From assembly GCF_000196115.1 (NCBI RefSeq), contig NC_005027.1:6506001-6570000 (forward strand): a DNA stretch of 64,000 nt, in the 5' to 3' direction. Source of the DNA: Rhodopirellula baltica SH 1 (GTDB lineage: Bacteria > Planctomycetota > Planctomycetia > Pirellulales > Pirellulaceae). The notes below the pieces were generated by a model. The model did not search any database. It saw only the letters and a list, made by a program, of their open reading frames with translations, and was not told the origin of the DNA. Below are positions 1 through 64,000 of the stretch, piece after piece. Both the position numbers and the translations under genes were made by a program. Position 1 is the first letter of the stretch, and the number at the start of each line of letters is the position of its first letter.

Positions 1-925
1 GCTTTTCGTATGACGCGGACGCTTTCGTTGGATCACCGTCTTGGGCGTAGGCGTAGCCTTGGCGGAAAAAAGAGTAAGCCTTGTCTTCCGCGGTAGCGTC
101 TGCATTGGTTACGACCGAGTCGAAACGCTCGACGGCTTTTTGCATTTCGCCCTGCAACAAATGCATGTCGCCCATGCGGATCTCGACATCGACTACCAAG
201 TCCGAGTCGGCGCATGCCTGGAGCAATTGTTGGTAGGACGATTGGGCTTGGTCGTAGTTTTTTTGTTCCTCCAACGCGACGCCTCGAGCGTAGAGAGCAT
301 CGCACCGCAGCGCGGAACTCGCGATGTCATCGAGCTTCATCATCGCGTTGTAGGACTCGATGGCCTTGTCCAATTCACCGAGTGCGTACTGGGCTTCACC
401 TCGATAGAAGTACGCTCGGTCGAGCAATCGCGAATCAGGGATTTCTTTGATCAGCGTGTCGTAGGTCGCGATTGATTCGCGGAGCAATTTTGGATCCGCT
501 TCTTCGCCTGTTCCGGCAGCGGCGTAAAGGCACCAACCTCGGTTGGACAAGCTTTCTTCGCGAAGGTCGTATTTGGTGTCTTCGAGCGCGGTTTTGAAAG
601 CTTCGGCAGCAGCTTTCAGATCGGGCGTGTCCTGTTGCATGTAGCAAACGCCCAGGTAGTGCGATGCTTTGGACGCCAGCGGGCTGCTCGGGTATTCCTT
701 CAGGAATTTCCTCCACGTATCGACCGCCAATCCGATCGCACCGTTGGTTTGGAAGTTCGCCGCGTCCGCATACAGAGCAACAGCCGCGGAATCTTCGACA
801 GGCTCATCCTGAGCAACCAGGCGATGCGCCGGCCAGTTCGAGGCCGCGATGATCGCTAGCAACAAACCAGCGACGCGGAAGAAACGCGATTGGCCGAACA
901 ACGGTGTTCGATCGGTGGATGGCAT
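1..925 (-). CDS. Exported TPR-repeat protein, 3' end outside the window
   Basis: The reading frame is open from 925 to the window edge, giving about 308 residues with no stop, so the C-terminus is missing. The first 40 residues hold a basic start (SRFFR), a hydrophobic stretch (GLLLAIIAAS) and a possible cleavage near VAQD, which suggests a signal peptide. The rest is helical with regularly spaced TPR-like A/Y/G positions, for example ASKASHYLGVCYMQQ, DRAYFYRGEAQYALGELDKA and RCDALYARGVALEEQKNYDQA. TPRs are protein-interaction scaffolds, and exported examples often serve envelope complexes. It lies 51 bp downstream of the DUF1844 gene and probably shares the pyrG transcript. No specific partner can be named. 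Confidence 0.8.
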   Translation of the reverse strand, partial: MPSTDRTPLFGQSRFFRVAGLLLAIIAASNWPAHRLVAQDEPVEDSAAVALYADAANFQTNGAIGLAVDTWRKFLKEYPSSPLASKASHYLGVCYMQQDTPDLKAAAEAFKTALEDTKYDLREESLSNRGWCLYAAAGTGEEADPKLLRESIATYDTLIKEIPDSRLLDRAYFYRGEAQYALGELDKAIESYNAMMKLDDIASSALRCDALYARGVALEEQKNYDQAQSSYQQLLQACADSDLVVDVEIRMGDMHLLQGEMQKAVERFDSVVTNADATAEDKAYSFFRQGYAYAQDGDPTKASASYEK

Positions 926-976
926 GGCAGCAGATAGCGAGTGCGAGAAGCGAATCCGAGAAACCAGCGTTTCACT

Positions 977-1405
977 CTAACCGCGTGTGCTGACGTAGGC
1001 CATCCTCAACGCGTGCGTGGCTTCGGTCAACATCTTCGATTCGTCGTCGGACAAGTTGCCTTTGGTCTTTTCCGACAACACTTCGAGCGTGTCGATGGAG
1101 TGTTTCGCCATCGGTTTGTCGACACGGCCTTCTTCTTGGCCCGGCATGGGGATCTGGCCCAGTGAGCTCATTCCCTGTGTGAACAACATTGACACCAAAA
1201 CTTCGAAACTGGCCGGTGGGAGCTTGGATCCCGCGGATTCAGCGGAGGCTTCTTTGGTTTCAGCCACAGAATCGCTGCTGGACTCAATTTCGGTTTGGTT
1301 GGCCAGAGTTTCTTTCTCTTTGGCGACTTGTTCTTTCCAATCCGAGTCCACCACGATTTGAGGCGACTCGTCTGTTTCGTTTTCTTTTGGATCAGAGTTT
1401 GTCAT
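977..1405 (-). CDS. DUF1844 family protein
   Basis: This is a 142-residue protein. Its first 60 residues are acidic and low in complexity (DPKENETDESPQ, SSDSVAETKEAS). The C-terminal 80 residues match the DUF1844 pattern: ASFEVLVSMLFTQGMSSLG, then a Pro/Gly loop, then DTLEVLSEKTKGNLSDDE and a closing helix. The family is small, mostly helical and of unknown function. There is no signal peptide, so it should be cytoplasmic. It starts 38 bp after the pyrG stop and is followed closely by the TPR gene, which suggests co-transcription. The start is the ATG at 1405; no convincing Shine-Dalgarno sequence was seen. Confidence 0.82.
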   Translation of the reverse strand: MTNSDPKENETDESPQIVVDSDWKEQVAKEKETLANQTEIESSSDSVAETKEASAESAGSKLPPASFEVLVSMLFTQGMSSLGQIPMPGQEEGRVDKPMAKHSIDTLEVLSEKTKGNLSDDESKMLTEATHALRMAYVSTRG

Positions 1406-1443
1406 GGCAAATCAGGTAAAGAGGGGGAGGAGACTGTATCGGT

Positions 1444-3108
<1,665 letters not shown>

Positions 3109-3305
3109 TCATACCGTGATGGAATGTTTTCGGAAGCGGCGTTGACGACCCGATCGTTCGATTGCGGGGGATTGTCGCGAGAAGACCCGCTAGAGGGTGT
3201 TGGGATGCAATTCCAGACGCCTGTTCCGTCCACAAATCCCCACAAAAACAGGGCTGGGCGATTCGGAGGAGGAGACAAGGCCGAGCCTCCATTCGTCCAC
3301 GATTT

Positions 3306-3896
3306 TCACCTTTCGATCACATCATCGTTTGGAATCTCTGATTCTTCATCGCCGGGTGATGTCAAATCGGAGACTCCGGTGGGTGCGGTATCGTCGGGTG
3401 ACTTCGGTTCCACCGCCAAGCAGTCATCGAGGCGGAGCAAGATTTCGCCCATCAGATCTTCGAGTCGCTTGGCCGCGGGCGGAACCGTGAATTGGGGGCG
3501 GAGTCGTTTTGGGGCTGGTGTTTTATCCATTCCCGCGTTCTGGGTGGTTTTGCGGGCATCCGGCAAATTCGAATCGTCGGTGCTTGCTTCGATCAATTGC
3601 CGCAGACGATGTGTTTTCCGCAGAATTTTTCCGACCGCTTCCGTTCCGGGCGACTGTTCCCGTTCGGCGATCTGCTGCAACGATGTTTGAATGTCGCGAG
3701 CGTTCGCCGCGATCGTCACCAATTCCAAATCGGCAGCGTCCATGCGAATGGACTGAATCACGGTGAGAGCCCTGCCTAGAAAAGTGGCATCCAGAGGATC
3801 GCTCATCGTTCGCAATTGAAGCACTTGGTACTCAAATGAACCGAGCAGAGTGAGGGAACGCTCGGCGAACGAATCCTGGCGTGATGGTTCATCCAT
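3306..3896 (-). CDS. Hypothetical protein
   Basis: The product has 196 residues and I do not recognise a family. The N-terminal 100 residues look helical and amphipathic (LTLLGSFEYQVLQLRTMSDP, LELVTIAANARDIQTSLQQ). A Pro/Lys-rich linker follows (KTPAPKRLRPQFTVPP), and the last 40 residues are acidic. There is no signal peptide or membrane segment. I chose the ATG at 3896 because an AAGGA lies about 11 bases upstream; an in-frame ATG at 3911 would sit directly on that AAGGA. The gene is 206 bp upstream of pyrG on the same strand and may be transcribed with it. Confidence 0.6.
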   Translation of the reverse strand: MDEPSRQDSFAERSLTLLGSFEYQVLQLRTMSDPLDATFLGRALTVIQSIRMDAADLELVTIAANARDIQTSLQQIAEREQSPGTEAVGKILRKTHRLRQLIEASTDDSNLPDARKTTQNAGMDKTPAPKRLRPQFTVPPAAKRLEDLMGEILLRLDDCLAVEPKSPDDTAPTGVSDLTSPGDEESEIPNDDVIER

Positions 3897-4359
3897 CCAT
3901 TTGGAACGCATTCCTTTGAAATCGACGCGATGAAAACAAACCCGTCTTCATATCGCGATTCAAAGTTTAGAGGGTCATGGGGCAAAGGAACTTGATCACG
4001 AAAACATGGCTGTTTGCGTGATCGGTTCTCATTCCTAGGCCGTAGAACCCTTGTTCGAAGCGATCCGAGAGTCATTTTGATGCGATCCGAGGACCGGGCA
4101 GCTTCTTGCCCGTTTTGTCTCATCTGATCGATACAACCGAAACATTGTGCGCCCTCTGGGCTCTGGATCTTTGCCCGATCCACCGGATGGCAATGCTGGT
4201 GATCTGGCCGCGGCACACTCGTTGTCACGTATCCGATGCAGTTTTGTTCGTCTTCGGCACGCGACGTGCATCTTTTTACAGGCATTGTCACCGCTGAGAG
4301 AACAAACACTCTCGGCAAACATTCACTTCAGTCTCAAAGCAAATTTAGATTTCGATCCA
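3897..4359. other. Intergenic stretch without a recognised gene
   Basis: About 460 bp lie between the divergent hypothetical genes at 3896 and 4360. Several short open frames cross it in both directions, but none has a recognisable domain, convincing composition or a ribosome binding site. It probably holds the promoters of both flanking genes. No structured RNA or strong inverted repeat was seen. Confidence 0.4.
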
Positions 4360-4554
4360 ATGAATCCTGCATTCATCCAAACTGTTCACGGTTTCACACA
4401 CCCCGTCATCGCGAGCAAACTGCTCAACCGCAAGCAAGAGTCAGGCGAAGCTCACGAAACGACGACCCAGCTTTATCGCGAAGAAACGGCCCGTCGCCTG
4501 GAAGAAAACAATTGCAAGGCGAAACGAGTCACCCCTGTCGCCAAGCCAAACTGA
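4360..4554 (+). CDS. Small hypothetical protein, 64 aa
   Basis: A short frame starts at the ATG at 4360 and encodes 64 residues. The composition looks protein-like: a mixed N-terminus (MNPAFIQTVHGFTHPVIASK) and a charged, probably helical C-terminus rich in Glu, Arg and Lys (REETARRLEENNCKAKR). No family is recognised and no signal peptide is seen. It converges on the beta-propeller gene, with 39 bp between the two stops. No good Shine-Dalgarno sequence precedes the ATG. It could be a genuine small protein or a chance frame. Confidence 0.4.
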   Translation: MNPAFIQTVHGFTHPVIASKLLNRKQESGEAHETTTQLYREETARRLEENNCKAKRVTPVAKPN

Positions 4555-4593
4555 GCTGACCAGCTCATTGATCTGATTCTTTCTTCGCTCTCT

Positions 4594-5991
4594 TTACCGA
4601 TCGAATCGGTAAAGCGACGTCGCGGTTCGCAAAATCAAAGCATCGTCAATCACGGCGGGGGATGCCATGATTTGTCCGTCGATTTGATTGGTCACTTCGA
4701 TGTCACACTCCCTGCCGGGTTTGATGACAAATACCTCGCCGTCATGATTGCAAAAGTACATTCGGCCGTTTGCCATTATCGGTGAGGCAGAAAACTTTCC
4801 GCCCAAGCGTTTCGACCAAACGTTGGTGCCGTCCTCGCTGTCGATGCAGGATGCGACTCCGTTGTCGTCGACCACGAATAGCAATCCATCGACGGCGATT
4901 GGTGACGGCTTCGCTGGGATGCTCTTCTTCACCGTCCACAGCACATGAGAGTCGGTGACGTCACCGGAACCATCGACCTTTGCCGCCCAGAGTTGTGGTT
5001 TGCCAAACCCGGTCGAGAAGTAGACCGCATTGCCATCGAAGATGGGGCGAGGAACAACAGAGAATCCTTTGCCATGATAGAGACGCCAAAACTCTTCGCC
5101 CGTTTTTGCGTTGTACGAAACCATCCACTGCGAACCCATGCAAAGCAATTGCTCACGACCGTTTGAGTCGGTAACGACAATGGGGGTGCAGTAGGCTTTC
5201 TTCTGATCACCGGTGGGTGCGTCCATTGGCGGGCGATCGGTTTCCCATTCCGTCGAACCAGTTTCCGCGTTCAGGGCGATCACATATTGCCGCTCCAGTC
5301 CGTCCTGAATCAGGATCACTTTCCCATCGTGAACGATGGGCGAGCTGCCCGGGCCCACGGCGTGCTTCAGCGGCAACGTCCGCTCCCAGATCAATTTGCC
5401 GTCGGTCCGATCAAGGCAGAACGTTCCAAAGGTTCCGAAGTGGCAAAGAAGGCGATTGCCATCGATCACCGGTGTCGGCGATGCGTAGCTGTTGAGTGAA
5501 TGAATTGCATCGGGCTGTTCAACGGTGGTCAGCTCAATCGTTTGTTTCAATTGCCCAGTTTCAAGATCAACCGCGAAGACTTTCAGTTCGATGGCTTTCG
5601 CGATCGCGAGTTGTTTGAACTGTCGTTCTTCATTATCGGTTTTTCTTAACAAGTCCACTCGTTCGTCTTCCGTGGGAACAATCTCCACAGCGGAAGTCAA
5701 CCAAATCGTTCCGTCAGCGATGACGGGTGAGGACCAAGCCTTTCCATCCAGATCGGTCTTCCAGGTGAGGTTTTTGTCTTCGCCGAACTGAACCGGTGGA
5801 TTGCCTTTGGTGACGATACCGTCGCCACGTGGCCCTCGGAATTGCGGCCATGATTCAGCCAGCCCAATCGTTGGGATTGCCATCGTCACAATCAAGAATC
5901 CGCACAGAAGCGATCGGTTTTGGTGGGTGTCGCTTTGGGTGATGCGGTGCTGATCGTCGCGGCCCTGCTTGGTGCGGGCGAATCCGCACAT
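4594..5991 (-). CDS. Exported PQQ-like beta-propeller repeat protein
   Basis: The product of about 465 residues carries an N-terminal hydrophobic segment (LLCGFLIVTMAIPTIGLAES) that looks like a signal peptide. It then shows repeated propeller blades with typical motifs: SWPQFRGPRGDG, LTWKTDLDGKAWSSPVIADG, VFAVDLETGQLKQTIEL and ALNAETGSTEWETDRP. These are PQQ-like repeats as in BamB and quinoprotein dehydrogenases. I saw no dehydrogenase active-site set, so a binding or scaffold role in the periplasm is more likely than catalysis. Such proteins are very numerous in planctomycetes. The start is uncertain: 5991 gives a short N-terminus before the signal, and 6039 (MIRIFRHTG) is an in-frame alternative. 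Confidence 0.82.
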   Translation of the reverse strand: MCGFARTKQGRDDQHRITQSDTHQNRSLLCGFLIVTMAIPTIGLAESWPQFRGPRGDGIVTKGNPPVQFGEDKNLTWKTDLDGKAWSSPVIADGTIWLTSAVEIVPTEDERVDLLRKTDNEERQFKQLAIAKAIELKVFAVDLETGQLKQTIELTTVEQPDAIHSLNSYASPTPVIDGNRLLCHFGTFGTFCLDRTDGKLIWERTLPLKHAVGPGSSPIVHDGKVILIQDGLERQYVIALNAETGSTEWETDRPPMDAPTGDQKKAYCTPIVVTDSNGREQLLCMGSQWMVSYNAKTGEEFWRLYHGKGFSVVPRPIFDGNAVYFSTGFGKPQLWAAKVDGSGDVTDSHVLWTVKKSIPAKPSPIAVDGLLFVVDDNGVASCIDSEDGTNVWSKRLGGKFSASPIMANGRMYFCNHDGEVFVIKPGRECDIEVTNQIDGQIMASPAVIDDALILRTATSLYRFDR

Positions 5992-6284
5992 CCATTTTGA
6001 CGGACGTGACAAACCGGTATGACGGAAGATGCGAATCATGGGTGAACTCAGGCGGGGGAGTAGGCGGGATGTGCCCATTCTAGCAAACGCGTTTGGCGAG
6101 GTGCCGCAAAGTTTCCGTGAGCGGAACAAACCGGACCGGAAATCGCTAGGTGAGCAAGTGAATCGTTCAAATTCCAGCATTTTGACCAAACGTGTCCGGG
6201 CACTCGCGAACAATGCAATGCAAGGCGCACTGAGAGGCCAATGTTTCTGAGCCAATGCTTCCTCGGTCCCGAAGGAGACAAATC

Positions 6285-6866
6285 ATGTTCAAACCAGATA
6301 CAGAAATCGAGCTGACCTATCCCGATTCGACGTTGGTCGAATCCAACACAACGTTCCGTCGTCGATACCTTCAAATTCGCGAGGTTCGCGATTTGATTGC
6401 GGACCCGATCACGCCCGAAGAATACCTGCGTCGTCCGCTGACTCAGCGTTCACGCTATTTGCTGACCGCTTACGACAAAGAATCGAAATCTTGGCGGCAG
6501 TTTTATGTCGGGTCCAGCAAAGAGTTCTTGACCGATGGGCGATTGCGAATCGCTTTGTATGAGAAAGGCGGCACGTCGCCAAAGAAGATCGTTTCGCGAT
6601 CCTTTGAAGCCACCCGGCGAGATCGAATCGCTCTCGCCCGTGAGGTGAAAGCGATGCAGGAAAAAGACTTGGCCGGTTTGGAGTTGCGGATCATTCCCGA
6701 CGAAAGTCGTGTGCTGAAGCAACAGGCCAAAAAGCCAGCCGCTTCCAGGCCAGCACCGGTCAAGGAAAACTACACTCGCAAAGACTCGCCGGCTCGTTCG
6801 GTCAAAGCCCCCGCGATGACGCGAGGGATGACCGCGTCGTCGCCGTTGGTCGCCCCGCCGTTTTGA
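6285..6866 (+). CDS. Hypothetical protein
   Basis: A 193-residue protein starts at the ATG at 6285, preceded by a good GAAGGAG ribosome binding site about 8 bases upstream. The first 140 residues look like a compact alpha/beta domain with aromatic positions (RYLLTAYDKESKSWRQFYVG, LRIALYEKG), and the tail of about 50 residues is basic and Ala/Pro/Ser-rich (KKPAASRPAPVKENYTRKD). It lacks a signal peptide and Cys residues. No family is recognised. The basic tail could contact nucleic acid, which is a guess from composition only. It is transcribed away from the beta-propeller gene and converges on the isomerase-like gene. Confidence 0.7.
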   Translation: MFKPDTEIELTYPDSTLVESNTTFRRRYLQIREVRDLIADPITPEEYLRRPLTQRSRYLLTAYDKESKSWRQFYVGSSKEFLTDGRLRIALYEKGGTSPKKIVSRSFEATRRDRIALAREVKAMQEKDLAGLELRIIPDESRVLKQQAKKPAASRPAPVKENYTRKDSPARSVKAPAMTRGMTASSPLVAPPF

Positions 6867-6897
6867 AGCACGACGGCAGGAGTGTTCGGGCACAACC

Positions 6898-6964
6898 ATG
6901 TGAGCCGCTTGGACGCTTGCTCCAGTTGCGCGTGAAAACCGTGGCTAACGCCAACGGCTCACAT
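6898..6964. repeat. Inverted repeat ATGTGAGCCG / CGGCTCACAT
   Basis: A perfect 10-bp inverted repeat (6898-6907 and 6955-6964) flanks about 47 bp between two converging genes. The stretch GTGGCTAACGCCAACGGCTC and the following CCTGCGTACCTGCT recur in modified form near 16830-16900 (GGCTAACGCCTGAACGGCTC, CCTGCGTACCTGCT) and in part near 35700. It is probably a member of a dispersed short repeat family. Confidence 0.6.
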
Positions 6965-7010
6965 TCCCAATGACACCTGCGTACCTGCTCAGCAGTCCAA
7001 CGCTATGGCC

Positions 7011-7037
7011 GCTGAGAGTTTGATCTGAACTCTCAGC
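7011..7037. terminator. Hairpin between converging genes
   Basis: GCTGAGAGTT (7011-7020) pairs perfectly with AACTCTCAGC (7028-7037) around a 7-base loop. It lies 28 bp beyond the stop of the isomerase-like gene and 145 bp beyond the stop of the plus-strand gene. There is no T-run on either side, so factor-independent termination is only possible, not shown. Confidence 0.45.
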
Positions 7038-7065
7038 GAAAACGCGTGCTCTTGCTCGGCATCGA

Positions 7066-7974
7066 TCAAACGATGCACTGGGCGACTGCGTCTCGAAGAC
7101 CCGCGATGGGGTCGCGAACGGGCAAGAATTCGTGAGCGAAGTAGCCATCGTATCCGGTGTCCGCAATCGCTTTTGCAATTGGCGGGTACAGCAACTCTTG
7201 GTTGTCGTCGAGTTCATGGCGACCGGGGTTGCCCGCGGTGTGGTAGTGCCCAAAGTATTGATGGTTGTTTTGGATGGTGCGAATGATGTCACCTTCCATG
7301 ATTTGCATGTGATAGATGTCGTACAACAACTTGAAGTTGTCGCTACCGACTCGTTTGACGAGCTCGACACCCCAGGTGCTGTTGTCGCACATGTAGTCCG
7401 CGTGATCGACTTTGCTGTTGAGCAATTCCATTTGGAGCGTCACGCCAGCTTTCTCAGCCACCGGCGTGATTTTCTTCAGTGCGTCGACGCAGTTCTTCAT
7501 GCCGGTTTCGCGATCGATCCCTCGAGCGTTGCCACTGAAGCAGATCACGTTCTTCCATCCTTCCGCCGCCGTTGCTTCGATGGCGACGTTCATCTTTTCC
7601 AAACACTCATCGTGGAATTTGGGGTCGCACAAACCGTTGCCCAGCGAATGCGACTGGACCATCGTGCAGACCAAACCGTGCTTCTTCAGCGTCGGAAAGT
7701 CCTTCGGGTCCAGCAAGTCGATCCCAACCATGCCTAGCGAGGCGGCTTCTTTCGCCATGTCTTCCAGTGAGATCTTGGGGAAGCACCACTTGCAAACCGA
7801 TTGATTCAATCGGCCCTGCTTTGCATCAACAGCACCGGTGGCGTCGACCGCACCTGTTGTGTCCTGGGCATGAGAAGCGGCGGCGGAGATGGCGGCGGTG
7901 CCAGCCGCAACAGCTGCCGCTCGGGTGAGCATTCCTCGACGGTTCAGTGATGAGTCGGATTGATTGTTTGGCAT
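7066..7974 (-). CDS. Tat-exported xylose isomerase-like TIM-barrel protein (hydroxypyruvate isomerase-like)
   Basis: The 302 residues begin with a twin-arginine signal (NRRGMLTRAAAVAAGTAAIS) ending near ASHAQD. The mature part is an AP-endonuclease-2/xylose isomerase-like TIM barrel. Conserved pieces are KWCFPKISLEDMAKEAASLG near the start, MELLNSKVDHADYMCDN, KLLYDIYHMQIMEGDII and GHYHTAGNPGRHELDD, which resemble hydroxypyruvate isomerase (Hyi) and carry the expected acidic and His metal ligands. Hyi interconverts hydroxypyruvate and tartronate semialdehyde, but many exported planctomycete homologues have unknown sugar or polyol substrates. It stands alone on the minus strand. Confidence 0.85.
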   Translation of the reverse strand: MPNNQSDSSLNRRGMLTRAAAVAAGTAAISAAASHAQDTTGAVDATGAVDAKQGRLNQSVCKWCFPKISLEDMAKEAASLGMVGIDLLDPKDFPTLKKHGLVCTMVQSHSLGNGLCDPKFHDECLEKMNVAIEATAAEGWKNVICFSGNARGIDRETGMKNCVDALKKITPVAEKAGVTLQMELLNSKVDHADYMCDNSTWGVELVKRVGSDNFKLLYDIYHMQIMEGDIIRTIQNNHQYFGHYHTAGNPGRHELDDNQELLYPPIAKAIADTGYDGYFAHEFLPVRDPIAGLRDAVAQCIV

Positions 7975-8098
7975 GGTGGGCGATCGGATGTGTGGAGGCG
8001 AGTTGATTCAATCAATAGTTTAACTTCTGTGACAAACGATGTCTTCAAACCACCCTGTGGATGGCGAGCGGAAGCCTTGGGGCGATGGCGCATGAAAA

Positions 8099-8132
8099 AG
8101 CCGCGTCGAAGCGGTTTGCCTCGACGCGGCTT
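8099..8132 (-). terminator. Intrinsic terminator of the TIGR03000 gene
   Basis: AAGCCGCGTCGA pairs with TCGACGCGGCTT around an 11-base loop, at 38 bp past the stop at 8171. On the minus strand the stem is followed by a run of five T residues, the classic factor-independent form. The sequence after the stem, TTTTTCATGC, is nearly the same as after the trxA terminator at 56727. Confidence 0.85.
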
Positions 8133-8170
8133 CGTGCTGAATCAAAATTTTCGATCAGGCGACAGCGTGA

Positions 8171-9484
8171 CTATCGCATCGCGATGGCTTGGTCGTCGAA
8201 TTCGAAGTTGAGTTCGACGGTGTCACCAGCGGCAACATTGATCGTGCGTTCTTGGCTCAGTTGGCGACCGTTGGAATCCAACATCACGCGAACGGTGTAG
8301 TTTTCCCAGTTTTCACCGGCGGCCAATTGAGTGGTGCGGAAGGTGCGAACCGTTCCGAAGCCATTGGTTTCGTTACCAGCCAAAACGACTTTCGCTTCGG
8401 CAGGAACGTGAAGTTGAACAACCGTTTCTGGTTGAGTTGTTTCAACTGCGCTGAACTGGTCTTCTTCTTCGTCGCCTTCTTCATCCGAGACGGCTTCGGT
8501 TTGGTTGAACACCAAACGTTCCATGTCGCCGGGGCGAAGTTTGATGGTTCGTTTGTCGGTGCGTTCTTCACCTTCGACGTCGTAGGTCACGACAACTTCG
8601 TAGGTGTAGAGGTAGCCGTCTTTGAGACCACGCGACATGAATTGACGAACCATGCCATCGCTGGTTGTTTCGTGTCCATTGACGGTCACACGAGCCGATT
8701 CCACAGGAACGGCGACGGTCAACAAAGCAGCGTCGTCATCCAGGGTTGGCTTGCGGGTTTCGTAAGAAGCACCGCTGTCGATGATCGAGCCGTCGATGAT
8801 GGTCTCACCCATGGGAACTCCACCATCGATGATGGTTTCGCCTTGGATGGGGGCCGAGTAAATCGGAGCCGATTCGATCATTGGAACGCTGTGCGAAATC
8901 GCTGGTGCGTAGCTCATCGGAGCTGCATAGCTGACTCCGCCGGAGCTGCCACCGCTGCTGCCGCCTGAGTAAGCGGACGAATACGAAACCGAAGGAGCGT
9001 AGTAGCCGCCACTGCTGCCGCCGGACGAACGTCCGCCGCTGCTGTAGGACGTGCCACCGCTGCTGTAGTTCGCTTTGACAACGTAACCGCCGCTGCTGCC
9101 ATGACGGCGAGCTTTGATGCGAGCGATTTTTTGACGCAAGTGACCTGCCAGGCCGCCGCCGGATGATCCGCGCGAGTATCCACCTGACGATCCACCGGAA
9201 GAACCTCCCGACGAGCCACCTGAAGAAGCGTACGCGGCGGTGTATCCACCGGATGAACCGCCCGAGGCAGCTCCGACCGAGCCTCCCGAGGAACCGGAAT
9301 GGCGAGCCGCAATGCGAGCACGCAGGCCAGCAAGCAACCCGCCGCCGCTGCTACCGCCACTGCTGCCGTAGACCAGGCCACTGCCACCGCTACTGCCGTA
9401 ACTCCCGTAGGAGCCACCCGCCTCTGCCGTGACGCTCATGCTGAGCGCCAACGTGAGGCATGCCAACAAATGCATGCACCTCAT
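8171..9484 (-). CDS. Ser/Gly-repeat exported protein with two TIGR03000 domains
   Basis: The product has 437 residues. A signal peptide (MHLLACLTLALSMSVTAEAG) is followed by about 190 residues dominated by SSGGS-type repeats with interspersed Tyr and two basic patches (LRARIAARH, LRQKIARIKARRHG). The C-terminal half carries two TIGR03000 domains: ALLTVAVPVESARVTVNG with DKRTIKLRPGDMERLVF, and ETVVQLHVPAEAKVVLAGNE with QERTINVAAGDTVELNFEF. TIGR03000 is a planctomycete-enriched domain of unknown function. The low-complexity part suggests a flexible cell-surface or matrix protein. The ATG at 9484 has GGAG about 9 bases upstream. It is monocistronic with its own terminator. Confidence 0.85.
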   Translation of the reverse strand: MRCMHLLACLTLALSMSVTAEAGGSYGSYGSSGGSGLVYGSSGGSSGGGLLAGLRARIAARHSGSSGGSVGAASGGSSGGYTAAYASSGGSSGGSSGGSSGGYSRGSSGGGLAGHLRQKIARIKARRHGSSGGYVVKANYSSGGTSYSSGGRSSGGSSGGYYAPSVSYSSAYSGGSSGGSSGGVSYAAPMSYAPAISHSVPMIESAPIYSAPIQGETIIDGGVPMGETIIDGSIIDSGASYETRKPTLDDDAALLTVAVPVESARVTVNGHETTSDGMVRQFMSRGLKDGYLYTYEVVVTYDVEGEERTDKRTIKLRPGDMERLVFNQTEAVSDEEGDEEEDQFSAVETTQPETVVQLHVPAEAKVVLAGNETNGFGTVRTFRTTQLAAGENWENYTVRVMLDSNGRQLSQERTINVAAGDTVELNFEFDDQAIAMR

Positions 9485-9752
9485 AAACGATTCTCCATCC
9501 TTTTGACGCGACTCTTGCTGATGCCGATCGGTCGCCACCACAAATGTGAGCGACTTAACGGCTTGAATTGCACATTGAAGATGCGGGCCATCAAATTTGG
9601 GGGCCCGTCACCGTCGCCAGGATAGCGGACCGGCGTTGCCGATCAAGAAGACTGGGTAAAATAATTGGGTTGCGTTGTGGCGGTCGAAAGCTCGAAACAG
9701 CCATTTCCGAGAGCGACTTTGCTCACAGATGAATGCTTTATCCGTTGGACAT

Positions 9753-11228
9753 TCAGTCAATCTTCTCGATCGATACGTGGTCAAACTCAACTGTCCCGGT
9801 CGCTCCGAACAATCCAATCCGCACAATTCCCTCACGTGCGGCTCGCGGGACCCGTACCAAACGGCTGTCATCACGCCACGGACGAGTTCCTCGATATGGA
9901 CCCATCGAAAATGTTCCCAGGTCACGCCTTAGCTCGTCGTAGAAACTGATTGCGACCATTGGCCACGCATCCGCATCGGGCCCCTTCACAACCTTGTCGG
10001 TTCGAAGTCGAGCAGACAGACGAATCAAAGAGACTTTGGTTCCGTCGATTGCAATGCCTTGCAACAAGTGCGATCCCAAACCGGGGGTCTCGTTTTCAAA
10101 CCGAACCAACCCGGAATCTTTCGCACCTTCGGCTCCGTCTGCCTGTAACGCGACTTGCTCGACTTGCCGACCGTAATACCATCCGGGCACAAAACCCTCT
10201 GGATCGTCGGCTCCGGGCGGATCGGAGAAATCCTGGTTGACGACTTTGGGGTTGGCGGGATCGGGAAGCGTTTGACGAGCGTCCTCCGCCGTGCCAGTCA
10301 TGGGGACAAACAGCGTCGGCCGGAGTGGTTCGCGAACCAGCTCGCCATCACGTTTGGTCATCCGGTACAGCGTTTGTTGATAGCGTTCGCCGACGGGAAT
10401 GATCATCGACCCGCCTTCGCGAAGTTGTTGCACTAGCGGAACCGGCACCGACTCGGGGCTGCACGTCACGATGATTTTGTCGAAAGGAGAGGCTTCCGGC
10501 CAACCAAGGAAACCATCGCCGATGCGAGTGTGGACGTTTTCATAACCCAGCTTGCTGAGCACTCCGGCCGCACGCGTGCCGAGTTCGTCGACAATTTCAA
10601 TCGAATAAACTTCCGCGACCAAGGGACTGAGCACGGCGGCTTGGTAACCGCTGCCGGTGCCGATTTCCAACACTTTGTCGGTCGGTTTGGGATCAAGCGT
10701 CTCCGTCATCGACGCGACGATGAACGGACTGCTGATGGTTTGTGCCGAGCCGATAGGCAAGGCCATGTCAAAGTACGCCTTGTCTCGCACCGCCGCGGGA
10801 ACGAACTCGTGTCGAGGCGTGGTCTCAATCGATTTCAGAACCGCTTCGTTGGTCACGCCAGCGGTTCGGATTCGAGTTTCAACGAGCTTGCGTCGTGCGG
10901 CCGCGTAGCGATCGTCGACGGCGGATCGCGACGAACCGGTTTGGCCCAAAATTAAATGAGGAGGCTGAGCCAAGGAACTGCCGCTGGTCAATGGAGATGG
11001 ATTGAAATGAGATCTTGATGAGCGAGGCGACTGCGACCACACGGGCGTCACAATTGAGATCAACACGCAGATCCACCCAAAGCGGGCCCATCCCGAGCGA
11101 GCCCGTCCCAACCGAGAATGGACCAACCCCACACCGCACGAGATGCTGGAGGGCAAAGTCACGGCTGTTGGAGAGAGTGCGTTGCTTGCGAGCGGTTGCT
11201 GCTTCGGAATCACTTTACGCTTCGGCAT
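9753..11228 (-). CDS. pcm: Exported protein-L-isoaspartate O-methyltransferase with C-terminal beta-rich domain
   Basis: The methyltransferase core spans about residues 100-320. It starts with the PIMT helix (VLKSIETTPRHEFVP), has the substrate-side segment DMALPIGSAQTISSPF and the SAM-binding motif VLEIGTGSGYQAAVL. PIMT methylates isoaspartyl residues so that damaged proteins can be repaired. Two features are unusual: an N-terminal extension with a hydrophobic stretch (GWICVLISIVTPVWSQS), which looks like an export signal, and a 150-residue C-terminal domain (WYYGRQVEQVALQADG, IRIGLFGATGTVEFDHVSI) resembling a carbohydrate-binding beta-sandwich. The ATG at 11228 follows GAGGTG by 5 bases and overlaps the Ppx stop; GTG at 11231 is an alternative. 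Confidence 0.88.
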   Translation of the reverse strand: MPKRKVIPKQQPLASNALSPTAVTLPSSISCGVGLVHSRLGRARSGWARFGWICVLISIVTPVWSQSPRSSRSHFNPSPLTSGSSLAQPPHLILGQTGSSRSAVDDRYAAARRKLVETRIRTAGVTNEAVLKSIETTPRHEFVPAAVRDKAYFDMALPIGSAQTISSPFIVASMTETLDPKPTDKVLEIGTGSGYQAAVLSPLVAEVYSIEIVDELGTRAAGVLSKLGYENVHTRIGDGFLGWPEASPFDKIIVTCSPESVPVPLVQQLREGGSMIIPVGERYQQTLYRMTKRDGELVREPLRPTLFVPMTGTAEDARQTLPDPANPKVVNQDFSDPPGADDPEGFVPGWYYGRQVEQVALQADGAEGAKDSGLVRFENETPGLGSHLLQGIAIDGTKVSLIRLSARLRTDKVVKGPDADAWPMVAISFYDELRRDLGTFSMGPYRGTRPWRDDSRLVRVPRAAREGIVRIGLFGATGTVEFDHVSIEKID

Positions 11229-12856
11229 CACTTCACCTCGGGTCTCAGTAGGACGGGTTTGCCGAAGATGTCTTGGAACAATCCGGAATGGCTTCGCATC
11301 GCGATTTGTTCCAGCGAGACATCGTCGACCCCCGGTGCCGAGATGACCAAACGCTTGCCTTCTTGCGTCACATTGATTTCGCGAATTCGTCCGCTGCGTG
11401 TGTCATCCAACGCGATCGCCAATCGCAAGATTGCTGCCATCTTGGCCACCGCCACTCGGTCGTGTCGGTCCAGTGATCCGTATCCTTCATGGTTGCTTTG
11501 GGGTGAAGCCCTGCGGTGATACCGAGCGACCAACGCCACCAGCATCAACTCTTGCTGAGACAGCCCAAACAGTTCGCTGTTACGGATGATGTAGTAAGCG
11601 TGTTTGTGGTTGCTGTGCAGGCTGATGTATAAGCCGACTTCATGTAGCAACGCCGACACGTACAGCAACACTTCGTAACGAGCGTCCAGCTGATGTTCTT
11701 TGGCAAGCTCTTCGAACAAACGGCGAGCCAGCTCCGCGACGGCCCGTGAATGGATCTCGTCGATTTGGTATTTGCGTCCGAGTGATACTGCCGAGCGAAT
11801 GATCTGTTGACGGAATTCGCTGGTCCAATTGCCGCCCTGCACGATGTCGGCCAGCAAACCATCCCGCAAATTGATATCGCTGACCAGAATGTGCTTTAGG
11901 TCAAAGTGCCGAGCCAACATCGTGTAAGCCAGCAGTGCTGGAGCGAGCGTTTCCGCCTCGACAAAGGTCGCCCCAAATTTTTTGACGACCGCGTCTTCGC
12001 CCATTTCGAGGATTTGCTTGGTCAGTTCTTCAAGCTTGTCGACGGGAACACGAGCCAGATTGGTTTCGTCCCAATCTTCGATCAATCGGTGAGCGGCAAA
12101 TCGGATGTCGCCACCGATCGCGACCAAGTGCAATTGCGTGTCCGTGCGAACTTGATCACCGATCCGAACCAAAATTCGGCGAATGTGAGTTTCCAACAAC
12201 TCCCGCCAGCGGACGCCGCGAGCACCGGATGCATCGAGCGTTTGCAGCAGTCGCAGCGACCCCAAACGAAATGACTCGCTATGCAACACGTTGCCGCCGC
12301 GGATGACGAGCAACTCGGTGCTGCCTCCACCGACTTCCACCACCAATGATTTGCTCTCGGCGGTTTCCGCCAAAGCCATCAGTTGCGGCGTGATGCCCAT
12401 GTAAGTGATGCGATTCACTTCGGCTTCGTCGATCGGTTCGACATCCAAACCGGTTGCCACATAAACTCGGTCGATGAACGCCACGCGGTTGCTGGCTTCG
12501 CGAACGGCGCTGGTGGCAACAACGCGAATGTCGTTGGTTGAGTCGATGCCGTATTCCCGCAGGACTCGGCGGAAACGTCTTAACACCGCGGCGGCTCGTT
12601 CGATGCCCTTGCGAGACAGACGGCGTGTTTCGAACGCATCGCGACCGAGGTCGACCGGTTGCAGCAGTGATTCGAGGGTTCGCACACTTCCGTCGTGCAG
12701 AATCTCAGCGATGGCCATTCGAATGCTAGTCGCACCAATGTCAATCGCGGCAACGGTTCTTGGCGAACTATCCAGCGGCGGCGTCGCGATGTGCGAGGTC
12801 GCCGTGTTGATGTGCGGCGCGGTCGCTGTACTTCGCGGTGAGAGTGGATTGTCCAT
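11228..12856 (-). CDS. ppx: Ppx/GppA family phosphatase (exopolyphosphatase) with HD-like C-terminal domain
   Basis: The N-terminal half is an ASKHA-fold Ppx/GppA domain with phosphate-binding loops VAAIDIGATSIRMAIAEI and VVEVGGGSTELLVI. The C-terminal 200 residues form the helical HD-type domain (LLHEVGLYISLHSNHKHAYY, VALVARYHRR). These enzymes hydrolyse polyphosphate or pppGpp and affect phosphate storage and stringent signalling; the two activities cannot be separated from sequence. The total of about 542 residues is close to that of long Ppx proteins. Start: ATG at 12856, or GTG at 12865, which has AGGA at good spacing. It overlaps the methyltransferase gene at TGATG, so the two are probably translationally coupled. 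Confidence 0.9.
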   Translation of the reverse strand: MDNPLSPRSTATAPHINTATSHIATPPLDSSPRTVAAIDIGATSIRMAIAEILHDGSVRTLESLLQPVDLGRDAFETRRLSRKGIERAAAVLRRFRRVLREYGIDSTNDIRVVATSAVREASNRVAFIDRVYVATGLDVEPIDEAEVNRITYMGITPQLMALAETAESKSLVVEVGGGSTELLVIRGGNVLHSESFRLGSLRLLQTLDASGARGVRWRELLETHIRRILVRIGDQVRTDTQLHLVAIGGDIRFAAHRLIEDWDETNLARVPVDKLEELTKQILEMGEDAVVKKFGATFVEAETLAPALLAYTMLARHFDLKHILVSDINLRDGLLADIVQGGNWTSEFRQQIIRSAVSLGRKYQIDEIHSRAVAELARRLFEELAKEHQLDARYEVLLYVSALLHEVGLYISLHSNHKHAYYIIRNSELFGLSQQELMLVALVARYHRRASPQSNHEGYGSLDRHDRVAVAKMAAILRLAIALDDTRSGRIREINVTQEGKRLVISAPGVDDVSLEQIAMRSHSGLFQDIFGKPVLLRPEVK

Positions 12857-12873
12857 GTGATTCACTCGGTTTC

Positions 12874-13572
12874 CTATGCGGTGGATGCGAGAGGGACATC
12901 AAATCCGTGTCGTCGCAAAACATCGATTGCTTGTTCACCGCCCAAACACACTTCCGCCTTCCATCCGTGAGCGAGTGCGGCTTCCACGTTTTCCTCGCGA
13001 TCGTCGACGAAGAGAATTTCTTCCGGTCGCAATTCAGCATTGTCGCCTTCGTCCGGTCGCATTGCCAAGCACTCGCTGGCCAACTTCATCGCCGTTTCAT
13101 AAATGACGCGGTCCGGTTTCATGCTCCGGGTCTCGTAGCTGACGACTTGCACGTCAAACGGACCGCTCATGATTTCCCAGTCACGGCCGTTGACCCAGTT
13201 CCAATGAGCCGCACACGTGTTGCTGAGGATTCCGATCGGAACCTTCGCCGCACGCAATGATTGCAGAACGGCAACCATCGACTCGATCGGTGTGAACATG
13301 TCACTGATCGCCCGCATGATGTCGCCTGTTGCGACCATCCCATTAGGTTGCACCAACGTCGCGTAAGCATCGCGAACCGCTTGCGCGAATTCATCTTCCG
13401 AGATCAGGCCGGTTTCCAGCTGATTCTGCAATCCGCCCGTGTGAAGAATTTCATCGGACGCTTCGCGGGTTCCACCGAACAAGTCCGCCACGTTGTCGCT
13501 GGCAAGATTGCGATCGAACGAGACCAGGATGTTCCCGAGGTCGAAGTAAACAAATCGAATGTCGGGCGTCAT
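12874..13572 (-). CDS. HAD-family hydrolase
   Basis: The 232-residue protein opens with the HAD nucleophile motif FVYFDLGNILVSFDRN, in which the second Asp of DxD is Gly, as in YihX-type HAD-IA phosphatases. Further motifs are IGILSNTCAAHWNW (motif II Ser/Thr region), the MKPDRVIYE Lys, and EILFVDDREENVEAALAHGW (motif III/IV). A sugar-phosphate or nucleotide phosphatase is likely, but the substrate cannot be told. The ATG at 13572 overlaps the stop of the upstream DUF1080 gene by one base (TGATG), which fixes the start and implies coupled translation. Confidence 0.88.
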   Translation of the reverse strand: MTPDIRFVYFDLGNILVSFDRNLASDNVADLFGGTREASDEILHTGGLQNQLETGLISEDEFAQAVRDAYATLVQPNGMVATGDIMRAISDMFTPIESMVAVLQSLRAAKVPIGILSNTCAAHWNWVNGRDWEIMSGPFDVQVVSYETRSMKPDRVIYETAMKLASECLAMRPDEGDNAELRPEEILFVDDREENVEAALAHGWKAEVCLGGEQAIDVLRRHGFDVPLASTA

Positions 13573-14429
13573 CAGTCCAGTCCGAGAATGCGAAGATTTC
13601 GATACCAAGCTTCCGCGGGTTTTCCGGAATGAATTTGCAATGCGATCACGCCGACCTGAGGAATGCCTTCTTCGGTTTCAATGTAGTCAACCGTCTGAAT
13701 ACCGTTGAGGCTGATCTGAATTCGAGGTCCATGGCACACGATCCGCATCTCGACCCAGTCGGTTTGTTCGGGCCGGTCGGTTTGTTCCGGTGTCGCTGGT
13801 TGTGAGTCCTGGTCGGCTTGTTCGGATGTTTTGGTTGCGGTGCCCTGCCCTGCTGCCGGTTGCTTCCACTCGACTTCGAATGGTGGTTCGGGCAATTGCA
13901 GCATCCGACGACGTCGTGATTCGTCATACAACGCGCCCCAAATGGATCGCTCGGCGGAATAGCCTGCGTCGGCTTGGTAGCCAATCATCTCATGGGATGG
14001 CACTTCGTCGCGTTTGGTCGGACGTCGAGACCGGAACTGGATCCCGGCGTTGCGGCCTTCACCGCGCATTCGGATCTCAGCTCGAAATTCGAAATTGTCA
14101 AACTTCTCGGTCGTGGCCAAGAACTGGTTCTTTGGGATCGGTTGGTCCAACCGGCCCGCGACGATCGATTCGTCCTCGATCCGGAACCACGAAGCATCCC
14201 CTTCGAATCCCGCCAGGATTTGCCCGTCGAACAACGAACGACTTCGAGTCTTGAATTCTTCGTCGCTGACACCGAGATCTTCGACCGGTTCTGCCACCGT
14301 CGTCGCCAATTTGGGCTGGTCTTGGGCTTGAGTGCCCTGCCCCATCGTCACCCAGACGACCGCCAGCATCAACGCCGCGGTGACATGAGCTGAAGGGGCT
14401 TTCGCGGACGACAAAACGGGTGTGCTCAT
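13572..14429 (-). CDS. Exported DUF1080 (3-keto-disaccharide hydrolase-like) protein
   Basis: The 285 residues begin with a signal peptide (VTAALMLAVVWVTMGQGTQAQ). The rest matches DUF1080, a concanavalin-like beta-sandwich: RSLFDGQILAGFEGDASWFR, NFEFRAEIRMRGEGRNAGIQFR, MIGYQADAG, and the closing PQVGVIALQIHSGKPAEAWY with RNLRILG. The family was recently linked to 3-keto-glycoside hydrolysis in other bacteria; the substrate here is unknown. A low-complexity linker (TPEQTDRPEQTDW) sits inside the domain at about residues 200-220. The start at 14429 puts the signal peptide at a normal distance; in-frame upstream ATGs would lack a typical signal. Confidence 0.85.
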   Translation of the reverse strand: MSTPVLSSAKAPSAHVTAALMLAVVWVTMGQGTQAQDQPKLATTVAEPVEDLGVSDEEFKTRSRSLFDGQILAGFEGDASWFRIEDESIVAGRLDQPIPKNQFLATTEKFDNFEFRAEIRMRGEGRNAGIQFRSRRPTKRDEVPSHEMIGYQADAGYSAERSIWGALYDESRRRRMLQLPEPPFEVEWKQPAAGQGTATKTSEQADQDSQPATPEQTDRPEQTDWVEMRIVCHGPRIQISLNGIQTVDYIETEEGIPQVGVIALQIHSGKPAEAWYRNLRILGLD

Positions 14430-14617
14430 GGTCGAAATTCGCTTTTTTGAATTGAAACCGGTCTCAATTCCGAACGGTGGAGATGGGAACTTTGTCAGGG
14501 TTGTTCGTGAGATGAACTGCCCCGTCTTTGTAGTTTTCATGTCACCGATCATACTCTTTGACCCTTTCAAGGTGTTGCCACCCATCTTCGGCCGCTTTCC
14601 CCTGCCAAAACGATCTC

Positions 14618-16321
14618 ATGACCGCGTCTCAGCCTGAATCCGATTCCAATGCACTGAACAAGTACAGCAGCAAGATCACCCAGCCGAAAAGCCAGGGTGC
14701 GTCGCAGGCGATGCTTTACGCCACCGGCATGTCCTCGGAGGATATGAACAAGCCTCAAGTCGGCATCGGCAGCATGTGGTACGAGGGCAACAGCTGCAAC
14801 ATGCACCTGCTCGATCTCGCAGCGGATGTTAAAGCTGGAGTCACCGACGCCGGAATGGTCGGAATGCGTTTCAACACCATCGGTGTCTCGGACGGCATCT
14901 CGATGGGGACCGACGGGATGAGCTTCTCACTGCAAAGTCGCGACCTGATCGCCGACTCGATCGAGACGATCATGGGGGCGCAGTGGTACGACGCGTTGAT
15001 CACCCTGCCCGGCTGCGACAAGAACATGCCCGGCTGTTTGATGGCGATGGGACGTCTGAACCGTCCTTCCATCATGGTCTACGGTGGAACGATTAAACCT
15101 GGCAGCTACCGCGACGAGAAGCTGGACATCGTCAGCGCGTTCCAGTGCTACGGCCAGTTCATCGCGGGACAAATCAGCGAAGAAGAACGCAGTGAAATCG
15201 TTCGCCGCAGTTGCCCAGGTGCGGGAGCATGCGGCGGCATGTACACCGCCAACACGATGGCCACCGCAATCGAAGCCTTGGGCATGGCCCTGCCCTACTC
15301 CGCCAGCATCCCTGCAGAGCATCCAGAAAAGAAAGAGGAATGCAAACGTGCCGGTTTGGCCATCCTCGAACTGTTGAAGAAGGACATCAAGCCTCGCGAC
15401 ATCATGACTCGCGGTGCATTCGAAGACGCGATGGTGACATTGATGGCACTGGGCGGCAGCACCAACGCGGTGCTTCACTTGATCGCGATGGCTCGCAGCG
15501 TCGATGTGCCACTGACGATTGAAGACTTCCAATCGGTCAGCGACCGCACACCTTTCTTGGCCGACCTGAAACCCAGCGGCAAGTTCGTTCAAGAAGACCT
15601 GCACAGCGTCGGTGGCACGCCCGCGGTGATGAAGTACTTGCTCGAAAAGGGCATGATCAAAGGCGAGCACATGACCGTCACCGGCAAGACTCTCGCGGAG
15701 AACCTGGCCGATTTGCCTGGTTTGAAGACCGGCCAAAAGATCGTGTCGACGGTCGAAGAGCCGATCAAAAAATCGGGTCACATTCGAATCCTGAAAGGAT
15801 CACTGGCCACGGAAGGCGCGGTCGCGAAAATCACTGGCAAAGAAGGTCTGCAGTTCAGCGGACCGGCTCGTGTCTATGACAATGAGGAATTGATGCTCGC
15901 CGCTTTGGAACAAAAGCAGATTCAAAAGGGTGACGTCGTTGTGATCCGCTACGAAGGTCCCAAGGGCGGACCCGGCATGCCTGAGATGTTGACTCCAACC
16001 AGTGCCATCATGGGTGCTGGTTTGGGAAGCGACGTCGCGATGCTGACTGACGGCCGTTTCAGCGGCGGTAGTCACGGGTTCATCGTGGGGCACATCACTC
16101 CCGAAGCACAAGTTGGTGGTCCGATCGCATTGATCGAAGATGGAGACACGATCACGATTGATGCCGAAACCAACTCGTTGGACTTAGAAGTCGATGCGGC
16201 TGAATTGGAAGCCCGCCGATCCAAGTGGACCGCACCGCCACTGAAAGCCACCCGCGGAACGCTCTACAAGTACATCAAGTGCGTGAAGAGCGCCAGCGAA
16301 GGCTGCGTCACCGACGAGTGA
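14618..16321 (+). CDS. ilvD: Dihydroxy-acid dehydratase
   Basis: IlvD dehydrates 2,3-dihydroxy-isovalerate and -methylvalerate in valine, leucine and isoleucine synthesis. The 567 residues fit the family. Fe-S and substrate motifs are present: [22 protein letters not shown] and [20 protein letters not shown], as well as [11 protein letters not shown] and the C-terminal [12 protein letters not shown] loop. The three Cys positions expected for a [2Fe-2S] or [4Fe-4S] cluster are all there. The start at 14618 is the first ATG before the conserved region. It is a single plus-strand gene among minus-strand neighbours, diverging from DUF1080. Confidence 0.97.
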
Positions 16322-16349
16322 GTCGTCAACGACGTTTCAACGCACGTAG

Positions 16350-16381
16350 GATGGGCACTCCTGCTCGTCAGAGTACCCATC
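16350..16381 (+). terminator. Hairpin after ilvD
   Basis: GATGGG-C-ACTC pairs with GAGT-A-CCCATC around a 10-base loop, 28 bp after the ilvD stop. There is no T-run. It may terminate ilvD transcription or be another dispersed short palindrome. Confidence 0.4.
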
Positions 16382-16422
16382 ACAACCCGACGCGTGAGTT
16401 TTGAAGTTGCGCTTTTTCGTTG

Positions 16423-16615
16423 AATGGCCAACGGCCTTCGTCATCGTAGCCTGGGGCATCGCCCCAGGGATCGAGAACGAAGGGAAATGAGTTGGCCAAC
16501 GGCCAACATCAACCCACATGTTTTGAATTGAATTCGGCCGTTGGCCAAAATGGGGTCGTGTTTTCTGCTCCAGGGGCGATGCCCCTGGCTAGGTTGAACG
16601 AGGCCGTTGGCCATT
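16423..16615. repeat. Nested palindromic element (TGGCCAACGGCC family)
   Basis: The two ends are imperfect inverted copies of about 45 bp. Each has GAATGGCCAACGGCC at its outer end and a short hairpin at its inner end: CCTGGGGC-ATC-GCCCCAGG (16450-16468) on the left and CCAGGGGC-GAT-GCCCCTGG (16570-16588) on the right. Two further arms, TTGGCCAACGGCCAA (16492) and GGCCGTTGGCCA (16536), are inverted inside. The element fills the space between the converging ilvD and sulfatase genes. It contains no open frame worth calling. The rest of the 16322-16896 interval holds only the hairpin at 16350 and a weak match to the 6898 repeat family near 16830-16900. Confidence 0.75.
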
Positions 16616-16896
16616 CGAGGAAAAGCACAACTCCAAATCGCCGTTGAGCGAGGGACGCCCCTAGCTCGCACGCCGGCCCCATCCGGGGCGAAACCCAGAC
16701 GCCAGCGACCATTTGTTTTGCGAATGTCCCAAGGGAGGGTGAAGTAAAACTGCACGACCTCGAAGCAAGGGGAGTCAGGGCAATTTGAAGATGAACTTGC
16801 GCAAGCGAATCGGCTTCACAACACCCCGTGTGCAGCAGTCCAGGCTAACGCCTGAACGGCTCACGGGATTCAATCCAATCATTCCTGCGTACCTGC

Positions 16897-18414
16897 TTAC
16901 AACCGAGCCGGATTGACCGGCACCGTCGGGGTCTCACCCGACGCTTTCGCTCGCAGTAACGGACGCAATCGACGGATGACGGCAACCGCCCGCTCATCCG
17001 GATCCAAGGCCAAGTTGTGGAATTCATTCGGGTCGCTTTGGTGGTCGTACAACTCGACCCCGTGCCGACCTTCGGCCCATTCGGTGTATCGATAGCGATG
17101 CGTGCGAATGCTGCATCCCATCACTTGCTCGGGCAACCGATCGTCCGCGGGACGCAAGACTTGCGTGATTGCCGTGCCGTTCCAGTTGGCAACCGGATCG
17201 TTCAGCAAAGGCTTCAAGCTGCGACCTGCCAATCCGCTCGGTGATTCAATCCCAGCCACATCCGTGAGCGTTGGATAGATGTCAACGAACTCGACGATGC
17301 GATTGCAGGAACCAAGTCCCAACTGCGATGGATCGCGAATGATCAGCGGCGCTTTGGCTCCTTCTTCGAACAGCGTTCGCTTCTGCCAAACACCATTGTG
17401 TTCGCCGAGGTGGTAACCGTGATCGCTCCAGAACACCACGATCGTGTTGTCGGCCAGTCCCTGTTCTTCCAGTGCATCGAGCAAGCGTCCGACTTGAGCG
17501 TCGATAAACGACACGCACGCGTAGTAAGCCTGAGTCGCTTTCAACAGCGTTGTTTCATCGAGTCCATAATTGGGAACCGGGCAATTGTGAGCGAACGCCG
17601 CCGTGGGAATGTCCTCGCGATCACCGGCGGGAGCGAAGGGCAATCGCAGTGACTCCAGCGGGTACATGTCGAAGTATTTCTTCGGTGCGACATAAGGTGT
17701 GTGTGGTCGAAAGAAACCGACACCCAAAAAGAATGGTTCATCTTTCTTCTCTCGCATGATTCGGATGGCTTCCGTCGCGATCATGCCATCGGTCTGTTCT
17801 TCGTCCTCCCCGTCGGCAGCCAACCAACTGAGTGCGCCACTGATCTTGCGATGCGGTTCGGCATTGAAAATGAGATGCTCGTCGTCTTTGTCACGTCCCT
17901 TTGGATTGACCGTTTGGTTCCACGAGGGTGGATCGTCAAAGCCATCCGTTCCGATCGACGCTGGCACGTTGTAGTGATAGATCTTGCCAACTCGAGCTGC
18001 AAAGTAGCCGGCCTGTTGAAACGCTTGCGACAACGTGATGACGTTTGGCACTTCGTCACGAAAATGTCGATCGAGGTCGTAGACTTTGATTTGATCGGGA
18101 CGCAGACCCGTCATCACGGACGCGCGAGTCGGATTGCACAGTGGCAGTTGGTTGTACGCTCGGCGGAAACAGACTCCCGTCGCTGCCAAGCGATCGATGT
18201 TGGGTGTCTTGGCAACCACATCGCCGTAGCACCCCAATGCCGATGCTAGGTCGTCGACGGCGATGAACAGCACGTTGGGTTTGGAGGGATTGGATTGCGT
18301 TTCCGCGTTTGCCGGGGTCGCGTGATTGGCAATGCACGCGATGAGTGTGGCGAGCATCCACAGGCGGCTTGGGTTGTGGATGGAAGGTGATGCGAGAGAG
18401 GGGGCCAGGTGCAT
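16897..18414 (-). CDS. Sulfatase, iduronate-2-sulfatase-like
   Basis: The 505-residue protein has an N-terminal signal region ([22 protein letters not shown]). It then shows the type I sulfatase core: [19 protein letters not shown] with metal-binding Asp residues, and the formylglycine motif [14 protein letters not shown] (CxPTR). Family features [31 protein letters not shown] and the Asp/His pair in SDHGYHLG are conserved. Type I sulfatases hydrolyse sulfate esters after Cys-to-formylglycine conversion; the converting enzyme is not in this window. The overall pattern is closest to iduronate-2-sulfatase relatives, often acting on sulfated algal polysaccharides. The second sulfatase gene lies directly upstream on the same strand. 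Confidence 0.93.
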
Positions 18415-18498
18415 GAGTCACGCGAGGAAGTGGGGAGGGGAGCGGCACAGCAGAGGAGTGATTTGCGCTGGTCGGTTCAACGGACTAGGAAGTCCATT

Positions 18499-18609
18499 GT
18501 ACGCTGGGCTTCCAAGCCCGGCGAAATCAAGAATAGTACGCTGGGCTGCCATGCCCGGCGAAATCAGGAACAGTACGCTGGGCTTCCAAGCCCGGCGAAA
18601 TCGAACACA
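18499..18609. repeat. Three tandem 37-bp repeats
   Basis: Units begin at 18499, 18536 and 18573 with GTACGCTGGGCTTCCAAGCC and continue with CGGCGAAATC plus a short variable end. Each contains a small palindrome, GGGCTTCCAAGCCC; in the middle copy it reads GGGCTGCCATGCCC, which changes two bases symmetrically about the centre. The array lies between the stop of the second sulfatase and the start of the first. Confidence 0.8.
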
Positions 18610-18630
18610 CGATCCCGCCCCACCTCGCGT

Positions 18631-20397
18631 TCATCGGCGCGAAGATGCTTCGCTCGGCCCGACCTTGGTGAATTCCACGAAGTAGGCACCGCGAGTCTTC
18701 TGGCTGGCCGCGTCACGCAACCAGGTCTGCAATCGATGCGGACCAGCGGGAAGATCGATCTCGAACGTGACGGATGGATCTTCCGGCTTCAGCGTTCGGG
18801 TTTGCTCGATCGAGCCCACGCGAAGGCGAGCCTGGTCGGCTTGGATCGGAGCCAATGCGTCGCCGGGGAAACGTTGCAGTTTGATTGCGTATCGTCCCGC
18901 TTCCGCCACTTCGATCTCCCAGAAACCGTTGATCAGCAAACTGCTGTCCGGCAACTGAGACGGTTTCCAAATCACTCGGCCTTCGGTCGGGTGCCAGTCT
19001 CGGACGGTGATCAGCATGGGCGTGGTGTCCTTTCCGACGACGAATCGAATCACGTCCTTGCGGCTCCCGTGAACGTCCTCAAAGTAGGCGTCGTATTCAG
19101 CACGCAGTTCACGCACGACCTCGGGATACTCGGCGGCGATGTTCTTGATCTGCCCCGGATCGTTTTGGATGTCGTACAGTTCGTCGCGGACCAATCGCCA
19201 GCGGTCTGTCAGCACGACAAACGGCGGTTGTGCCCTGCCCTGCGTCTTCGTTGCCGAGACGACGTTGTCCGGTTGGCGTTCAATGACCAGGGTTCGTTCA
19301 GGCCACTGCTGCGAGGAATGACTGAGCAGTCCCGCCATCGAACGCCCGTCGAAAGTCACGTCGGCTGGTCGCTTCAAATCACAAAGCTCGATCAGGGTCG
19401 GCAACCAATCGCGATGACAAGTCAATTGGTCGACTGGACGATTGCCATCCCACTTCGCCGGCCAGCTTGCGAAACAGGGAACACGGTGACCTCCTTCGTA
19501 GACTGAGCCCTTCTTGCCTCGCATGCCCGCGTTGAATCCGACCTTGCGATTTTGTTCGCTGGCTCCTTGCGCTGTGCCATTGTCGCTCATGAAAATCAGC
19601 ATCGTGTTGTCACGCAGGTTGTCTTGGTCGAGCCTCTTCAGGAGTCGGCCAAGGTTCTCGTCAAAGTTTTGAATCATTCCATAGAAGGCGGCTCGTTGGG
19701 GTTCGATACCTTGCCGCTTGAACGGATCGGAATAACGATCGGCAACCAAGTACGGGCTGTGCATCGCGTTGGTGGGGATGTAAGCGAAAAATGGTTGTTC
19801 CGATTCCTTCTGGATGAAATCAATCGCTTCTTCGAACCAGATATCGGTGCAGTATCCGTCGAACGATTCAGGTGTTCCGTTTCGGTAGTAGGTGTCATCG
19901 AAGTAGTCATTGCCGGTCGGGTTTCCAATCTCGTCTGCCCCGCCCGCCATGTGCCGGACCACGGTTTCAAGCCCTCGCTCGCGAGGTGCAAACGGCGGCG
20001 GGTCACCCAGGTGCCACTTGCCAAACATGCCAGTGCGATAGCCCGATTCGCGGAAAGTTTCGGCCATGGTTGTTTCGTCGGGATCGAGCAACTGGCGACC
20101 TTCGGTGACCGCCCAAGCACCCACACGTGTGCAGTAACGGCCCGTCATCAATGCGGCTCGGGTGGGCGTGCAAAACGGATCGACGTGAAAGTTTTCCAGC
20201 CGCACGCTTTGCGTCGCGAGGCGGTCCAAGTTGGGTGTGTTGAGCCAAGGGTTGCCGTGGCAAGACATGTCGCCGTAACCCTGGTCGTCGGTCACCACCA
20301 AGATCACGTTGGGACGGGACTCGCTCGCGGTTTGAGCCCAGGCGGGAGAGCAAGTCGTCAGGCAGGCGGCGAGTAGGATCCAAATTCGATGGTGCAT
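18631..20397 (-). CDS. Arylsulfatase-type sulfatase with C-terminal beta domain
   Basis: The 588-residue protein starts with a signal peptide (MHHRIWILLAACLTTCSPAWAQ). The sulfatase core has PNVILVVTDDQGYGDMSCHG with the metal-binding Asp pair, the formylglycine motif CTPTRAALMTGRYCTR, GKWHLGDPPPFAPRERG and FMSDNGTAQG. After about residue 470 a beta-rich domain follows (NGFWEIEVAEAGRYAIKLQR, FEIDLPAGPHRLQTWL), a common C-terminal addition in planctomycete sulfatases. The substrate is unknown. The start at 20397 places the signal peptide at the N-terminus; an upstream in-frame start would add 28 residues without signal character. It is 216 bp upstream of the first sulfatase on the same strand. 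Confidence 0.93.
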   Translation of the reverse strand: MHHRIWILLAACLTTCSPAWAQTASESRPNVILVVTDDQGYGDMSCHGNPWLNTPNLDRLATQSVRLENFHVDPFCTPTRAALMTGRYCTRVGAWAVTEGRQLLDPDETTMAETFRESGYRTGMFGKWHLGDPPPFAPRERGLETVVRHMAGGADEIGNPTGNDYFDDTYYRNGTPESFDGYCTDIWFEEAIDFIQKESEQPFFAYIPTNAMHSPYLVADRYSDPFKRQGIEPQRAAFYGMIQNFDENLGRLLKRLDQDNLRDNTMLIFMSDNGTAQGASEQNRKVGFNAGMRGKKGSVYEGGHRVPCFASWPAKWDGNRPVDQLTCHRDWLPTLIELCDLKRPADVTFDGRSMAGLLSHSSQQWPERTLVIERQPDNVVSATKTQGRAQPPFVVLTDRWRLVRDELYDIQNDPGQIKNIAAEYPEVVRELRAEYDAYFEDVHGSRKDVIRFVVGKDTTPMLITVRDWHPTEGRVIWKPSQLPDSSLLINGFWEIEVAEAGRYAIKLQRFPGDALAPIQADQARLRVGSIEQTRTLKPEDPSVTFEIDLPAGPHRLQTWLRDAASQKTRGAYFVEFTKVGPSEASSRR

Positions 20398-20732
20398 GGA
20401 GTGGTCGATGATCGGAATGGTGTGGGGACAATTGCAATCGAGGTCAACTATCGTATTCCCCGAGGCAGGCTTGTCGTTCAAACGAGATGCCGCGTGGCGC
20501 TGGAAACACGAAAGCAGTTTGCGCGATTGACCGATCGTGTGTGTTGGAAAGAACTTACGAAGCGTCGGTCAGGGTCAGTTTTTCGGCGACCTTTTCGTCG
20601 GCTGAATGAGGCTCCATAGAGCACCACATGTCAGCATGGGTTACCCTGGTTGGGTTCGGTTGACTTTTAAAACAGCAAGCCCGATGCGTCTGGCAGGACG
20701 CGAAGGATTCCTTTCCCTTGACCCACCATCGC

Positions 20733-23564
20733 ATGCGAGTTCGCATTCTGACGACCATCAGGAAACCGCTGACGCTATTGTTGCTGGCGATCTTGATGAA
20801 TGGCCAACTGTTTGCCGATGACATCGCAGAATCGTTCAGCGTGTCGGAATCGGAATCGTTGTTCGTTCGCCGGGTGACGCCGCTGCTTCGCGAAAAGTGT
20901 CTGGGATGTCACGGGCAGGATCCTGATTTGATCGAAGGTTCGTTGGATCTGCGATCGTTCGCTGGCCTGGAAGTTGGCGGCGACAGCGGGGAAGCTGCGG
21001 TTGTTCCTGGTGAGCCTGAACTCAGCCCACTGTATCTGGCATCGACAAGAACCAGCGATGATTGGTCGGAGATGCCACCCAAGGAATCCGAGCAACTTTC
21101 CAAGCAGCAACTGGATTGGCTGCGAGATTGGATTGCCTCCGGTGCGGTTTGGCCGGACAAGGGACGCGTGGCCGAGATCCAAACTTTCTATGAAGACGAG
21201 TGGTCCGCCGAAGATGGCATCACCGTCGCAACCTCCGGTGGGCTCGATGAACATTGGACAAACCGGAAGTATGACCCAGCCGGATTGTGGGCCTATCAAC
21301 CGGTGCAGAAGCCCGAGCGGAAGACGGATCGAAATCCGATCGACGTCTTGATCGAAGCCGACTGGACTGATGCGAACGATGTGGCACCGCGAGCCGATCG
21401 CCGAACATTGATTCGCCGAGCCACTTACGACCTGACCGGATTGCCGCCAACTCCCTCAGATGTGAAACGCTTTCTCCAAGACCCCGCCGACGATCATGCA
21501 GCATACGAAAAGTTGGTCGAGCGGTTGCTGCAGTCGCCTCATTACGGCGAGCGGATGGCTCAGCATTGGTTGGATGTGGTTCGCTACGCTGACTCCTCCG
21601 GATTCGCGAATGATTTTGAACGAGGGAACGCGTGGCGGTATCGCGATTACGTCATTCGCTCCTTCAACGAAGACAAACCGTACGACCAATTCATCCGAGA
21701 ACAGATCGCGGGCGATGAGATCGATCCCAGCGATCCAGAGTGTTTGATCGCGACTGGTTTTTTGCGGATGGGACCTTGGGAGTTGACCTCGATGGAGGTC
21801 GCCAAGGTGGCTCGTCAACGGTTCCTTGACGATGTGACCAACAGTGTCGGTGAAACGTTCTTGGGGCATTCGTTGCAGTGTGCCCGCTGTCATGATCACA
21901 AGTTCGATCCGATTCCCACGCGAGATTATTACTCCGTTCAAGCTGTTTTCGCGACGACACAGCTCGCCGAGCGGAAGGCGGAATTCTTAGACGATGAGAA
22001 CCAGGCTGGCTTTGATGAAAAACGTTATCTCGATCGTTCGAAGCAAATTCACGAACGGACGCTCGAAGAGATCGAACAAGTGCTGTTGAAAAACTCACAA
22101 ATTTGGTTTGCGGAAAACGGCAAGGATCCGGCTGCGTGGAACAAGGAACTGAAGCGGTTGCGATCCGACGGGAAAACGAAGTCGCTGTTCACCTCCGCTC
22201 GCAATGCGATGCGCGCGGCGGGAGTTCCGGAGAGCGACTACCCGCCAAAGTTGGTCGGGTTCACGCCGGAGCAATTTGGGAAGGAACGCGTCGCGCGAAA
22301 GGGATTGCAACGTTTACGCTGGGAACAAGATCGTTACCAACCGTATGCTTTGGCGGTCTACAGCGGACGAACCGTTTCGCGAACGTCGGTCATGAGTCCG
22401 ATTCGAATGCCGCAGGATCGGTTGAAGAAGGGAGAGCTGGAATCCAGCGTGATCTTGACCGGTGGCGATCCCTTTTCTGCCGGAGAAGCGGTCTCCCCTG
22501 GCGTGCTCAGCGTGATAGAGAATCAGGTCGCGGCGGACATTCCGGTTGCCATCGAAGGGCGCCGGGCCGCATTCGCGAATTGGGTGGCGGCCCCAGAGAA
22601 CCCTTTGACGTCTCGCGTGATCGTCAACCGTTTATGGCAATGGCATTTCGGAGATGCTATCGCGGGCAACGCCAACAACTTTGGTGCAACCGGAAAGCCG
22701 CCGACGCACCCGGAGTTGCTGGATTGGTTGGCGGCCACGTTGGTGGAAGAGAACTGGTCGATCAAAGCGATGCATCGACAGATCATGAATTCAGATGTTT
22801 ATTGTCGTTCCACTTCCAGTGCATCTGCTCAGCCGTCTCTGGGATTTCAACCTCGTCGGTTGAGTGCTGAAGAACTGCGGGATTCGATGTTGGCCGTGAC
22901 TGGAGAGCTTAACCTGGTTCGGGGTGGGATCCCATGTCGGCCCGAGATCAATCAGGAGGTTGCGTTGCAGCCTCGACAGGTCATGGGAACATTCGCGGCC
23001 GCTTGGGTCCCCAACCCAAAACCGAAAGAGCGTCATCGGCGATCCATCTACGTGTTGAAACTTCGTGGATTGATTGATCCGTTCTTGGAAGTCTTCAACC
23101 TGCCATCGCCCGATTTCTCATGTGAGCGAAGATCCGCATCCACGGTCACGCCTCAGGTCTTCAGCCTCTTCAATGGGCAAAGCACGCACGCTCGTGCTTT
23201 GGCATTGGCCGATCGAGTCCGCCGGGAAACGCACTCGGACGAGGAAGCGATCGCCCGGTGTTTCGAACTGGTGTTGTCACGATCGCCCTCGAGCGAAGAG
23301 GTGGAGGAAATGCTGACGCATTGGTCGCGCGTGAATGAAATCCTTCCGGCGTCGCCACCTGAACGTGACCGGCCGCCTTTGGAAGTGGTACGCAAAGCGG
23401 TGGAAGAGAACACGGGCGAAAAGTTTGAGTTTGTCGAACGCTTGCACGCCAATGTGGACTTTCAACCTGATTTGCAACCCGCCGATGTGGATCGGCGGAC
23501 CTGGGCGTTGGCGGATGTTTGTTTGGTGCTGCTGAATTGCAATGAGTTTGTTTATGTGTATTGA
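20733..23564 (+). CDS. PSCyt1-DUF1549-DUF1553 diheme cytochrome protein (copy 1)
   Basis: This is a 943-residue exported protein with the domain order PSCyt1, DUF1549 (PSCyt2) and DUF1553 (PSD1). A signal peptide (LTLLLLAILMNGQLFADD) precedes VTPLLREKCLGCHGQDPDL, whose CLGCH is a c-type heme site. A second heme motif, CARCH, lies in LQCARCHDHKFDPIPTRDYY of DUF1549. DUF1553 carries NPLTSRVIVNRLWQWHFG and HPELLDWLAATLVEENWSIK. The function is unknown; two covalent hemes suggest periplasmic electron transfer. The DUF1501 gene follows after 39 bp. The ATG at 20733 was chosen over a TTG at 20718; neither has a clear ribosome binding site. Confidence 0.92.
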   Translation: MRVRILTTIRKPLTLLLLAILMNGQLFADDIAESFSVSESESLFVRRVTPLLREKCLGCHGQDPDLIEGSLDLRSFAGLEVGGDSGEAAVVPGEPELSPLYLASTRTSDDWSEMPPKESEQLSKQQLDWLRDWIASGAVWPDKGRVAEIQTFYEDEWSAEDGITVATSGGLDEHWTNRKYDPAGLWAYQPVQKPERKTDRNPIDVLIEADWTDANDVAPRADRRTLIRRATYDLTGLPPTPSDVKRFLQDPADDHAAYEKLVERLLQSPHYGERMAQHWLDVVRYADSSGFANDFERGNAWRYRDYVIRSFNEDKPYDQFIREQIAGDEIDPSDPECLIATGFLRMGPWELTSMEVAKVARQRFLDDVTNSVGETFLGHSLQCARCHDHKFDPIPTRDYYSVQAVFATTQLAERKAEFLDDENQAGFDEKRYLDRSKQIHERTLEEIEQVLLKNSQIWFAENGKDPAAWNKELKRLRSDGKTKSLFTSARNAMRAAGVPESDYPPKLVGFTPEQFGKERVARKGLQRLRWEQDRYQPYALAVYSGRTVSRTSVMSPIRMPQDRLKKGELESSVILTGGDPFSAGEAVSPGVLSVIENQVAADIPVAIEGRRAAFANWVAAPENPLTSRVIVNRLWQWHFGDAIAGNANNFGATGKPPTHPELLDWLAATLVEENWSIKAMHRQIMNSDVYCRSTSSASAQPSLGFQPRRLSAEELRDSMLAVTGELNLVRGGIPCRPEINQEVALQPRQVMGTFAAAWVPNPKPKERHRRSIYVLKLRGLIDPFLEVFNLPSPDFSCERRSASTVTPQVFSLFNGQSTHARALALADRVRRETHSDEEAIARCFELVLSRSPSSEEVEEMLTHWSRVNEILPASPPERDRPPLEVVRKAVEENTGEKFEFVERLHANVDFQPDLQPADVDRRTWALADVCLVLLNCNEFVYVY

Positions 23565-23603
23565 ATTCATCCGGCTCCGTTTGTTCCTATCGAGGTGGAT
23601 GCA

Positions 23604-25028
23604 ATGTTTGTGATCCCACGACGCGAAAGTTTGTTTCGGATGGGAACATCGTTGGGCGGGATTGCGCTGGCGTCGATGTTGGCGGACGAAGCATCTGCTG
23701 AAGACAGTCGTGCCGAAAACAGCGAAGCCGCGCCGATGCAGCCCAAGTCTGGGCATGTCCCGGCCAAGGCGAAGAACTGCATTTTCTTGATGATGGAAGG
23801 TGGGCCGTCGCACATCGACACGTTCGATCCCAAACCCAAACTCAACCAGTTGCACTTGCAGGAGTTTGTTCGCCAAGGCCAACAGAAATCCGCGATGGAG
23901 AGCGGCAAACGTTACTTCGTCCGAAGCCCTTTTTCGTTTTCGCGGCATGGTGAGAGCGGTGCGCCGATGGCAGACAACTGGACGCATCTGCCGAAGGTCG
24001 CGGACGAGCTTTGTTTCTACCGAGGGTGTCAGGTCGATAGCGTCAATCATCCCACCGCGATGTATCAAATGAACTGCGGCAATCGCTTCGGTGGTGATCC
24101 CGGCATCGGGGCTTGGGTGACTTATGGACTCGGTTCCGAAAATCAAAGTCTGCCCGGGTTCATCGTGTTGCCAGAGGTGTCGTACCCGCAAGGCGGAGCG
24201 GCGAATTGGAGCAACGGTTATCTGCCGGCGTTCTATCAGGGTACTCCCCTGCGAGCCAAAGGGTCGCCGATTCTGGATCTGCAACCTCCGGCCGGAATCA
24301 GCCGAGCACGGCAGCGCCTGAATCTGGATCTGCTCTCGCGGATGAACCAGCGACATGCGGCCAAGCATCCTGGACATGATGAGTTGTCCGCGCGTTTGGT
24401 GAGTTACGAGTTGGCGTTTCGGATGCAGACCGAAGTTCCCGAAGCGATGGACCTTTCCGGCGAGACGAAAGAAACGTTCGCTCTGTATGGGATCGGGAAC
24501 GATGCCACCGATGCTTTTGGGCGCAAGTGTTTGTTGGCTCGCAAGATGGTCGAGAAGGGCGTGCGTTTCGTTCAGTTGTACAACGGAACTTGGGACAGTC
24601 ACGACTACATCGAACGGGCGCACGGGAACTTGGTGCGAGGTGTCGACCAACCCATCGCGGCATTGATCCAAGACTTGAAGCAACGCGGATTGCTCGAGAG
24701 CACCTTGGTCGTGTGGTGCGGCGAATTCGGACGCTCACCCGACAACGGCGTTCGAGGCGGAACCGCGTACGGACGCGATCACAACGCCAACGCGATGACG
24801 ATTTGGATGGCTGGCGGAGGCGTCAACGCGGGGCACACGATCGGGGCGACCGATGAGACTGGGATGACGGCGGTCGAAGAGGTGCGGCCGGTTCGTGACT
24901 TCCACGTCACGTTGTTGCGATTGCTGGGGCTCGATGACAACAAGCTGACGTACTATCACGCCGGCCGATTCAAGCAGCTCAGCCAGTTCGGCGGCAAAGT
25001 GATCGAGCCGTTGATCAAAGCTTCGTAG
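23604..25028 (+). CDS. DUF1501 protein (alkaline phosphatase-like fold), Tat-type signal (copy 1)
   Basis: The 474-residue protein begins with a twin-arginine-like signal (PRRESLFRMGTSLGGIALAS). DUF1501 features follow: NCIFLMMEGGPSHIDTFDPK, SRHGESGAPMADNWTHLPKV, YRGCQVDSVNHPTAMYQMN, FVQLYNGTWDSHDYIERAHG and VVWCGEFGRSPDNG with GRDHNANAMTIWMAGGGV. The family belongs to the alkaline phosphatase/sulfatase superfamily, and the Asp/His positions fit metal binding, but the reaction is unknown. The ATG at 23604 has GAGGTGG a few bases upstream. It forms a two-gene unit with the preceding cytochrome gene. Confidence 0.92.
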   Translation: MFVIPRRESLFRMGTSLGGIALASMLADEASAEDSRAENSEAAPMQPKSGHVPAKAKNCIFLMMEGGPSHIDTFDPKPKLNQLHLQEFVRQGQQKSAMESGKRYFVRSPFSFSRHGESGAPMADNWTHLPKVADELCFYRGCQVDSVNHPTAMYQMNCGNRFGGDPGIGAWVTYGLGSENQSLPGFIVLPEVSYPQGGAANWSNGYLPAFYQGTPLRAKGSPILDLQPPAGISRARQRLNLDLLSRMNQRHAAKHPGHDELSARLVSYELAFRMQTEVPEAMDLSGETKETFALYGIGNDATDAFGRKCLLARKMVEKGVRFVQLYNGTWDSHDYIERAHGNLVRGVDQPIAALIQDLKQRGLLESTLVVWCGEFGRSPDNGVRGGTAYGRDHNANAMTIWMAGGGVNAGHTIGATDETGMTAVEEVRPVRDFHVTLLRLLGLDDNKLTYYHAGRFKQLSQFGGKVIEPLIKAS

Positions 25029-25104
25029 CTGGACTCGCCAGAGTTCAGACGCCGCCGCGCGAACCGAATTCTGGCGAATCCGGCTACGAGTCGGAGCGGC
25101 GGTT

Positions 25105-25403
25105 GTAGGCCAGGTTCTACCTGGCGATGGTGCTTGGCCGGTGGAGGTTGCTCTCGCGAATGTGTTTGGATGACGCCTCGCTTTGTTCCAAAGCATCGGC
25201 GCGGTCGCCATGTGGAACATGGCCTACGGGGATTGTGAACCGAATTCTGGCGAATCCGGCTACGAGTCGGGGTGGCTGCTGTAGGCCAGGTTGTACCTGG
25301 CGATGGTGCTTGGCCGGTGAATATTGCTCTCGCGAAAGCGATTTGGTGACGCCTCGCTTTGTTCCAAAGCATCGGCGCAGATGCCATGTGGAACATGGCC
25401 TAC
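25105..25403. repeat. Tandem structured repeats, array 1 (two 123-bp cores)
   Basis: Cores lie at 25105-25227 and 25281-25403, each exactly 123 bp, with a 53-bp conserved spacer. Each core starts GTAGGCCA and ends TGGCCTAC (terminal inverted repeat). It has a hairpin just inside each end: GCCAGGT-loop-ACCTGGC on the left and GCCATGT-GGA-ACATGGC on the right. The spacer includes GAATTCTGGCGAATCCGGCT, and partial spacer copies flank the array at 25068 and 25418. It fills the space between the converging DUF1501 and pepA genes. The same repeat occurs five more times at 46320. Confidence 0.92.
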
Positions 25404-25470
25404 GGGATCGTGAACCGAATTCTGGCGAATCCGGCTGCGGGGATTATCCGAACGACTTGGAGACCTTTGG

Positions 25471-26976
25471 TTACGAAGCGTTTTCGATCCAGCGGACGAG
25501 GCTTCGTACCATGACGCCGGTGGCACCTGCGTCGCGATGAGGTTTGGGGGAGTCAACGAAGGCGGGGCCAGCGATGTCGATGTGAACCCATGGCACGTCG
25601 GCGACAAAGTTCTCCAGGAATTTCGCGGCGGTGATCGCGCCGCCCCAACGACCTTCGCCGACGTTCTTGATGTCAGCCACTTTGCTTTTGACTTTGTCGT
25701 CGTACAGCGAGAACATCGGCAATTGCCAAACGGGTTCGCACTCAGATTCCGCCGCACTTTGAACTGCGTCGCAGAGGGCTTGGTTGTTGGTCATCAATCC
25801 GGCGACGTCGATTCCGAGGGCCACCATGCAAGCACCGGTGAGCGTGGCCAAGTCGACGATCGCTTGAGGCTTTTGTTGCACGGCGACGTCCAGGGTGTCG
25901 GCCAACACGACGCGGCCTTCGGCGTCGGTGTTGAGAATCTCGATTGTTTTACCGCTGCGGGTTTCGATCACGTCGCCCAGTTTGTAGCTGTCGCCGCTGA
26001 CCATGTTTTCAGCCAGCCCACACAATCCGATGACGTTGCGTGGCACCTTCAGTTTCGCCAGTGCGTTCATCACGCCAACAACAGTTGCCGCGCCAGCCAT
26101 GTCGCATTTCATGTCGACCATGCCATCGCTGGGTTTGAGTGACAAACCGCCGGAGTCGAACGTGACGCCTTTGCCGACGACGACAAGCGGGGCTTCGTCG
26201 CCACCGCCATCGTGACGCAGCATCACCAAACGCGGTGGGCTGGTTGATGCTCGACCGACGGCCAAGATCGCTCGGCAGTTTTCAGCTTCCAGTTTTTTCT
26301 CGTCCCAGACTTCACACGTGAGTCCGCAGTCGCTGGCGATTTTCTCAGCGTATTGAGCGAAGCCGGTTGGGTTCATGATCGACGGTGGCTCGTTGACCAG
26401 ACGCCGAGTGTGATTGATCGATTGGCCGAGCTTTTCACCACGTGAAACGGATTCGGCTGAGTAACCAACAAACGCGATTGCTTCGGGAACCGAGATGGAA
26501 GGTTCACGTTGATACAGATGTTGGCCTTCGCATCCGGAGACCGCACCGGCGACGACGGCATCGTGGTTTTCGGTGGCGACGCCATCGCCCAACGCGAAAG
26601 TGATCTGCTGGCGTGGCTTGCTGGCCAAGCTGCGAACCACCGCGGCACCGAGTTCAATCGCAGACCCGCGAGTTCGTTTGTCGCTTGCGCCCAACCCCGC
26701 AAGCACGATCCAAGGTGTTTGAGCATTGCCAGTGGCGAAGCTGGTCAGCTCACCAGGTTTGCCGGTCACTTCGCCGGAACTGCACGCGTTCTTTACCGTC
26801 GCGGCGAGCGATTCTGGCAACGAAGAAACGGCGATGCAGTTGGCGGTCGTTTTGCCGTCGGAAGATTCCCCTGAATCAGCAGACGGTTCAACTCCGAGGA
26901 CCAACACACCTGCTTTCTCGAGGTCAAGTTTGGTTTCGGAGGTCAGCGTCATCATGGGAAAAGGCAAAGGTTGCAT
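25471..26976 (-). CDS. pepA: Leucyl aminopeptidase (M17 family)
   Basis: PepA removes N-terminal residues from peptides in the cytoplasm with two metal ions. The 501 residues match family length. The C-terminal catalytic domain has GKGVTFDSGGLSLKPSDGM, MKCDMAGAATVVGVM and the signature NTDAEGRVVLAD, carrying the metal-binding Lys, Asp and Glu residues and the catalytic Lys and Arg. The N-terminal half is the divergent M17 regulatory domain. PepA homologues may also bind DNA in other bacteria, which is not testable here. The start is uncertain: 26976 (MQPLPFP) or 26952 (MTLTSET). It converges on the repeat array at 25105. Confidence 0.94.
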   Translation of the reverse strand: MQPLPFPMMTLTSETKLDLEKAGVLVLGVEPSADSGESSDGKTTANCIAVSSLPESLAATVKNACSSGEVTGKPGELTSFATGNAQTPWIVLAGLGASDKRTRGSAIELGAAVVRSLASKPRQQITFALGDGVATENHDAVVAGAVSGCEGQHLYQREPSISVPEAIAFVGYSAESVSRGEKLGQSINHTRRLVNEPPSIMNPTGFAQYAEKIASDCGLTCEVWDEKKLEAENCRAILAVGRASTSPPRLVMLRHDGGGDEAPLVVVGKGVTFDSGGLSLKPSDGMVDMKCDMAGAATVVGVMNALAKLKVPRNVIGLCGLAENMVSGDSYKLGDVIETRSGKTIEILNTDAEGRVVLADTLDVAVQQKPQAIVDLATLTGACMVALGIDVAGLMTNNQALCDAVQSAAESECEPVWQLPMFSLYDDKVKSKVADIKNVGEGRWGGAITAAKFLENFVADVPWVHIDIAGPAFVDSPKPHRDAGATGVMVRSLVRWIENAS

Positions 26977-27048
26977 TCTTAAATCCGGTGGCAATTGAAA
27001 GGGTCGAAACTTGCGAGTGGAAAAGCGCTGTGTTACCGAGGTGAAGGT

Positions 27049-28506
27049 CTACGATTGAGCTGCTGCTTCGTCTTCATCTTTTTTGTATTGGTCGAGTCGA
27101 CGGTAAAGAGTTCGGGCACCGATTTGCAGGATCTTTGCCGCCTCTTCTCGATTGTTGCCGGTCAGTTTCAGCGTCTCTTCGATCGCCCAGCGTTCGATTT
27201 CAGCGAGTGGTCTGCCGACGAAACTCATGTTGCCTTCGATCAAAGCGGGGCCTTGAGATTCTTCGCCCTCTTGAGGTGTCTCGTCGATCAGTTCCGGCGG
27301 CAAGTCGTCTTCGTCGAGTGACCCATCGGTGTCCAGCACCACCATGGTTTCGACGAAGTTTCGAAGCTGGCGGATGTTGCCGGGCCAGTCGTACGCGAAG
27401 AATTTCTTGGTCACTGCGGGAGTGAAATGGGCAGACGATTTGCCATGTCGCCGCAAGAACATTTTTCGGAAATGGTCCATGAGAGCGATCACATCATCGC
27501 GTCGCTCTCGGAGTGGCGGCAACTCGATCGTCACGACTTTCAAACGGAAGTAGAGATCGTTTCGGAATGTTCCTGCATCGATCATTTCTTCGAGTGGTCG
27601 GTTGGTCGCTGAGATCAAACGAACGTTGACCTTGATCGACTTGTTCCCACCGACGCGAGTGATCTGGCTTTCCTCCAGCACTCGCAACAATTTGATCTGG
27701 GTGCTCATCGGCATGTCGCCGACTTCGTCCAGGAACAGCGTCCCGCCATTGGCGTATTCAAACGCACCTTCCCGGTCGGAGACCGCGTCGGTGAACGAAC
27801 CTTTGACATGGCCGAACAGTTCGCTCTCGACCAAGTTCTCAGAAACAGCTCGCGTGTTGAGTGCAACGATGCGTTTGTTTTTGCGGGGGCTGTTTTGATG
27901 GATGGCCTGCGCCACCATTTCTTTTCCGGTTCCGGATTCACCGGTGATAAGCACCGTCGCGTCGGTGGCGGCAATGCGTCGCAAACGGTCGATGACCGTT
28001 TGCATCTTTTTGCTGGTGTAGATGATGCCTTCGAAGCCAAAACGCTCGTCGAGCCGCTGCATCAACTCGGTGTTTGTCCGTCGGAGTTCGACGTTCTCGG
28101 CCGCCTTCTCGACGATGGCTCGCAAGCGACTGGGGGTGATCGGTTTCTCGAGAAAATTGAACGCGCCCTGCTGCATCGCTTCGACAGCGATCGGCACCGT
28201 CGCGTGCCCGGTCACCATGACGACTTCGCATTCGGGCAATCGTTCTTTTGCCAGAGCCAGGATTTTCATTCCGTCGACATCGTTCATCACCATGTCGGTG
28301 ATGATGATGTCGAACGTTTCTCGCTGGATCAGTGCGGCGGCGTCGGGGCCGCTGGTCGCGACCTCGCAAACGTAGCCAACCTTTTCCAGGCTCTCCGTCA
28401 TCGCCCGCGCGTGGGCAGCCTCATTGTCGACCACCAGCAGACGGTACTTCGAACGATCCGGCGGTTCGGCGGTGGAATCGGGGGCGGCAGTGAGATCGGA
28501 AGTCAT
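27049..28506 (-). CDS. NtrC-family sigma-54-dependent response regulator
   Basis: The 485 residues show three domains. The receiver (about 20-135) has LLVVDNEA, phosphoacceptor Asp71 in IIITDMVM and the conserved Lys121 in EKPIT. The AAA+ domain (about 160-400) has Walker A GESGTGKE (189-196), Walker B in GGTLFLDEVGDMP and the arginine-rich RLKVVTIELPPLRERRDD. The Fis-type helix-turn-helix is at the C-terminus (REEAAKILQIGARTLYRRL). The loop that contacts sigma-54, normally GAFTGA, reads GSFTDA (236-241). The protein should activate sigma-54 promoters when phosphorylated. No sensor kinase gene is nearby. The start is the ATG at 28506. Confidence 0.93.
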   Translation of the reverse strand: MTSDLTAAPDSTAEPPDRSKYRLLVVDNEAAHARAMTESLEKVGYVCEVATSGPDAAALIQRETFDIIITDMVMNDVDGMKILALAKERLPECEVVMVTGHATVPIAVEAMQQGAFNFLEKPITPSRLRAIVEKAAENVELRRTNTELMQRLDERFGFEGIIYTSKKMQTVIDRLRRIAATDATVLITGESGTGKEMVAQAIHQNSPRKNKRIVALNTRAVSENLVESELFGHVKGSFTDAVSDREGAFEYANGGTLFLDEVGDMPMSTQIKLLRVLEESQITRVGGNKSIKVNVRLISATNRPLEEMIDAGTFRNDLYFRLKVVTIELPPLRERRDDVIALMDHFRKMFLRRHGKSSAHFTPAVTKKFFAYDWPGNIRQLRNFVETMVVLDTDGSLDEDDLPPELIDETPQEGEESQGPALIEGNMSFVGRPLAEIERWAIEETLKLTGNNREEAAKILQIGARTLYRRLDQYKKDEDEAAAQS

Positions 28507-28680
28507 TCAAATCAGACGGATGACGAGAAGGGCTGGCGAAAATCGACCCCATTTCGTGGTCGTGAGCCCTTGATTCTAAGCCAGTCCAGGTTCCTGGGAA
28601 CCATGTCTCCGAAACCGGTTCTCAGGGCCCTCGGAAGTTGTCGGGGGAAGCGGTGCAGGTGACGCCGGCTCGCACGCAAT

Positions 28681-28883
28681 CAGTCGCGGAGCGACGGAAT
28701 CTGGCAGCCTTGGGTTTCAACCCAAGGTTGGGTTGAATCTCGATGGTGAGCAAGTCGCGGAGCGACGACAGCCGGGGACATGATGATCCCACCTGTCGCC
28801 ACTCCGCGGCTTTTCATTGGACGCACCTGCCGGGAACCTCGGGTTGAAACCCGAGGCTGACAAATGCCACCGCTCCGCGGTTG
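28681..28883 (+). repeat. Palindromic mosaic element B, copy 1
   Basis: The order of blocks is CAGTCGCGGAGCGACG; hairpin CCTTGGGTT-TC-AACCCAAGG (28708-28727); AAGTCGCGGAGCGACG with CAGCCGG; CCACCTGTCGCCACTCCGCG; hairpin CCTCGGGTT-GA-AACCCGAGG (28837-28856); GCTGACAAAT; CACCGCTCCGCGGTTG. The same blocks in the same order occur in reverse orientation at 42399-42604, while the linkers differ. It lies between the regulator gene start and the SHD1 gene stop. The rest of the 28507-28939 interval holds no recognised gene and presumably the regulator promoter. Confidence 0.85.
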
Positions 28884-28939
28884 GGTAGACCGAGGCAGCA
28901 CGCTAGGTGAGGGGCAACCCGGCGTCCTGAGGCTGATCG

Positions 28940-30673
28940 CTATTCCGTTACGACTTGGAATGGATTGGCGGCGGCTTCGGATTCCTTTTGGAATCGTTCC
29001 GCCAGGTCGGCGTCCTTCTTTGAGAGTGCTGTCACCGGGACTTCGATCGTTTTGTTGTCGGCGGACTTCAGGCGAAGCTTGCCATCCTTCACCGCCAGGA
29101 ACGATGCCTCGATTTTGAATTTCCCGGTTTTGTCCGTCCAGGTCCGGATGACATCCATTTCAGCTTGGGGATCTTCGTCGTCCATCTCATCCGGTTCATC
29201 GATCGCCACCTTGGGTTTTGGAGCCACACGCCGAGTTCGCGGTGCGGGCCGCGTGTCGACAGGTTGCTGAACCGTATCGGGTGGGTAACGCAACATCGAT
29301 ACATTGACGCGTTCGACTCGACCATGACCACCGACGGACTGCACCGAGACTTCGTTGCGAGCATGGATTTCTTTGACTTCGACCGCTTCGTAGCCGCTGA
29401 ATCGTTCTCGTGATTTGGCCAGAATCTGACCGACAACCAAACGGCTGGCCGTTGTGACTGGCCCACCGGTCCGCTTCACCGTCCCAATCCCGCGGCTGTA
29501 GTCGCGACGATCCTCTGCCATCTGCTTGAGCGATTCGTCGTAGCGGGCCGCAGCCGAATAAAAGGAGGATTTCCGATTATCCTTGGACATCTCGGCTCGC
29601 TGCAGAAGTGCCTGCGCGAGTTCGGGATCTTGGCGTTGATTCCTCGAGTTGAGCTCCATCATCGCGCGATGAGCGATCGTGAAGGAAGATTCGGGACCGA
29701 GAGCCTTGATCCATTCTTTGCGTTCAGCATCGGTGAAGGGGCGTGTGCGTTTGAGTTCAGCCTCCTTTGCCGCAGCGATTTTGGCGTTGCGTTCCTGCTG
29801 AGTCTCGCGAACCAAAGAGATCGACACGGGAACTTTGATTTCCACGCCATCGTCGACTTGGAAGATCACTCGATTGATTTGCAGTTGTTCATAGAAGCCA
29901 TCGTCTAAGTTGAAGAACGCGATGCCTTCACCTTGCATCTTCAGTGGTGGGTCGGATTCGGGAGCGGACAACTCGTATTGATGGTCAATCTTCATCCGGT
30001 TTCGAACCGCTGGATGAGCAACGTACTTCCATTTCTCGGTTGCGATGGAAAGTTTTTTATTGTTCAGGCCCGCGTGGCTGGCAAACAAAGGCGTCATTCC
30101 AAAGGGGCTGCTGACCCGGGCGATGGTGGTTGTGTCAGATTCGTTCCAGGTCACTGCGACATCGGCACCATTGTCCGCCGCTCGTTGATTGACGGGGATC
30201 GCATTGGCCGGAGGGAGTGGAACGATGGCAAGTTGGCCGAGCGTGCCGAGCAGCAATCCCATCATCTCATCCCGCTGCGCGACCTCGACGCTTCCGAGCG
30301 GTGTGATTCCCAGCAACGCCCCTCGGCAAGACACCGATTCCAGCGTTGGCAAAGGCGAATCGTTGCTGCTGCGGAAGAAGGATGACGAGCGAGAGTACGT
30401 GCCTTCTAGATGGCCGGTCACGTTCAGCTGAATCAATTCCGGCGTGGCGGATTTGACTTGATAAGTCAACGTGCCAGGGTATTTGCCCGCGTCTTTACCG
30501 ATCCCGATCTGAATGTTGATCTTGTAGGTGACCGTTTCGCCAACCTTCGAGCTGAAACGAACCGGTTCAGCGGCTGAGGCAGAAGCCGAAACCAGCAACG
30601 AGCCGGGGACCGCCACGCCAAATAACAGCATGCCGACCAGGAAGGTCAACGAACCATTCAATCGATGAGTCAT
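28940..30673 (-). CDS. Exported protein with C-terminal SHD1 domain
   Basis: The 577-residue protein has a signal peptide (FLVGMLLFGVAVPGSLLVSASASA). The N-terminal 300 residues look beta-rich (GETVTYKINIQIGIG, GTLTYQVKSATPELIQLNVT), suggesting a lipoprotein-like or lipid-binding fold, but I cannot name the family. A helical, charged region follows around residues 300-390. The C-terminal 60 residues match the SLA1 homology domain 1 (SHD1): RTWTDKTGKFKIEASFLAVK and TIEVPVTALSKKDADLAERF. In yeast SHD1 binds NPF-type peptides; in planctomycetes it occurs in many exported proteins of unknown role. The start at 30673 fits the signal peptide. Confidence 0.78.
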   Translation of the reverse strand: MTHRLNGSLTFLVGMLLFGVAVPGSLLVSASASAAEPVRFSSKVGETVTYKINIQIGIGKDAGKYPGTLTYQVKSATPELIQLNVTGHLEGTYSRSSSFFRSSNDSPLPTLESVSCRGALLGITPLGSVEVAQRDEMMGLLLGTLGQLAIVPLPPANAIPVNQRAADNGADVAVTWNESDTTTIARVSSPFGMTPLFASHAGLNNKKLSIATEKWKYVAHPAVRNRMKIDHQYELSAPESDPPLKMQGEGIAFFNLDDGFYEQLQINRVIFQVDDGVEIKVPVSISLVRETQQERNAKIAAAKEAELKRTRPFTDAERKEWIKALGPESSFTIAHRAMMELNSRNQRQDPELAQALLQRAEMSKDNRKSSFYSAAARYDESLKQMAEDRRDYSRGIGTVKRTGGPVTTASRLVVGQILAKSRERFSGYEAVEVKEIHARNEVSVQSVGGHGRVERVNVSMLRYPPDTVQQPVDTRPAPRTRRVAPKPKVAIDEPDEMDDEDPQAEMDVIRTWTDKTGKFKIEASFLAVKDGKLRLKSADNKTIEVPVTALSKKDADLAERFQKESEAAANPFQVVTE

Positions 30674-30742
30674 GTCGTCGTCGCCTGATGAAATGGGATG
30701 GAGGACCCCCATGTTAATGACTCGACGCATCCTCTGTGAACG

Positions 30743-30770
30743 GAAACAGCCGCTCAAAGGCGGCTGTTTC
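30743..30770 (-). terminator. Strong hairpin after carB
   Basis: GAAACAGCCGC (30743-30753) pairs perfectly with GCGGCTGTTTC (30760-30770), an 11-bp stem with a 6-base loop. It lies 21 bp beyond the carB stop. On the minus strand the stem is not followed by a clear T-run, although its last bases are T-rich (CTGTTTCCGTTC). It most likely ends the carB transcript. Confidence 0.65.
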
Positions 30771-30790
30771 TTGAAACGTTCACAATGCAA

Positions 30791-34042
<3,252 letters not shown>

Positions 34043-34280
34043 GGAAACGATCCCAAAAGAGGGCGGAGGGGCTCGAATGGCTGACGATTTGGTCGAGAGC
34101 CCACCGGCTGTGGGGGCTCAGGTTCGACGACGCCTGCCGTGAAAATTTCGGGAAGGATAACACGGTTTGCCCTCGGCGCAGAGGACCGGGGATCGGATCA
34201 AAATCGATTCGCCGAGAACTCTTGGTAGGATCCACCTTGCAGCCCCAGATTGGCGGCAAATTCGTCGGTAGGACGAATGT

Positions 34281-35348
34281 TCACATCGCGATGATCATTT
34301 CCAGAAACTCGTGTTCCGTCATGATTCTCAGGGGGGCTCCTTCGGCTGCCAGCTGTCGAGCGGTCGCCTCTTTGACGCTCATCGTGCGACTTGCCTGAAC
34401 CGTTCGCGAATCGGGGTCACCGACGACGACCAAGTCCGTTTTTCGCGAAACGCTGGATTGGCACTTTCCTCCGCAACGAGATGTCAGCATTTCAGCTTCC
34501 TCCCGCTGCAGCTTTTGAAGCACCCCGGTGAAGACCACTTTGCGTCCCTCGAGCGGTCGAATGAAGTCGGCACGAATCATCAATCGCTGCAAATCCACGC
34601 CGCTGTCGCTGATCCCGCAGGGACGGGGCGGCTCGATGGCGAACGAGGCGGATCCGGCCGTCGAGTTCGAAATGGTGGAACTAGTCATCGTCGATCCAGC
34701 GATCGCGACTTCGGGAGCCCGTGACGGCGAGCGACGCGGGGAAGATTTTCGTCGGGTCGATGCACGCCTGGACGTTGGCCCTTTCTTTCCCCAAGCACCT
34801 GCACTGCCCCGAGACAAGGAAAGCTTCGATTCCAAAGTCTCCAGGCTGGTCGCCCCCGAGTCTTCCGCCGCGGCCAAAGCGATCTTGGCACAAGCGATCG
34901 AATCTTCCAGAGCATCGTGGTGGCGGAACCGAATGCCCAACCAATCCGACAGTGGTTTCAACCCAAAGCGAGGTTGCTGGGGCCAAGTCCGACGGGCGAT
35001 CGCTCGCGTGCAACTGTATTGCATGTCGGGAACAGGATGGTCGTGCGATTCCAAACAAGCCATCAACACGCCGAGGTCAAAGCTGGCGTTGTGAGCGATC
35101 AAGCAATCATCGCCGAGCGTGGATTGGATCTCCGGCCACAACTCGCCGAACTCGGGTTCCTCCCGCACCATCCCGGGAGTGATGCCGTGGATCTGAATGT
35201 TGGCGGGTGAAAACACAAACGGTCGCGGGCGAATCAGCCAGCACGCCGAATCAACGATCTCTCCGCCGCGAACGCGAACCGCCGCCAATTGACAGGCACT
35301 GTCTGAGCGACGCGTCGCCGTTTCAAAATCGATCGCGGTGAAATCCAT
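34281..35348 (-). CDS. 3'-5' exonuclease (DnaQ-like) fused to a BRCT domain
   Basis: The 355-residue protein has a DEDDh exonuclease domain at 1-170: ExoI DFTAIDFETA with catalytic Asp and Glu, ExoII LIAHNASFDLGVL, and ExoIII RFRHHDALEDSIACAKI with the His/Asp pair. A basic, Ser-rich linker (GKKGPTSRRASTRRKSSPRR) leads to a BRCT domain at about 265-355 (LEGRKVVFTGVLQKLQREEA, SVSRKTDLVVVGDPDSRT). This pairing resembles the epsilon-like exonucleases of DNA polymerase III and repair nucleases; it is not the main DnaQ with certainty. The function would be proofreading or repair of DNA in the cytoplasm. The start is the ATG at 35348, right at the first conserved strand. Confidence 0.9.
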   Translation of the reverse strand: MDFTAIDFETATRRSDSACQLAAVRVRGGEIVDSACWLIRPRPFVFSPANIQIHGITPGMVREEPEFGELWPEIQSTLGDDCLIAHNASFDLGVLMACLESHDHPVPDMQYSCTRAIARRTWPQQPRFGLKPLSDWLGIRFRHHDALEDSIACAKIALAAAEDSGATSLETLESKLSLSRGSAGAWGKKGPTSRRASTRRKSSPRRSPSRAPEVAIAGSTMTSSTISNSTAGSASFAIEPPRPCGISDSGVDLQRLMIRADFIRPLEGRKVVFTGVLQKLQREEAEMLTSRCGGKCQSSVSRKTDLVVVGDPDSRTVQASRTMSVKEATARQLAAEGAPLRIMTEHEFLEMIIAM

Positions 35349-35454
35349 GACGCATTTCTAAGTCGGCTCGCTTTGACTTGTCAAACCCTGTGCGAAACGT
35401 TTGCTATTGGCGTTCTGATAGCGAATGCAATTTTTCTTCCGGTTTCTGTCTTTC

Positions 35455-35654
35455 TTCATCCCGGTAGGGATTTCAGATGGTAGCCGGGGGTTGCTGCGTA
35501 GCAGCGTACCCCTGGAAAACGAGCCCCAGAAAAACTCTCCATCCCGCCGTGGCCAAAGGCCACGGCGGGATGGAGAGTGGCGGCGTGGGGGCGTGTCCAT
35601 CGGTGGCGCTATCGCTTACCGACGGCTACCATCCGGCATCCCTACCGGGATGAA
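35455..35654. repeat. Nested palindromic element C with perfect 17-bp terminal inverted repeats
   Basis: The ends are TTCATCCCGGTAGGGAT (35455-35471) and ATCCCTACCGGGATGAA (35638-35654), exact inverted copies. Inside lies a second perfect pair, GATGGTAGCCG (35476) and CGGCTACCATC (35623). A smaller hairpin with GCTGC-GTA-GCAGC follows near 35488. The centre is a perfect 21-bp stem (35534-35554 with 35558-35578) and a 3-base AAA loop. The total length of 200 bp and the terminal repeats recall a MITE, but no target-site duplication was identified. It lies between the DUF1501 stop at 35757 and the exonuclease start at 35348. Confidence 0.85.
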
Positions 35655-35756
35655 AACCTGCGCAAACGCATGGCCACCACAAGCCCAAACATTTCGTAGT
35701 CCAGGCGAACGCCTTGACGGCTCAATCAATCAACACTCTCGAAAGAACCGAATTCA

Positions 35757-37253
35757 TCAAGCCAGGATGTCGTGGATGACGTGGGCTTCTTCCACGCCAG
35801 TCAATCGTTGATCGAGGCCGAGGAACGGGAACGTCAACCGTTCGTGATCGATTCCCAATTGGTGCAAAATCGTTGCGTTGAAATCTCGCACGTGGACTGG
35901 GTTTTCAACGACGTTGTAACTGAAGTCATCGGTGACGCCGTGCGTGATGCCGCCTTTGACACCACCGCCGGCCATCCAAGTCGTGAAGCAACGTGGATGG
36001 TGATCGCGTCCATAATCCTTGTGCGTCAGTTTGCCCTGGCAATACGTCGTGCGTCCAAATTCTCCCGCGAAAACGACCAGGGTGTCATCGAGCATTCCGC
36101 GTTGCCGCAAATCGCGAATCAAGGCGGCACATGGTTGATCAACATCGTAAGCTTGGCCACGAATCTTCTTCGGCAAGTGTGAATGGTGATCCCATCCGCG
36201 GTGAAACAGTTGCACAAATCGAACGTCGCGTTCGACCATTCGGCGTGCCATCAAGCAGTTGCGAGCGAACGAGCCGCTCTTGTGGACTTCCGGGCCGTAC
36301 ATCGCCAACGTGTCTTCGGTCTCTTGGCTCAAGTCGGTCAGTTCCGGCACCGAGGCTTGCATTCGAAACGCCATCTCTTGTTGAGCGATGGTCGTCAGGA
36401 TTTCTGGGTCACCGATTTGCTGCATGTGTTGGCGATTCAAATCCGTGACCAAGTCCAGCATCTTTTGTCGGCTTTCGCGGTTCACACCTTCCGGATTGGA
36501 AAGGAACAAAACCGGATCACCGGAAGGTTGGAACGAGACGCCTTGGTGTTTGGACGGCAGATAACCGGATCCCCACAATCGACTGTAGAGAGCTTGGATG
36601 TTGGCTTTGTCGCCGCTCCAGAAGGCGGAGTTAAGCACGATGAAGTCGGGCAGGTTTTCGTTCATCCGACCCAGGCCGTAGCTCAGCCAAGAACCCAAGC
36701 TCGCTTTGCCGGGGATTTCCGATCCGGTGCAGAACAGCGTTTTGCCCGGGTCGTGATTGATCGCGTCCGTGTGCGTGGATCGAATCAAGCAAATGTCATC
36801 GATCACGGTTCCGAGGTGAGGCAACAGTTCGCTGAGATGGATCCCGTTTTCGCCATGCCGCGAAAATTCGAACATCGATGGCGCGATGATTTGTTTCGTG
36901 CCGCGAGTCATCGCGGTGACTCGTTGCCCGTTGCTGACGCTGGGCGGCAGCGGTTGCTTGAACTGCTTGGCGAGCTCGGGTTTGTAATCGAACAAATCCA
37001 TTTGGCTGGGGGCACCCGCCATGAACAGAAAGATCACCCGCTTGGCTTTGGCGGGAAAATGCAGACCTTCCAACTCACCGGCCTTCAAGTCCGTTGCTTG
37101 CTTGTCAATCGATTTGGCTTCGTTGGCGTTAGCACGAGCGACGATTGATCCCAACGCGGTTGCTCCGAGTCCCATGCCGGATTGCTGCAAGAACTGACGT
37201 CGACCCGATAGGTTGGCCAGCGTTTGGAAAGCGGCGTTTTGCGAAGTGTTCAT
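35757..37253 (-). CDS. DUF1501 protein, Tat signal (copy 2)
   Basis: The 498 residues start with a twin-arginine signal ([20 protein letters not shown]). DUF1501 segments are [75 protein letters not shown] and [20 protein letters not shown], with the family's conserved Asp, Glu and His. The fold is that of the alkaline phosphatase superfamily and the reaction is unknown. It follows the cytochrome gene by 60 bp on the minus strand, so the gene order (cytochrome then DUF1501) is the same as in the other two modules. Confidence 0.92.
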
Positions 37254-37313
37254 GGCGAGGTCTGTGAAAGAATGGTTCGGATTCGTTGGCGGTTTGCAGT
37301 CGGGAAAGTGGCG

Positions 37314-39887
37314 TCATTCCCGCGTTCGAACACAATCCAAATTCAAGATGGAGTGAATCACCATAGTCCATGCGGCCAAACGAACCTGGTCGGGCGCGGA
37401 TGTCACGGACTGGACAACCGGATCCGTGCATCGTTGCACGAGTGCGGTGGCTTGGCCCGGTTGAGATTCATACAGCGATTGAAAGGTCTCGAGCGATCGC
37501 GACAACGATTCGAGAGCCGCATCGGTTGGCGGTCGCGAAGTGATGGTTTCGTAGGCAACGGCCAAACGTTTTTGATGGCCGCCGTCTTCGGCATTCAACG
37601 TTTCATCATCGAGCAATCGTTTGGCCAGCGTCGTCGATGCACTGAAGAACTGAGGTTCATTCATCAGCATGAGGGCCTGCAGCGGCGTGTTGGTTCGTTC
37701 GCGTCTGGCAATGCAACTGTCGCGGTTGGGTGCGTCAAAGATGGTCATCTGCGGCGGTGGCAAACCGCGTTTCCAGAACGTGTAGACGCTTCGACGAACG
37801 GCTTTCTCACCCGAGTCGGGGACGTAGCTGTTGGGGTACGAAGTTGGCATCGCAACGATCTTCCACAATCCTTCCGGTTGTGGTGGTTTGACACTTTTTC
37901 CGTACATCGTCGGGCTGAGCAGACCGCAAACGGAGAGCACTTGGTCGCGAATCACTTCTGCGTCGAGACGATAGCGAGAACCGCGAGCGAGCAATCGGTT
38001 CTGCGGGTCGGCGACAAAGGATTCTGGAGGGGCGATCGATGACTGCTGATAAGTTTCTGTGTTGACGATCGAACGCATCAAACCCTGCACATCCCAGCCA
38101 GAATCGATGAATTCGATGGCAAGGTGATCGAGCAATTGGGGATGCGACGGCAGTTGGCCTTGGGCGCCAAAGTCTTCGGATGTTTTGACCAGTCCGACGC
38201 CAAACAGTTGCTGCCAGAAACGATTGACAGCGACGCGGGCGGTCAGCGGGTTGGTTGGATCCACCATCCACTGCGCCAAATCCATGCGTGTTTTCGGCGT
38301 GTCGGGATCGTCGGCACCTGGTAGCGGTGGTAGGAACGAAGGCGTGTCGCGAGTGACGACTTCACCGGGGGCATCGTAGGCACCGCGGATCAGGATGTGA
38401 GCGGGACGAATTTCAGCTCGCTCTTTCATCACGAGCGTCGCGGGGACGTTCACTAGAACGCTGTCGCGTTCTTGGTTCAGCTTCGCGATCGCGGCTTGAA
38501 CCTGTTGCAGTTTTTGCTTGCGCTGTTCTGGTGATGTTTGGGGCTCGGCCCTCCCCTCGCTTCGCTCGACCCTCTCAGAGGGAGGGTGAAGTTTGGAAGC
38601 GTCGGGAGCTTGTTTGTCTGGTTCCGGTTTGGGTTGCAGGTCTTTCGCTTCCGTTTGCAGGCGAGCGATCTCGGCGCTGAGGCGTGTCAGCGTTTGGGAT
38701 TGTTCTTCCGTCGGGAATTCGATGTATGGCGGTTGCAGCCCGCGTTGAAAATCGGTGCCGCGACGGCCTCCGGTTTCGGGACCACCGTCGAAGTTGTTGA
38801 AGAACGCGTACAGCGAATAGAAATCCTTCTGCGAGATCGGATCGTATTTGTGGTCGTGGCAAACAGCACACTGCAGGGTCAGACCCATGAACGCCGTGCC
38901 GACCGCAGATACTCGATCGACGACATTCTTGACGAAGCTCTCTTCGGGCAAGGCTGTCCCGCGATCGATGATCAGGTGCAACCGGTTGAACCCTGACGCG
39001 GTCAATTGATCGACGCTGGGATCGGGATGCAGATCGCCGGCGATTTGATCGACAATGAACTGGTCAAACGGCAGGTTCTCGTTGAATGCACGAATCACCC
39101 AATCGCGATAAGGTGTCATCTCCCGGTAGTGATCGTGATGCATCCCGTTGGTGTCAGCGAACCGGACGAGGTCCAACCAGTACCTCGCCATGTGCTCGCC
39201 AAACGCAGGTTTCGCGATGATGCGATCCACTAAGTCTTGATAAGCGGTTTCGGAATCGTCGTTCAGGAACGCATCGATCTCTTCGGCGGTCGGCGGCAAT
39301 CCGGTCAGGTCCAGTGACAGACGGCGGATCAATGTTCGTCGATCGGCTCGGGGACGCGGGGTGAGTCCTTTGGATTCCATCTTGGAACTCACAAAGCGAT
39401 CGATCGGGGCATCCCACTCATCGTGCACCAGATCGGGCAATGGCGGTTTGCTCGGCGAGACAAATGCCCAGTGCGTTTCATAGGGAGCACCTTGCTCGAT
39501 CCACTGTTTCAGAATCGTGATCTGCTCGGGCTTCAGTGGCTTGTGCATGTCCGGCGGCGGCATGATCGAATCGGGATCTTCCGATTCGATCCGGACCAGC
39601 ACCTCGTCCAGATCGGCTTCGCCCTCGATATCCAGCCGGAATCCCGCTGCATTGTTGTTTTCGTCGGGGCCGTGACAGGCGAAACAATGGTTCGAAAGAA
39701 TCGGCCGCACGTCTTCTTGGAAAGAGACCTCATCCGCGTTTGCCGGCAAGACCGAGGCGAGAAGGAGCGTGAGGACGCTGAAACCGAGCGAAATCGGACT
39801 CGCCGCGGCGGAAACCACGGGGGAAAAAGACACAGGCATTCGCGAGGCGGGGGTGGGTGAGGAGCGAATTTGGAGGGCAAGTTCCAT
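37314..39887 (-). CDS. PSCyt1-DUF1549-DUF1553 diheme cytochrome protein (copy 2)
   Basis: The 857-residue protein has a signal region ([20 protein letters not shown]), then PSCyt1 with heme motif CFACH in [23 protein letters not shown]1549 with a second heme motif CAVCH in [20 protein letters not shown], and DUF1553 ([38 protein letters not shown]). The ATG at 39887 has GGAGGT 8 bases upstream, which decides the start. Between DUF1549 and DUF1553, at about 38536-38585, the coding sequence contains a GC-rich repeat-like insertion encoding [15 protein letters not shown]. The domains suggest periplasmic electron transfer to an unknown substrate. It diverges from thrS. Confidence 0.92.
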
Positions 39888-40130
39888 TTTGGTCCACCTC
39901 CGGAGTCATCGCAACTGAATAGAGCTGTCTGCGTCGCGAAGTGCGGAGGAATGTCGCGACTTTGCTTTGTCGAGTCATGCCAGGGGTGGTTTTGTCGCCG
40001 AAAGGGCCGTGGAAACCCAAGGCGAACTCGAACTGAACTTCTGCTGTCCCCCCCTGAACCGCTATTCTTGGCAGTCGATTCGCGACTTCGTATCTCGCGA
40101 CCCATCCTTGTTCAGAAAGAAAATTGTCTG

Positions 40131-42362
40131 ATGTCCGCTGATTCCCCTTCGTCCCCCGCTTCTTCCCAGGCCGCCGAAGTTCAAGTCCGACTGCCGGACG
40201 GCTCGCTGAAAACCCAACCCGCTGACGCCACCGCGATGGATGTCGCGAAAGAGATCAGCGAAGGTCTTGCCCGCAGCGTCGTGGCCGCCGAAGTCGACGG
40301 CACCATTGTTGATTCATTCCGTCCTCTCGGCGAAATCGCTGACGATGAAAATGTGGTTCCGCTTCGTTTGCTGACCACGCGTGATGAATCGGCTCTCGAT
40401 GTGCTGCGTCACTCGGCCGCTCACGTGATGGCTCGCGCCATCATGCGAATCTACAAAGGCGTTTCGCTGGCGTTCGGTCCGACCACCTCGGGTGGTTTTT
40501 ATTACGATTTCGACATGCCAGAGAAAATCAGCGAAGACGATTTTCCAAAGATCGAAGCGGAAATCAAAAAGATCATCAAAGCCAAGGAACCGTTCGAACG
40601 TTTTGTGCTCGAACGTGACGAAGCCCGCAAACTTTGCGATGACCTCGATCAAGACTTGAAGGTTGAACACATCGAAACCGGTTTGGGCGATCAGGCCACG
40701 GTCAGCTTCTATCGTCAGGGCGAGTTCGTCGACCTTTGTCGCGGACCTCACATTCCTCACGCCGGCATGATCAAAGCGATCAAACTGCTGAGCGTTGCGG
40801 GCGCGTACTGGAAAGGCGACGCTTCGGGACGTCAGTTGCAACGCGTCTACGGAACCGCTTTCTTTGATAAGAAAGAGTTGGCCAGCTACCTCGAGCAGAT
40901 CGAAGAAGCCAAACGCCGTGACCACCGCGTGCTGGGCAAACAGCACGGTCTGTTCGCGATCAATCCTGAAGTCGGGCAAGGTTTGTGCTTGTGGTTGCCC
41001 AAGGGAGCTCGCGTTCGCGTCACGTTGGAAGACTTCTTGCGTCGCGAATTGCTTTCGCGTGGTTACGATCCGGTGTACAGCCCGCACATCGGTCGCGTGG
41101 AAATGTACGAAACCAGCGGCCACTTCCCTTACTACCGCGACAGCCAGTTTGCTCCGTTGTTCGGCAGCGAAGTCGGTGGATTGTTGGACGCGTGGAGCAC
41201 TCGGCTCGACAAAGATGATTTGTCCAAGGACGACGAAGACAAGTTGATCGCGGCGGCGGAAGTGTTTGGCGTCAAACTGCCCGATTACAAACCGTCGGCG
41301 TCCAACGACGCGAAAAAGGATGTGCTGCATCGCTGGCAATTGAATCACGAGCGTTATCTGCTCAAGCCAATGAACTGCCCTCACCACTGTCAAATCTTTG
41401 GTGCCCAGCCGCGATCGTATCGTCAGTTGCCGCTGCGGTTGTTTGAGTTCGGAACCGTTTACCGTCACGAGCAAACCGGCGAACTGAACGGGATGATGCG
41501 GGTGCGTGGTCTGACGCAAGACGACGCGCACATCTTCTGCACCGCCGATCAAGTCGAAGAAGAATTCCGTGCAACGATCGAGTTGACCAAGTTCGTGCTC
41601 GAGTCCGTTGGGCTGGATGATTACCGCGTGCAGTTGTCGCTGCGGGATCCGGACAGCAGCAAGTACGTCGGCAGCGAAGAGAACTGGGATCACGCCGAAG
41701 GTGCTCTGCGAGGTGTGCTGGAACAGTCCGGTTTGTCGTTCAACGAAGAGCCCGGTGAGGCAGCGTTCTACGGTCCCAAAGCGGACTTCATGGTTCGTGA
41801 CTGCATCGGTCGTTCGTGGCAGTTGGGAACGGTGCAGTTGGATTACAACCTGCCCGAACGCTTCAAGCTGGAATACAAAGGCAACGACAATGCGACTCAC
41901 CGCCCCGTGATGATCCACCGCGCACCGTTTGGTTCGCTGGAACGATTCACCGGGATGCTGATCGAGCATTTTGCTGGTGCGTTCCCGATGTGGTTGTCGC
42001 CCGAGCAGATTCGTGTGTTGCCGTTGTCGGACAAGTCCGTCGAATACGCGACCGCGGTGGCCAAGCAACTCGACGAAGCCGGGTTCAAAGTCACCGTCGA
42101 TGCATCCGATGGAAAGGTCCAAGCCAAGATTCGCAACGCCCAGATTGACTTGGTCAACTACATGGCCGTTGTGGGGCCAAAGGAAGCTGAGTCAGGACAG
42201 GTCGCGCTGCGTGACCGAATCGAAGGCGACCTCGGATCGATGCCGATCAAAGAAGCGATCGCGCGTCTGCAAAAAGAAGTCGAGACGCGTCAGGTCCGCC
42301 AAGCGGTCAAAGGCAGCACGGTGTCGATCGCCGAAACCGGCGGTGCCGCGACCGATTATTGA
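40131..42362 (+). CDS. thrS: Threonyl-tRNA synthetase
   Basis: ThrS charges tRNA-Thr. The 743 residues are about 100 more than E. coli ThrRS. TGS domain: [14 protein letters not shown]. Editing domain: HSAAH and CRGPH, with the zinc/editing His and Cys present. Catalytic core: [17 protein letters not shown], zinc Cys in KPMNCPHH, motif 2 (RHEQTGE), zinc His in TQDDAHIF, and [12 protein letters not shown] with the last zinc His. The anticodon domain starts near IRVLPLS. An extra stretch of about 57 residues (about 338-402) separates FPYYRD from YLLKPMNCP, and the usual PMNCPGH is PMNCPHH. The start is the ATG at 40131; no strong ribosome binding site precedes it. Confidence 0.96.
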
Positions 42363-42398
42363 TCGCGGGTTTTCCGTCGCCGGCGGTCTCCGCGAATG

Positions 42399-42604
42399 CA
42401 ACCGCGGAGCGGTGAAATTTGTCAGCCTCGGGTTTCAACCCGAGGTTTGGAGTGGCAGCACGAATGCCGGCAAGCCGCGGAGTGGCGACAGGTGGTTGCG
42501 AGGTGTTTCCGGCTGCCGTCGCTCCGTGACTTGGGTGGCGCGGGTGGCGTCAAAAAACCTTGGGTTGAAACCCAAGGCTATTGGCTGTCGTCGCTCCGCG
42601 ACTG
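42399..42604 (-). repeat. Palindromic mosaic element B, copy 2
   Basis: Read on the minus strand this is the same block order as at 28681: CAGTCGCGGAGCGACG, CCTTGGGTT hairpin (42558-42577), AAGTCACGGAGCGACG with CAGCCGG, CCACCTGTCGCCACTCCGCG, CCTCGGGTT hairpin (42426-42445), GCTGACAAAT and CACCGCTCCGCGGTTG. It fills the interval between the converging thrS and M20 peptidase genes. No coding sequence is seen in 42363-42698. Confidence 0.85.
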
Positions 42605-42698
42605 GTTCTGCCGGATTCGTTCGTGCCTGATCTGATCGCGACCGATCGATCCGCGACTGGTTGTGCGGGGGACTGAACCGCGAATGCCACGTCCCACC

Positions 42699-44105
42699 TC
42701 ACGCGGATGCGATGGCTTGCCAGAGCGAGGCGGAGGCTTGGATGCCTCGGTGGAAATCTTCGAGTGAGAACTTTTCGTTGGGGCTGTGAGCGGCATCGTC
42801 GTTTTGGCCCCAACCGAGAAGCAAGCAATCGCAATCCAGGACTTCTTGGAACCGAGCCAGGATTGGGATCGAGCCGCCTTCGCGAATCATCACGGGTGGT
42901 GTTCCGAACGCTTTCTCGATCGCGACGCTGGCTGCCTTGGCGTAGCGGCTGTTGGCATCCGCCAACATCGCACCGGCACCGTGATCGGGTTTTAGCGTCC
43001 AGCGGATACCCGGCGGGCAATGACGCTCGAGGTGAGATTCGATCAACCCGGTCAGACGTTTCGGGTCTTGGTTGGGCACCAATCGGAAGCTGAACTTCGC
43101 GGACGCTTTGGCAGGCAAAACCGTTTTGACGCCTTCGCCTTGATGTCCGGAGGTCAAACCGTTGATGTCGAGCGAGGGACGCGCCCAGCGTCGTTCATCG
43201 GTTGTGTAACCCGCTTCGCCGTGCAGTTCGGACGCACCGACGCTGCTCGCGAATTCGGCGTCGTCGGCACCGAGTTTCTTCCAAGCCTCGCGTTCAATGT
43301 CGGTAATCGGGGCGACATCGTCATACAGGCCCTCGATTGCGATTTTCCCGTTCGCGTCTTTCATGCTGGCTAGCAACTGACACAGAGCCATGGCGGGGTT
43401 GGCGACCGCACCACCGAAGCTGCCGCTGTGCAGGTCGTGGCTCGGTCCGTCGACGAACAATTCGTACGTTGCAATGCCTCGCAGGCCGCACGTCACGGCG
43501 GGCCGACCCGGTGCGTACTGGCTGCTGTCGCTGACCACGACCACGTCGCAGGCCAACTTTTCAGCGAGCTCGGGCAACCAATCGTCCAGGTTTTGGCTGC
43601 CGACTTCCTCTTCGCCCTCGATCAAAAATTTGATTTGCAGCGGCAAGGGTTGTCCGCTGGCGAGCCAATCGCAAACGCTGTGAATGTGCGTCAGGACTTG
43701 GCCTTTGTCGTCCGTTGCACCGCGGGCAAAGACCTTGCCGTCGCGGACAACGGGTTCGAACGGTGGGCTGGTCCAAAGATCCAGCGGCTCAGGTGGCTGG
43801 ACGTCATAGTGCCCGTAAACCAGGGCCACGGGGGCACCGGGGACTGGCGGGGTGGAGGCAACCAGCAGCGGGAATCCGTTGGTGGAGATGGATTCGGTTT
43901 GCAGGCCGGCCGCGTTCATCTTTTCAAGCAACCAAGTGGCGGCCTGGTGAACGTCGTCGCGGCGGGTCGAATCGCTGCTGATGCTTGGGATTTTCAACCA
44001 CTCAATCAATTCGGCTTCGTGACGCTGTTTGCCGTCGTCCAATCGCGACTGAACTTCGGCGGGCAACTGAGACGCGGATGAGGAAGATTGTTCGGGTTGG
44101 GACAT
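42699..44105 (-). CDS. M20-family dipeptidase (ArgE/DapE/carboxypeptidase G2-like)
   Basis: The 468-residue protein shows the M20 two-domain plan. Metal ligands are in LVYGHYDVQPPEPLDLW (His, Asp), FLIEGEEEVGSQNLDDW (catalytic Glu and metal Glu) and VVVSDSSQYAPGRPAVTCG (Asp). A late metal His/Glu lies near IREGGSIPILARF. The long dimerisation domain sits between (about 210-330) and includes SGSFGGAVANPAMALCQLL. These are cytoplasmic zinc peptidases acting on dipeptides or C-terminal residues. The start is taken as the ATG at 44105; a TTG precedes it directly. It is divergent from clpS. Confidence 0.92.
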   Translation of the reverse strand: MSQPEQSSSSASQLPAEVQSRLDDGKQRHEAELIEWLKIPSISSDSTRRDDVHQAATWLLEKMNAAGLQTESISTNGFPLLVASTPPVPGAPVALVYGHYDVQPPEPLDLWTSPPFEPVVRDGKVFARGATDDKGQVLTHIHSVCDWLASGQPLPLQIKFLIEGEEEVGSQNLDDWLPELAEKLACDVVVVSDSSQYAPGRPAVTCGLRGIATYELFVDGPSHDLHSGSFGGAVANPAMALCQLLASMKDANGKIAIEGLYDDVAPITDIEREAWKKLGADDAEFASSVGASELHGEAGYTTDERRWARPSLDINGLTSGHQGEGVKTVLPAKASAKFSFRLVPNQDPKRLTGLIESHLERHCPPGIRWTLKPDHGAGAMLADANSRYAKAASVAIEKAFGTPPVMIREGGSIPILARFQEVLDCDCLLLGWGQNDDAAHSPNEKFSLEDFHRGIQASASLWQAIASA

Positions 44106-44287
44106 CAAATTGCATTGCGAAAGAGAATCGAGCAGCGTGCCGTCGAATGCGGAAAAATCCGTATTTGAGGACTAACAGGTCCATCTGGACGTCTTTACAA
44201 TAGCACTTCACGAACCAAAACAGGACCACCAAGCGGCAGGATGAGACGCCGCTGTTGCCCCAAATTTCACCAGGAGTTGTTGGAAGC

Positions 44288-44638
44288 ATGTCCGATCATT
44301 CCGCCGCCGTTGCCGAGCCCGATGTGGTCACGGAAGAAGAACAACGCAGCGATCGTAAACCGAAACGACAACCGCCCTACCATGTCATTTTGTGGGACGA
44401 TACCGACCACAGCTATGACTACGTGATTTCGATGATGAAGCGTTTGTTCCGCATGCCCATCGAAAAAGGCTATCAGGTCGCGAAAGAGGTCGACAAAAGC
44501 GGCCGCGCGATTTGCATGACCACAACATTGGAACTGGCGGAACTCAAACGCGATCAAATTCATGCGTTCGGCAAAGACGAACGACTGGACCGTTGCAAAG
44601 GCAGCATGTCTGCCACCATTGAACCTGCTCGCGGCTGA
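44288..44638 (+). CDS. clpS: ClpS-type adaptor for the Clp protease
   Basis: ClpS delivers N-degron substrates to ClpA or ClpC for degradation. The 116 residues begin with a charged, flexible tail of about 35 residues and then the ClpS fold: PPYHVILWDDTDHSYDYVIS, MMKRLFRMPIEKGYQVAKEV and GRAICMTTTLELAELKRDQI. The D-D-x-x-H-S/T-YDYV region forms the N-degron pocket; here DDTDHSYDYV keeps its Asp and His. The start at ATG 44288 follows an AGGAG at about 11 bases. It heads a plus-strand group with mtaB 33 bp downstream. Confidence 0.93.
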   Translation: MSDHSAAVAEPDVVTEEEQRSDRKPKRQPPYHVILWDDTDHSYDYVISMMKRLFRMPIEKGYQVAKEVDKSGRAICMTTTLELAELKRDQIHAFGKDERLDRCKGSMSATIEPARG

Positions 44639-44671
44639 GCGGGCCCGAGGCTGAACGAGCATTCTTTTCTG

Positions 44672-45958
44672 ATGACGGCGAAACTTCGAACCCGCACACT
44701 GGGCTGCAAAGTCAACCAGTACGAAACCGAACTGGTGCGGCAGGGCCTGCAAACGATCGGGTACGAAGACGCCAGCGATGGCGAATCGGCTGACTTGTGC
44801 ATCGTCAACACGTGCACGGTCACCGAAACCGGTGACGCGAAAAGTCGGCAGGTTGTCCGGCGTCTGAATCGCGAAAATCCAGACGCCCGGATCGTGGTGA
44901 TGGGTTGCTACGCCACGCGAGCTCCTGAGGAAGTCAGTGCCCTGCCAGGCGTTGTCGAAGTTCTGACCGACAAGCGAGAACTCGGCGATTTGATGGGCCG
45001 CTTTGGCGTCATCGATGTGCCCACCGGTTTGTCCGGGTTCGCAGGCCGCAAACGGGCGTATGTCAAAGTCCAAGATGGTTGCTTGCTTCGTTGCAGTTAC
45101 TGCATCATCCCGATGGTGCGTCCCAAACTGCATTCACGGCCCAGCCAAGAAATCGTTGACGAGGTCACTCGCCTGGTCGACGCCGGGCACCGCGAAGTCA
45201 TCCTGACCGGCATCCATTTGGGCCACTACGGAGTCGACTGGAACCGCAACAAACCTCGCGAGGAATGGGTGCGGTTGGCTCACTTGGTCAAGGATCTGTG
45301 TCAGATCCCCGGCCAGTTTCGAATTCGAATGAGCAGCATTGAGGCGACCGAAGTCACTCGGGAACTGATTGGCGTGATGGCCGAGTTCCCTGAGAAGGTC
45401 GTCCCGCACCTGCACCTGTGCTTGCAATCAGGAAGCGATTCGGTTCTGCGTCGTATGCGTCGACGCTGGGGCACGAAGATGTTTCTCGATCGCTGCCGTC
45501 TGCTTCGTGAATCATTGGACCGACCAGCGATCACGACCGACATCATTGCCGGATTCCCGGGCGAGACCGAGGAGGAATTCGAGCAAACGTTGCGGACCTG
45601 CCGCGAAGCTGGATTTTCAAAGATTCACGCGTTCCCCTATTCTGCTCGTCGAGGCACGCCGGCTGCCGAACGTGACGACCAACTCGACAAAGGGTTGATC
45701 TCCGAACGAGTCGATCGGTTGGGTGAGGTCGAAGCTGAGCTACGGCAACAGTACTACAAAACGTTGGTCGGTTCCAATTTGGAATTGCTGGTTGAAGAGG
45801 TGACACCTGACGGGCGTTTGCAGGGAACCACATGTCGTTACGCGTTGGGATCGATCGAGCGTCCTGAAAACGCGAGCGAAGCGGATGCTCTTCGTGAAAA
45901 CGATCTGATCACGGCACGTGTGGTCAGCGTTCAAGACGATCGATTGGAATTGGCGTGA
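44672..45958 (+). CDS. mtaB: tRNA t6A37 methylthiotransferase
   Basis: MtaB adds a methylthio group to t6A37 in tRNAs that read ANN codons, using two Fe-S clusters and SAM. The 428 residues show the MTTase N-domain with three cluster Cys residues (TLGCKVNQYE, IVNTCTVTETGD, VVMGCYATRAP). The radical SAM domain has the CxxxCxxC motif (GCLLRCSYCIIP) and the TGIHLGHYG strand, and the TRAM domain is at the C-terminus (LGSNLELLVEEVTPDG). The TLGCKVN start and length fit MtaB rather than MiaB. It overlaps the next gene by 4 bases. Confidence 0.95.
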   Translation: MTAKLRTRTLGCKVNQYETELVRQGLQTIGYEDASDGESADLCIVNTCTVTETGDAKSRQVVRRLNRENPDARIVVMGCYATRAPEEVSALPGVVEVLTDKRELGDLMGRFGVIDVPTGLSGFAGRKRAYVKVQDGCLLRCSYCIIPMVRPKLHSRPSQEIVDEVTRLVDAGHREVILTGIHLGHYGVDWNRNKPREEWVRLAHLVKDLCQIPGQFRIRMSSIEATEVTRELIGVMAEFPEKVVPHLHLCLQSGSDSVLRRMRRRWGTKMFLDRCRLLRESLDRPAITTDIIAGFPGETEEEFEQTLRTCREAGFSKIHAFPYSARRGTPAAERDDQLDKGLISERVDRLGEVEAELRQQYYKTLVGSNLELLVEEVTPDGRLQGTTCRYALGSIERPENASEADALRENDLITARVVSVQDDRLELA

Positions 45959-46308
45959 CCTCACCGCCTCGCAAAGACGACGTTGCCACCGTCGATGAAT
46001 TGAAAGCGATCGTGCATCAGTTTGTTGATGAACGGAATTGGCATGAGTTCCACCAGCCCAAAAATTTGGTGATGTCGCTGGCGATTGAAACCGCGGAGCT
46101 GATGGAGCATTTCCAGTGGCTCACGCCGGAAGAATCCGCCCGGGTGAAGGACGACGAGCAGAAGCTTCATGATGTCGGGGAAGAGGTTGCGGATTGCTTG
46201 GCATACCTGCTCGCGATCGCGAACAAATTGGACATTGATTTGTCGACCACATTGCGGGCCAAGATGATCCGCAACGCGATCAAATACCCGGTTCCGAAAG
46301 ACGAATAG
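45955..46308 (+). CDS. MazG-like nucleotide pyrophosphohydrolase
   Basis: The 117-residue protein is a single MazG-type domain of all-alpha fold. The N-terminal helix has ELKAIVHQFVDERNW. The ExxE motif is in LAIETAELMEHFQW, and the second metal motif is in EVADCLAYLLAIANKLDID. These enzymes hydrolyse nucleoside triphosphates, often dCTP or damaged dNTPs, to monophosphates. The GTG start at 45955 overlaps the mtaB stop (GTGA), so translation is probably coupled. The function with mtaB is not obvious. It ends 11 bp before the repeat array. Confidence 0.88.
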   Translation: MTSPPRKDDVATVDELKAIVHQFVDERNWHEFHQPKNLVMSLAIETAELMEHFQWLTPEESARVKDDEQKLHDVGEEVADCLAYLLAIANKLDIDLSTTLRAKMIRNAIKYPVPKDE

Positions 46309-46319
46309 ACGCGGCGATC

Positions 46320-47144
46320 GTAGGCCAGGTTCCACCTGGCGATGGCACTTGGCTGGTGAACGTTGCTCTCGCGAAAGCGTTTTGATGACGCCTCGCTTTG
46401 TTCCAAAGCATCGGCGTGGGCGCCATGTTGAACATGGCCTACGAGGATTGCGAACCGCATTCTGGCGAATTCGGCTACGAGTCGGGGTGGCTGCTGTAGG
46501 CCAGGTTGTACCTGGCGATGGTTGTTGGCCGGTGAAGGTTGCTCTCGCGAAAGCGTTTGGATGACGCCTCACTTTGTTCCAAAGCATCGGCGTGGATGCC
46601 ATGTGGAACATGGCCTACGTGGATTGCGAACCGAATTCTGGCGAATCCGGCTACGAGTCGGGGTGGCGGTTGTAGGCCAGGTTGTACCTGGCGATGGTGC
46701 TTGGCCGGTGAACGTTGCTCTCGCGAAAGCGTTTCGATGACGTCTCGCTTTGTTCCAAAGCATCGGCGTGGTCGCCATGTGGAACATGGCCTACAGGATT
46801 GTGAACCGAATTCTGGCGAATCCGGCTACGAGTCGGAGCGGCGGTTGTAGGCCAGGTTGTACCTGGCGATGGTTCCTTGCCGGTGGAGGTTGCTCTCGCG
46901 AGAGCGTTTGGATGACGCCTCGCTTTGTTCCAAAGCATCGGCGTGTGCGCCATGTGGAACATGGCCTACGGGAGCGTGAACCGAATTCTGGTGAATCCGG
47001 CTACGAGTTGGTGCGGCGATCGTAGGCCAGGTTGTACCTGGCGATGGTTGTTGGCCGGTGGAGGTTGCTCTTGCGAAAGCGATTGGATGACGCCTCGCTT
47101 TGTTCCAAAGCATCGGCGTGTGCGCCATGTGGAACATGGCCTAC
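46320..47144. repeat. Tandem structured repeats, array 2 (five 123-bp cores)
   Basis: Cores start at 46320, 46496, 46672, 46847 and 47022, each 123 bp, with spacers of 52-53 bp; the period is 175-176 bp. Every copy has GTAGGCC/GGCCTAC ends and both internal hairpins. In the first copy the loops differ (CCAGGT-TCC-ACCTGG and GCCATGT-TGA-ACATGGC) while the stems stay intact. The last spacer copy runs into the final codons of the ThiF-like gene, whose TAG stop lies within the conserved GGCTACGAG block. The array occupies the whole space between the converging MazG-like and ThiF-like genes. No protein is likely: the period is not a multiple of three. Confidence 0.93.
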
Positions 47145-47175
47145 GGGATTGTGAACCGAATTCTGGCGAATCCGG

Positions 47176-48216
47176 CTACGAGCCCACGTAGCGGTCGTAA
47201 ATGGATCTGGCGTGAGGGATGTCGCGGACTCCGCTGATCACCGCTCGACCGTCCCGAAAGAGAGTCAGTGTTTGATCGTCCGGTAGCTGAAGACGCGTAA
47301 AGAAGCGTGTCGCTTGGACCGTTGCGACGCTGTTCCAACGCTCGGCAATCTTGCTCAAGTCAACGCGGCGAGTTCCACCGGGAATCTGCACCGCGTTGCG
47401 ACCGCAAAGTGTTTCCGCTTGCGAGACGCCCGCTTCCGCCGCATCAAGGAATTCGCGTTGGCCACCCGAGCAAGCCGGGCATTGGCTCGACAAATTTTCG
47501 TCGATGGCGACCTCGCGAATTTGATTTCGCCAAAGATCGATCGACAGCACTCGTGGGTTGATTGCAGATGTGTTGCCTGAAAGGAATTTCAGGGCTTCGG
47601 AGGATTGTAGGCTGGCGATCAAATGTGTCGCCGGGCCGATCACTCCTGCGGTATCGCAAGTCGCCACTTCTCCAGGGTCGGGCACCTCCGGGACGAGGCA
47701 CCGAAAACAAGGAGACACGCCCGCAAAGAAACGGACTTGTCCATTGGCACCGACACAACCACCGTGCACCCATGGAGTGCTTGTCGAAAGCGACCAGTCA
47801 TTGAGCAGCAATCGCAGGGTGAAGTTGTCGGCTGCGTCGATCACCAAGTCGACGTCAAGAAGGTTCTCGGCGATGTTGCCGGGGTGAATGTCCGCGACGA
47901 CTACCTCGATCACCACGCTGGAATTGATACGACGCAGATGACCTGCAGCAGCCTCGGCTTTCGCGAGGGCTTGCTCCGCATCGGATTCAACGTAGAGACT
48001 TTGCCGTTGCAAGTTGCTCCATTCAATCAGGTCACGATCGATCAGACGGATGTGCCCAACTCCCGCGCGTACGAGCAATTCCGACGCGACAGAACCGAGG
48101 GCACCGCAGCCCAGGATCGCGACACGTGCGGATTCAATTTGTGCTTGGCCCGCTTCACCAATTGGGGCAAACTGTGCTTGGCGGACGTATCGATCGTTCG
48201 GGTCGGAGATCGCCAT
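47176..48216 (-). CDS. ThiF/MoeB/HesA-family E1-like adenylating enzyme
   Basis: The 346-residue protein activates the C-terminus of a ubiquitin-like sulfur carrier by adenylation, for thiamine or molybdopterin synthesis. Features are YVRQAQFAPIGEAGQAQIES, the nucleotide loop VAILGCGALGSVASELLVRAG, HIRLIDRDLIEWSNLQRQ with the binding Arg and Gln, and VIDAADNFTLRLLLND. Two zinc CxxC pairs are seen (CFRC and CPAC), and a possible catalytic Cys is in ATCDTAGVIGP. The C-terminal 90 residues (TLCGRNAVQIPG, LFRDGRAVISGVRD) are an extension found in other MoeB/ThiF proteins. ThiS, MoaD and other partners are not in this window. The ATG at 48216 lies 25 bp past rnpB. Confidence 0.9.
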   Translation of the reverse strand: MAISDPNDRYVRQAQFAPIGEAGQAQIESARVAILGCGALGSVASELLVRAGVGHIRLIDRDLIEWSNLQRQSLYVESDAEQALAKAEAAAGHLRRINSSVVIEVVVADIHPGNIAENLLDVDLVIDAADNFTLRLLLNDWSLSTSTPWVHGGCVGANGQVRFFAGVSPCFRCLVPEVPDPGEVATCDTAGVIGPATHLIASLQSSEALKFLSGNTSAINPRVLSIDLWRNQIREVAIDENLSSQCPACSGGQREFLDAAEAGVSQAETLCGRNAVQIPGGTRRVDLSKIAERWNSVATVQATRFFTRLQLPDDQTLTLFRDGRAVISGVRDIPHARSIYDRYVGS

Positions 48217-48240
48217 GAGTCTCAGGGCACAAAGAAAAGC

Positions 48241-48648
<408 letters not shown>

Positions 48649-48673
48649 TGCAACGACCAGGATAGCATGCGGG

Positions 48674-50800
48674 CTATTTTGCAACAGCCAAGTTCTGAGA
48701 ACGCAGTCCAGTCACGTATTCGTGGGCCACGTTCATGACCTCTTTGTTGTAATACGTGTCACGGAAAATCTCGTCGTTGTTGAGGACCTCATCGAGTTCC
48801 TCCTCTTCGGCTTCCGTTTGAGCTTTGCGTTCGGCGCGACGTCGCAGGAATTCTTCTTCGTTGAGCGAAATGCTTTTCTGGTCTTTTTCGCGAACGTACA
48901 GCTCGATACGACGCATCAGTTCGCTGAATTCCTTGTCCTGCTGGACTCGGTTGGCGGAGTTGATGCGAAGCGAGTTGAGCAGGCTGTCCGGCGTCATCGC
49001 GTACAGGCTGTGTTTCGCCAACGGCACCTTGTCGAATTCCAATGCGTATTCGAGGTCACCTTCGGCAACTGGCAGCTTGCTGGTCATGCTTGGAAGTACC
49101 AAGTCAGCTTCGACGCCTTTGAGCTGAGTGCTCTCGCCGTCGGGCAGATAAAACTGTTGCAATGTAACTTTCAATGCGCCGTAGTTGGCGTTGTTGTTGC
49201 GGAACAGGCTTTGTCCGATGTCCATGAGCGTTTGGACAGTGCCCTTGCCGTGCGTGGCTGGGTCACCGACCACGATGCCGCGGTGATAGTCTTTGATTGC
49301 ACCGGCGAAAATCTCGCTGGCACTCGCACTCAGTTTGCTGGTCACAACAACCAATGGGCCGTCCCAGACGGTGCCGCTTTGATCGTCCGAGTACTGTTGA
49401 ACCGATCCATCCGAGTTCTTGACTTGAACCACTGGCCCACGATCAATGAACAATCCAGTCAGGCTGATCGCTTCGGTCAAGCTACCTCCGCCATTGCGAG
49501 TCAGGTCGAGGACGACGCCGCCGACGTTTTGCGACTTGAAGTCTCGCAGGATTCGTTCGACGTCGCGTGTGCTGCTGCGATAGTCCGTTTCGTTTCGACG
49601 AGCGGCTTCCATGTCCATGTAGAAGCTGGGCAGATTGATGTAGCCCAATTTGACTTTGCCCTGCCCTGGCATCTCGTGGTCGATGACTTCACCGCGAGCG
49701 GCCGAGTCTTCGAGTTCGATGCGAGCACGAACGATTTTGAAGATTTCTTCGTTGCCGGTTCCACCAGGACGCACGGCCAAGCGAACAACGCTGCCCGCAC
49801 GGCCACGGATGAGTTTGACGACTTCTTTGAGAGGCATTTCAACGATATCGACCATGGGGCCTTCGGCGTCTTGGCCGACGGCAACGATCACGTCATCTGG
49901 TTTCAGCTTGCCGTGTGAATCAGCCGCTCCACCAGGAATGACTTGACGCACAACCGTGGTGCCATCTTTCTCGCCCAAGGACGCACCGATGCCGTCCAGG
50001 TTCAGACGCATGCTGATCGCGAAATCTTCCAGCGTTGCTGGCGACATGTAAGTCGAGTGAGGGTCGTAGCCGTTGGTTACCGACGACAGGAACAGTTCCA
50101 GCAAATCATCGGAGCTGGTTTGTTTCCAACGGCGAGCGTATCGAGCGTAGCGGCGACGCAGCTGATCCTTGGCGTCAGCCATGATTTCGTCTTTCGACAT
50201 CTCAGGTTCGTCGGATTCTGAGTCGTCTGTTTTTTCGTTTCGCAAGTCGAGCAATGCTAGCTTAATCTGACGGCGCCAACGGTCGCGAGCTTCGTCTGCG
50301 TCGCGAGCAAATTGGGTGGCGTCGCGATCGATAATGATTTGTTCGTCACGGGTGAAATCGAAATCGCCATCGAGCAATTCCATCACCACGGCTACACGTT
50401 CATCGACACGCTGAGTGAATCGTCCGTAGATGTAGTAAGCCAAGCTGAGGTCGCCCAAGCGAACTTGGTCATCAACCACTTCGGAGTAGCGATTGAATTC
50501 GTCAACATCGCTCTGAAGGAAGTACAGCTTCATCGGGTCGAAGGATTCGAGAAACAAATCCAAAGCTCGACGACTGATTTCATCGTTGAGATCTTTGCCA
50601 GAAACGTGATTGCTGGGCATCAGTTGGGCGATCAGCTTCGCGATCACTTTGTCCTGAGGCGAGGGCTGGGGCGGAGCAGCTTGTTCCGGTGCAGCCCGTT
50701 CGACGGTTCGTTCCTGCGCGGTGGCGGGAAGTTGAATCAGTGTGGAACCAATGCACCCCACCGCGAGCAACGCGACGGGAAGGATTTGACGAAACGACAT
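48674..50800 (-). CDS. prc: Tail-specific (carboxy-terminal processing) protease, S41 family
   Basis: The 708-residue protein starts with a signal peptide (ILPVALLAVGCIGSTLIQLPATAQ). An N-terminal helical domain (about 40-240) is followed by a PDZ domain (GIGASLGEKDGTTVVRQVIP, LKPDDVIVAVGQ) and the S41 protease domain. The catalytic Ser is in KLSASASEIFAGA and the Lys in THGKGTVQTL. A charged C-terminal domain follows. Prc enzymes trim the C-termini of periplasmic proteins and degrade mistranslated ones. The order and length resemble E. coli Prc/Tsp. It is upstream of rnpB on the same strand, with 25 bp between. Confidence 0.93.
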   Translation of the reverse strand: MSFRQILPVALLAVGCIGSTLIQLPATAQERTVERAAPEQAAPPQPSPQDKVIAKLIAQLMPSNHVSGKDLNDEISRRALDLFLESFDPMKLYFLQSDVDEFNRYSEVVDDQVRLGDLSLAYYIYGRFTQRVDERVAVVMELLDGDFDFTRDEQIIIDRDATQFARDADEARDRWRRQIKLALLDLRNEKTDDSESDEPEMSKDEIMADAKDQLRRRYARYARRWKQTSSDDLLELFLSSVTNGYDPHSTYMSPATLEDFAISMRLNLDGIGASLGEKDGTTVVRQVIPGGAADSHGKLKPDDVIVAVGQDAEGPMVDIVEMPLKEVVKLIRGRAGSVVRLAVRPGGTGNEEIFKIVRARIELEDSAARGEVIDHEMPGQGKVKLGYINLPSFYMDMEAARRNETDYRSSTRDVERILRDFKSQNVGGVVLDLTRNGGGSLTEAISLTGLFIDRGPVVQVKNSDGSVQQYSDDQSGTVWDGPLVVVTSKLSASASEIFAGAIKDYHRGIVVGDPATHGKGTVQTLMDIGQSLFRNNNANYGALKVTLQQFYLPDGESTQLKGVEADLVLPSMTSKLPVAEGDLEYALEFDKVPLAKHSLYAMTPDSLLNSLRINSANRVQQDKEFSELMRRIELYVREKDQKSISLNEEEFLRRRAERKAQTEAEEEELDEVLNNDEIFRDTYYNKEVMNVAHEYVTGLRSQNLAVAK

Positions 50801-51050
50801 AGATCACGATCGGGTGAAAGGAAAAACCGACAGAGTTAGGAGGAATGCGTGCCTACCAAAATAGGGCATTCAGGCAGACTGCGCGCGTCCGTCCAGTTCG
50901 ATGTTAGGAGTGTGGCGAAAAAACGGCAACCTTGATTTCCCAATGTCCCCAGAGGAGCTGGATCCGCTTGTGGCGTGCCAAACGACCGACGGATACTGGT
51001 TGGGTATGGTTGAATTCACCTTGATACTTCGGTTGAACCCCGGCCGCGGT

Positions 51051-51587
51051 TCACAGGACTGACGTCGATCGCCATTTTTCCGCTGGCCAAACGGAAAATT
51101 TCCCGAAAGCAGTTTCCTGTTCGGTCAAACGATTGAAGCCGTCGAGCAGCGGATCGGTCGCGTAGTGATAGGCGGATGCCGTCCACGATATCCGCGGATC
51201 GGCTGTGTTTTGCGGTTTCAGATCGGCTGACGAGGTCAGGTCGGACGACACGATCAGGTTGGCTCGCAATTCCACGCGATCGTACAAATTAGGGTGTCCC
51301 GGTTGATTGGTGACCTCAATCTCGTCGAGAACCGTGGTGACACGTTCAGTATCTCGTTTCGCAAAGAACCAGCATTCGCCGCCCACTCGCTGGTTTCCTG
51401 GTCGCAACGCCGGGTAGTCCTCGCGTCCAAAAAGCGTGCCTTCGACCCAGGCCGGATGGACGCTCAGCGGCGTAAGCGGCCAACACTTTTCACGGCATTG
51501 GCCAAGGCACAACGTTCCATAGACAAAGTAGACGACCACATCATCCGCTTTTCCGGGGATCATGCTGGAGTAAGAAACGGAATTCAT
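51051..51587 (-). CDS. Gamma-glutamylcyclotransferase-like (AIG2) protein
   Basis: The 178-residue protein has the family signature VVYFVYGTLCLGQCREKCWP, the substrate loop WVEGTLFGREDYPALRPG, and the catalytic Glu region TTVLDEIEVTNQPGHPNLYD. GGCT-fold enzymes cyclise gamma-glutamyl amino acids or act on gamma-glutamylamines; the exact activity is not given by sequence. A Cys-rich start to the helix after YGTL is unusual but not in the active site. A stretch of about 30 residues near 125-155 (SSDLTSSADLKPQNTAD) looks like a low-complexity insertion. The start is the ATG at 51587. It is a single-gene unit. Confidence 0.82.
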   Translation of the reverse strand: MNSVSYSSMIPGKADDVVVYFVYGTLCLGQCREKCWPLTPLSVHPAWVEGTLFGREDYPALRPGNQRVGGECWFFAKRDTERVTTVLDEIEVTNQPGHPNLYDRVELRANLIVSSDLTSSADLKPQNTADPRISWTASAYHYATDPLLDGFNRLTEQETAFGKFSVWPAEKWRSTSVL

Positions 51588-51987
51588 TCAGTTCGAACTC
51601 GCATGGTTGAACGAGAGCAGGACAAAAGCCGACAAGGCAACAAAACGCCGTGAAATTTTCAGATAGGCTCGCGATGCATTGTCGTCGGGACGAGTCCTTT
51701 GAAAAGGAAGGGAATCATTTTGGCGTGTCGGAATCATCGTTGATACAATGGTGACGCACTGCAGTGTGATGTCCTGAGCTGCCCTGCCCTCCGCCGCTCA
51801 GCAAAGCAAACGCTGCTTCAGCAATGCACGCTGAAACATCGCACTTTCCCACCAACCCACTCACGCTGACGACTTCGTTGCCGACGAACTGGTGTTCGCG
51901 GAGACAGGTTCTCAACGCTGCCTTCGAGCATCGATTGAGACAAGATCGCAGCGACCAAAATTTCATCGGATCCGCCGAGAAACCTGA
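51588..51987. other. Intergenic stretch, nothing recognised
   Basis: About 400 bp lie between the divergent cyclotransferase and the third cytochrome gene. No convincing open frame, RNA gene or long palindrome was seen. It should contain the promoters of both genes. One GGGCAGGG site lies on the minus strand at 51782-51789. Confidence 0.4.
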
Positions 51988-54900
51988 ATGAAGCCAATGG
52001 CTGCTCTATTGACCCGCACTCGTTCATCGTTCCTCGCATTGGCGATGGGAGTTTCTGCGTTGCTTGGCACCGGGGTTCGAACGGCGTCTGCGGAAGAAGT
52101 CTCGTTCAATCAAGACATTCGCAGTGTGTTGTCGGACAAATGCTTTCTTTGCCACGGACCGGACGAATCGACCCGCGAGGCTGATTTGCGTTTGGACATT
52201 CGATCCGAAGCGGTCGACGGGGGCGCGATTGTTCCGGGTGATGCCAAGGCCAGCGAATTGTTGGCTCGCATCACCAGCGACGATGCCGATTTGGTCATGC
52301 CACCGCCCAGCACCGGCAAATCGATCACCGAGGCCGAACGCATCGCGATCGAGCGATGGATCGATCAAGGTGCGACCTATGAAGAACACTGGGCCTACGT
52401 CCCGCCGCGAATCCCGGAGATCCCCAGCGTCTCCAATTCGACGTGGTGTCGCAATGACATTGATCGATTTGTGTTGGCGAGATTGGAATCCGAAGGTCGA
52501 TCACCCAATCCGCCCGCGGACCGAGCAACGTTGCTGCGACGTTTGAATTTGGATCTGACCGGATTGCCACCCACACTCGAATCGTTGGATGAATTCGCAA
52601 CGTCGGATGATCCCGATGCGTTGGTCCAGCAGCAAATCGATGCAATGCTCGAGTCGGTTTCCTTTGGCGAACGCTGGGCCCGTTGGTGGCTCGACGCGGC
52701 TCGGTACGCGGATTCGGCGGGCTACGAAAAAGACATGCAGCGCAATGTTTGGTTCTATCGAGACTGGGTGATCGATGCGATGCAACGTGACATGCCGTAC
52801 GACCAATTCATCGTCGAGCAAATCGCGGGTGATTTGTTGCCCGGTGCGACACAAAGTCAGCGGGTTGCGACCGGGTTCTTGCGAAACTCAATGACCAACG
52901 AAGAAGGCGGTGCCGACCCCGAGCAGTTTCGCATCGAAGGCATGTTTGATCGGATGGATGCGATTGGCAAATCGGTTCTCGGTATTACCACGCAGTGTGC
53001 TCAGTGCCACACCCACAAATACGATCCGATCAGCCACCACGAATACTATGAGATGTTCGCGGCGCTGAATGATTTTCACGAAGCTTGCATCACTGTCTTC
53101 ACGCCTGAGCAAGCCGAGCAGCGTGATGAAGTGTTGTCCTCAATTGATTCTGCGACAAAACAGTTTCAACGCGAACACGCCGATTGGCGAAGTCTGGTTG
53201 CGCAGTGGGCTCGCACCCGTGCGGGACGCAACACTGCGTGGACAACGCTGCATCCCACGACGGTTCCATTCGAAGGGCAAAAGTTCAATGTGTTGGAAGA
53301 TGGTTCCATCGTGAGCGAAAGCTATGCACCGACGAAAGCCAGCAACGACTTCACGCTGACCACGCACGTGGGCACGATCACCGCGGTTCGTTTGGATGCT
53401 TTGACGCATCCTCAATTGCCTCGTGGCGGACCCGGACGCAGTATCGATGGTACGGGAGCGTTGACCGAATTCAAACTCAATATCGCTCCGCTCTCAAAGA
53501 ATGAAAACGGCGATCGCAAACCGGCGGTGTCGGTGAAGTTCGTTCGAGCCTACAGCGATGCCAACCCGCATCGTCGCACATTGAAACCACAGTACCGCAA
53601 TCGTGATGCAGACAAAGACGAGCGAGTGGTTGGGCCGCCGCAATACGCGATCGATGGCGATGAGGCAACGGCTTGGACCACCGACATCGGCCCCGGACGC
53701 AGCAATCAATCTCGTCACATTGTGTTTGTGCCTGAGACTCCAGTCGTGATCGATGACGACGCGGAGGTCACTTTCACTTTGGTGCAAAAGCACGGCGGTT
53801 GGAACAGCGACGACAACCAAAACTTCTTGATCGGTCGTTATCGCGTCAGTATCACCGATGCGGCTGATTTGCCGACCCAAGCGGTTCTCACCGAAGCTGA
53901 ATCCGTTTTGGTGATGAACCCGGATGATTGGACTGACTCGCAGGCGGAATTGGCCTTGGCCGCTTGGCATCGTGAGATCGCATTGGGTGAACCAGCATTT
54001 ATTGATGAAACCCGCTCGGCGATCGAAAACGATTTGTTGAGTTTGGATTCTGAGATCGAATCGCTTTGGGAGCAGTTCCCAGAGACAACCACGCAACTGG
54101 TCGCGCAGGCCGCTCAGCGTCCTCGCGAAACGTTTGTGTTCTCACGCGGCGATTTCTTGAGCCCGACGGATGCGGTCGAGCCCAACGCCCCCGACTTCTT
54201 GCATGCGATGCCAAACGAAGACGCACCGGACCGGCTGCGATTCGCGAAATGGTTAGTGGCCAACGATTCGCCGACCACGGCACGAGTGATCGTCAATCGA
54301 ATGTGGCAGGCGTACTTTGGCCGCGGTCTGGTATCAACGCCGGAAGATTTTGGATTTCAATCGTCCGCTCCGAGCCATCCGGAGTTGCTGGATTACTTGG
54401 CGACGGAATTGATGCAAAACGGTTGGCGACTCAAGCACATTCATCGATTGATCGTCGAGTCGGCGACCTATCGTCAATCATCCATCGCTCCCGCGAATGC
54501 TTGGCGAGATGATCCAGACAATGAGTTGCTCGCACGTGGGCCACGACACCGCGTGGAGGCCGAGATGGTTCGTGACTTGGCGTTGTCGGTCAGTGGATTG
54601 TTGAACGAATCCGTTGGGGGACCGAGCATTTATCCTCCGGCACCAGCCTTCCTGTTTGAGCCACCCACCAGCTACGGACCCAAAATTTGGAACACGTCGA
54701 CGGGTACCGACCAATACCGTCGCAGTTTGTACGTGCATCAGTACCGCAGTATCCCCTATCCGCCGCTGCAAGTTTTCGACGCACCCAAAGGCGATGCGGC
54801 TTGTGTACGCCGCGAACAGAGCAACACGCCACTTCAGTCGTTAGTGCTGATGAATGAACCGCAATTTGTTGACGCCGCACGGGCCTTCGCCGCTCGTATT

Positions 54901-55179
54901 CTTCGCGAATCGCCAGACGATGATGCGCAACGAATACGGTTAGCGTTTCGATTGTGTACCAGCCGCGTGCCCGAACACGAGGAAGTTCAAATCTTGCTTC
55001 GCATGCTACAAGAGCAGCGTGAACACATCGCCGATGGAAACTTGAATCTACAAGAGTTGCTGGGCGTGCCCGAAGGTTTGTGCCATCAGTTGACCGGTTT
55101 CGAGGCAACTGAGTTGGCGGCATGGCTGACGGTCAGTCGCACGATTTTGAACTTGGACGAAACGATCACCAAATCATGA
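51988..55179 (+). CDS. PSCyt1-DUF1549-DUF1553 diheme cytochrome protein (copy 3)
   Basis: This is the largest of the three copies, at 1063 residues. A signal peptide (FLALAMGVSALLGTGVRTASAEE) precedes PSCyt1 with heme motif CFLCH in SVLSDKCFLCHGPDESTREA. DUF1549 has the second heme motif CAQCH in TTQCAQCHTHKYDPISHHEY. An added region of about 250 residues between DUF1549 and DUF1553 (about 400-650, with VTFTLVQKHGGWNSDDNQNF) looks like a beta-rich carbohydrate-binding or discoidin-like module. DUF1553 follows (TTARVIVNRMWQAYFGRG, HPELLDYLATELMQNGWRLK). The start is the ATG at 51988. It overlaps the DUF1501 gene by 4 bases (ATGA). Confidence 0.92.
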   Translation: MKPMAALLTRTRSSFLALAMGVSALLGTGVRTASAEEVSFNQDIRSVLSDKCFLCHGPDESTREADLRLDIRSEAVDGGAIVPGDAKASELLARITSDDADLVMPPPSTGKSITEAERIAIERWIDQGATYEEHWAYVPPRIPEIPSVSNSTWCRNDIDRFVLARLESEGRSPNPPADRATLLRRLNLDLTGLPPTLESLDEFATSDDPDALVQQQIDAMLESVSFGERWARWWLDAARYADSAGYEKDMQRNVWFYRDWVIDAMQRDMPYDQFIVEQIAGDLLPGATQSQRVATGFLRNSMTNEEGGADPEQFRIEGMFDRMDAIGKSVLGITTQCAQCHTHKYDPISHHEYYEMFAALNDFHEACITVFTPEQAEQRDEVLSSIDSATKQFQREHADWRSLVAQWARTRAGRNTAWTTLHPTTVPFEGQKFNVLEDGSIVSESYAPTKASNDFTLTTHVGTITAVRLDALTHPQLPRGGPGRSIDGTGALTEFKLNIAPLSKNENGDRKPAVSVKFVRAYSDANPHRRTLKPQYRNRDADKDERVVGPPQYAIDGDEATAWTTDIGPGRSNQSRHIVFVPETPVVIDDDAEVTFTLVQKHGGWNSDDNQNFLIGRYRVSITDAADLPTQAVLTEAESVLVMNPDDWTDSQAELALAAWHREIALGEPAFIDETRSAIENDLLSLDSEIESLWEQFPETTTQLVAQAAQRPRETFVFSRGDFLSPTDAVEPNAPDFLHAMPNEDAPDRLRFAKWLVANDSPTTARVIVNRMWQAYFGRGLVSTPEDFGFQSSAPSHPELLDYLATELMQNGWRLKHIHRLIVESATYRQSSIAPANAWRDDPDNELLARGPRHRVEAEMVRDLALSVSGLLNESVGGPSIYPPAPAFLFEPPTSYGPKIWNTSTGTDQYRRSLYVHQYRSIPYPPLQVFDAPKGDAACVRREQSNTPLQSLVLMNEPQFVDAARAFAARILRESPDDDAQRIRLAFRLCTSRVPEHEEVQILLRMLQEQREHIADGNLNLQELLGVPEGLCHQLTGFEATELAAWLTVSRTILNLDETITKS

Positions 55180-56663
55180 ATTCTCTCAACATGTCTTACG
55201 CTCAATCGACTGGCCTAACCTCTGCCGACCCGTCTCGCTTCGCGAAGGGTTTGGATTTGATGCGTCGGCGATGGTTCTTGCAGCAGTGCGGACTTGGTTT
55301 GGGGCACATCGCCCTGACGACCTTGATGGCCGAGGCTGGGGATTTGGAATTGGCAGGTCCGGATCGATCGTCGGTGAATCCCATGGCACCGAAGTCGCCG
55401 CATTTTCCCGCGAAAATCAAGAACGTCATTTTGTTATTCATGGGCGGCGGACCCAGTCAGTTCGAGATGTTCGACTACAAACCGGAATTAGAACGACTCG
55501 ATGGAACCCTGCCTCCAGCGGAGTTGCTGGATGGTTACCGTGCCGCGTTCATCAATCCCAACTCCAAGTTGTTGGGACCCAAGTTCAAGTTTGAAAAGAA
55601 GGGCTCAGCTGGCACGCACATCAGCGAATTGCTGCCTCATACCGCCGGTGTGCTGGATGACATTTGTTTGATTCGGTCCATGAAGACCGACGCGTTCAAT
55701 CATGCTCCGGCGCAATTGATGATGAGCACTGGCTCGCAGCAATTTGGTCGTCCGAGCATGGGATCCTGGACCACCTATGGGCTCGGCAGCGAGTCTCGCG
55801 ATTTGCCGGCTTATGTCGTGTTCAACAGCGGTAAAAAGGGGCCCAGTGCCGGATCGGGGAACTGGAATTCGGGCTTCTTGCCATCGTTGCACTCCGGGGT
55901 GGAGTTCCGGAGCAGCGGTGACCCGGTACTGTATCTGTCCAACCCACCCGGCATGAGCGATTGGTCACAGCGTCAATCTTTGCAGACCGTCAACGAACTG
56001 AACCGGCGCCGCTTGGACGTCGTGGGTGATCCGGAAATTGCCACTCGGATCAACGGCTATGAGATGGCGTATCGGATGCAATCGAGTGCGCCCGAAGCGA
56101 TGGCTCTGTCCGATGAGCCGGAACACATGTTGAAGTTATACGGTGCAGAGCCAGGCAAGATGTCGTTCGCAAACAATTGTTTGTTGGCTCGACGTTTGGT
56201 CCAACGAGGCGTCCGCTTTGTGCAGTTGTTCCATGAGTCATGGGACCAGCACGGTGGTTTGACGGGAGGCTTGAAGCAGAATTGCGGTGACACCGATCAG
56301 GCGTGCGCCGCTTTGGTGAAGGACCTGAAGCAACAAGGCATGCTGGATGAAACGCTGGTGATTTGGGGTGGTGAGTTTGGCCGCACCCCCATGGTCCAAG
56401 GCGGCAACGACGGTCGCGATCACCATCCCAATTCGTTCAGCATGTGGATGGCCGGCGGCGGATTGAAACCCGGTTTGGCTTACGGGCAAACTGATGAACT
56501 TGGGTTTGATGTCGCAGAGAACCCGGTTCACGTTCATGATTTGCACGCAACCATTTTGCACTTGCTGGGGTTCGACCACAAACAACTGACTTATCGTTTT
56601 CAAGGTCGTGACTACCGCCTGACCGATGTGCACGGTGAGTTGGTTCACGACATCTTGGCGTGA
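55176..56663 (+). CDS. DUF1501 protein, Tat signal (copy 3)
   Basis: The 495-residue protein has a twin-arginine signal (MRRRWFLQQCGLGLGHIALT) after a 28-residue leader. Family segments are [98 protein letters not shown] and GRDHHPNSFSMWMAGGGLKP. The alkaline phosphatase-type metal-binding Asp, Glu and His are in place. The ATG at 55176 overlaps the cytochrome stop (ATGA), so the two proteins are made together. The substrate is unknown. Confidence 0.92.
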   Translation: MNSLNMSYAQSTGLTSADPSRFAKGLDLMRRRWFLQQCGLGLGHIALTTLMAEAGDLELAGPDRSSVNPMAPKSPHFPAKIKNVILLFMGGGPSQFEMFDYKPELERLDGTLPPAELLDGYRAAFINPNSKLLGPKFKFEKKGSAGTHISELLPHTAGVLDDICLIRSMKTDAFNHAPAQLMMSTGSQQFGRPSMGSWTTYGLGSESRDLPAYVVFNSGKKGPSAGSGNWNSGFLPSLHSGVEFRSSGDPVLYLSNPPGMSDWSQRQSLQTVNELNRRRLDVVGDPEIATRINGYEMAYRMQSSAPEAMALSDEPEHMLKLYGAEPGKMSFANNCLLARRLVQRGVRFVQLFHESWDQHGGLTGGLKQNCGDTDQACAALVKDLKQQGMLDETLVIWGGEFGRTPMVQGGNDGRDHHPNSFSMWMAGGGLKPGLAYGQTDELGFDVAENPVHVHDLHATILHLLGFDHKQLTYRFQGRDYRLTDVHGELVHDILA

Positions 56664-56726
56664 TCCAGATCTTCGCATGAACGAGAGAATCCAAGTGTGA
56701 CGCTAAGTTCGGCGGGCGCATGAAAA

Positions 56727-56755
56727 AACCTCGCGGTTCTTTGAAACGCGAGGTT
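56727..56755 (-). terminator. Intrinsic terminator of trxA
   Basis: AACCTCGCG pairs with CGCGAGGTT around an 11-base loop, 23 bp past the trxA stop. On the minus strand a run of six T residues follows the stem. It may also stop transcripts of the converging DUF1501 gene. Confidence 0.85.
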
Positions 56756-56777
56756 GGTTGGATTCGTCGGAGCGAAT

Positions 56778-57104
56778 TCAGCTGACCGAAGTCAGGGCGT
56801 CTTGCAAAGCGGCTTTCGGGCGAACACCAACGAAGGTGTCAGCGATCTCGCCGTTCTTGAACAGCAACAATGTTGGGATGCTGTTGATGCCGAACTTTTG
56901 AGCGGCACCTGGGTTATCGTCGATGTTGACTTTGCCAATCTTGACGCCAGGATTTTCCGAAGCCAGTTCGTCGATCATGGGTGCAATTTGACGGCAAGGA
57001 CCACACCATGGAGCCCAAAAGTCAACCAGCACAGGGCTGTCGCTTTTGAGGACTTCGGAATCGAAATTGTCGTCGTTGAATTCTTTGACTGCTTCTGAGG
57101 CCAT
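56778..57104 (-). CDS. trxA: Thioredoxin
   Basis: The 108-residue protein is a standard cytoplasmic thioredoxin that reduces disulfides with electrons from thioredoxin reductase. The active site WCGPC is at 33-37 in LVDFWAPWCGPCRQIAPMID. The buried Asp (VLVDFWA), the cis-Pro in INSIPTLLLFKNGE and the GVRPKAAL end are all conserved. The ATG at 57104 follows AAGGA at good spacing. It has its own terminator. It lies between the third DUF1501 gene and the Nudix gene. Confidence 0.97.
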   Translation of the reverse strand: MASEAVKEFNDDNFDSEVLKSDSPVLVDFWAPWCGPCRQIAPMIDELASENPGVKIGKVNIDDNPGAAQKFGINSIPTLLLFKNGEIADTFVGVRPKAALQDALTSVS

Positions 57105-57351
57105 GGCTAAGGTCCTTGAACGTAACGGTGTTGTTGGAGGAGTGATTTTAGAACCCGTTGGCAAACTGTCAATTTGCCTACCGGGTGTTTTAGGGTCTCT
57201 GGGACAACCAGCCGCTGGGAGCGATTTCAGCCGTGATCTACGAAGTGAAACGCGTCGATTCGGGTGGGAGCGTCCTAGATATGAAATGCCCATTTTTGAT
57301 GAAGGCTCGCCAAATCGGTTTTTGCGGGCCCGTAAAACGGTGCTTTGCAAG

Positions 57352-58185
57352 CTAAATGGAATGCAAAGCCTGCGCCAACTGCCCGAGAATGATCGCGGTC
57401 GCGCCCCAGACGTGCACCGAACCATGGTGAAACGCGGGTGCCGCGAAAGTCAATTGACCGGCGACAGTGTCGGGTTGAGTCGCGGATCGAAGCGATTTGG
57501 TTTGCTGGATCATGTCAATTTGACATGCTTTATCAGCCTCCAACTGCCGAGACGTCGCGACGGGAGTTTGTTGCAGGACCGCCTGAATTGGGAAATCAAT
57601 TACCTCATCGACTTCACCAGGATCGGGCTGCCAATCTTGATTGGGCGGATCGATCACGAATACGATCGGTGTGACCAAATTGTCGCTGGCGTAGACATAT
57701 TGGCGAGGCAAATTGCCACAGCACCGATGCACGTGGGCTGAACCGCCGAGTTCTTCTTCGAATTCTCGCAGCGCGGCACGCGGTGGTGTTTCGCCGCGTT
57801 CGATGCGGCCGCCGGGAAAACAGATCTGGCCTCCGTGATGTCGCAACGTCGTGGGACGCCGGGTCAACGGAATGGTCCATTCGCCGCTGGCAGGGTCTCG
57901 AAACAAGCAAACTGCCACGGCAGCATGACGTGAAGAACATCGGTGTGGTCCACGATGGCGACCGTAGGCCAGATGCGGAGCCATCTCGCAACCGAAGTCT
58001 CGGTTCAGCGACCACGGCGGCAGAGCTTGGACCGTCGACGGTGTCGAATCGCTCGGCAGCAGTTGCTGCGTCAGTTCATCGGCCAGCTGATTTACATCTT
58101 TTGGCAGATCGCTCGTCAGTGGGACCGCCGTGGATGTGTGGGTTGCCGGTGACATGGATCGCGGGCTCAACACCGAAGGCTTCAT
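57352..58185 (-). CDS. Nudix hydrolase, CoA pyrophosphatase (NudL)-like
   Basis: The 277-residue protein has a Nudix box, GGRIERGETPPRAALREFEEELGG, that matches Gx5Ex7RExxEExG. Just before it lies the CoA-type signature LTRRPTTLRHHGGQICFPGG, typical of NudL/YeaB enzymes that cleave CoA and CoA esters to 3',5'-ADP and 4'-phosphopantetheine derivatives. The N-terminal 80 residues are not in the E. coli enzyme. The product is cytoplasmic. The ATG at 58185 is preceded by no clear ribosome binding site; 58155 (MSPATHTS) is an alternative start. trxA lies 247 bp downstream of the stop. Confidence 0.88.
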   Translation of the reverse strand: MKPSVLSPRSMSPATHTSTAVPLTSDLPKDVNQLADELTQQLLPSDSTPSTVQALPPWSLNRDFGCEMAPHLAYGRHRGPHRCSSRHAAVAVCLFRDPASGEWTIPLTRRPTTLRHHGGQICFPGGRIERGETPPRAALREFEEELGGSAHVHRCCGNLPRQYVYASDNLVTPIVFVIDPPNQDWQPDPGEVDEVIDFPIQAVLQQTPVATSRQLEADKACQIDMIQQTKSLRSATQPDTVAGQLTFAAPAFHHGSVHVWGATAIILGQLAQALHSI

Positions 58186-58301
58186 TGGGAGGTTACGATC
58201 AGATCGCTGAGCGAACTGATCTTTTGTTTCGACAGCACGTTTGCAACACCGTTCTGTTTGGGCACAGTGGTTTCAGCCACTGTATGTTTCGATCAACTGA
58301 A

Positions 58302-59081
58302 TTAGATCAACGTCTCAAGCAAACGTCGCAGTTTGCGGAGTTCGACTCGGTGGTCGTATTCGTCCATCGGAGTCATGTCGACGGTCAAAGCACGTGTGTA
58401 CTTTTCACGTTCCAATTGGGTGACCAGTTTGCCGTAGTCAACTTCGCCCTGGCCCACGCTGACCTGAAATGCGTCTTTGCGAGTGTCGCGAAGGTGAACG
58501 TTGTGGACGAATTTCAAGATTTGATCGAATCCCTTGCCACCGGCCATGGTCTTGCCAGCGGTTGGATTTTCATGAGCGGCTACCAATGGCACGCTGGGGT
58601 CGAGCGTCACGCCCAATCCATCGACGTTGTTGCAAAGCACCAGCAGCGTGTCGGGATCTTCGCTGAGGCAACCCAGCATTGAACGCACGTTGACGCGAAC
58701 GCCTTCGCCTTCCGCGATGGCGACCAAACGTCGCAGGTGTTCGACTTCTTCGTTGAAGGGAGTGCCTTTTTCGCTGGATGGAACCGCGATGTTCACAACC
58801 TTGGTCGCTTTCGCGATGCGACAGATGCCTTCGAAATCGGTGTAGTGTTGTTCGCCGGTTGATCCCAATTCGACGCTGTAACCACTGATTTCCAAACGGT
58901 GGGTATGACGTAGCAATTGAATGCCACGGTCCTCATCGCTCAGCACATCGCTGGGACGGCAGTGGGTGGACGACTCATGGATCGCGATCTCAATCGCAGT
59001 GAAATCCAGATCCTGAAGCAGTTCGATCGAGGCCTGCAATTCAAGGTCTGGCCAGCATCGGGTCGAAGCAGCAACAAACAC
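58302..59081 (-). CDS. Xylose isomerase-like TIM-barrel protein
   Basis: The 259-residue protein belongs to the AP-endonuclease-2/sugar isomerase superfamily. It begins with FVAASTRCWPDLELQASIEL, has FTAIEIAIHESS, KVVNIAVPSSEKGTPFNEEV, VRVNVRSMLGCLSEDP, GLGVTLDPSVPLVA and VHNVHLRDTRKDAFQVSVG, then a late barrel strand (RALTVDM). The conserved Glu, Asp and His metal ligands of the fold can be matched only in part, so the substrate is uncertain. The start is GTG at 59081, with AAAGGA about 8 bases upstream. It is unlike the Tat-exported homologue at 7066 and has no signal peptide. Confidence 0.82.
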   Translation of the reverse strand: MFVAASTRCWPDLELQASIELLQDLDFTAIEIAIHESSTHCRPSDVLSDEDRGIQLLRHTHRLEISGYSVELGSTGEQHYTDFEGICRIAKATKVVNIAVPSSEKGTPFNEEVEHLRRLVAIAEGEGVRVNVRSMLGCLSEDPDTLLVLCNNVDGLGVTLDPSVPLVAAHENPTAGKTMAGGKGFDQILKFVHNVHLRDTRKDAFQVSVGQGEVDYGKLVTQLEREKYTRALTVDMTPMDEYDHRVELRKLRRLLETLI

Positions 59082-59220
59082 GCGGGAATCCTTTCAACAA
59101 AAAATCAATGAATCAGCGACCGCATTGTGGGGCCGCATCAAGTTTACCTATTTAGGAAAGTCTGCGTTACTGGTGTAGTCTCCGCAGAGTCTCCATGTCA
59201 ATTCGTTTTGAGCGGCTTCT

Positions 59221-59736
59221 TTAGGCTGCTTCGTTGAACAGCTCGCCACCGCCACGATTCTGTTTTTGACTACTTTTGGCACTGGGCTTGCCATAAGTGG
59301 GCGGTGCGGCGACGCCGGCCAACCGGTCGAGCATCTCGGATTGGAACTGCGTCAGGTGATACTGACAGACGAACAATGCGTTGGCACGTTGGTGCGTGGT
59401 TTTGATTTGCTCGGCCGCTTCGCCGCATCGTTTCGCCAGTCGGGCGTCTTCGATGCGTCGGGATGACAGCAGCTTTTCGGACAAACTGATTCCGCTGGTG
59501 GGTGCATCCTCATCGCGAAGCAATACGTCGCGACGTTCCACCATGGCCTCCAGTTGCGAAATCGTTTCGGCCAATTTGGCGGTGGATTCGTCGACTTCGT
59601 TGGGGCGAAGATTGATGGTGCGGACGCGAGTCTCGTCCAGGATCAGGTCCATCGCCTCGGTGATTTGAACCAGATCGTCGACATAATCGGAGACCCGTTG
59701 AGTCCATGATTCATGAGCAGACATAGAGTTGGTCAT
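59221..59736 (-). CDS. FlgN-like flagellar export chaperone candidate
   Basis: The 171-residue protein is helical throughout. It starts with WTQRVSDYVDDLVQITEAM, continues with a long charged coiled-coil-like stretch (ETISQLEAMVERRDVLLRDE) and ends with FQSEMLDRLAG and APPTYGKPSAK, a pattern resembling FlgN tails (TYG before a basic end). FlgN chaperones the hook-junction proteins FlgK and FlgL. Its position as the last gene after flgI and the rod-binding gene supports a flagellar role. Similarity is weak, so the name is withheld as a symbol. The start could be 59736 or 59724. Confidence 0.6.
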   Translation of the reverse strand: MTNSMSAHESWTQRVSDYVDDLVQITEAMDLILDETRVRTINLRPNEVDESTAKLAETISQLEAMVERRDVLLRDEDAPTSGISLSEKLLSSRRIEDARLAKRCGEAAEQIKTTHQRANALFVCQYHLTQFQSEMLDRLAGVAAPPTYGKPSAKSSQKQNRGGGELFNEAA

Positions 59737-59828
59737 CGTTCAATAGAAGGGCGGTCGGGAAAGGATTCGGTGGATATGGAACGAGAGAAACGGGTGAGCT
59801 TCACCGGTGAACGTTGTGGCTCACTCGG

Positions 59829-60329
59829 TCATGCTCGGCGTTGCATTTGAAAGAGTTGATACATCGGTTCGGCGATCGTTTCCGATGACGCGTCCGACAT
59901 GGCTTCGACGAGGTGCTGATCCATCTGTTGTTGGAAAACTTCCTCCGTCCGTCCGCCATGGAAGTAGGCGGGTTTGCCGACCGATTCACGCATCGTCGAC
60001 AACATGCTGCCAAACAACGTCTGTCCGACGAAGTCACCAAAGGCTTCCTTCAGCGGCTCTTCTTCCTTGCCGTCCGTACCGATTGTTTTGGAATTGGAAA
60101 GCGCGTCCAGATTGGCTCTGGCTTCGCCGCTGTGTGGCATCGGCAACGAGGTTGCTTGCAATGACGACAGGCGGGATGACGAAAGCGGTGTCATGGCGGG
60201 TTCGACCTCAGGATCGAGAGTCGGCGATGGGAGGGCGGTTTGGATACCAATCGTCGGCAAACGTGATGTCTCAGTTTTCGTTGCCGATGAATGATCTCTA
60301 CCGAAAAATGACTTCGCCGTACAAGTCAC
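59829..60329 (-). CDS. flgJ: FlgJ-type rod-binding domain protein (no muramidase domain)
   Basis: The 166-residue protein ends with a FlgJ N-terminal rod-binding domain: AFGDFVGQTLFGSMLSTMRE, GGRTEEVFQQQMDQHLVEAM. This domain caps the growing rod. The C-terminal peptidoglycan hydrolase domain of E. coli FlgJ is absent, so cell-wall opening must use another enzyme. The first 60 residues are Ser/Pro-rich and poorly conserved. The start is uncertain: a GTG at 60329 overlaps flgI by 32 bp; a TTG at 60260 and an ATG at 60194 are in-frame alternatives. Confidence 0.78.
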   Translation of the reverse strand: MTCTAKSFFGRDHSSATKTETSRLPTIGIQTALPSPTLDPEVEPAMTPLSSSRLSSLQATSLPMPHSGEARANLDALSNSKTIGTDGKEEEPLKEAFGDFVGQTLFGSMLSTMRESVGKPAYFHGGRTEEVFQQQMDQHLVEAMSDASSETIAEPMYQLFQMQRRA

Positions 60330-61437
60330 CTTTCGCTTTCAAGGTTTTGATAATGGCGATCAAGTCTTCCGTCGGGACGTCCAATGCGCCGAGGGCGTCC
60401 GCCAAACTTTTGAGCTTGGCCGCCGCCGGAGTTCCATCGGGACCGACCTCGACAAAACGGCCGCCTCCTCCCGCTTCGATCCGCAAGTTTCGATGAGTGA
60501 CCAGCACGGGCGCGATCTCGACGTCTTCGCCAATGACGACCACGCCATCGGCTTCGTTGATCACGACTCGTTTGCCACGATTGGATAGGGGGATAACGAT
60601 ATCGAGGAGAAATGCGATGAATTTGATTGGGTTATCGCGATAGGTCGGTGGAATGACGACTTCAACATGCAATTGATCGATCGCGCGAGCAAGGGCAATG
60701 TTGCCATCCTGGCCAGTTCCCTGATGGTTGGGGCTGGCCAACCGTGACACATTGCGGTCGCCAATTGTGAATGATGTCAAACTGTTGACTTCTTCTTCGA
60801 TCATATGCGCTGTACTGAAGTCGGCGAAGTCTCGATCAATGACCAACGTGATGCGATTGTCATGGACGTAGGAAGCTCGGACCGATGTTTCCATCTTCAG
60901 TCCACCTTGGATGGTCGCCGACGTGGGAGGTGAGTCGGCGGACACCGAGATCCGTCCTTCCGCCATGCCGTAGACCGTTGGGTTGTCCGCTCGTGGACCG
61001 AGCATCGGTGTGAGCATCAAATAGCCGCCATCAAGGCTTTTGGCACTGATCGCGTTGATCGTCACATCCAATACATCGCCTTGCTGCGCACCGACGGTTG
61101 GAATCGTGGCACTCACAAAGACCATGGCGACGTTCTTGGCATCGCCGACGTCTTCGATGTTCAATCGTCCGGCTGCGTCAACTGCCATCGGACCGCCCAT
61201 CAATTGCATCATTCGAGCCAGCGCGCGTCCTTTGGGAGCCGCGTCACCGTCACCGGTTCCTTGCAGACCCACAACCAATCCGAGGCCTTGCAAGGTGTTG
61301 GTTTCCTGACCTTTCAAGCGACAAAGGTCGCCGAGTTTCAACCCACCGGCCATCGCCGATGGCGATCCGCACGAAGCGGCGGCCCACAAGAATGCGGTGA
61401 TGAAAACGGTCGTTCGAAGCATGTGTTGGTTGTTCAT
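60298..61437 (-). CDS. flgI: Flagellar P-ring protein
   Basis: FlgI forms the P ring around the rod in the periplasm. The 379 residues match the family. A signal peptide (TTVFITAFLWAAASCGSPSAMAG) leads to the conserved start LKLGDLCRLKGQETNTLQGLGLVVGLQGTG, here split by normal family positions, then FVSATIPTVGAQQGDVLDVT, GGYLMLTPMLGP, and NEADGVVVIGEDVEIAPVLV. The ending DLIAIIKTLKAKGDLYGEV is typical. The ATG overlaps the flgH stop by one base (TGATG). Confidence 0.96.
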   Translation of the reverse strand: MNNQHMLRTTVFITAFLWAAASCGSPSAMAGGLKLGDLCRLKGQETNTLQGLGLVVGLQGTGDGDAAPKGRALARMMQLMGGPMAVDAAGRLNIEDVGDAKNVAMVFVSATIPTVGAQQGDVLDVTINAISAKSLDGGYLMLTPMLGPRADNPTVYGMAEGRISVSADSPPTSATIQGGLKMETSVRASYVHDNRITLVIDRDFADFSTAHMIEEEVNSLTSFTIGDRNVSRLASPNHQGTGQDGNIALARAIDQLHVEVVIPPTYRDNPIKFIAFLLDIVIPLSNRGKRVVINEADGVVVIGEDVEIAPVLVTHRNLRIEAGGGGRFVEVGPDGTPAAAKLKSLADALGALDVPTEDLIAIIKTLKAKGDLYGEVIFR

Positions 61438-62327
61438 CAGAATGGTTTCAAACGATCAAAGGCACGTTGGAACCATCCGCGACGATAGCCGTCTCGCAAT
61501 TGGCCCTGGTCTTGTTTGTTGATTTCGAGGTCGATCAAGTCGCGACTGAGCACGACGTTGTCGGGCCCGATGTCTTGAGCTCGGCAGATGCCCGACAGCG
61601 ACGTTTCCCAAAGGTTGTCGTTGACGCGATATTGCTTACGAGCCTCGACGACCAAGTTGCCGTTGGGACGAATGTCGACGATTCGGGCGGCGATGTTGAA
61701 CGACATCGATTCGCGAGACTCGACGGAAGCTTCGGCTCGCGAATTGGCCGTGGTTTGGGCGTCGACGGTGGGATCGCCTTCCGCCTGCGGATCGGGAATC
61801 AATCCGCCGCTTCCAAGTTTGATCCATTCCGAAAGCGTGGCTTGGAACAACGACACTCGCCGTTTTTCCGTGTCGCCCTCGGCCATCATCCTGGCAATCT
61901 CATCGACGCGAATGGTGACGATGTCTTGAACGCGAAACGCTCGCATTGGTGGAGCAGGCTGATAGGTCCAACTCACCCCCGCCAAACCTACAGCGGGAGG
62001 CTGCGAGTTGTCGTAAGACGGTGCGGGCTGGTTCGGGATGTTGTTGGGATTGTAGGCGTCGTTGGGATACGTTCCCGTGGGAACTCGCTCTGCCATGCCC
62101 GGCGGCAGGAACTCCGGCGGCATGACGGCGGCGTCGGGGCCGACCCCGGGAACCGAACGTTGTTGAAGGTTGCTGGCAGGAACCACCGCGCCGGTTGGCC
62201 TGGCGGGTGCGTTGGGCATCCATGGAGGAGTGGCGTGCAGCAACGACGAGTTTTGCGCGCTGGCAACACTTCCTGAAAGCATCAACGAGACGGCGATGGT
62301 GGCAAACAAACGAGGCATGGATGTCAT
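61437..62327 (-). CDS. flgH: Flagellar L-ring protein
   Basis: FlgH forms the outer-membrane L ring. The 296-residue product has the signature segments AFRVQDIVTIRVDEIARM, EASVESRESMSFNIAARIVD, GNLVVEARKQYRVNDNLWE and LSGICRAQDIGPDNVVLSRD. The signal peptide (FATIAVSLMLSGSVASAQN) has no lipobox Cys, whereas FlgH is normally a lipoprotein. About 90 residues of Pro/Asn-rich sequence (TGAVVPASNLQQRSVPGVGP, YDNSQPP) precede the conserved domain. The ATG at 62327 overlaps the flgA stop (ATGA); the ATG at 62342 is an in-frame alternative. Confidence 0.95.
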   Translation of the reverse strand: MTSMPRLFATIAVSLMLSGSVASAQNSSLLHATPPWMPNAPARPTGAVVPASNLQQRSVPGVGPDAAVMPPEFLPPGMAERVPTGTYPNDAYNPNNIPNQPAPSYDNSQPPAVGLAGVSWTYQPAPPMRAFRVQDIVTIRVDEIARMMAEGDTEKRRVSLFQATLSEWIKLGSGGLIPDPQAEGDPTVDAQTTANSRAEASVESRESMSFNIAARIVDIRPNGNLVVEARKQYRVNDNLWETSLSGICRAQDIGPDNVVLSRDLIDLEINKQDQGQLRDGYRRGWFQRAFDRLKPF

Positions 62328-63754
62328 GGTTGCGGTTGCCATTTGCGAGTGGGCTTGTTCGCGAGAACGCGGTTGGGTTGTGTCACAATTTCAACGACCG
62401 ATGGCTCCACAACTTTGGCCAACAAACGACGTTTGGGCGACAGAGTTTCGATTTCAATCAATTCGTTGTGGGCACCATCCCCCAAAGCTTTCGCGGTGGT
62501 CGTCACACGGATGCCGCCACCAGAAACTTGTACCTCGACCAAGTCACCTCGACGAACCAATCGTGGTGCCGCAAAGTCGCTGGGCCGTAGTGGCACGCCG
62601 GATCGAATCAGGCCAACGACTTCCATCCCCATCACTTCGTCGACATCCATGACGCGGTCGCCGGATAGTTCATTGACCGGTGAAGGTTGGAAGTGAACAT
62701 CGCCTGGGCCAACACGATGGCCTCGTTGCAACGGGCGTCTGGCAACGACGACTGCGGTTTTGGGAGTGAACGTCACTCGCACAATGCCTTCGCACTGATC
62801 CGTGCGAGATCTCGCATCGATTTTGATGCGACAGGTAATCGGTTTGGCATCTTCCGCTGACCAGTGAGGCATTGGATCGAGGAAGCGAATGTCTCGTACG
62901 CCTTGCATTTCGGCCAACGAACCCAACTCGTGCGAAACGAACGAGGATTCGTAGTCGAACGCGTCCGCCAAATCGCGGTACTGATTTTGAAGACCAAGGT
63001 GAACCCAATGAGAAAGACGTTCTCGCGTTTCGACATCCAGGTCGTCTTCTCGAACCGGTTGATCCAGCATGGCGTGGGCAACGTACGTCGCGTCGACCGA
63101 ATCGGTTTGCGTTGAAACGGATTGAGCTTGGCTGAATTGGCTGGGGTGCGTGTGAGTTGAATTGGACTGACTATGTGCCAACTGGACATTGGCACTCGCC
63201 CCGCCACTTGATTCCTTGAGCGCGTGGACCACGATGGTTTCGTCGCCGTAGATTTTGATTCGCCCCGCGGTGGCTTGGCCGCCGACAATTAAATCTGCCA
63301 ATCGGTCGCGTGAGATCTTGGCCGCAGAACCATCAAGCGGCATCAGACCCACAGTCGCGTCGGCCAATCGCGGCCACGCTGCAAAGTTGGCTTGCAAGGG
63401 ACGGACCACATCGCGAAGCCGAATGATCGGTGAACTGGTGCTGGCGTTTTCGATCGCGGTGAATTGCCAACGAGTGTCAGCGTCGATTGTCTGACTGCGC
63501 GGGCCTTTGGATTGCATCGACTGACCCGAGGTTCGCATCGATGCGGCGGAAACTCGCGGGGTGGGATTCCGATTGAACTTTGGATCGACGCCATAAAACG
63601 GTGTTCGCATGCCGGCACCAGCGATATCGTTGGCGTCGTTTGGTGTTTGTGCGAACAGATTCAACGAAACGAGAATCGAGCACGTCGTCGCGCATGCGAT
63701 GATCCACCCTCTGGTGAAGGCGGATCGCAAAGACGTTTTCGATTTCGGAACCAT
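62324..63754 (-). CDS. flgA: Flagellar P-ring assembly chaperone
   Basis: FlgA is the periplasmic chaperone for P-ring assembly. The 476 residues are about twice the usual length. The conserved FlgA/SAF region is at the C-terminus: VVVARRPLQRGHRVGPGDVH, MGMEVVGLIRSGVPLRPSDF and LVRRGDLVEVQVSGGGIRVT. The N-terminal 250 residues, after a hydrophobic signal region (GWIIACATTCSILVSLNLFA), are extended and not clearly homologous to known FlgA; RLRDVVRPLQANFAAWPRLAD resembles the start of another SAF-related segment. It follows flgG directly, and its ATG is at 63754, 6 bp after the flgG stop. Confidence 0.9.
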   Translation of the reverse strand: MVPKSKTSLRSAFTRGWIIACATTCSILVSLNLFAQTPNDANDIAGAGMRTPFYGVDPKFNRNPTPRVSAASMRTSGQSMQSKGPRSQTIDADTRWQFTAIENASTSSPIIRLRDVVRPLQANFAAWPRLADATVGLMPLDGSAAKISRDRLADLIVGGQATAGRIKIYGDETIVVHALKESSGGASANVQLAHSQSNSTHTHPSQFSQAQSVSTQTDSVDATYVAHAMLDQPVREDDLDVETRERLSHWVHLGLQNQYRDLADAFDYESSFVSHELGSLAEMQGVRDIRFLDPMPHWSAEDAKPITCRIKIDARSRTDQCEGIVRVTFTPKTAVVVARRPLQRGHRVGPGDVHFQPSPVNELSGDRVMDVDEVMGMEVVGLIRSGVPLRPSDFAAPRLVRRGDLVEVQVSGGGIRVTTTAKALGDGAHNELIEIETLSPKRRLLAKVVEPSVVEIVTQPNRVLANKPTRKWQPQP

Positions 63755-63760
63755 CAAGGT

Positions 63761-64000
63761 TTAGAACCGTCGAAGTTGAGAGATGTTTTGCATGACTTGA
63801 TCGCCCGCTTGGACCGCTTGGCTGTTCAGTTCGAATGCCCGCTGGGTCGTGATTAGGTCAATCAGTTCCTGGACCGGTTCGACGTTGGATGCTTCCAAGT
63901 TGCCTTGGCGAAGCACACCCATGCCGTCTGTTCCCGGATTGTTGATTTGCTCGGGACCGGATGCATCGGTTTCTGAGTACAGGTTTTCACCGTTTTTCAA
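63761..64000 (-). CDS. flgG: Flagellar distal rod protein FlgG, C-terminal part
   Basis: About 80 residues of the C-terminus are in the window; the gene continues past position 64000. The characteristic end is seen: NLEASNVEPVQELIDLITTQ, RAFELNSQAVQAGDQVMQNI and the closing short tail. FlgG polymerises as the distal rod. The TETxAS region is NLYSETDASGPEQINNPG. It is the first of the visible flagellar genes on this strand, followed by flgA, flgH, flgI, flgJ and the FlgN-like gene. Confidence 0.93.
   Translation of the reverse strand: MKNGENLYSETDASGPEQINNPGTDGMGVLRQGNLEASNVEPVQELIDLITTQRAFELNSQAVQAGDQVMQNISQLRRF

Follow-up and report, generated by a model that had tools for sequence, protein, structure and literature searches.

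Tandem REPIN arrays in Rhodopirellula baltica SH 1 whose two REP families apparently lack a working partner transposase

REPINs do not move on their own; their copying is attributed to a REP-associated tyrosine transposase (RAYT), which is a single-strand nuclease of the Y1/HUH type and a relative of the TnpA of IS200/IS605. Recognition of a GTAG tag with its hairpin has been established for Escherichia coli TnpA-REP, where the GTAG is required and the BIMEs combine a REP and an inverted REP in tandem (PDB 4er8; PMC8266576). In Pseudomonas fluorescens SBW25 the unit consists of two inverted REPs, a REPIN cluster lies beside the matching RAYT, and tandem REPIN clusters with their flanks, some of them combining REPs of the groups GI and GIII, were reported in 2011 (PMC3116915). 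For R. baltica itself, a 2013 paper (PMC3733652) reported that several GTAG REP families coexist and that many of its tyrosine transposases have repeats at their flanks. A literature search for earlier accounts of the arrays described below, or of Rhodopirellula RAYTs, returned PMC3733652 alone as bearing on R. baltica REPs, on the parts of the sources consulted; Rhodopirellula is not mentioned in PMC2817692 or PMC6006769, and the single mention of R. baltica in PMC6749651 is an entry in a table of satellite counts.

The window analysed here is a stretch of 64,000 nucleotides of the R. baltica SH 1 genome. A preliminary description had reported seven copies of a 123-bp core with spacers of 52-53 bp, in two arrays filling gaps between converging genes, and all of this holds. 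The cores start at 25105, 25281, 46320, 46496, 46672, 46847 and 47022 and are each 123 bp long, the five spacers between them measure 52 or 53 bp, and Tandem Repeats Finder returns the same two arrays (periods 176 and 175, 2.1 and 5.0 copies). The first lies between a DUF1501 gene (+) and an M17 aminopeptidase gene (-), the second between a MazG-like gene (+) and a ThiF-family gene (-). All seven cores start with GTAGGCCA and end with TGGCCTAC. The core is a REPIN: two inverted copies of a GTAG-tagged REP, family A (GTAGGCCANGTYNNACNTGGC; GTAG, a 7-bp stem and a 3-nt loop), with GTAG outside, flank an 81-nt middle that contains a third hairpin. The spacer contains a second family, REP B (GTAGCCGGATTCGCCAGAATTCGG), and the same layout, distances included (A> 81 <A 11-12 <B 17), is found at both arrays, which are 21 kb apart. 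The features are as follows.

23595..25028, +, flanking gene, DUF1501 (PF07394)
25025..25048, +, degenerate REP B, 4 mismatches; the TAG stop of the DUF1501 gene lies inside its GTAG
25064..25087, -, REP B left of array 1, forming an inverted B pair with 25025-25048
25105..25227, +, REPIN A, array 1, copy 1 (REP A 25105-25125, +; inverted REP A 25207-25227, -)
25240..25263, -, REP B, array 1 spacer
25281..25403, +, REPIN A, array 1, copy 2
25415..25438, -, REP B, 1 mismatch, right of array 1
25471..26994, -, flanking gene, cytosol aminopeptidase family M17 (PF00883)
45955..46308, +, flanking gene, MazG-like (PF12643)
46320..46442, +, REPIN A, array 2, copy 1
46455..46478, -, REP B, 2 mismatches, array 2 spacer
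46496..46618, +, REPIN A, array 2, copy 2
46631..46654, -, REP B, array 2 spacer
46672..46794, +, REPIN A, array 2, copy 3
46806..46829, -, REP B, array 2 spacer
46847..46969, +, REPIN A, array 2, copy 4
46981..47004, -, REP B, 1 mismatch, array 2 spacer
47022..47144, +, REPIN A, array 2, copy 5
47156..47179, -, REP B, array 2 right end; the TAG stop of the ThiF-family gene lies inside its GTAG
47176..48285, -, flanking gene, ThiF family (PF00899)

These arrays share much with the described systems. REP A carries the unpaired GTAG at the foot of a stem-loop that marks the GTAG superfamily, and its inverted copies form ordered tandem clusters with their flanks, as in BIMEs and tandem REPIN clusters. 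A classical DDE-transposase MITE would be marked by terminal inverted repeats together with a target-site duplication; inverted ends are present in the core, each of them a GTAG hairpin. With GTAG REPs in general, as PMC3733652 describes them, the arrays share the tag, the short stem, loops of the 2-3 nt seen in many families, head-head heterodimers, clustering, location between convergent genes and stop codons supplied by the GTAG; the R. baltica families reported there come from the same species, and REP A and REP B are likened to them by description, not by consensus sequence. Compared with SBW25, the sequence is different, that strain's distance peaks are 71 and 110 bp, its largest cluster holds four REPINs as against up to 10 units in one relative of R. 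baltica (G002), and here the inner hairpin is conserved and a partner RAYT was not found in the own genome. The REPs of E. coli are 29-37 nt long with a bulged stem and are served by one RAYT (PMC8266576), whereas here two REP families are interleaved, each going with a different RAYT. The REP/BIME-like character proposed in the preliminary description is thus borne out, while its view that no family of this form had been described gives way to the GTAG REPs (PMC3733652) and tandem REPIN clusters (PMC3116915); the unit is of a kind already described, and to that extent the second outcome which that description had named as telling against it has come about.

REP A is widely dispersed. In R. 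baltica SH 1 (G000) it occurs at 157 places with at most one mismatch (82 forward, 75 reverse), against 0 + 0 for a reversed-pattern control, which rules out a chance palindrome; at up to three mismatches the counts are 108 forward and 115 reverse (control 28 and 27). Such numbers of scattered copies are typical of the GTAG superfamily, the extragenic position having been checked for the two window arrays. At one mismatch or fewer, REP A is present in six of the 13 genomes of the genus, the own genome included (19-157 matches each), and absent from the other seven; outside the genus, one match was found in each of three of 47 genomes, and the control gave one match in four of the 47. In 38 stretches from six genomes, selected for carrying REP A or its site, 90 inverted pairs with GTAG outside were found at a characteristic 113-130 bp; of these, 47 in 23 stretches belong to the own genome and span the same range, lengths of 105-140 bp having been searched. 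Unpaired REP A copies also occur (L252, L262). A CRISPR is ruled out, the spacers being near-identical.

The six A-carrying genomes differ in copy number at the sites orthologous to arrays 1 and 2, which hold, respectively, 2 and 5 REPIN A copies in G000, 10 and 1 in G002, 6 (over two contig ends) and 9-10 in G009, 1 and 2 in G006, 1 and 1 in G004, and 2 and 0 in G011. The array-2 site of G011, without REP A, is the sole presence/absence case, with flanks 72% identical and hence a junction that is not clean. Core length at these sites in relatives is mostly 122-123 bp; the invariant length claimed earlier therefore holds for the two loci and most relatives' copies there, but not for the family, which spans 113-130 bp. 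Because copy number varies between orthologous sites from 0 to 10, tandem duplication offers the best explanation for how evenly the units of an array are spaced, an account with which the joint copying of spacers and cores and the likeness of copies within an array also agree. That duplication of a chance palindrome could account for the arrays with no mobile element at all is nevertheless scarcely credible, given the 157 chromosomal copies, the compensated stems and the RAYT found between the same REPs in sister species. Tandem duplication is refuted as the whole story by dispersal and RAYT linkage, yet it is the best account of array growth. The identical order and spacing at two sites 21 kb apart would also fit a composite A+B unit moved as one piece by a single RAYT acting on mixed ends. 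This appears quite improbable, since other A clusters of the own genome (L252, L254, L270, L271) have different spacers without B, G002, G009 and G004 already have an A REPIN beside a B or B-like element at both sites, and the likeness can be explained by exchange between the two arrays.

Among the seven cores 26 columns vary, comprising 3 of 42 REP positions and 23 of 81 inner positions (Fisher p = 0.005). All three variable REP positions (13, 14 and 110) lie in loops, in agreement with the earlier remark that stems are intact and changes fall in loops. The stem covariation that had been suggested as a check is not seen within the seven copies, whose stems are invariant, but appears genome-wide and between species. 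A search pattern that left both bases of one stem pair free gave 108 exact REP A matches, of which 107 pair at that position (64 G-C, 43 T-A, 1 A-C). In eight hand-picked REP variants from the clade of RAYT-A, four of the seven stem pairs have changed on both sides; four of these variants came from a hairpin search, which favours paired stems. As DNA, a single core folds with z = -3.25 (0/200 shuffles equally stable) and core plus spacer with z = -2.23 (5/200); as RNA, the core gives z = -2.39 (6/200), in a fold where the two ends merge into a single structure and the hairpins are not kept apart. Of the 90 REPINs, 73 contain an exact copy of the inner hairpin, GCTTTG-N(2-4)-CAAAGC (0.000 of shuffled middles do), and 88 contain it with up to three substitutions (0.068 of shuffled middles). 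Of the first proposal, selection on structure rather than simple duplication, the constraint on the hairpins stands; the contrast with duplication is not supported, since copy number at orthologous sites fits tandem duplication. The conserved stems and inner hairpin, the position of both arrays at convergent gene ends, the two stop codons supplied by REP B and the roles proposed for REPs in other species (PMC3733652) could all point to an RNA or DNA control element under selection for a host function, whatever its origin, such as a bidirectional terminator, an mRNA 3'-end protector or a gyrase site. This is rather unlikely: from one species to another these two sites hold anything between 0 and 10 copies, and convergent or downstream placement is usual for REPs (PMC3733652). 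Rfam, with five matches in the window at gathering score, has none on the arrays, which also rules out a known Rfam RNA.

A RAYT lies between REP A copies in four of the five other A-carrying genomes, uninterrupted in G004, G006 and G009 and split over two frames in G011. Three of these loci (L088, L089, L118) exceed the NF047646 cut-off and have REP A to either side, and L119 of G011 exceeds it too, flanked by a two-mismatch REP A. A HUH/Y1 partner flanked by the same REP is thus present in all four, with a split gene and variant REP in the last. RAYT-A is homologous to E. coli TnpA-REP, L088 matching PDB 4er8 at 2e-40 in two stretches covering the HxH and DY..NP regions. A RAYT-A protein search gave no match at E<=0.001 in G000 or G002. 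At the RAYT-A site beside dnaB, G000 has a REPIN A on both sides, 1.86 kb apart, with a response-regulator/HD ORF between them. RAYT-B, which goes with REP B, is interrupted in the own genome: the match of the 191-aa G002 protein to L079 falls into two parts, covering residues 1-24 and 21-191, and an IS3-like element with an rve integrase domain separates them. G002 has a different RAYT above the cut-off (L090, 84.3 bits) and G009 a similar one (L091), neither with REP A at its flanks. Among eleven RAYT-like loci of the own genome (L031, L039-L048), REP A with at most two mismatches was found only at L043, about 1 kb from a RAYT that goes with REP B; for the Y1 fragments at 1335684 and 1338515, outside that scan, the nearest REP A within L085 lies more than 5 kb off. 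The own genome thus appears to have two REPIN families without a working partner, RAYT-A being not found and RAYT-B split.

In a scan of eleven more distant relatives of RAYT-A, from which L234, L236, L238 and L239 were left out, four have a repeated GTAG hairpin at their flanks (L179, L228, L229, L233). Set against REP A, the hairpins at L233 and L179 differ by stem changes that are compensated, and the one at L228 (Stieleria tagensis) has the REP A stem with another loop. The other seven showed no such hairpin at both flanks, including L178 of G010 (55% identical), and Acido-Lenti-1 gave no match beside RAYTs in 20 loci. REP A is most numerous in G000 (157) despite the missing RAYT-A, compared with 78, 97 and 141 in genomes that keep it and 19 in G011, the four compared genomes (G004, G006, G009, G011) being draft assemblies; this is unlike decay after loss. 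A recent loss, or the action of a different RAYT on A, could account for this.

Judged from sequence, the arrays very probably derive from a REPIN family predicted to be moved by a partner RAYT that is found in sister species; the family would have inserted, been tandemly duplicated and become a remnant in the own genome. A B REP pair was presumably already in place at the converging gene ends when an A REPIN inserted next to it, at a time before most species with REP A had diverged. The A+B unit would then have been duplicated locally, flank included, by slippage or unequal recombination, into arrays of 1-10 units, and exchange between the arrays 21 kb apart may have made them alike. Neither REP family would now be movable by its own RAYT in R. 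baltica, and the arrays would persist as remnants, at most as passive hairpins at gene ends. It is also conceivable, though unlikely, that after the loss of both partner transposases a host role taken on by the arrays at convergent gene ends kept the stems of the two interleaved families intact and perhaps let the arrays go on growing, in which case the REPINs of R. baltica would now be independent of their RAYTs.

The kind of element is already known, and what is notable is that these REPIN families have lost both partner transposases; neither RAYT loss in R. baltica nor two-family arrays appear in the consulted part of PMC3733652. The persistence of REPIN populations, still an open question, has been modelled (PMC8049555). 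Related planctomycetes now offer one REPIN family with its RAYT uninterrupted (three genomes), split (G011) or not found (G000, G002). Taken together, a RAYT clade outside the Proteobacteria is gained in which some REP stem changes are compensated, and the series of genomes with 0-10 units at two sites provides a natural test of the rate, if any, at which REPINs decay after transposase loss.

The preliminary description placed seven 123-bp cores in two tandem arrays with spacers of 52–53 bp, and a tandem-repeat search and core alignment found them there: two from 25105 (array 1, between DUF1501 and M17 aminopeptidase genes) and five from 46320 (array 2, between MazG-like and ThiF-family genes). 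Both core ends are one 21-nt motif, REP A, mutually inverted and made up of GTAG followed by a 7-bp stem closed by a 3-nt loop; in five of seven copies the left end reads GTAGGCCAGGTTGTACCTGGC, and in six of seven the right end reads GTAGGCCATGTTCCACATGGC on the opposite strand. This layout, an inverted REP pair with GTAG tags outward, is that of a REPIN, which bears out the suggested likeness to REP/BIME elements. The spacer carries a single second repeat, REP B (GTAGCCGGATTCGCCAGAATTCGG, minus strand), 11–12 bp past the core. In array 1, the B at 25064 has a degenerate plus-strand partner at 25025, whose GTAG contains the TAG stop of the DUF1501 gene. Likewise, the TAG stop of the ThiF-family gene falls inside the GTAG of the final B in array 2.

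Both repeats are more numerous than expected by chance. In this genome (G000; one contig of 7,145,576 bp), one core used as a blastn query gave 81 matches. Allowing at most one mismatch, REP A is found at 82 forward and 75 reverse places (control 0 and 0), and allowing up to three, at 108 and 115 (control 28 and 27). REP B, allowing at most one, has 22 forward and 29 reverse places (control 0 and 0); the positions listed are the first ones in each genome. REP B is present in 7 of 13 genus genomes, as a single copy in G010.

Changes within the hairpins had been said to be confined to loops, and this holds: three of the 26 variable columns among the seven copies lie at REP positions, all in the loop. 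Among 108 exact matches, the one stem pair with both bases left free by the pattern is G-C in 64, T-A in 43 and an unpaired A-C in 1; this set comes from 23 own-genome stretches mostly fetched for containing A, and its many tandem copies are not independent. With GTAG fixed and up to four substitutions, all seven stem positions show 118–121 Watson-Crick pairs in 123 matches, a set biased towards paired stems because the search pattern itself includes the stem. Covariation is only partly upheld: the seven copies show no stem variation, and double-sided changes occur at four of seven pairs among eight hand-picked REP variants from the clade of RAYT-A, the predicted transposase partner of REP A. 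All 56 of 56 cells are paired in these variants, although pairing is partly built in, since four of them (L228, two of L233, L179) came from a hairpin finder; the longer hairpin of L229 was excluded. Their covariation score of 0.571 was reached by none of 500 shuffles, the count of double-sided pairs by 9 and the pair-type count by 21. A third hairpin, GCTTTG-N(2-4)-CAAAGC, lies mid-REPIN, exact in 73 of 90 REPINs and with up to three substitutions in 88 (shuffled middles: 0.000 and 0.068, respectively). Among the 88, T-A makes up 82 instances of one pair, with 4 C-G and 1 G-C, and a second pair is C-G in 85 cases and T-A in 1; there are also unpaired combinations, mostly at the innermost pair.

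Copy number differs widely between related genomes.

A REPINs at the sites of array 1 / array 2 and their orthologues
G000 (this genome): 2 / 5
G002: 10 / 1
G009: 6 (two contig ends, possible overlap) / 9–10
G006 (R. europaea 6C): 1 / 2
G004: 1 / 1
G011: 2 / 0

This range of 0–10 at orthologous sites argues that the even spacing would most simply reflect tandem duplication of a REPIN plus its flank, the very process that had been set aside in favor of structural selection. The invariant 123-bp length marks the subfamily of both arrays and not the whole family, as other clusters in this genome have different spacers and unit lengths. Judged by eye, B-like elements adjoin the lone A copies at the G004 sites and at the array-1 site in G006, and a decayed GTAG pair persists at the G011 site without A. 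In G009, copies from both sites are 93% alike, as opposed to 82–92% to other sets, so sequence exchange also seems to take place between arrays inside one genome.

The window holds other repeats and RNAs:
28682–28882 and 42400–42603, two elements of about 200 bp, both formed by RF01687 (Acido-Lenti-1) Rfam matches in inverted pairs, with 96% complementarity between an arm of one element and an arm of its counterpart
35455–35654, inverted repeat with arms of 37 nt (86% complementary) separated by 126 nt
48241–48645, minus strand, RNase P RNA class A, adjoining the ThiF-family gene that borders array 2 on the right
18499–18602, tandem repeat, 37-bp unit, 2.8 copies, 91% matches

Given these inverted pairs, the Acido-Lenti-1 "sRNA" family can take the form of paired, REP-like DNA repeats; none of 20 RAYT loci had a match beside the gene.

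The kind of element is already known, contrary to the statement that no described family has this form. PMC3733652 reports several distinct REP families coexisting in R. baltica, together with many tyrosine transposase genes that have flanking repeats. For P. fluorescens SBW25, PMC3116915 describes REPINs duplicated in tandem along with their flanks, clusters of such tandem REPINs, and arrays mixing two REP groups, like the A+B arrays here. The literature searched, including text passages of PMC3733652 apart from its Figure 1, contained no prior description of interleaved A+B arrays, of the RAYT-A/REP A pairing or of the loss of both partners here.

The own genome has eight Y1_Tnp matches, seven above the Pfam cut-off, and ten NF047646 matches, none above cut-off; of 11 RAYT-like loci scanned, not one is flanked by REP A on both sides. 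In A-carrying sister genomes (G004, G006, G009 and G011, all draft assemblies), a RAYT above the NF047646 cut-off sits between REP A copies in G006 (L088), G009 (L089) and, at a different site, G004 (L118). In G011 (L119/L123), a RAYT that also exceeds the cut-off but is broken over two frames lies between REP A variants with two mismatches. The protein encoded at L088 scores 171.9 bits against NF047646 (cut-off 80) and matches TnpA-REP of E. coli (PDB 4er8) at 2e-40. A search with it (E ≤ 0.001) found no match in G000 or G002, though A copies are abundant in both. Another RAYT above cut-off in G002 (L090) and its G009 counterpart (L091) have no REP A at their flanks. Some match to L088 exists in 9 of 13 genus genomes, those of G001, G003 and G005 being weak only (20–38 bits). 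In G010 there is a 55% relative, and a scan of its flanks gave no repeated GTAG hairpin; the 49% relative in G007 contains two stops and is flanked by hairpins of GTAGGGCCGGT type. Flanking hairpins occur in 4 of 11 relatives scanned (L179, L228, L229 and L233, among L178, L179, L228–L233, L235, L237 and L240).

Further RAYT or RAYT-like genes have repeats of their own. At L044, where the reading frame of a third RAYT is open, the flanking repeats were judged by eye to be a third REP, C (GTAGCGGAACTCGCCAAGAGTTTCGG type). RAYT-like genes of this genome at L041 (G000:C1:5210350) and L042 (G000:C1:4637778) are flanked by their own hairpin families, GTAGCTGACCGAGGCCTCTCGGTCAGC and GTCGCCCATCGGCTCCGCCCGATGG, the latter tagged GTCG instead of GTAG.

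A site adjoining dnaB carries RAYT-A in G006, G009 and G011. In G000, REPIN A copies lie either side of 1.86 kb there, which encodes a response-regulator/HD-domain protein (L170, 2670–3962), in whose place the three sister genomes have RAYT-A, and holds no RAYT match. One REP A is left at this site in G002, and none in G004. REP B pairs with a separate RAYT, as the G002 gene (L099) has B REPs at both flanks. Its G000 orthologue is interrupted by an element with an rve integrase domain, interpreted as IS3-like from its two ORFs; residues 1–24 and 21–191 of the L099 protein match either side of it. Taken together, these comparisons suggest that both partner transposases, of REP A and of REP B, have been lost from this genome.
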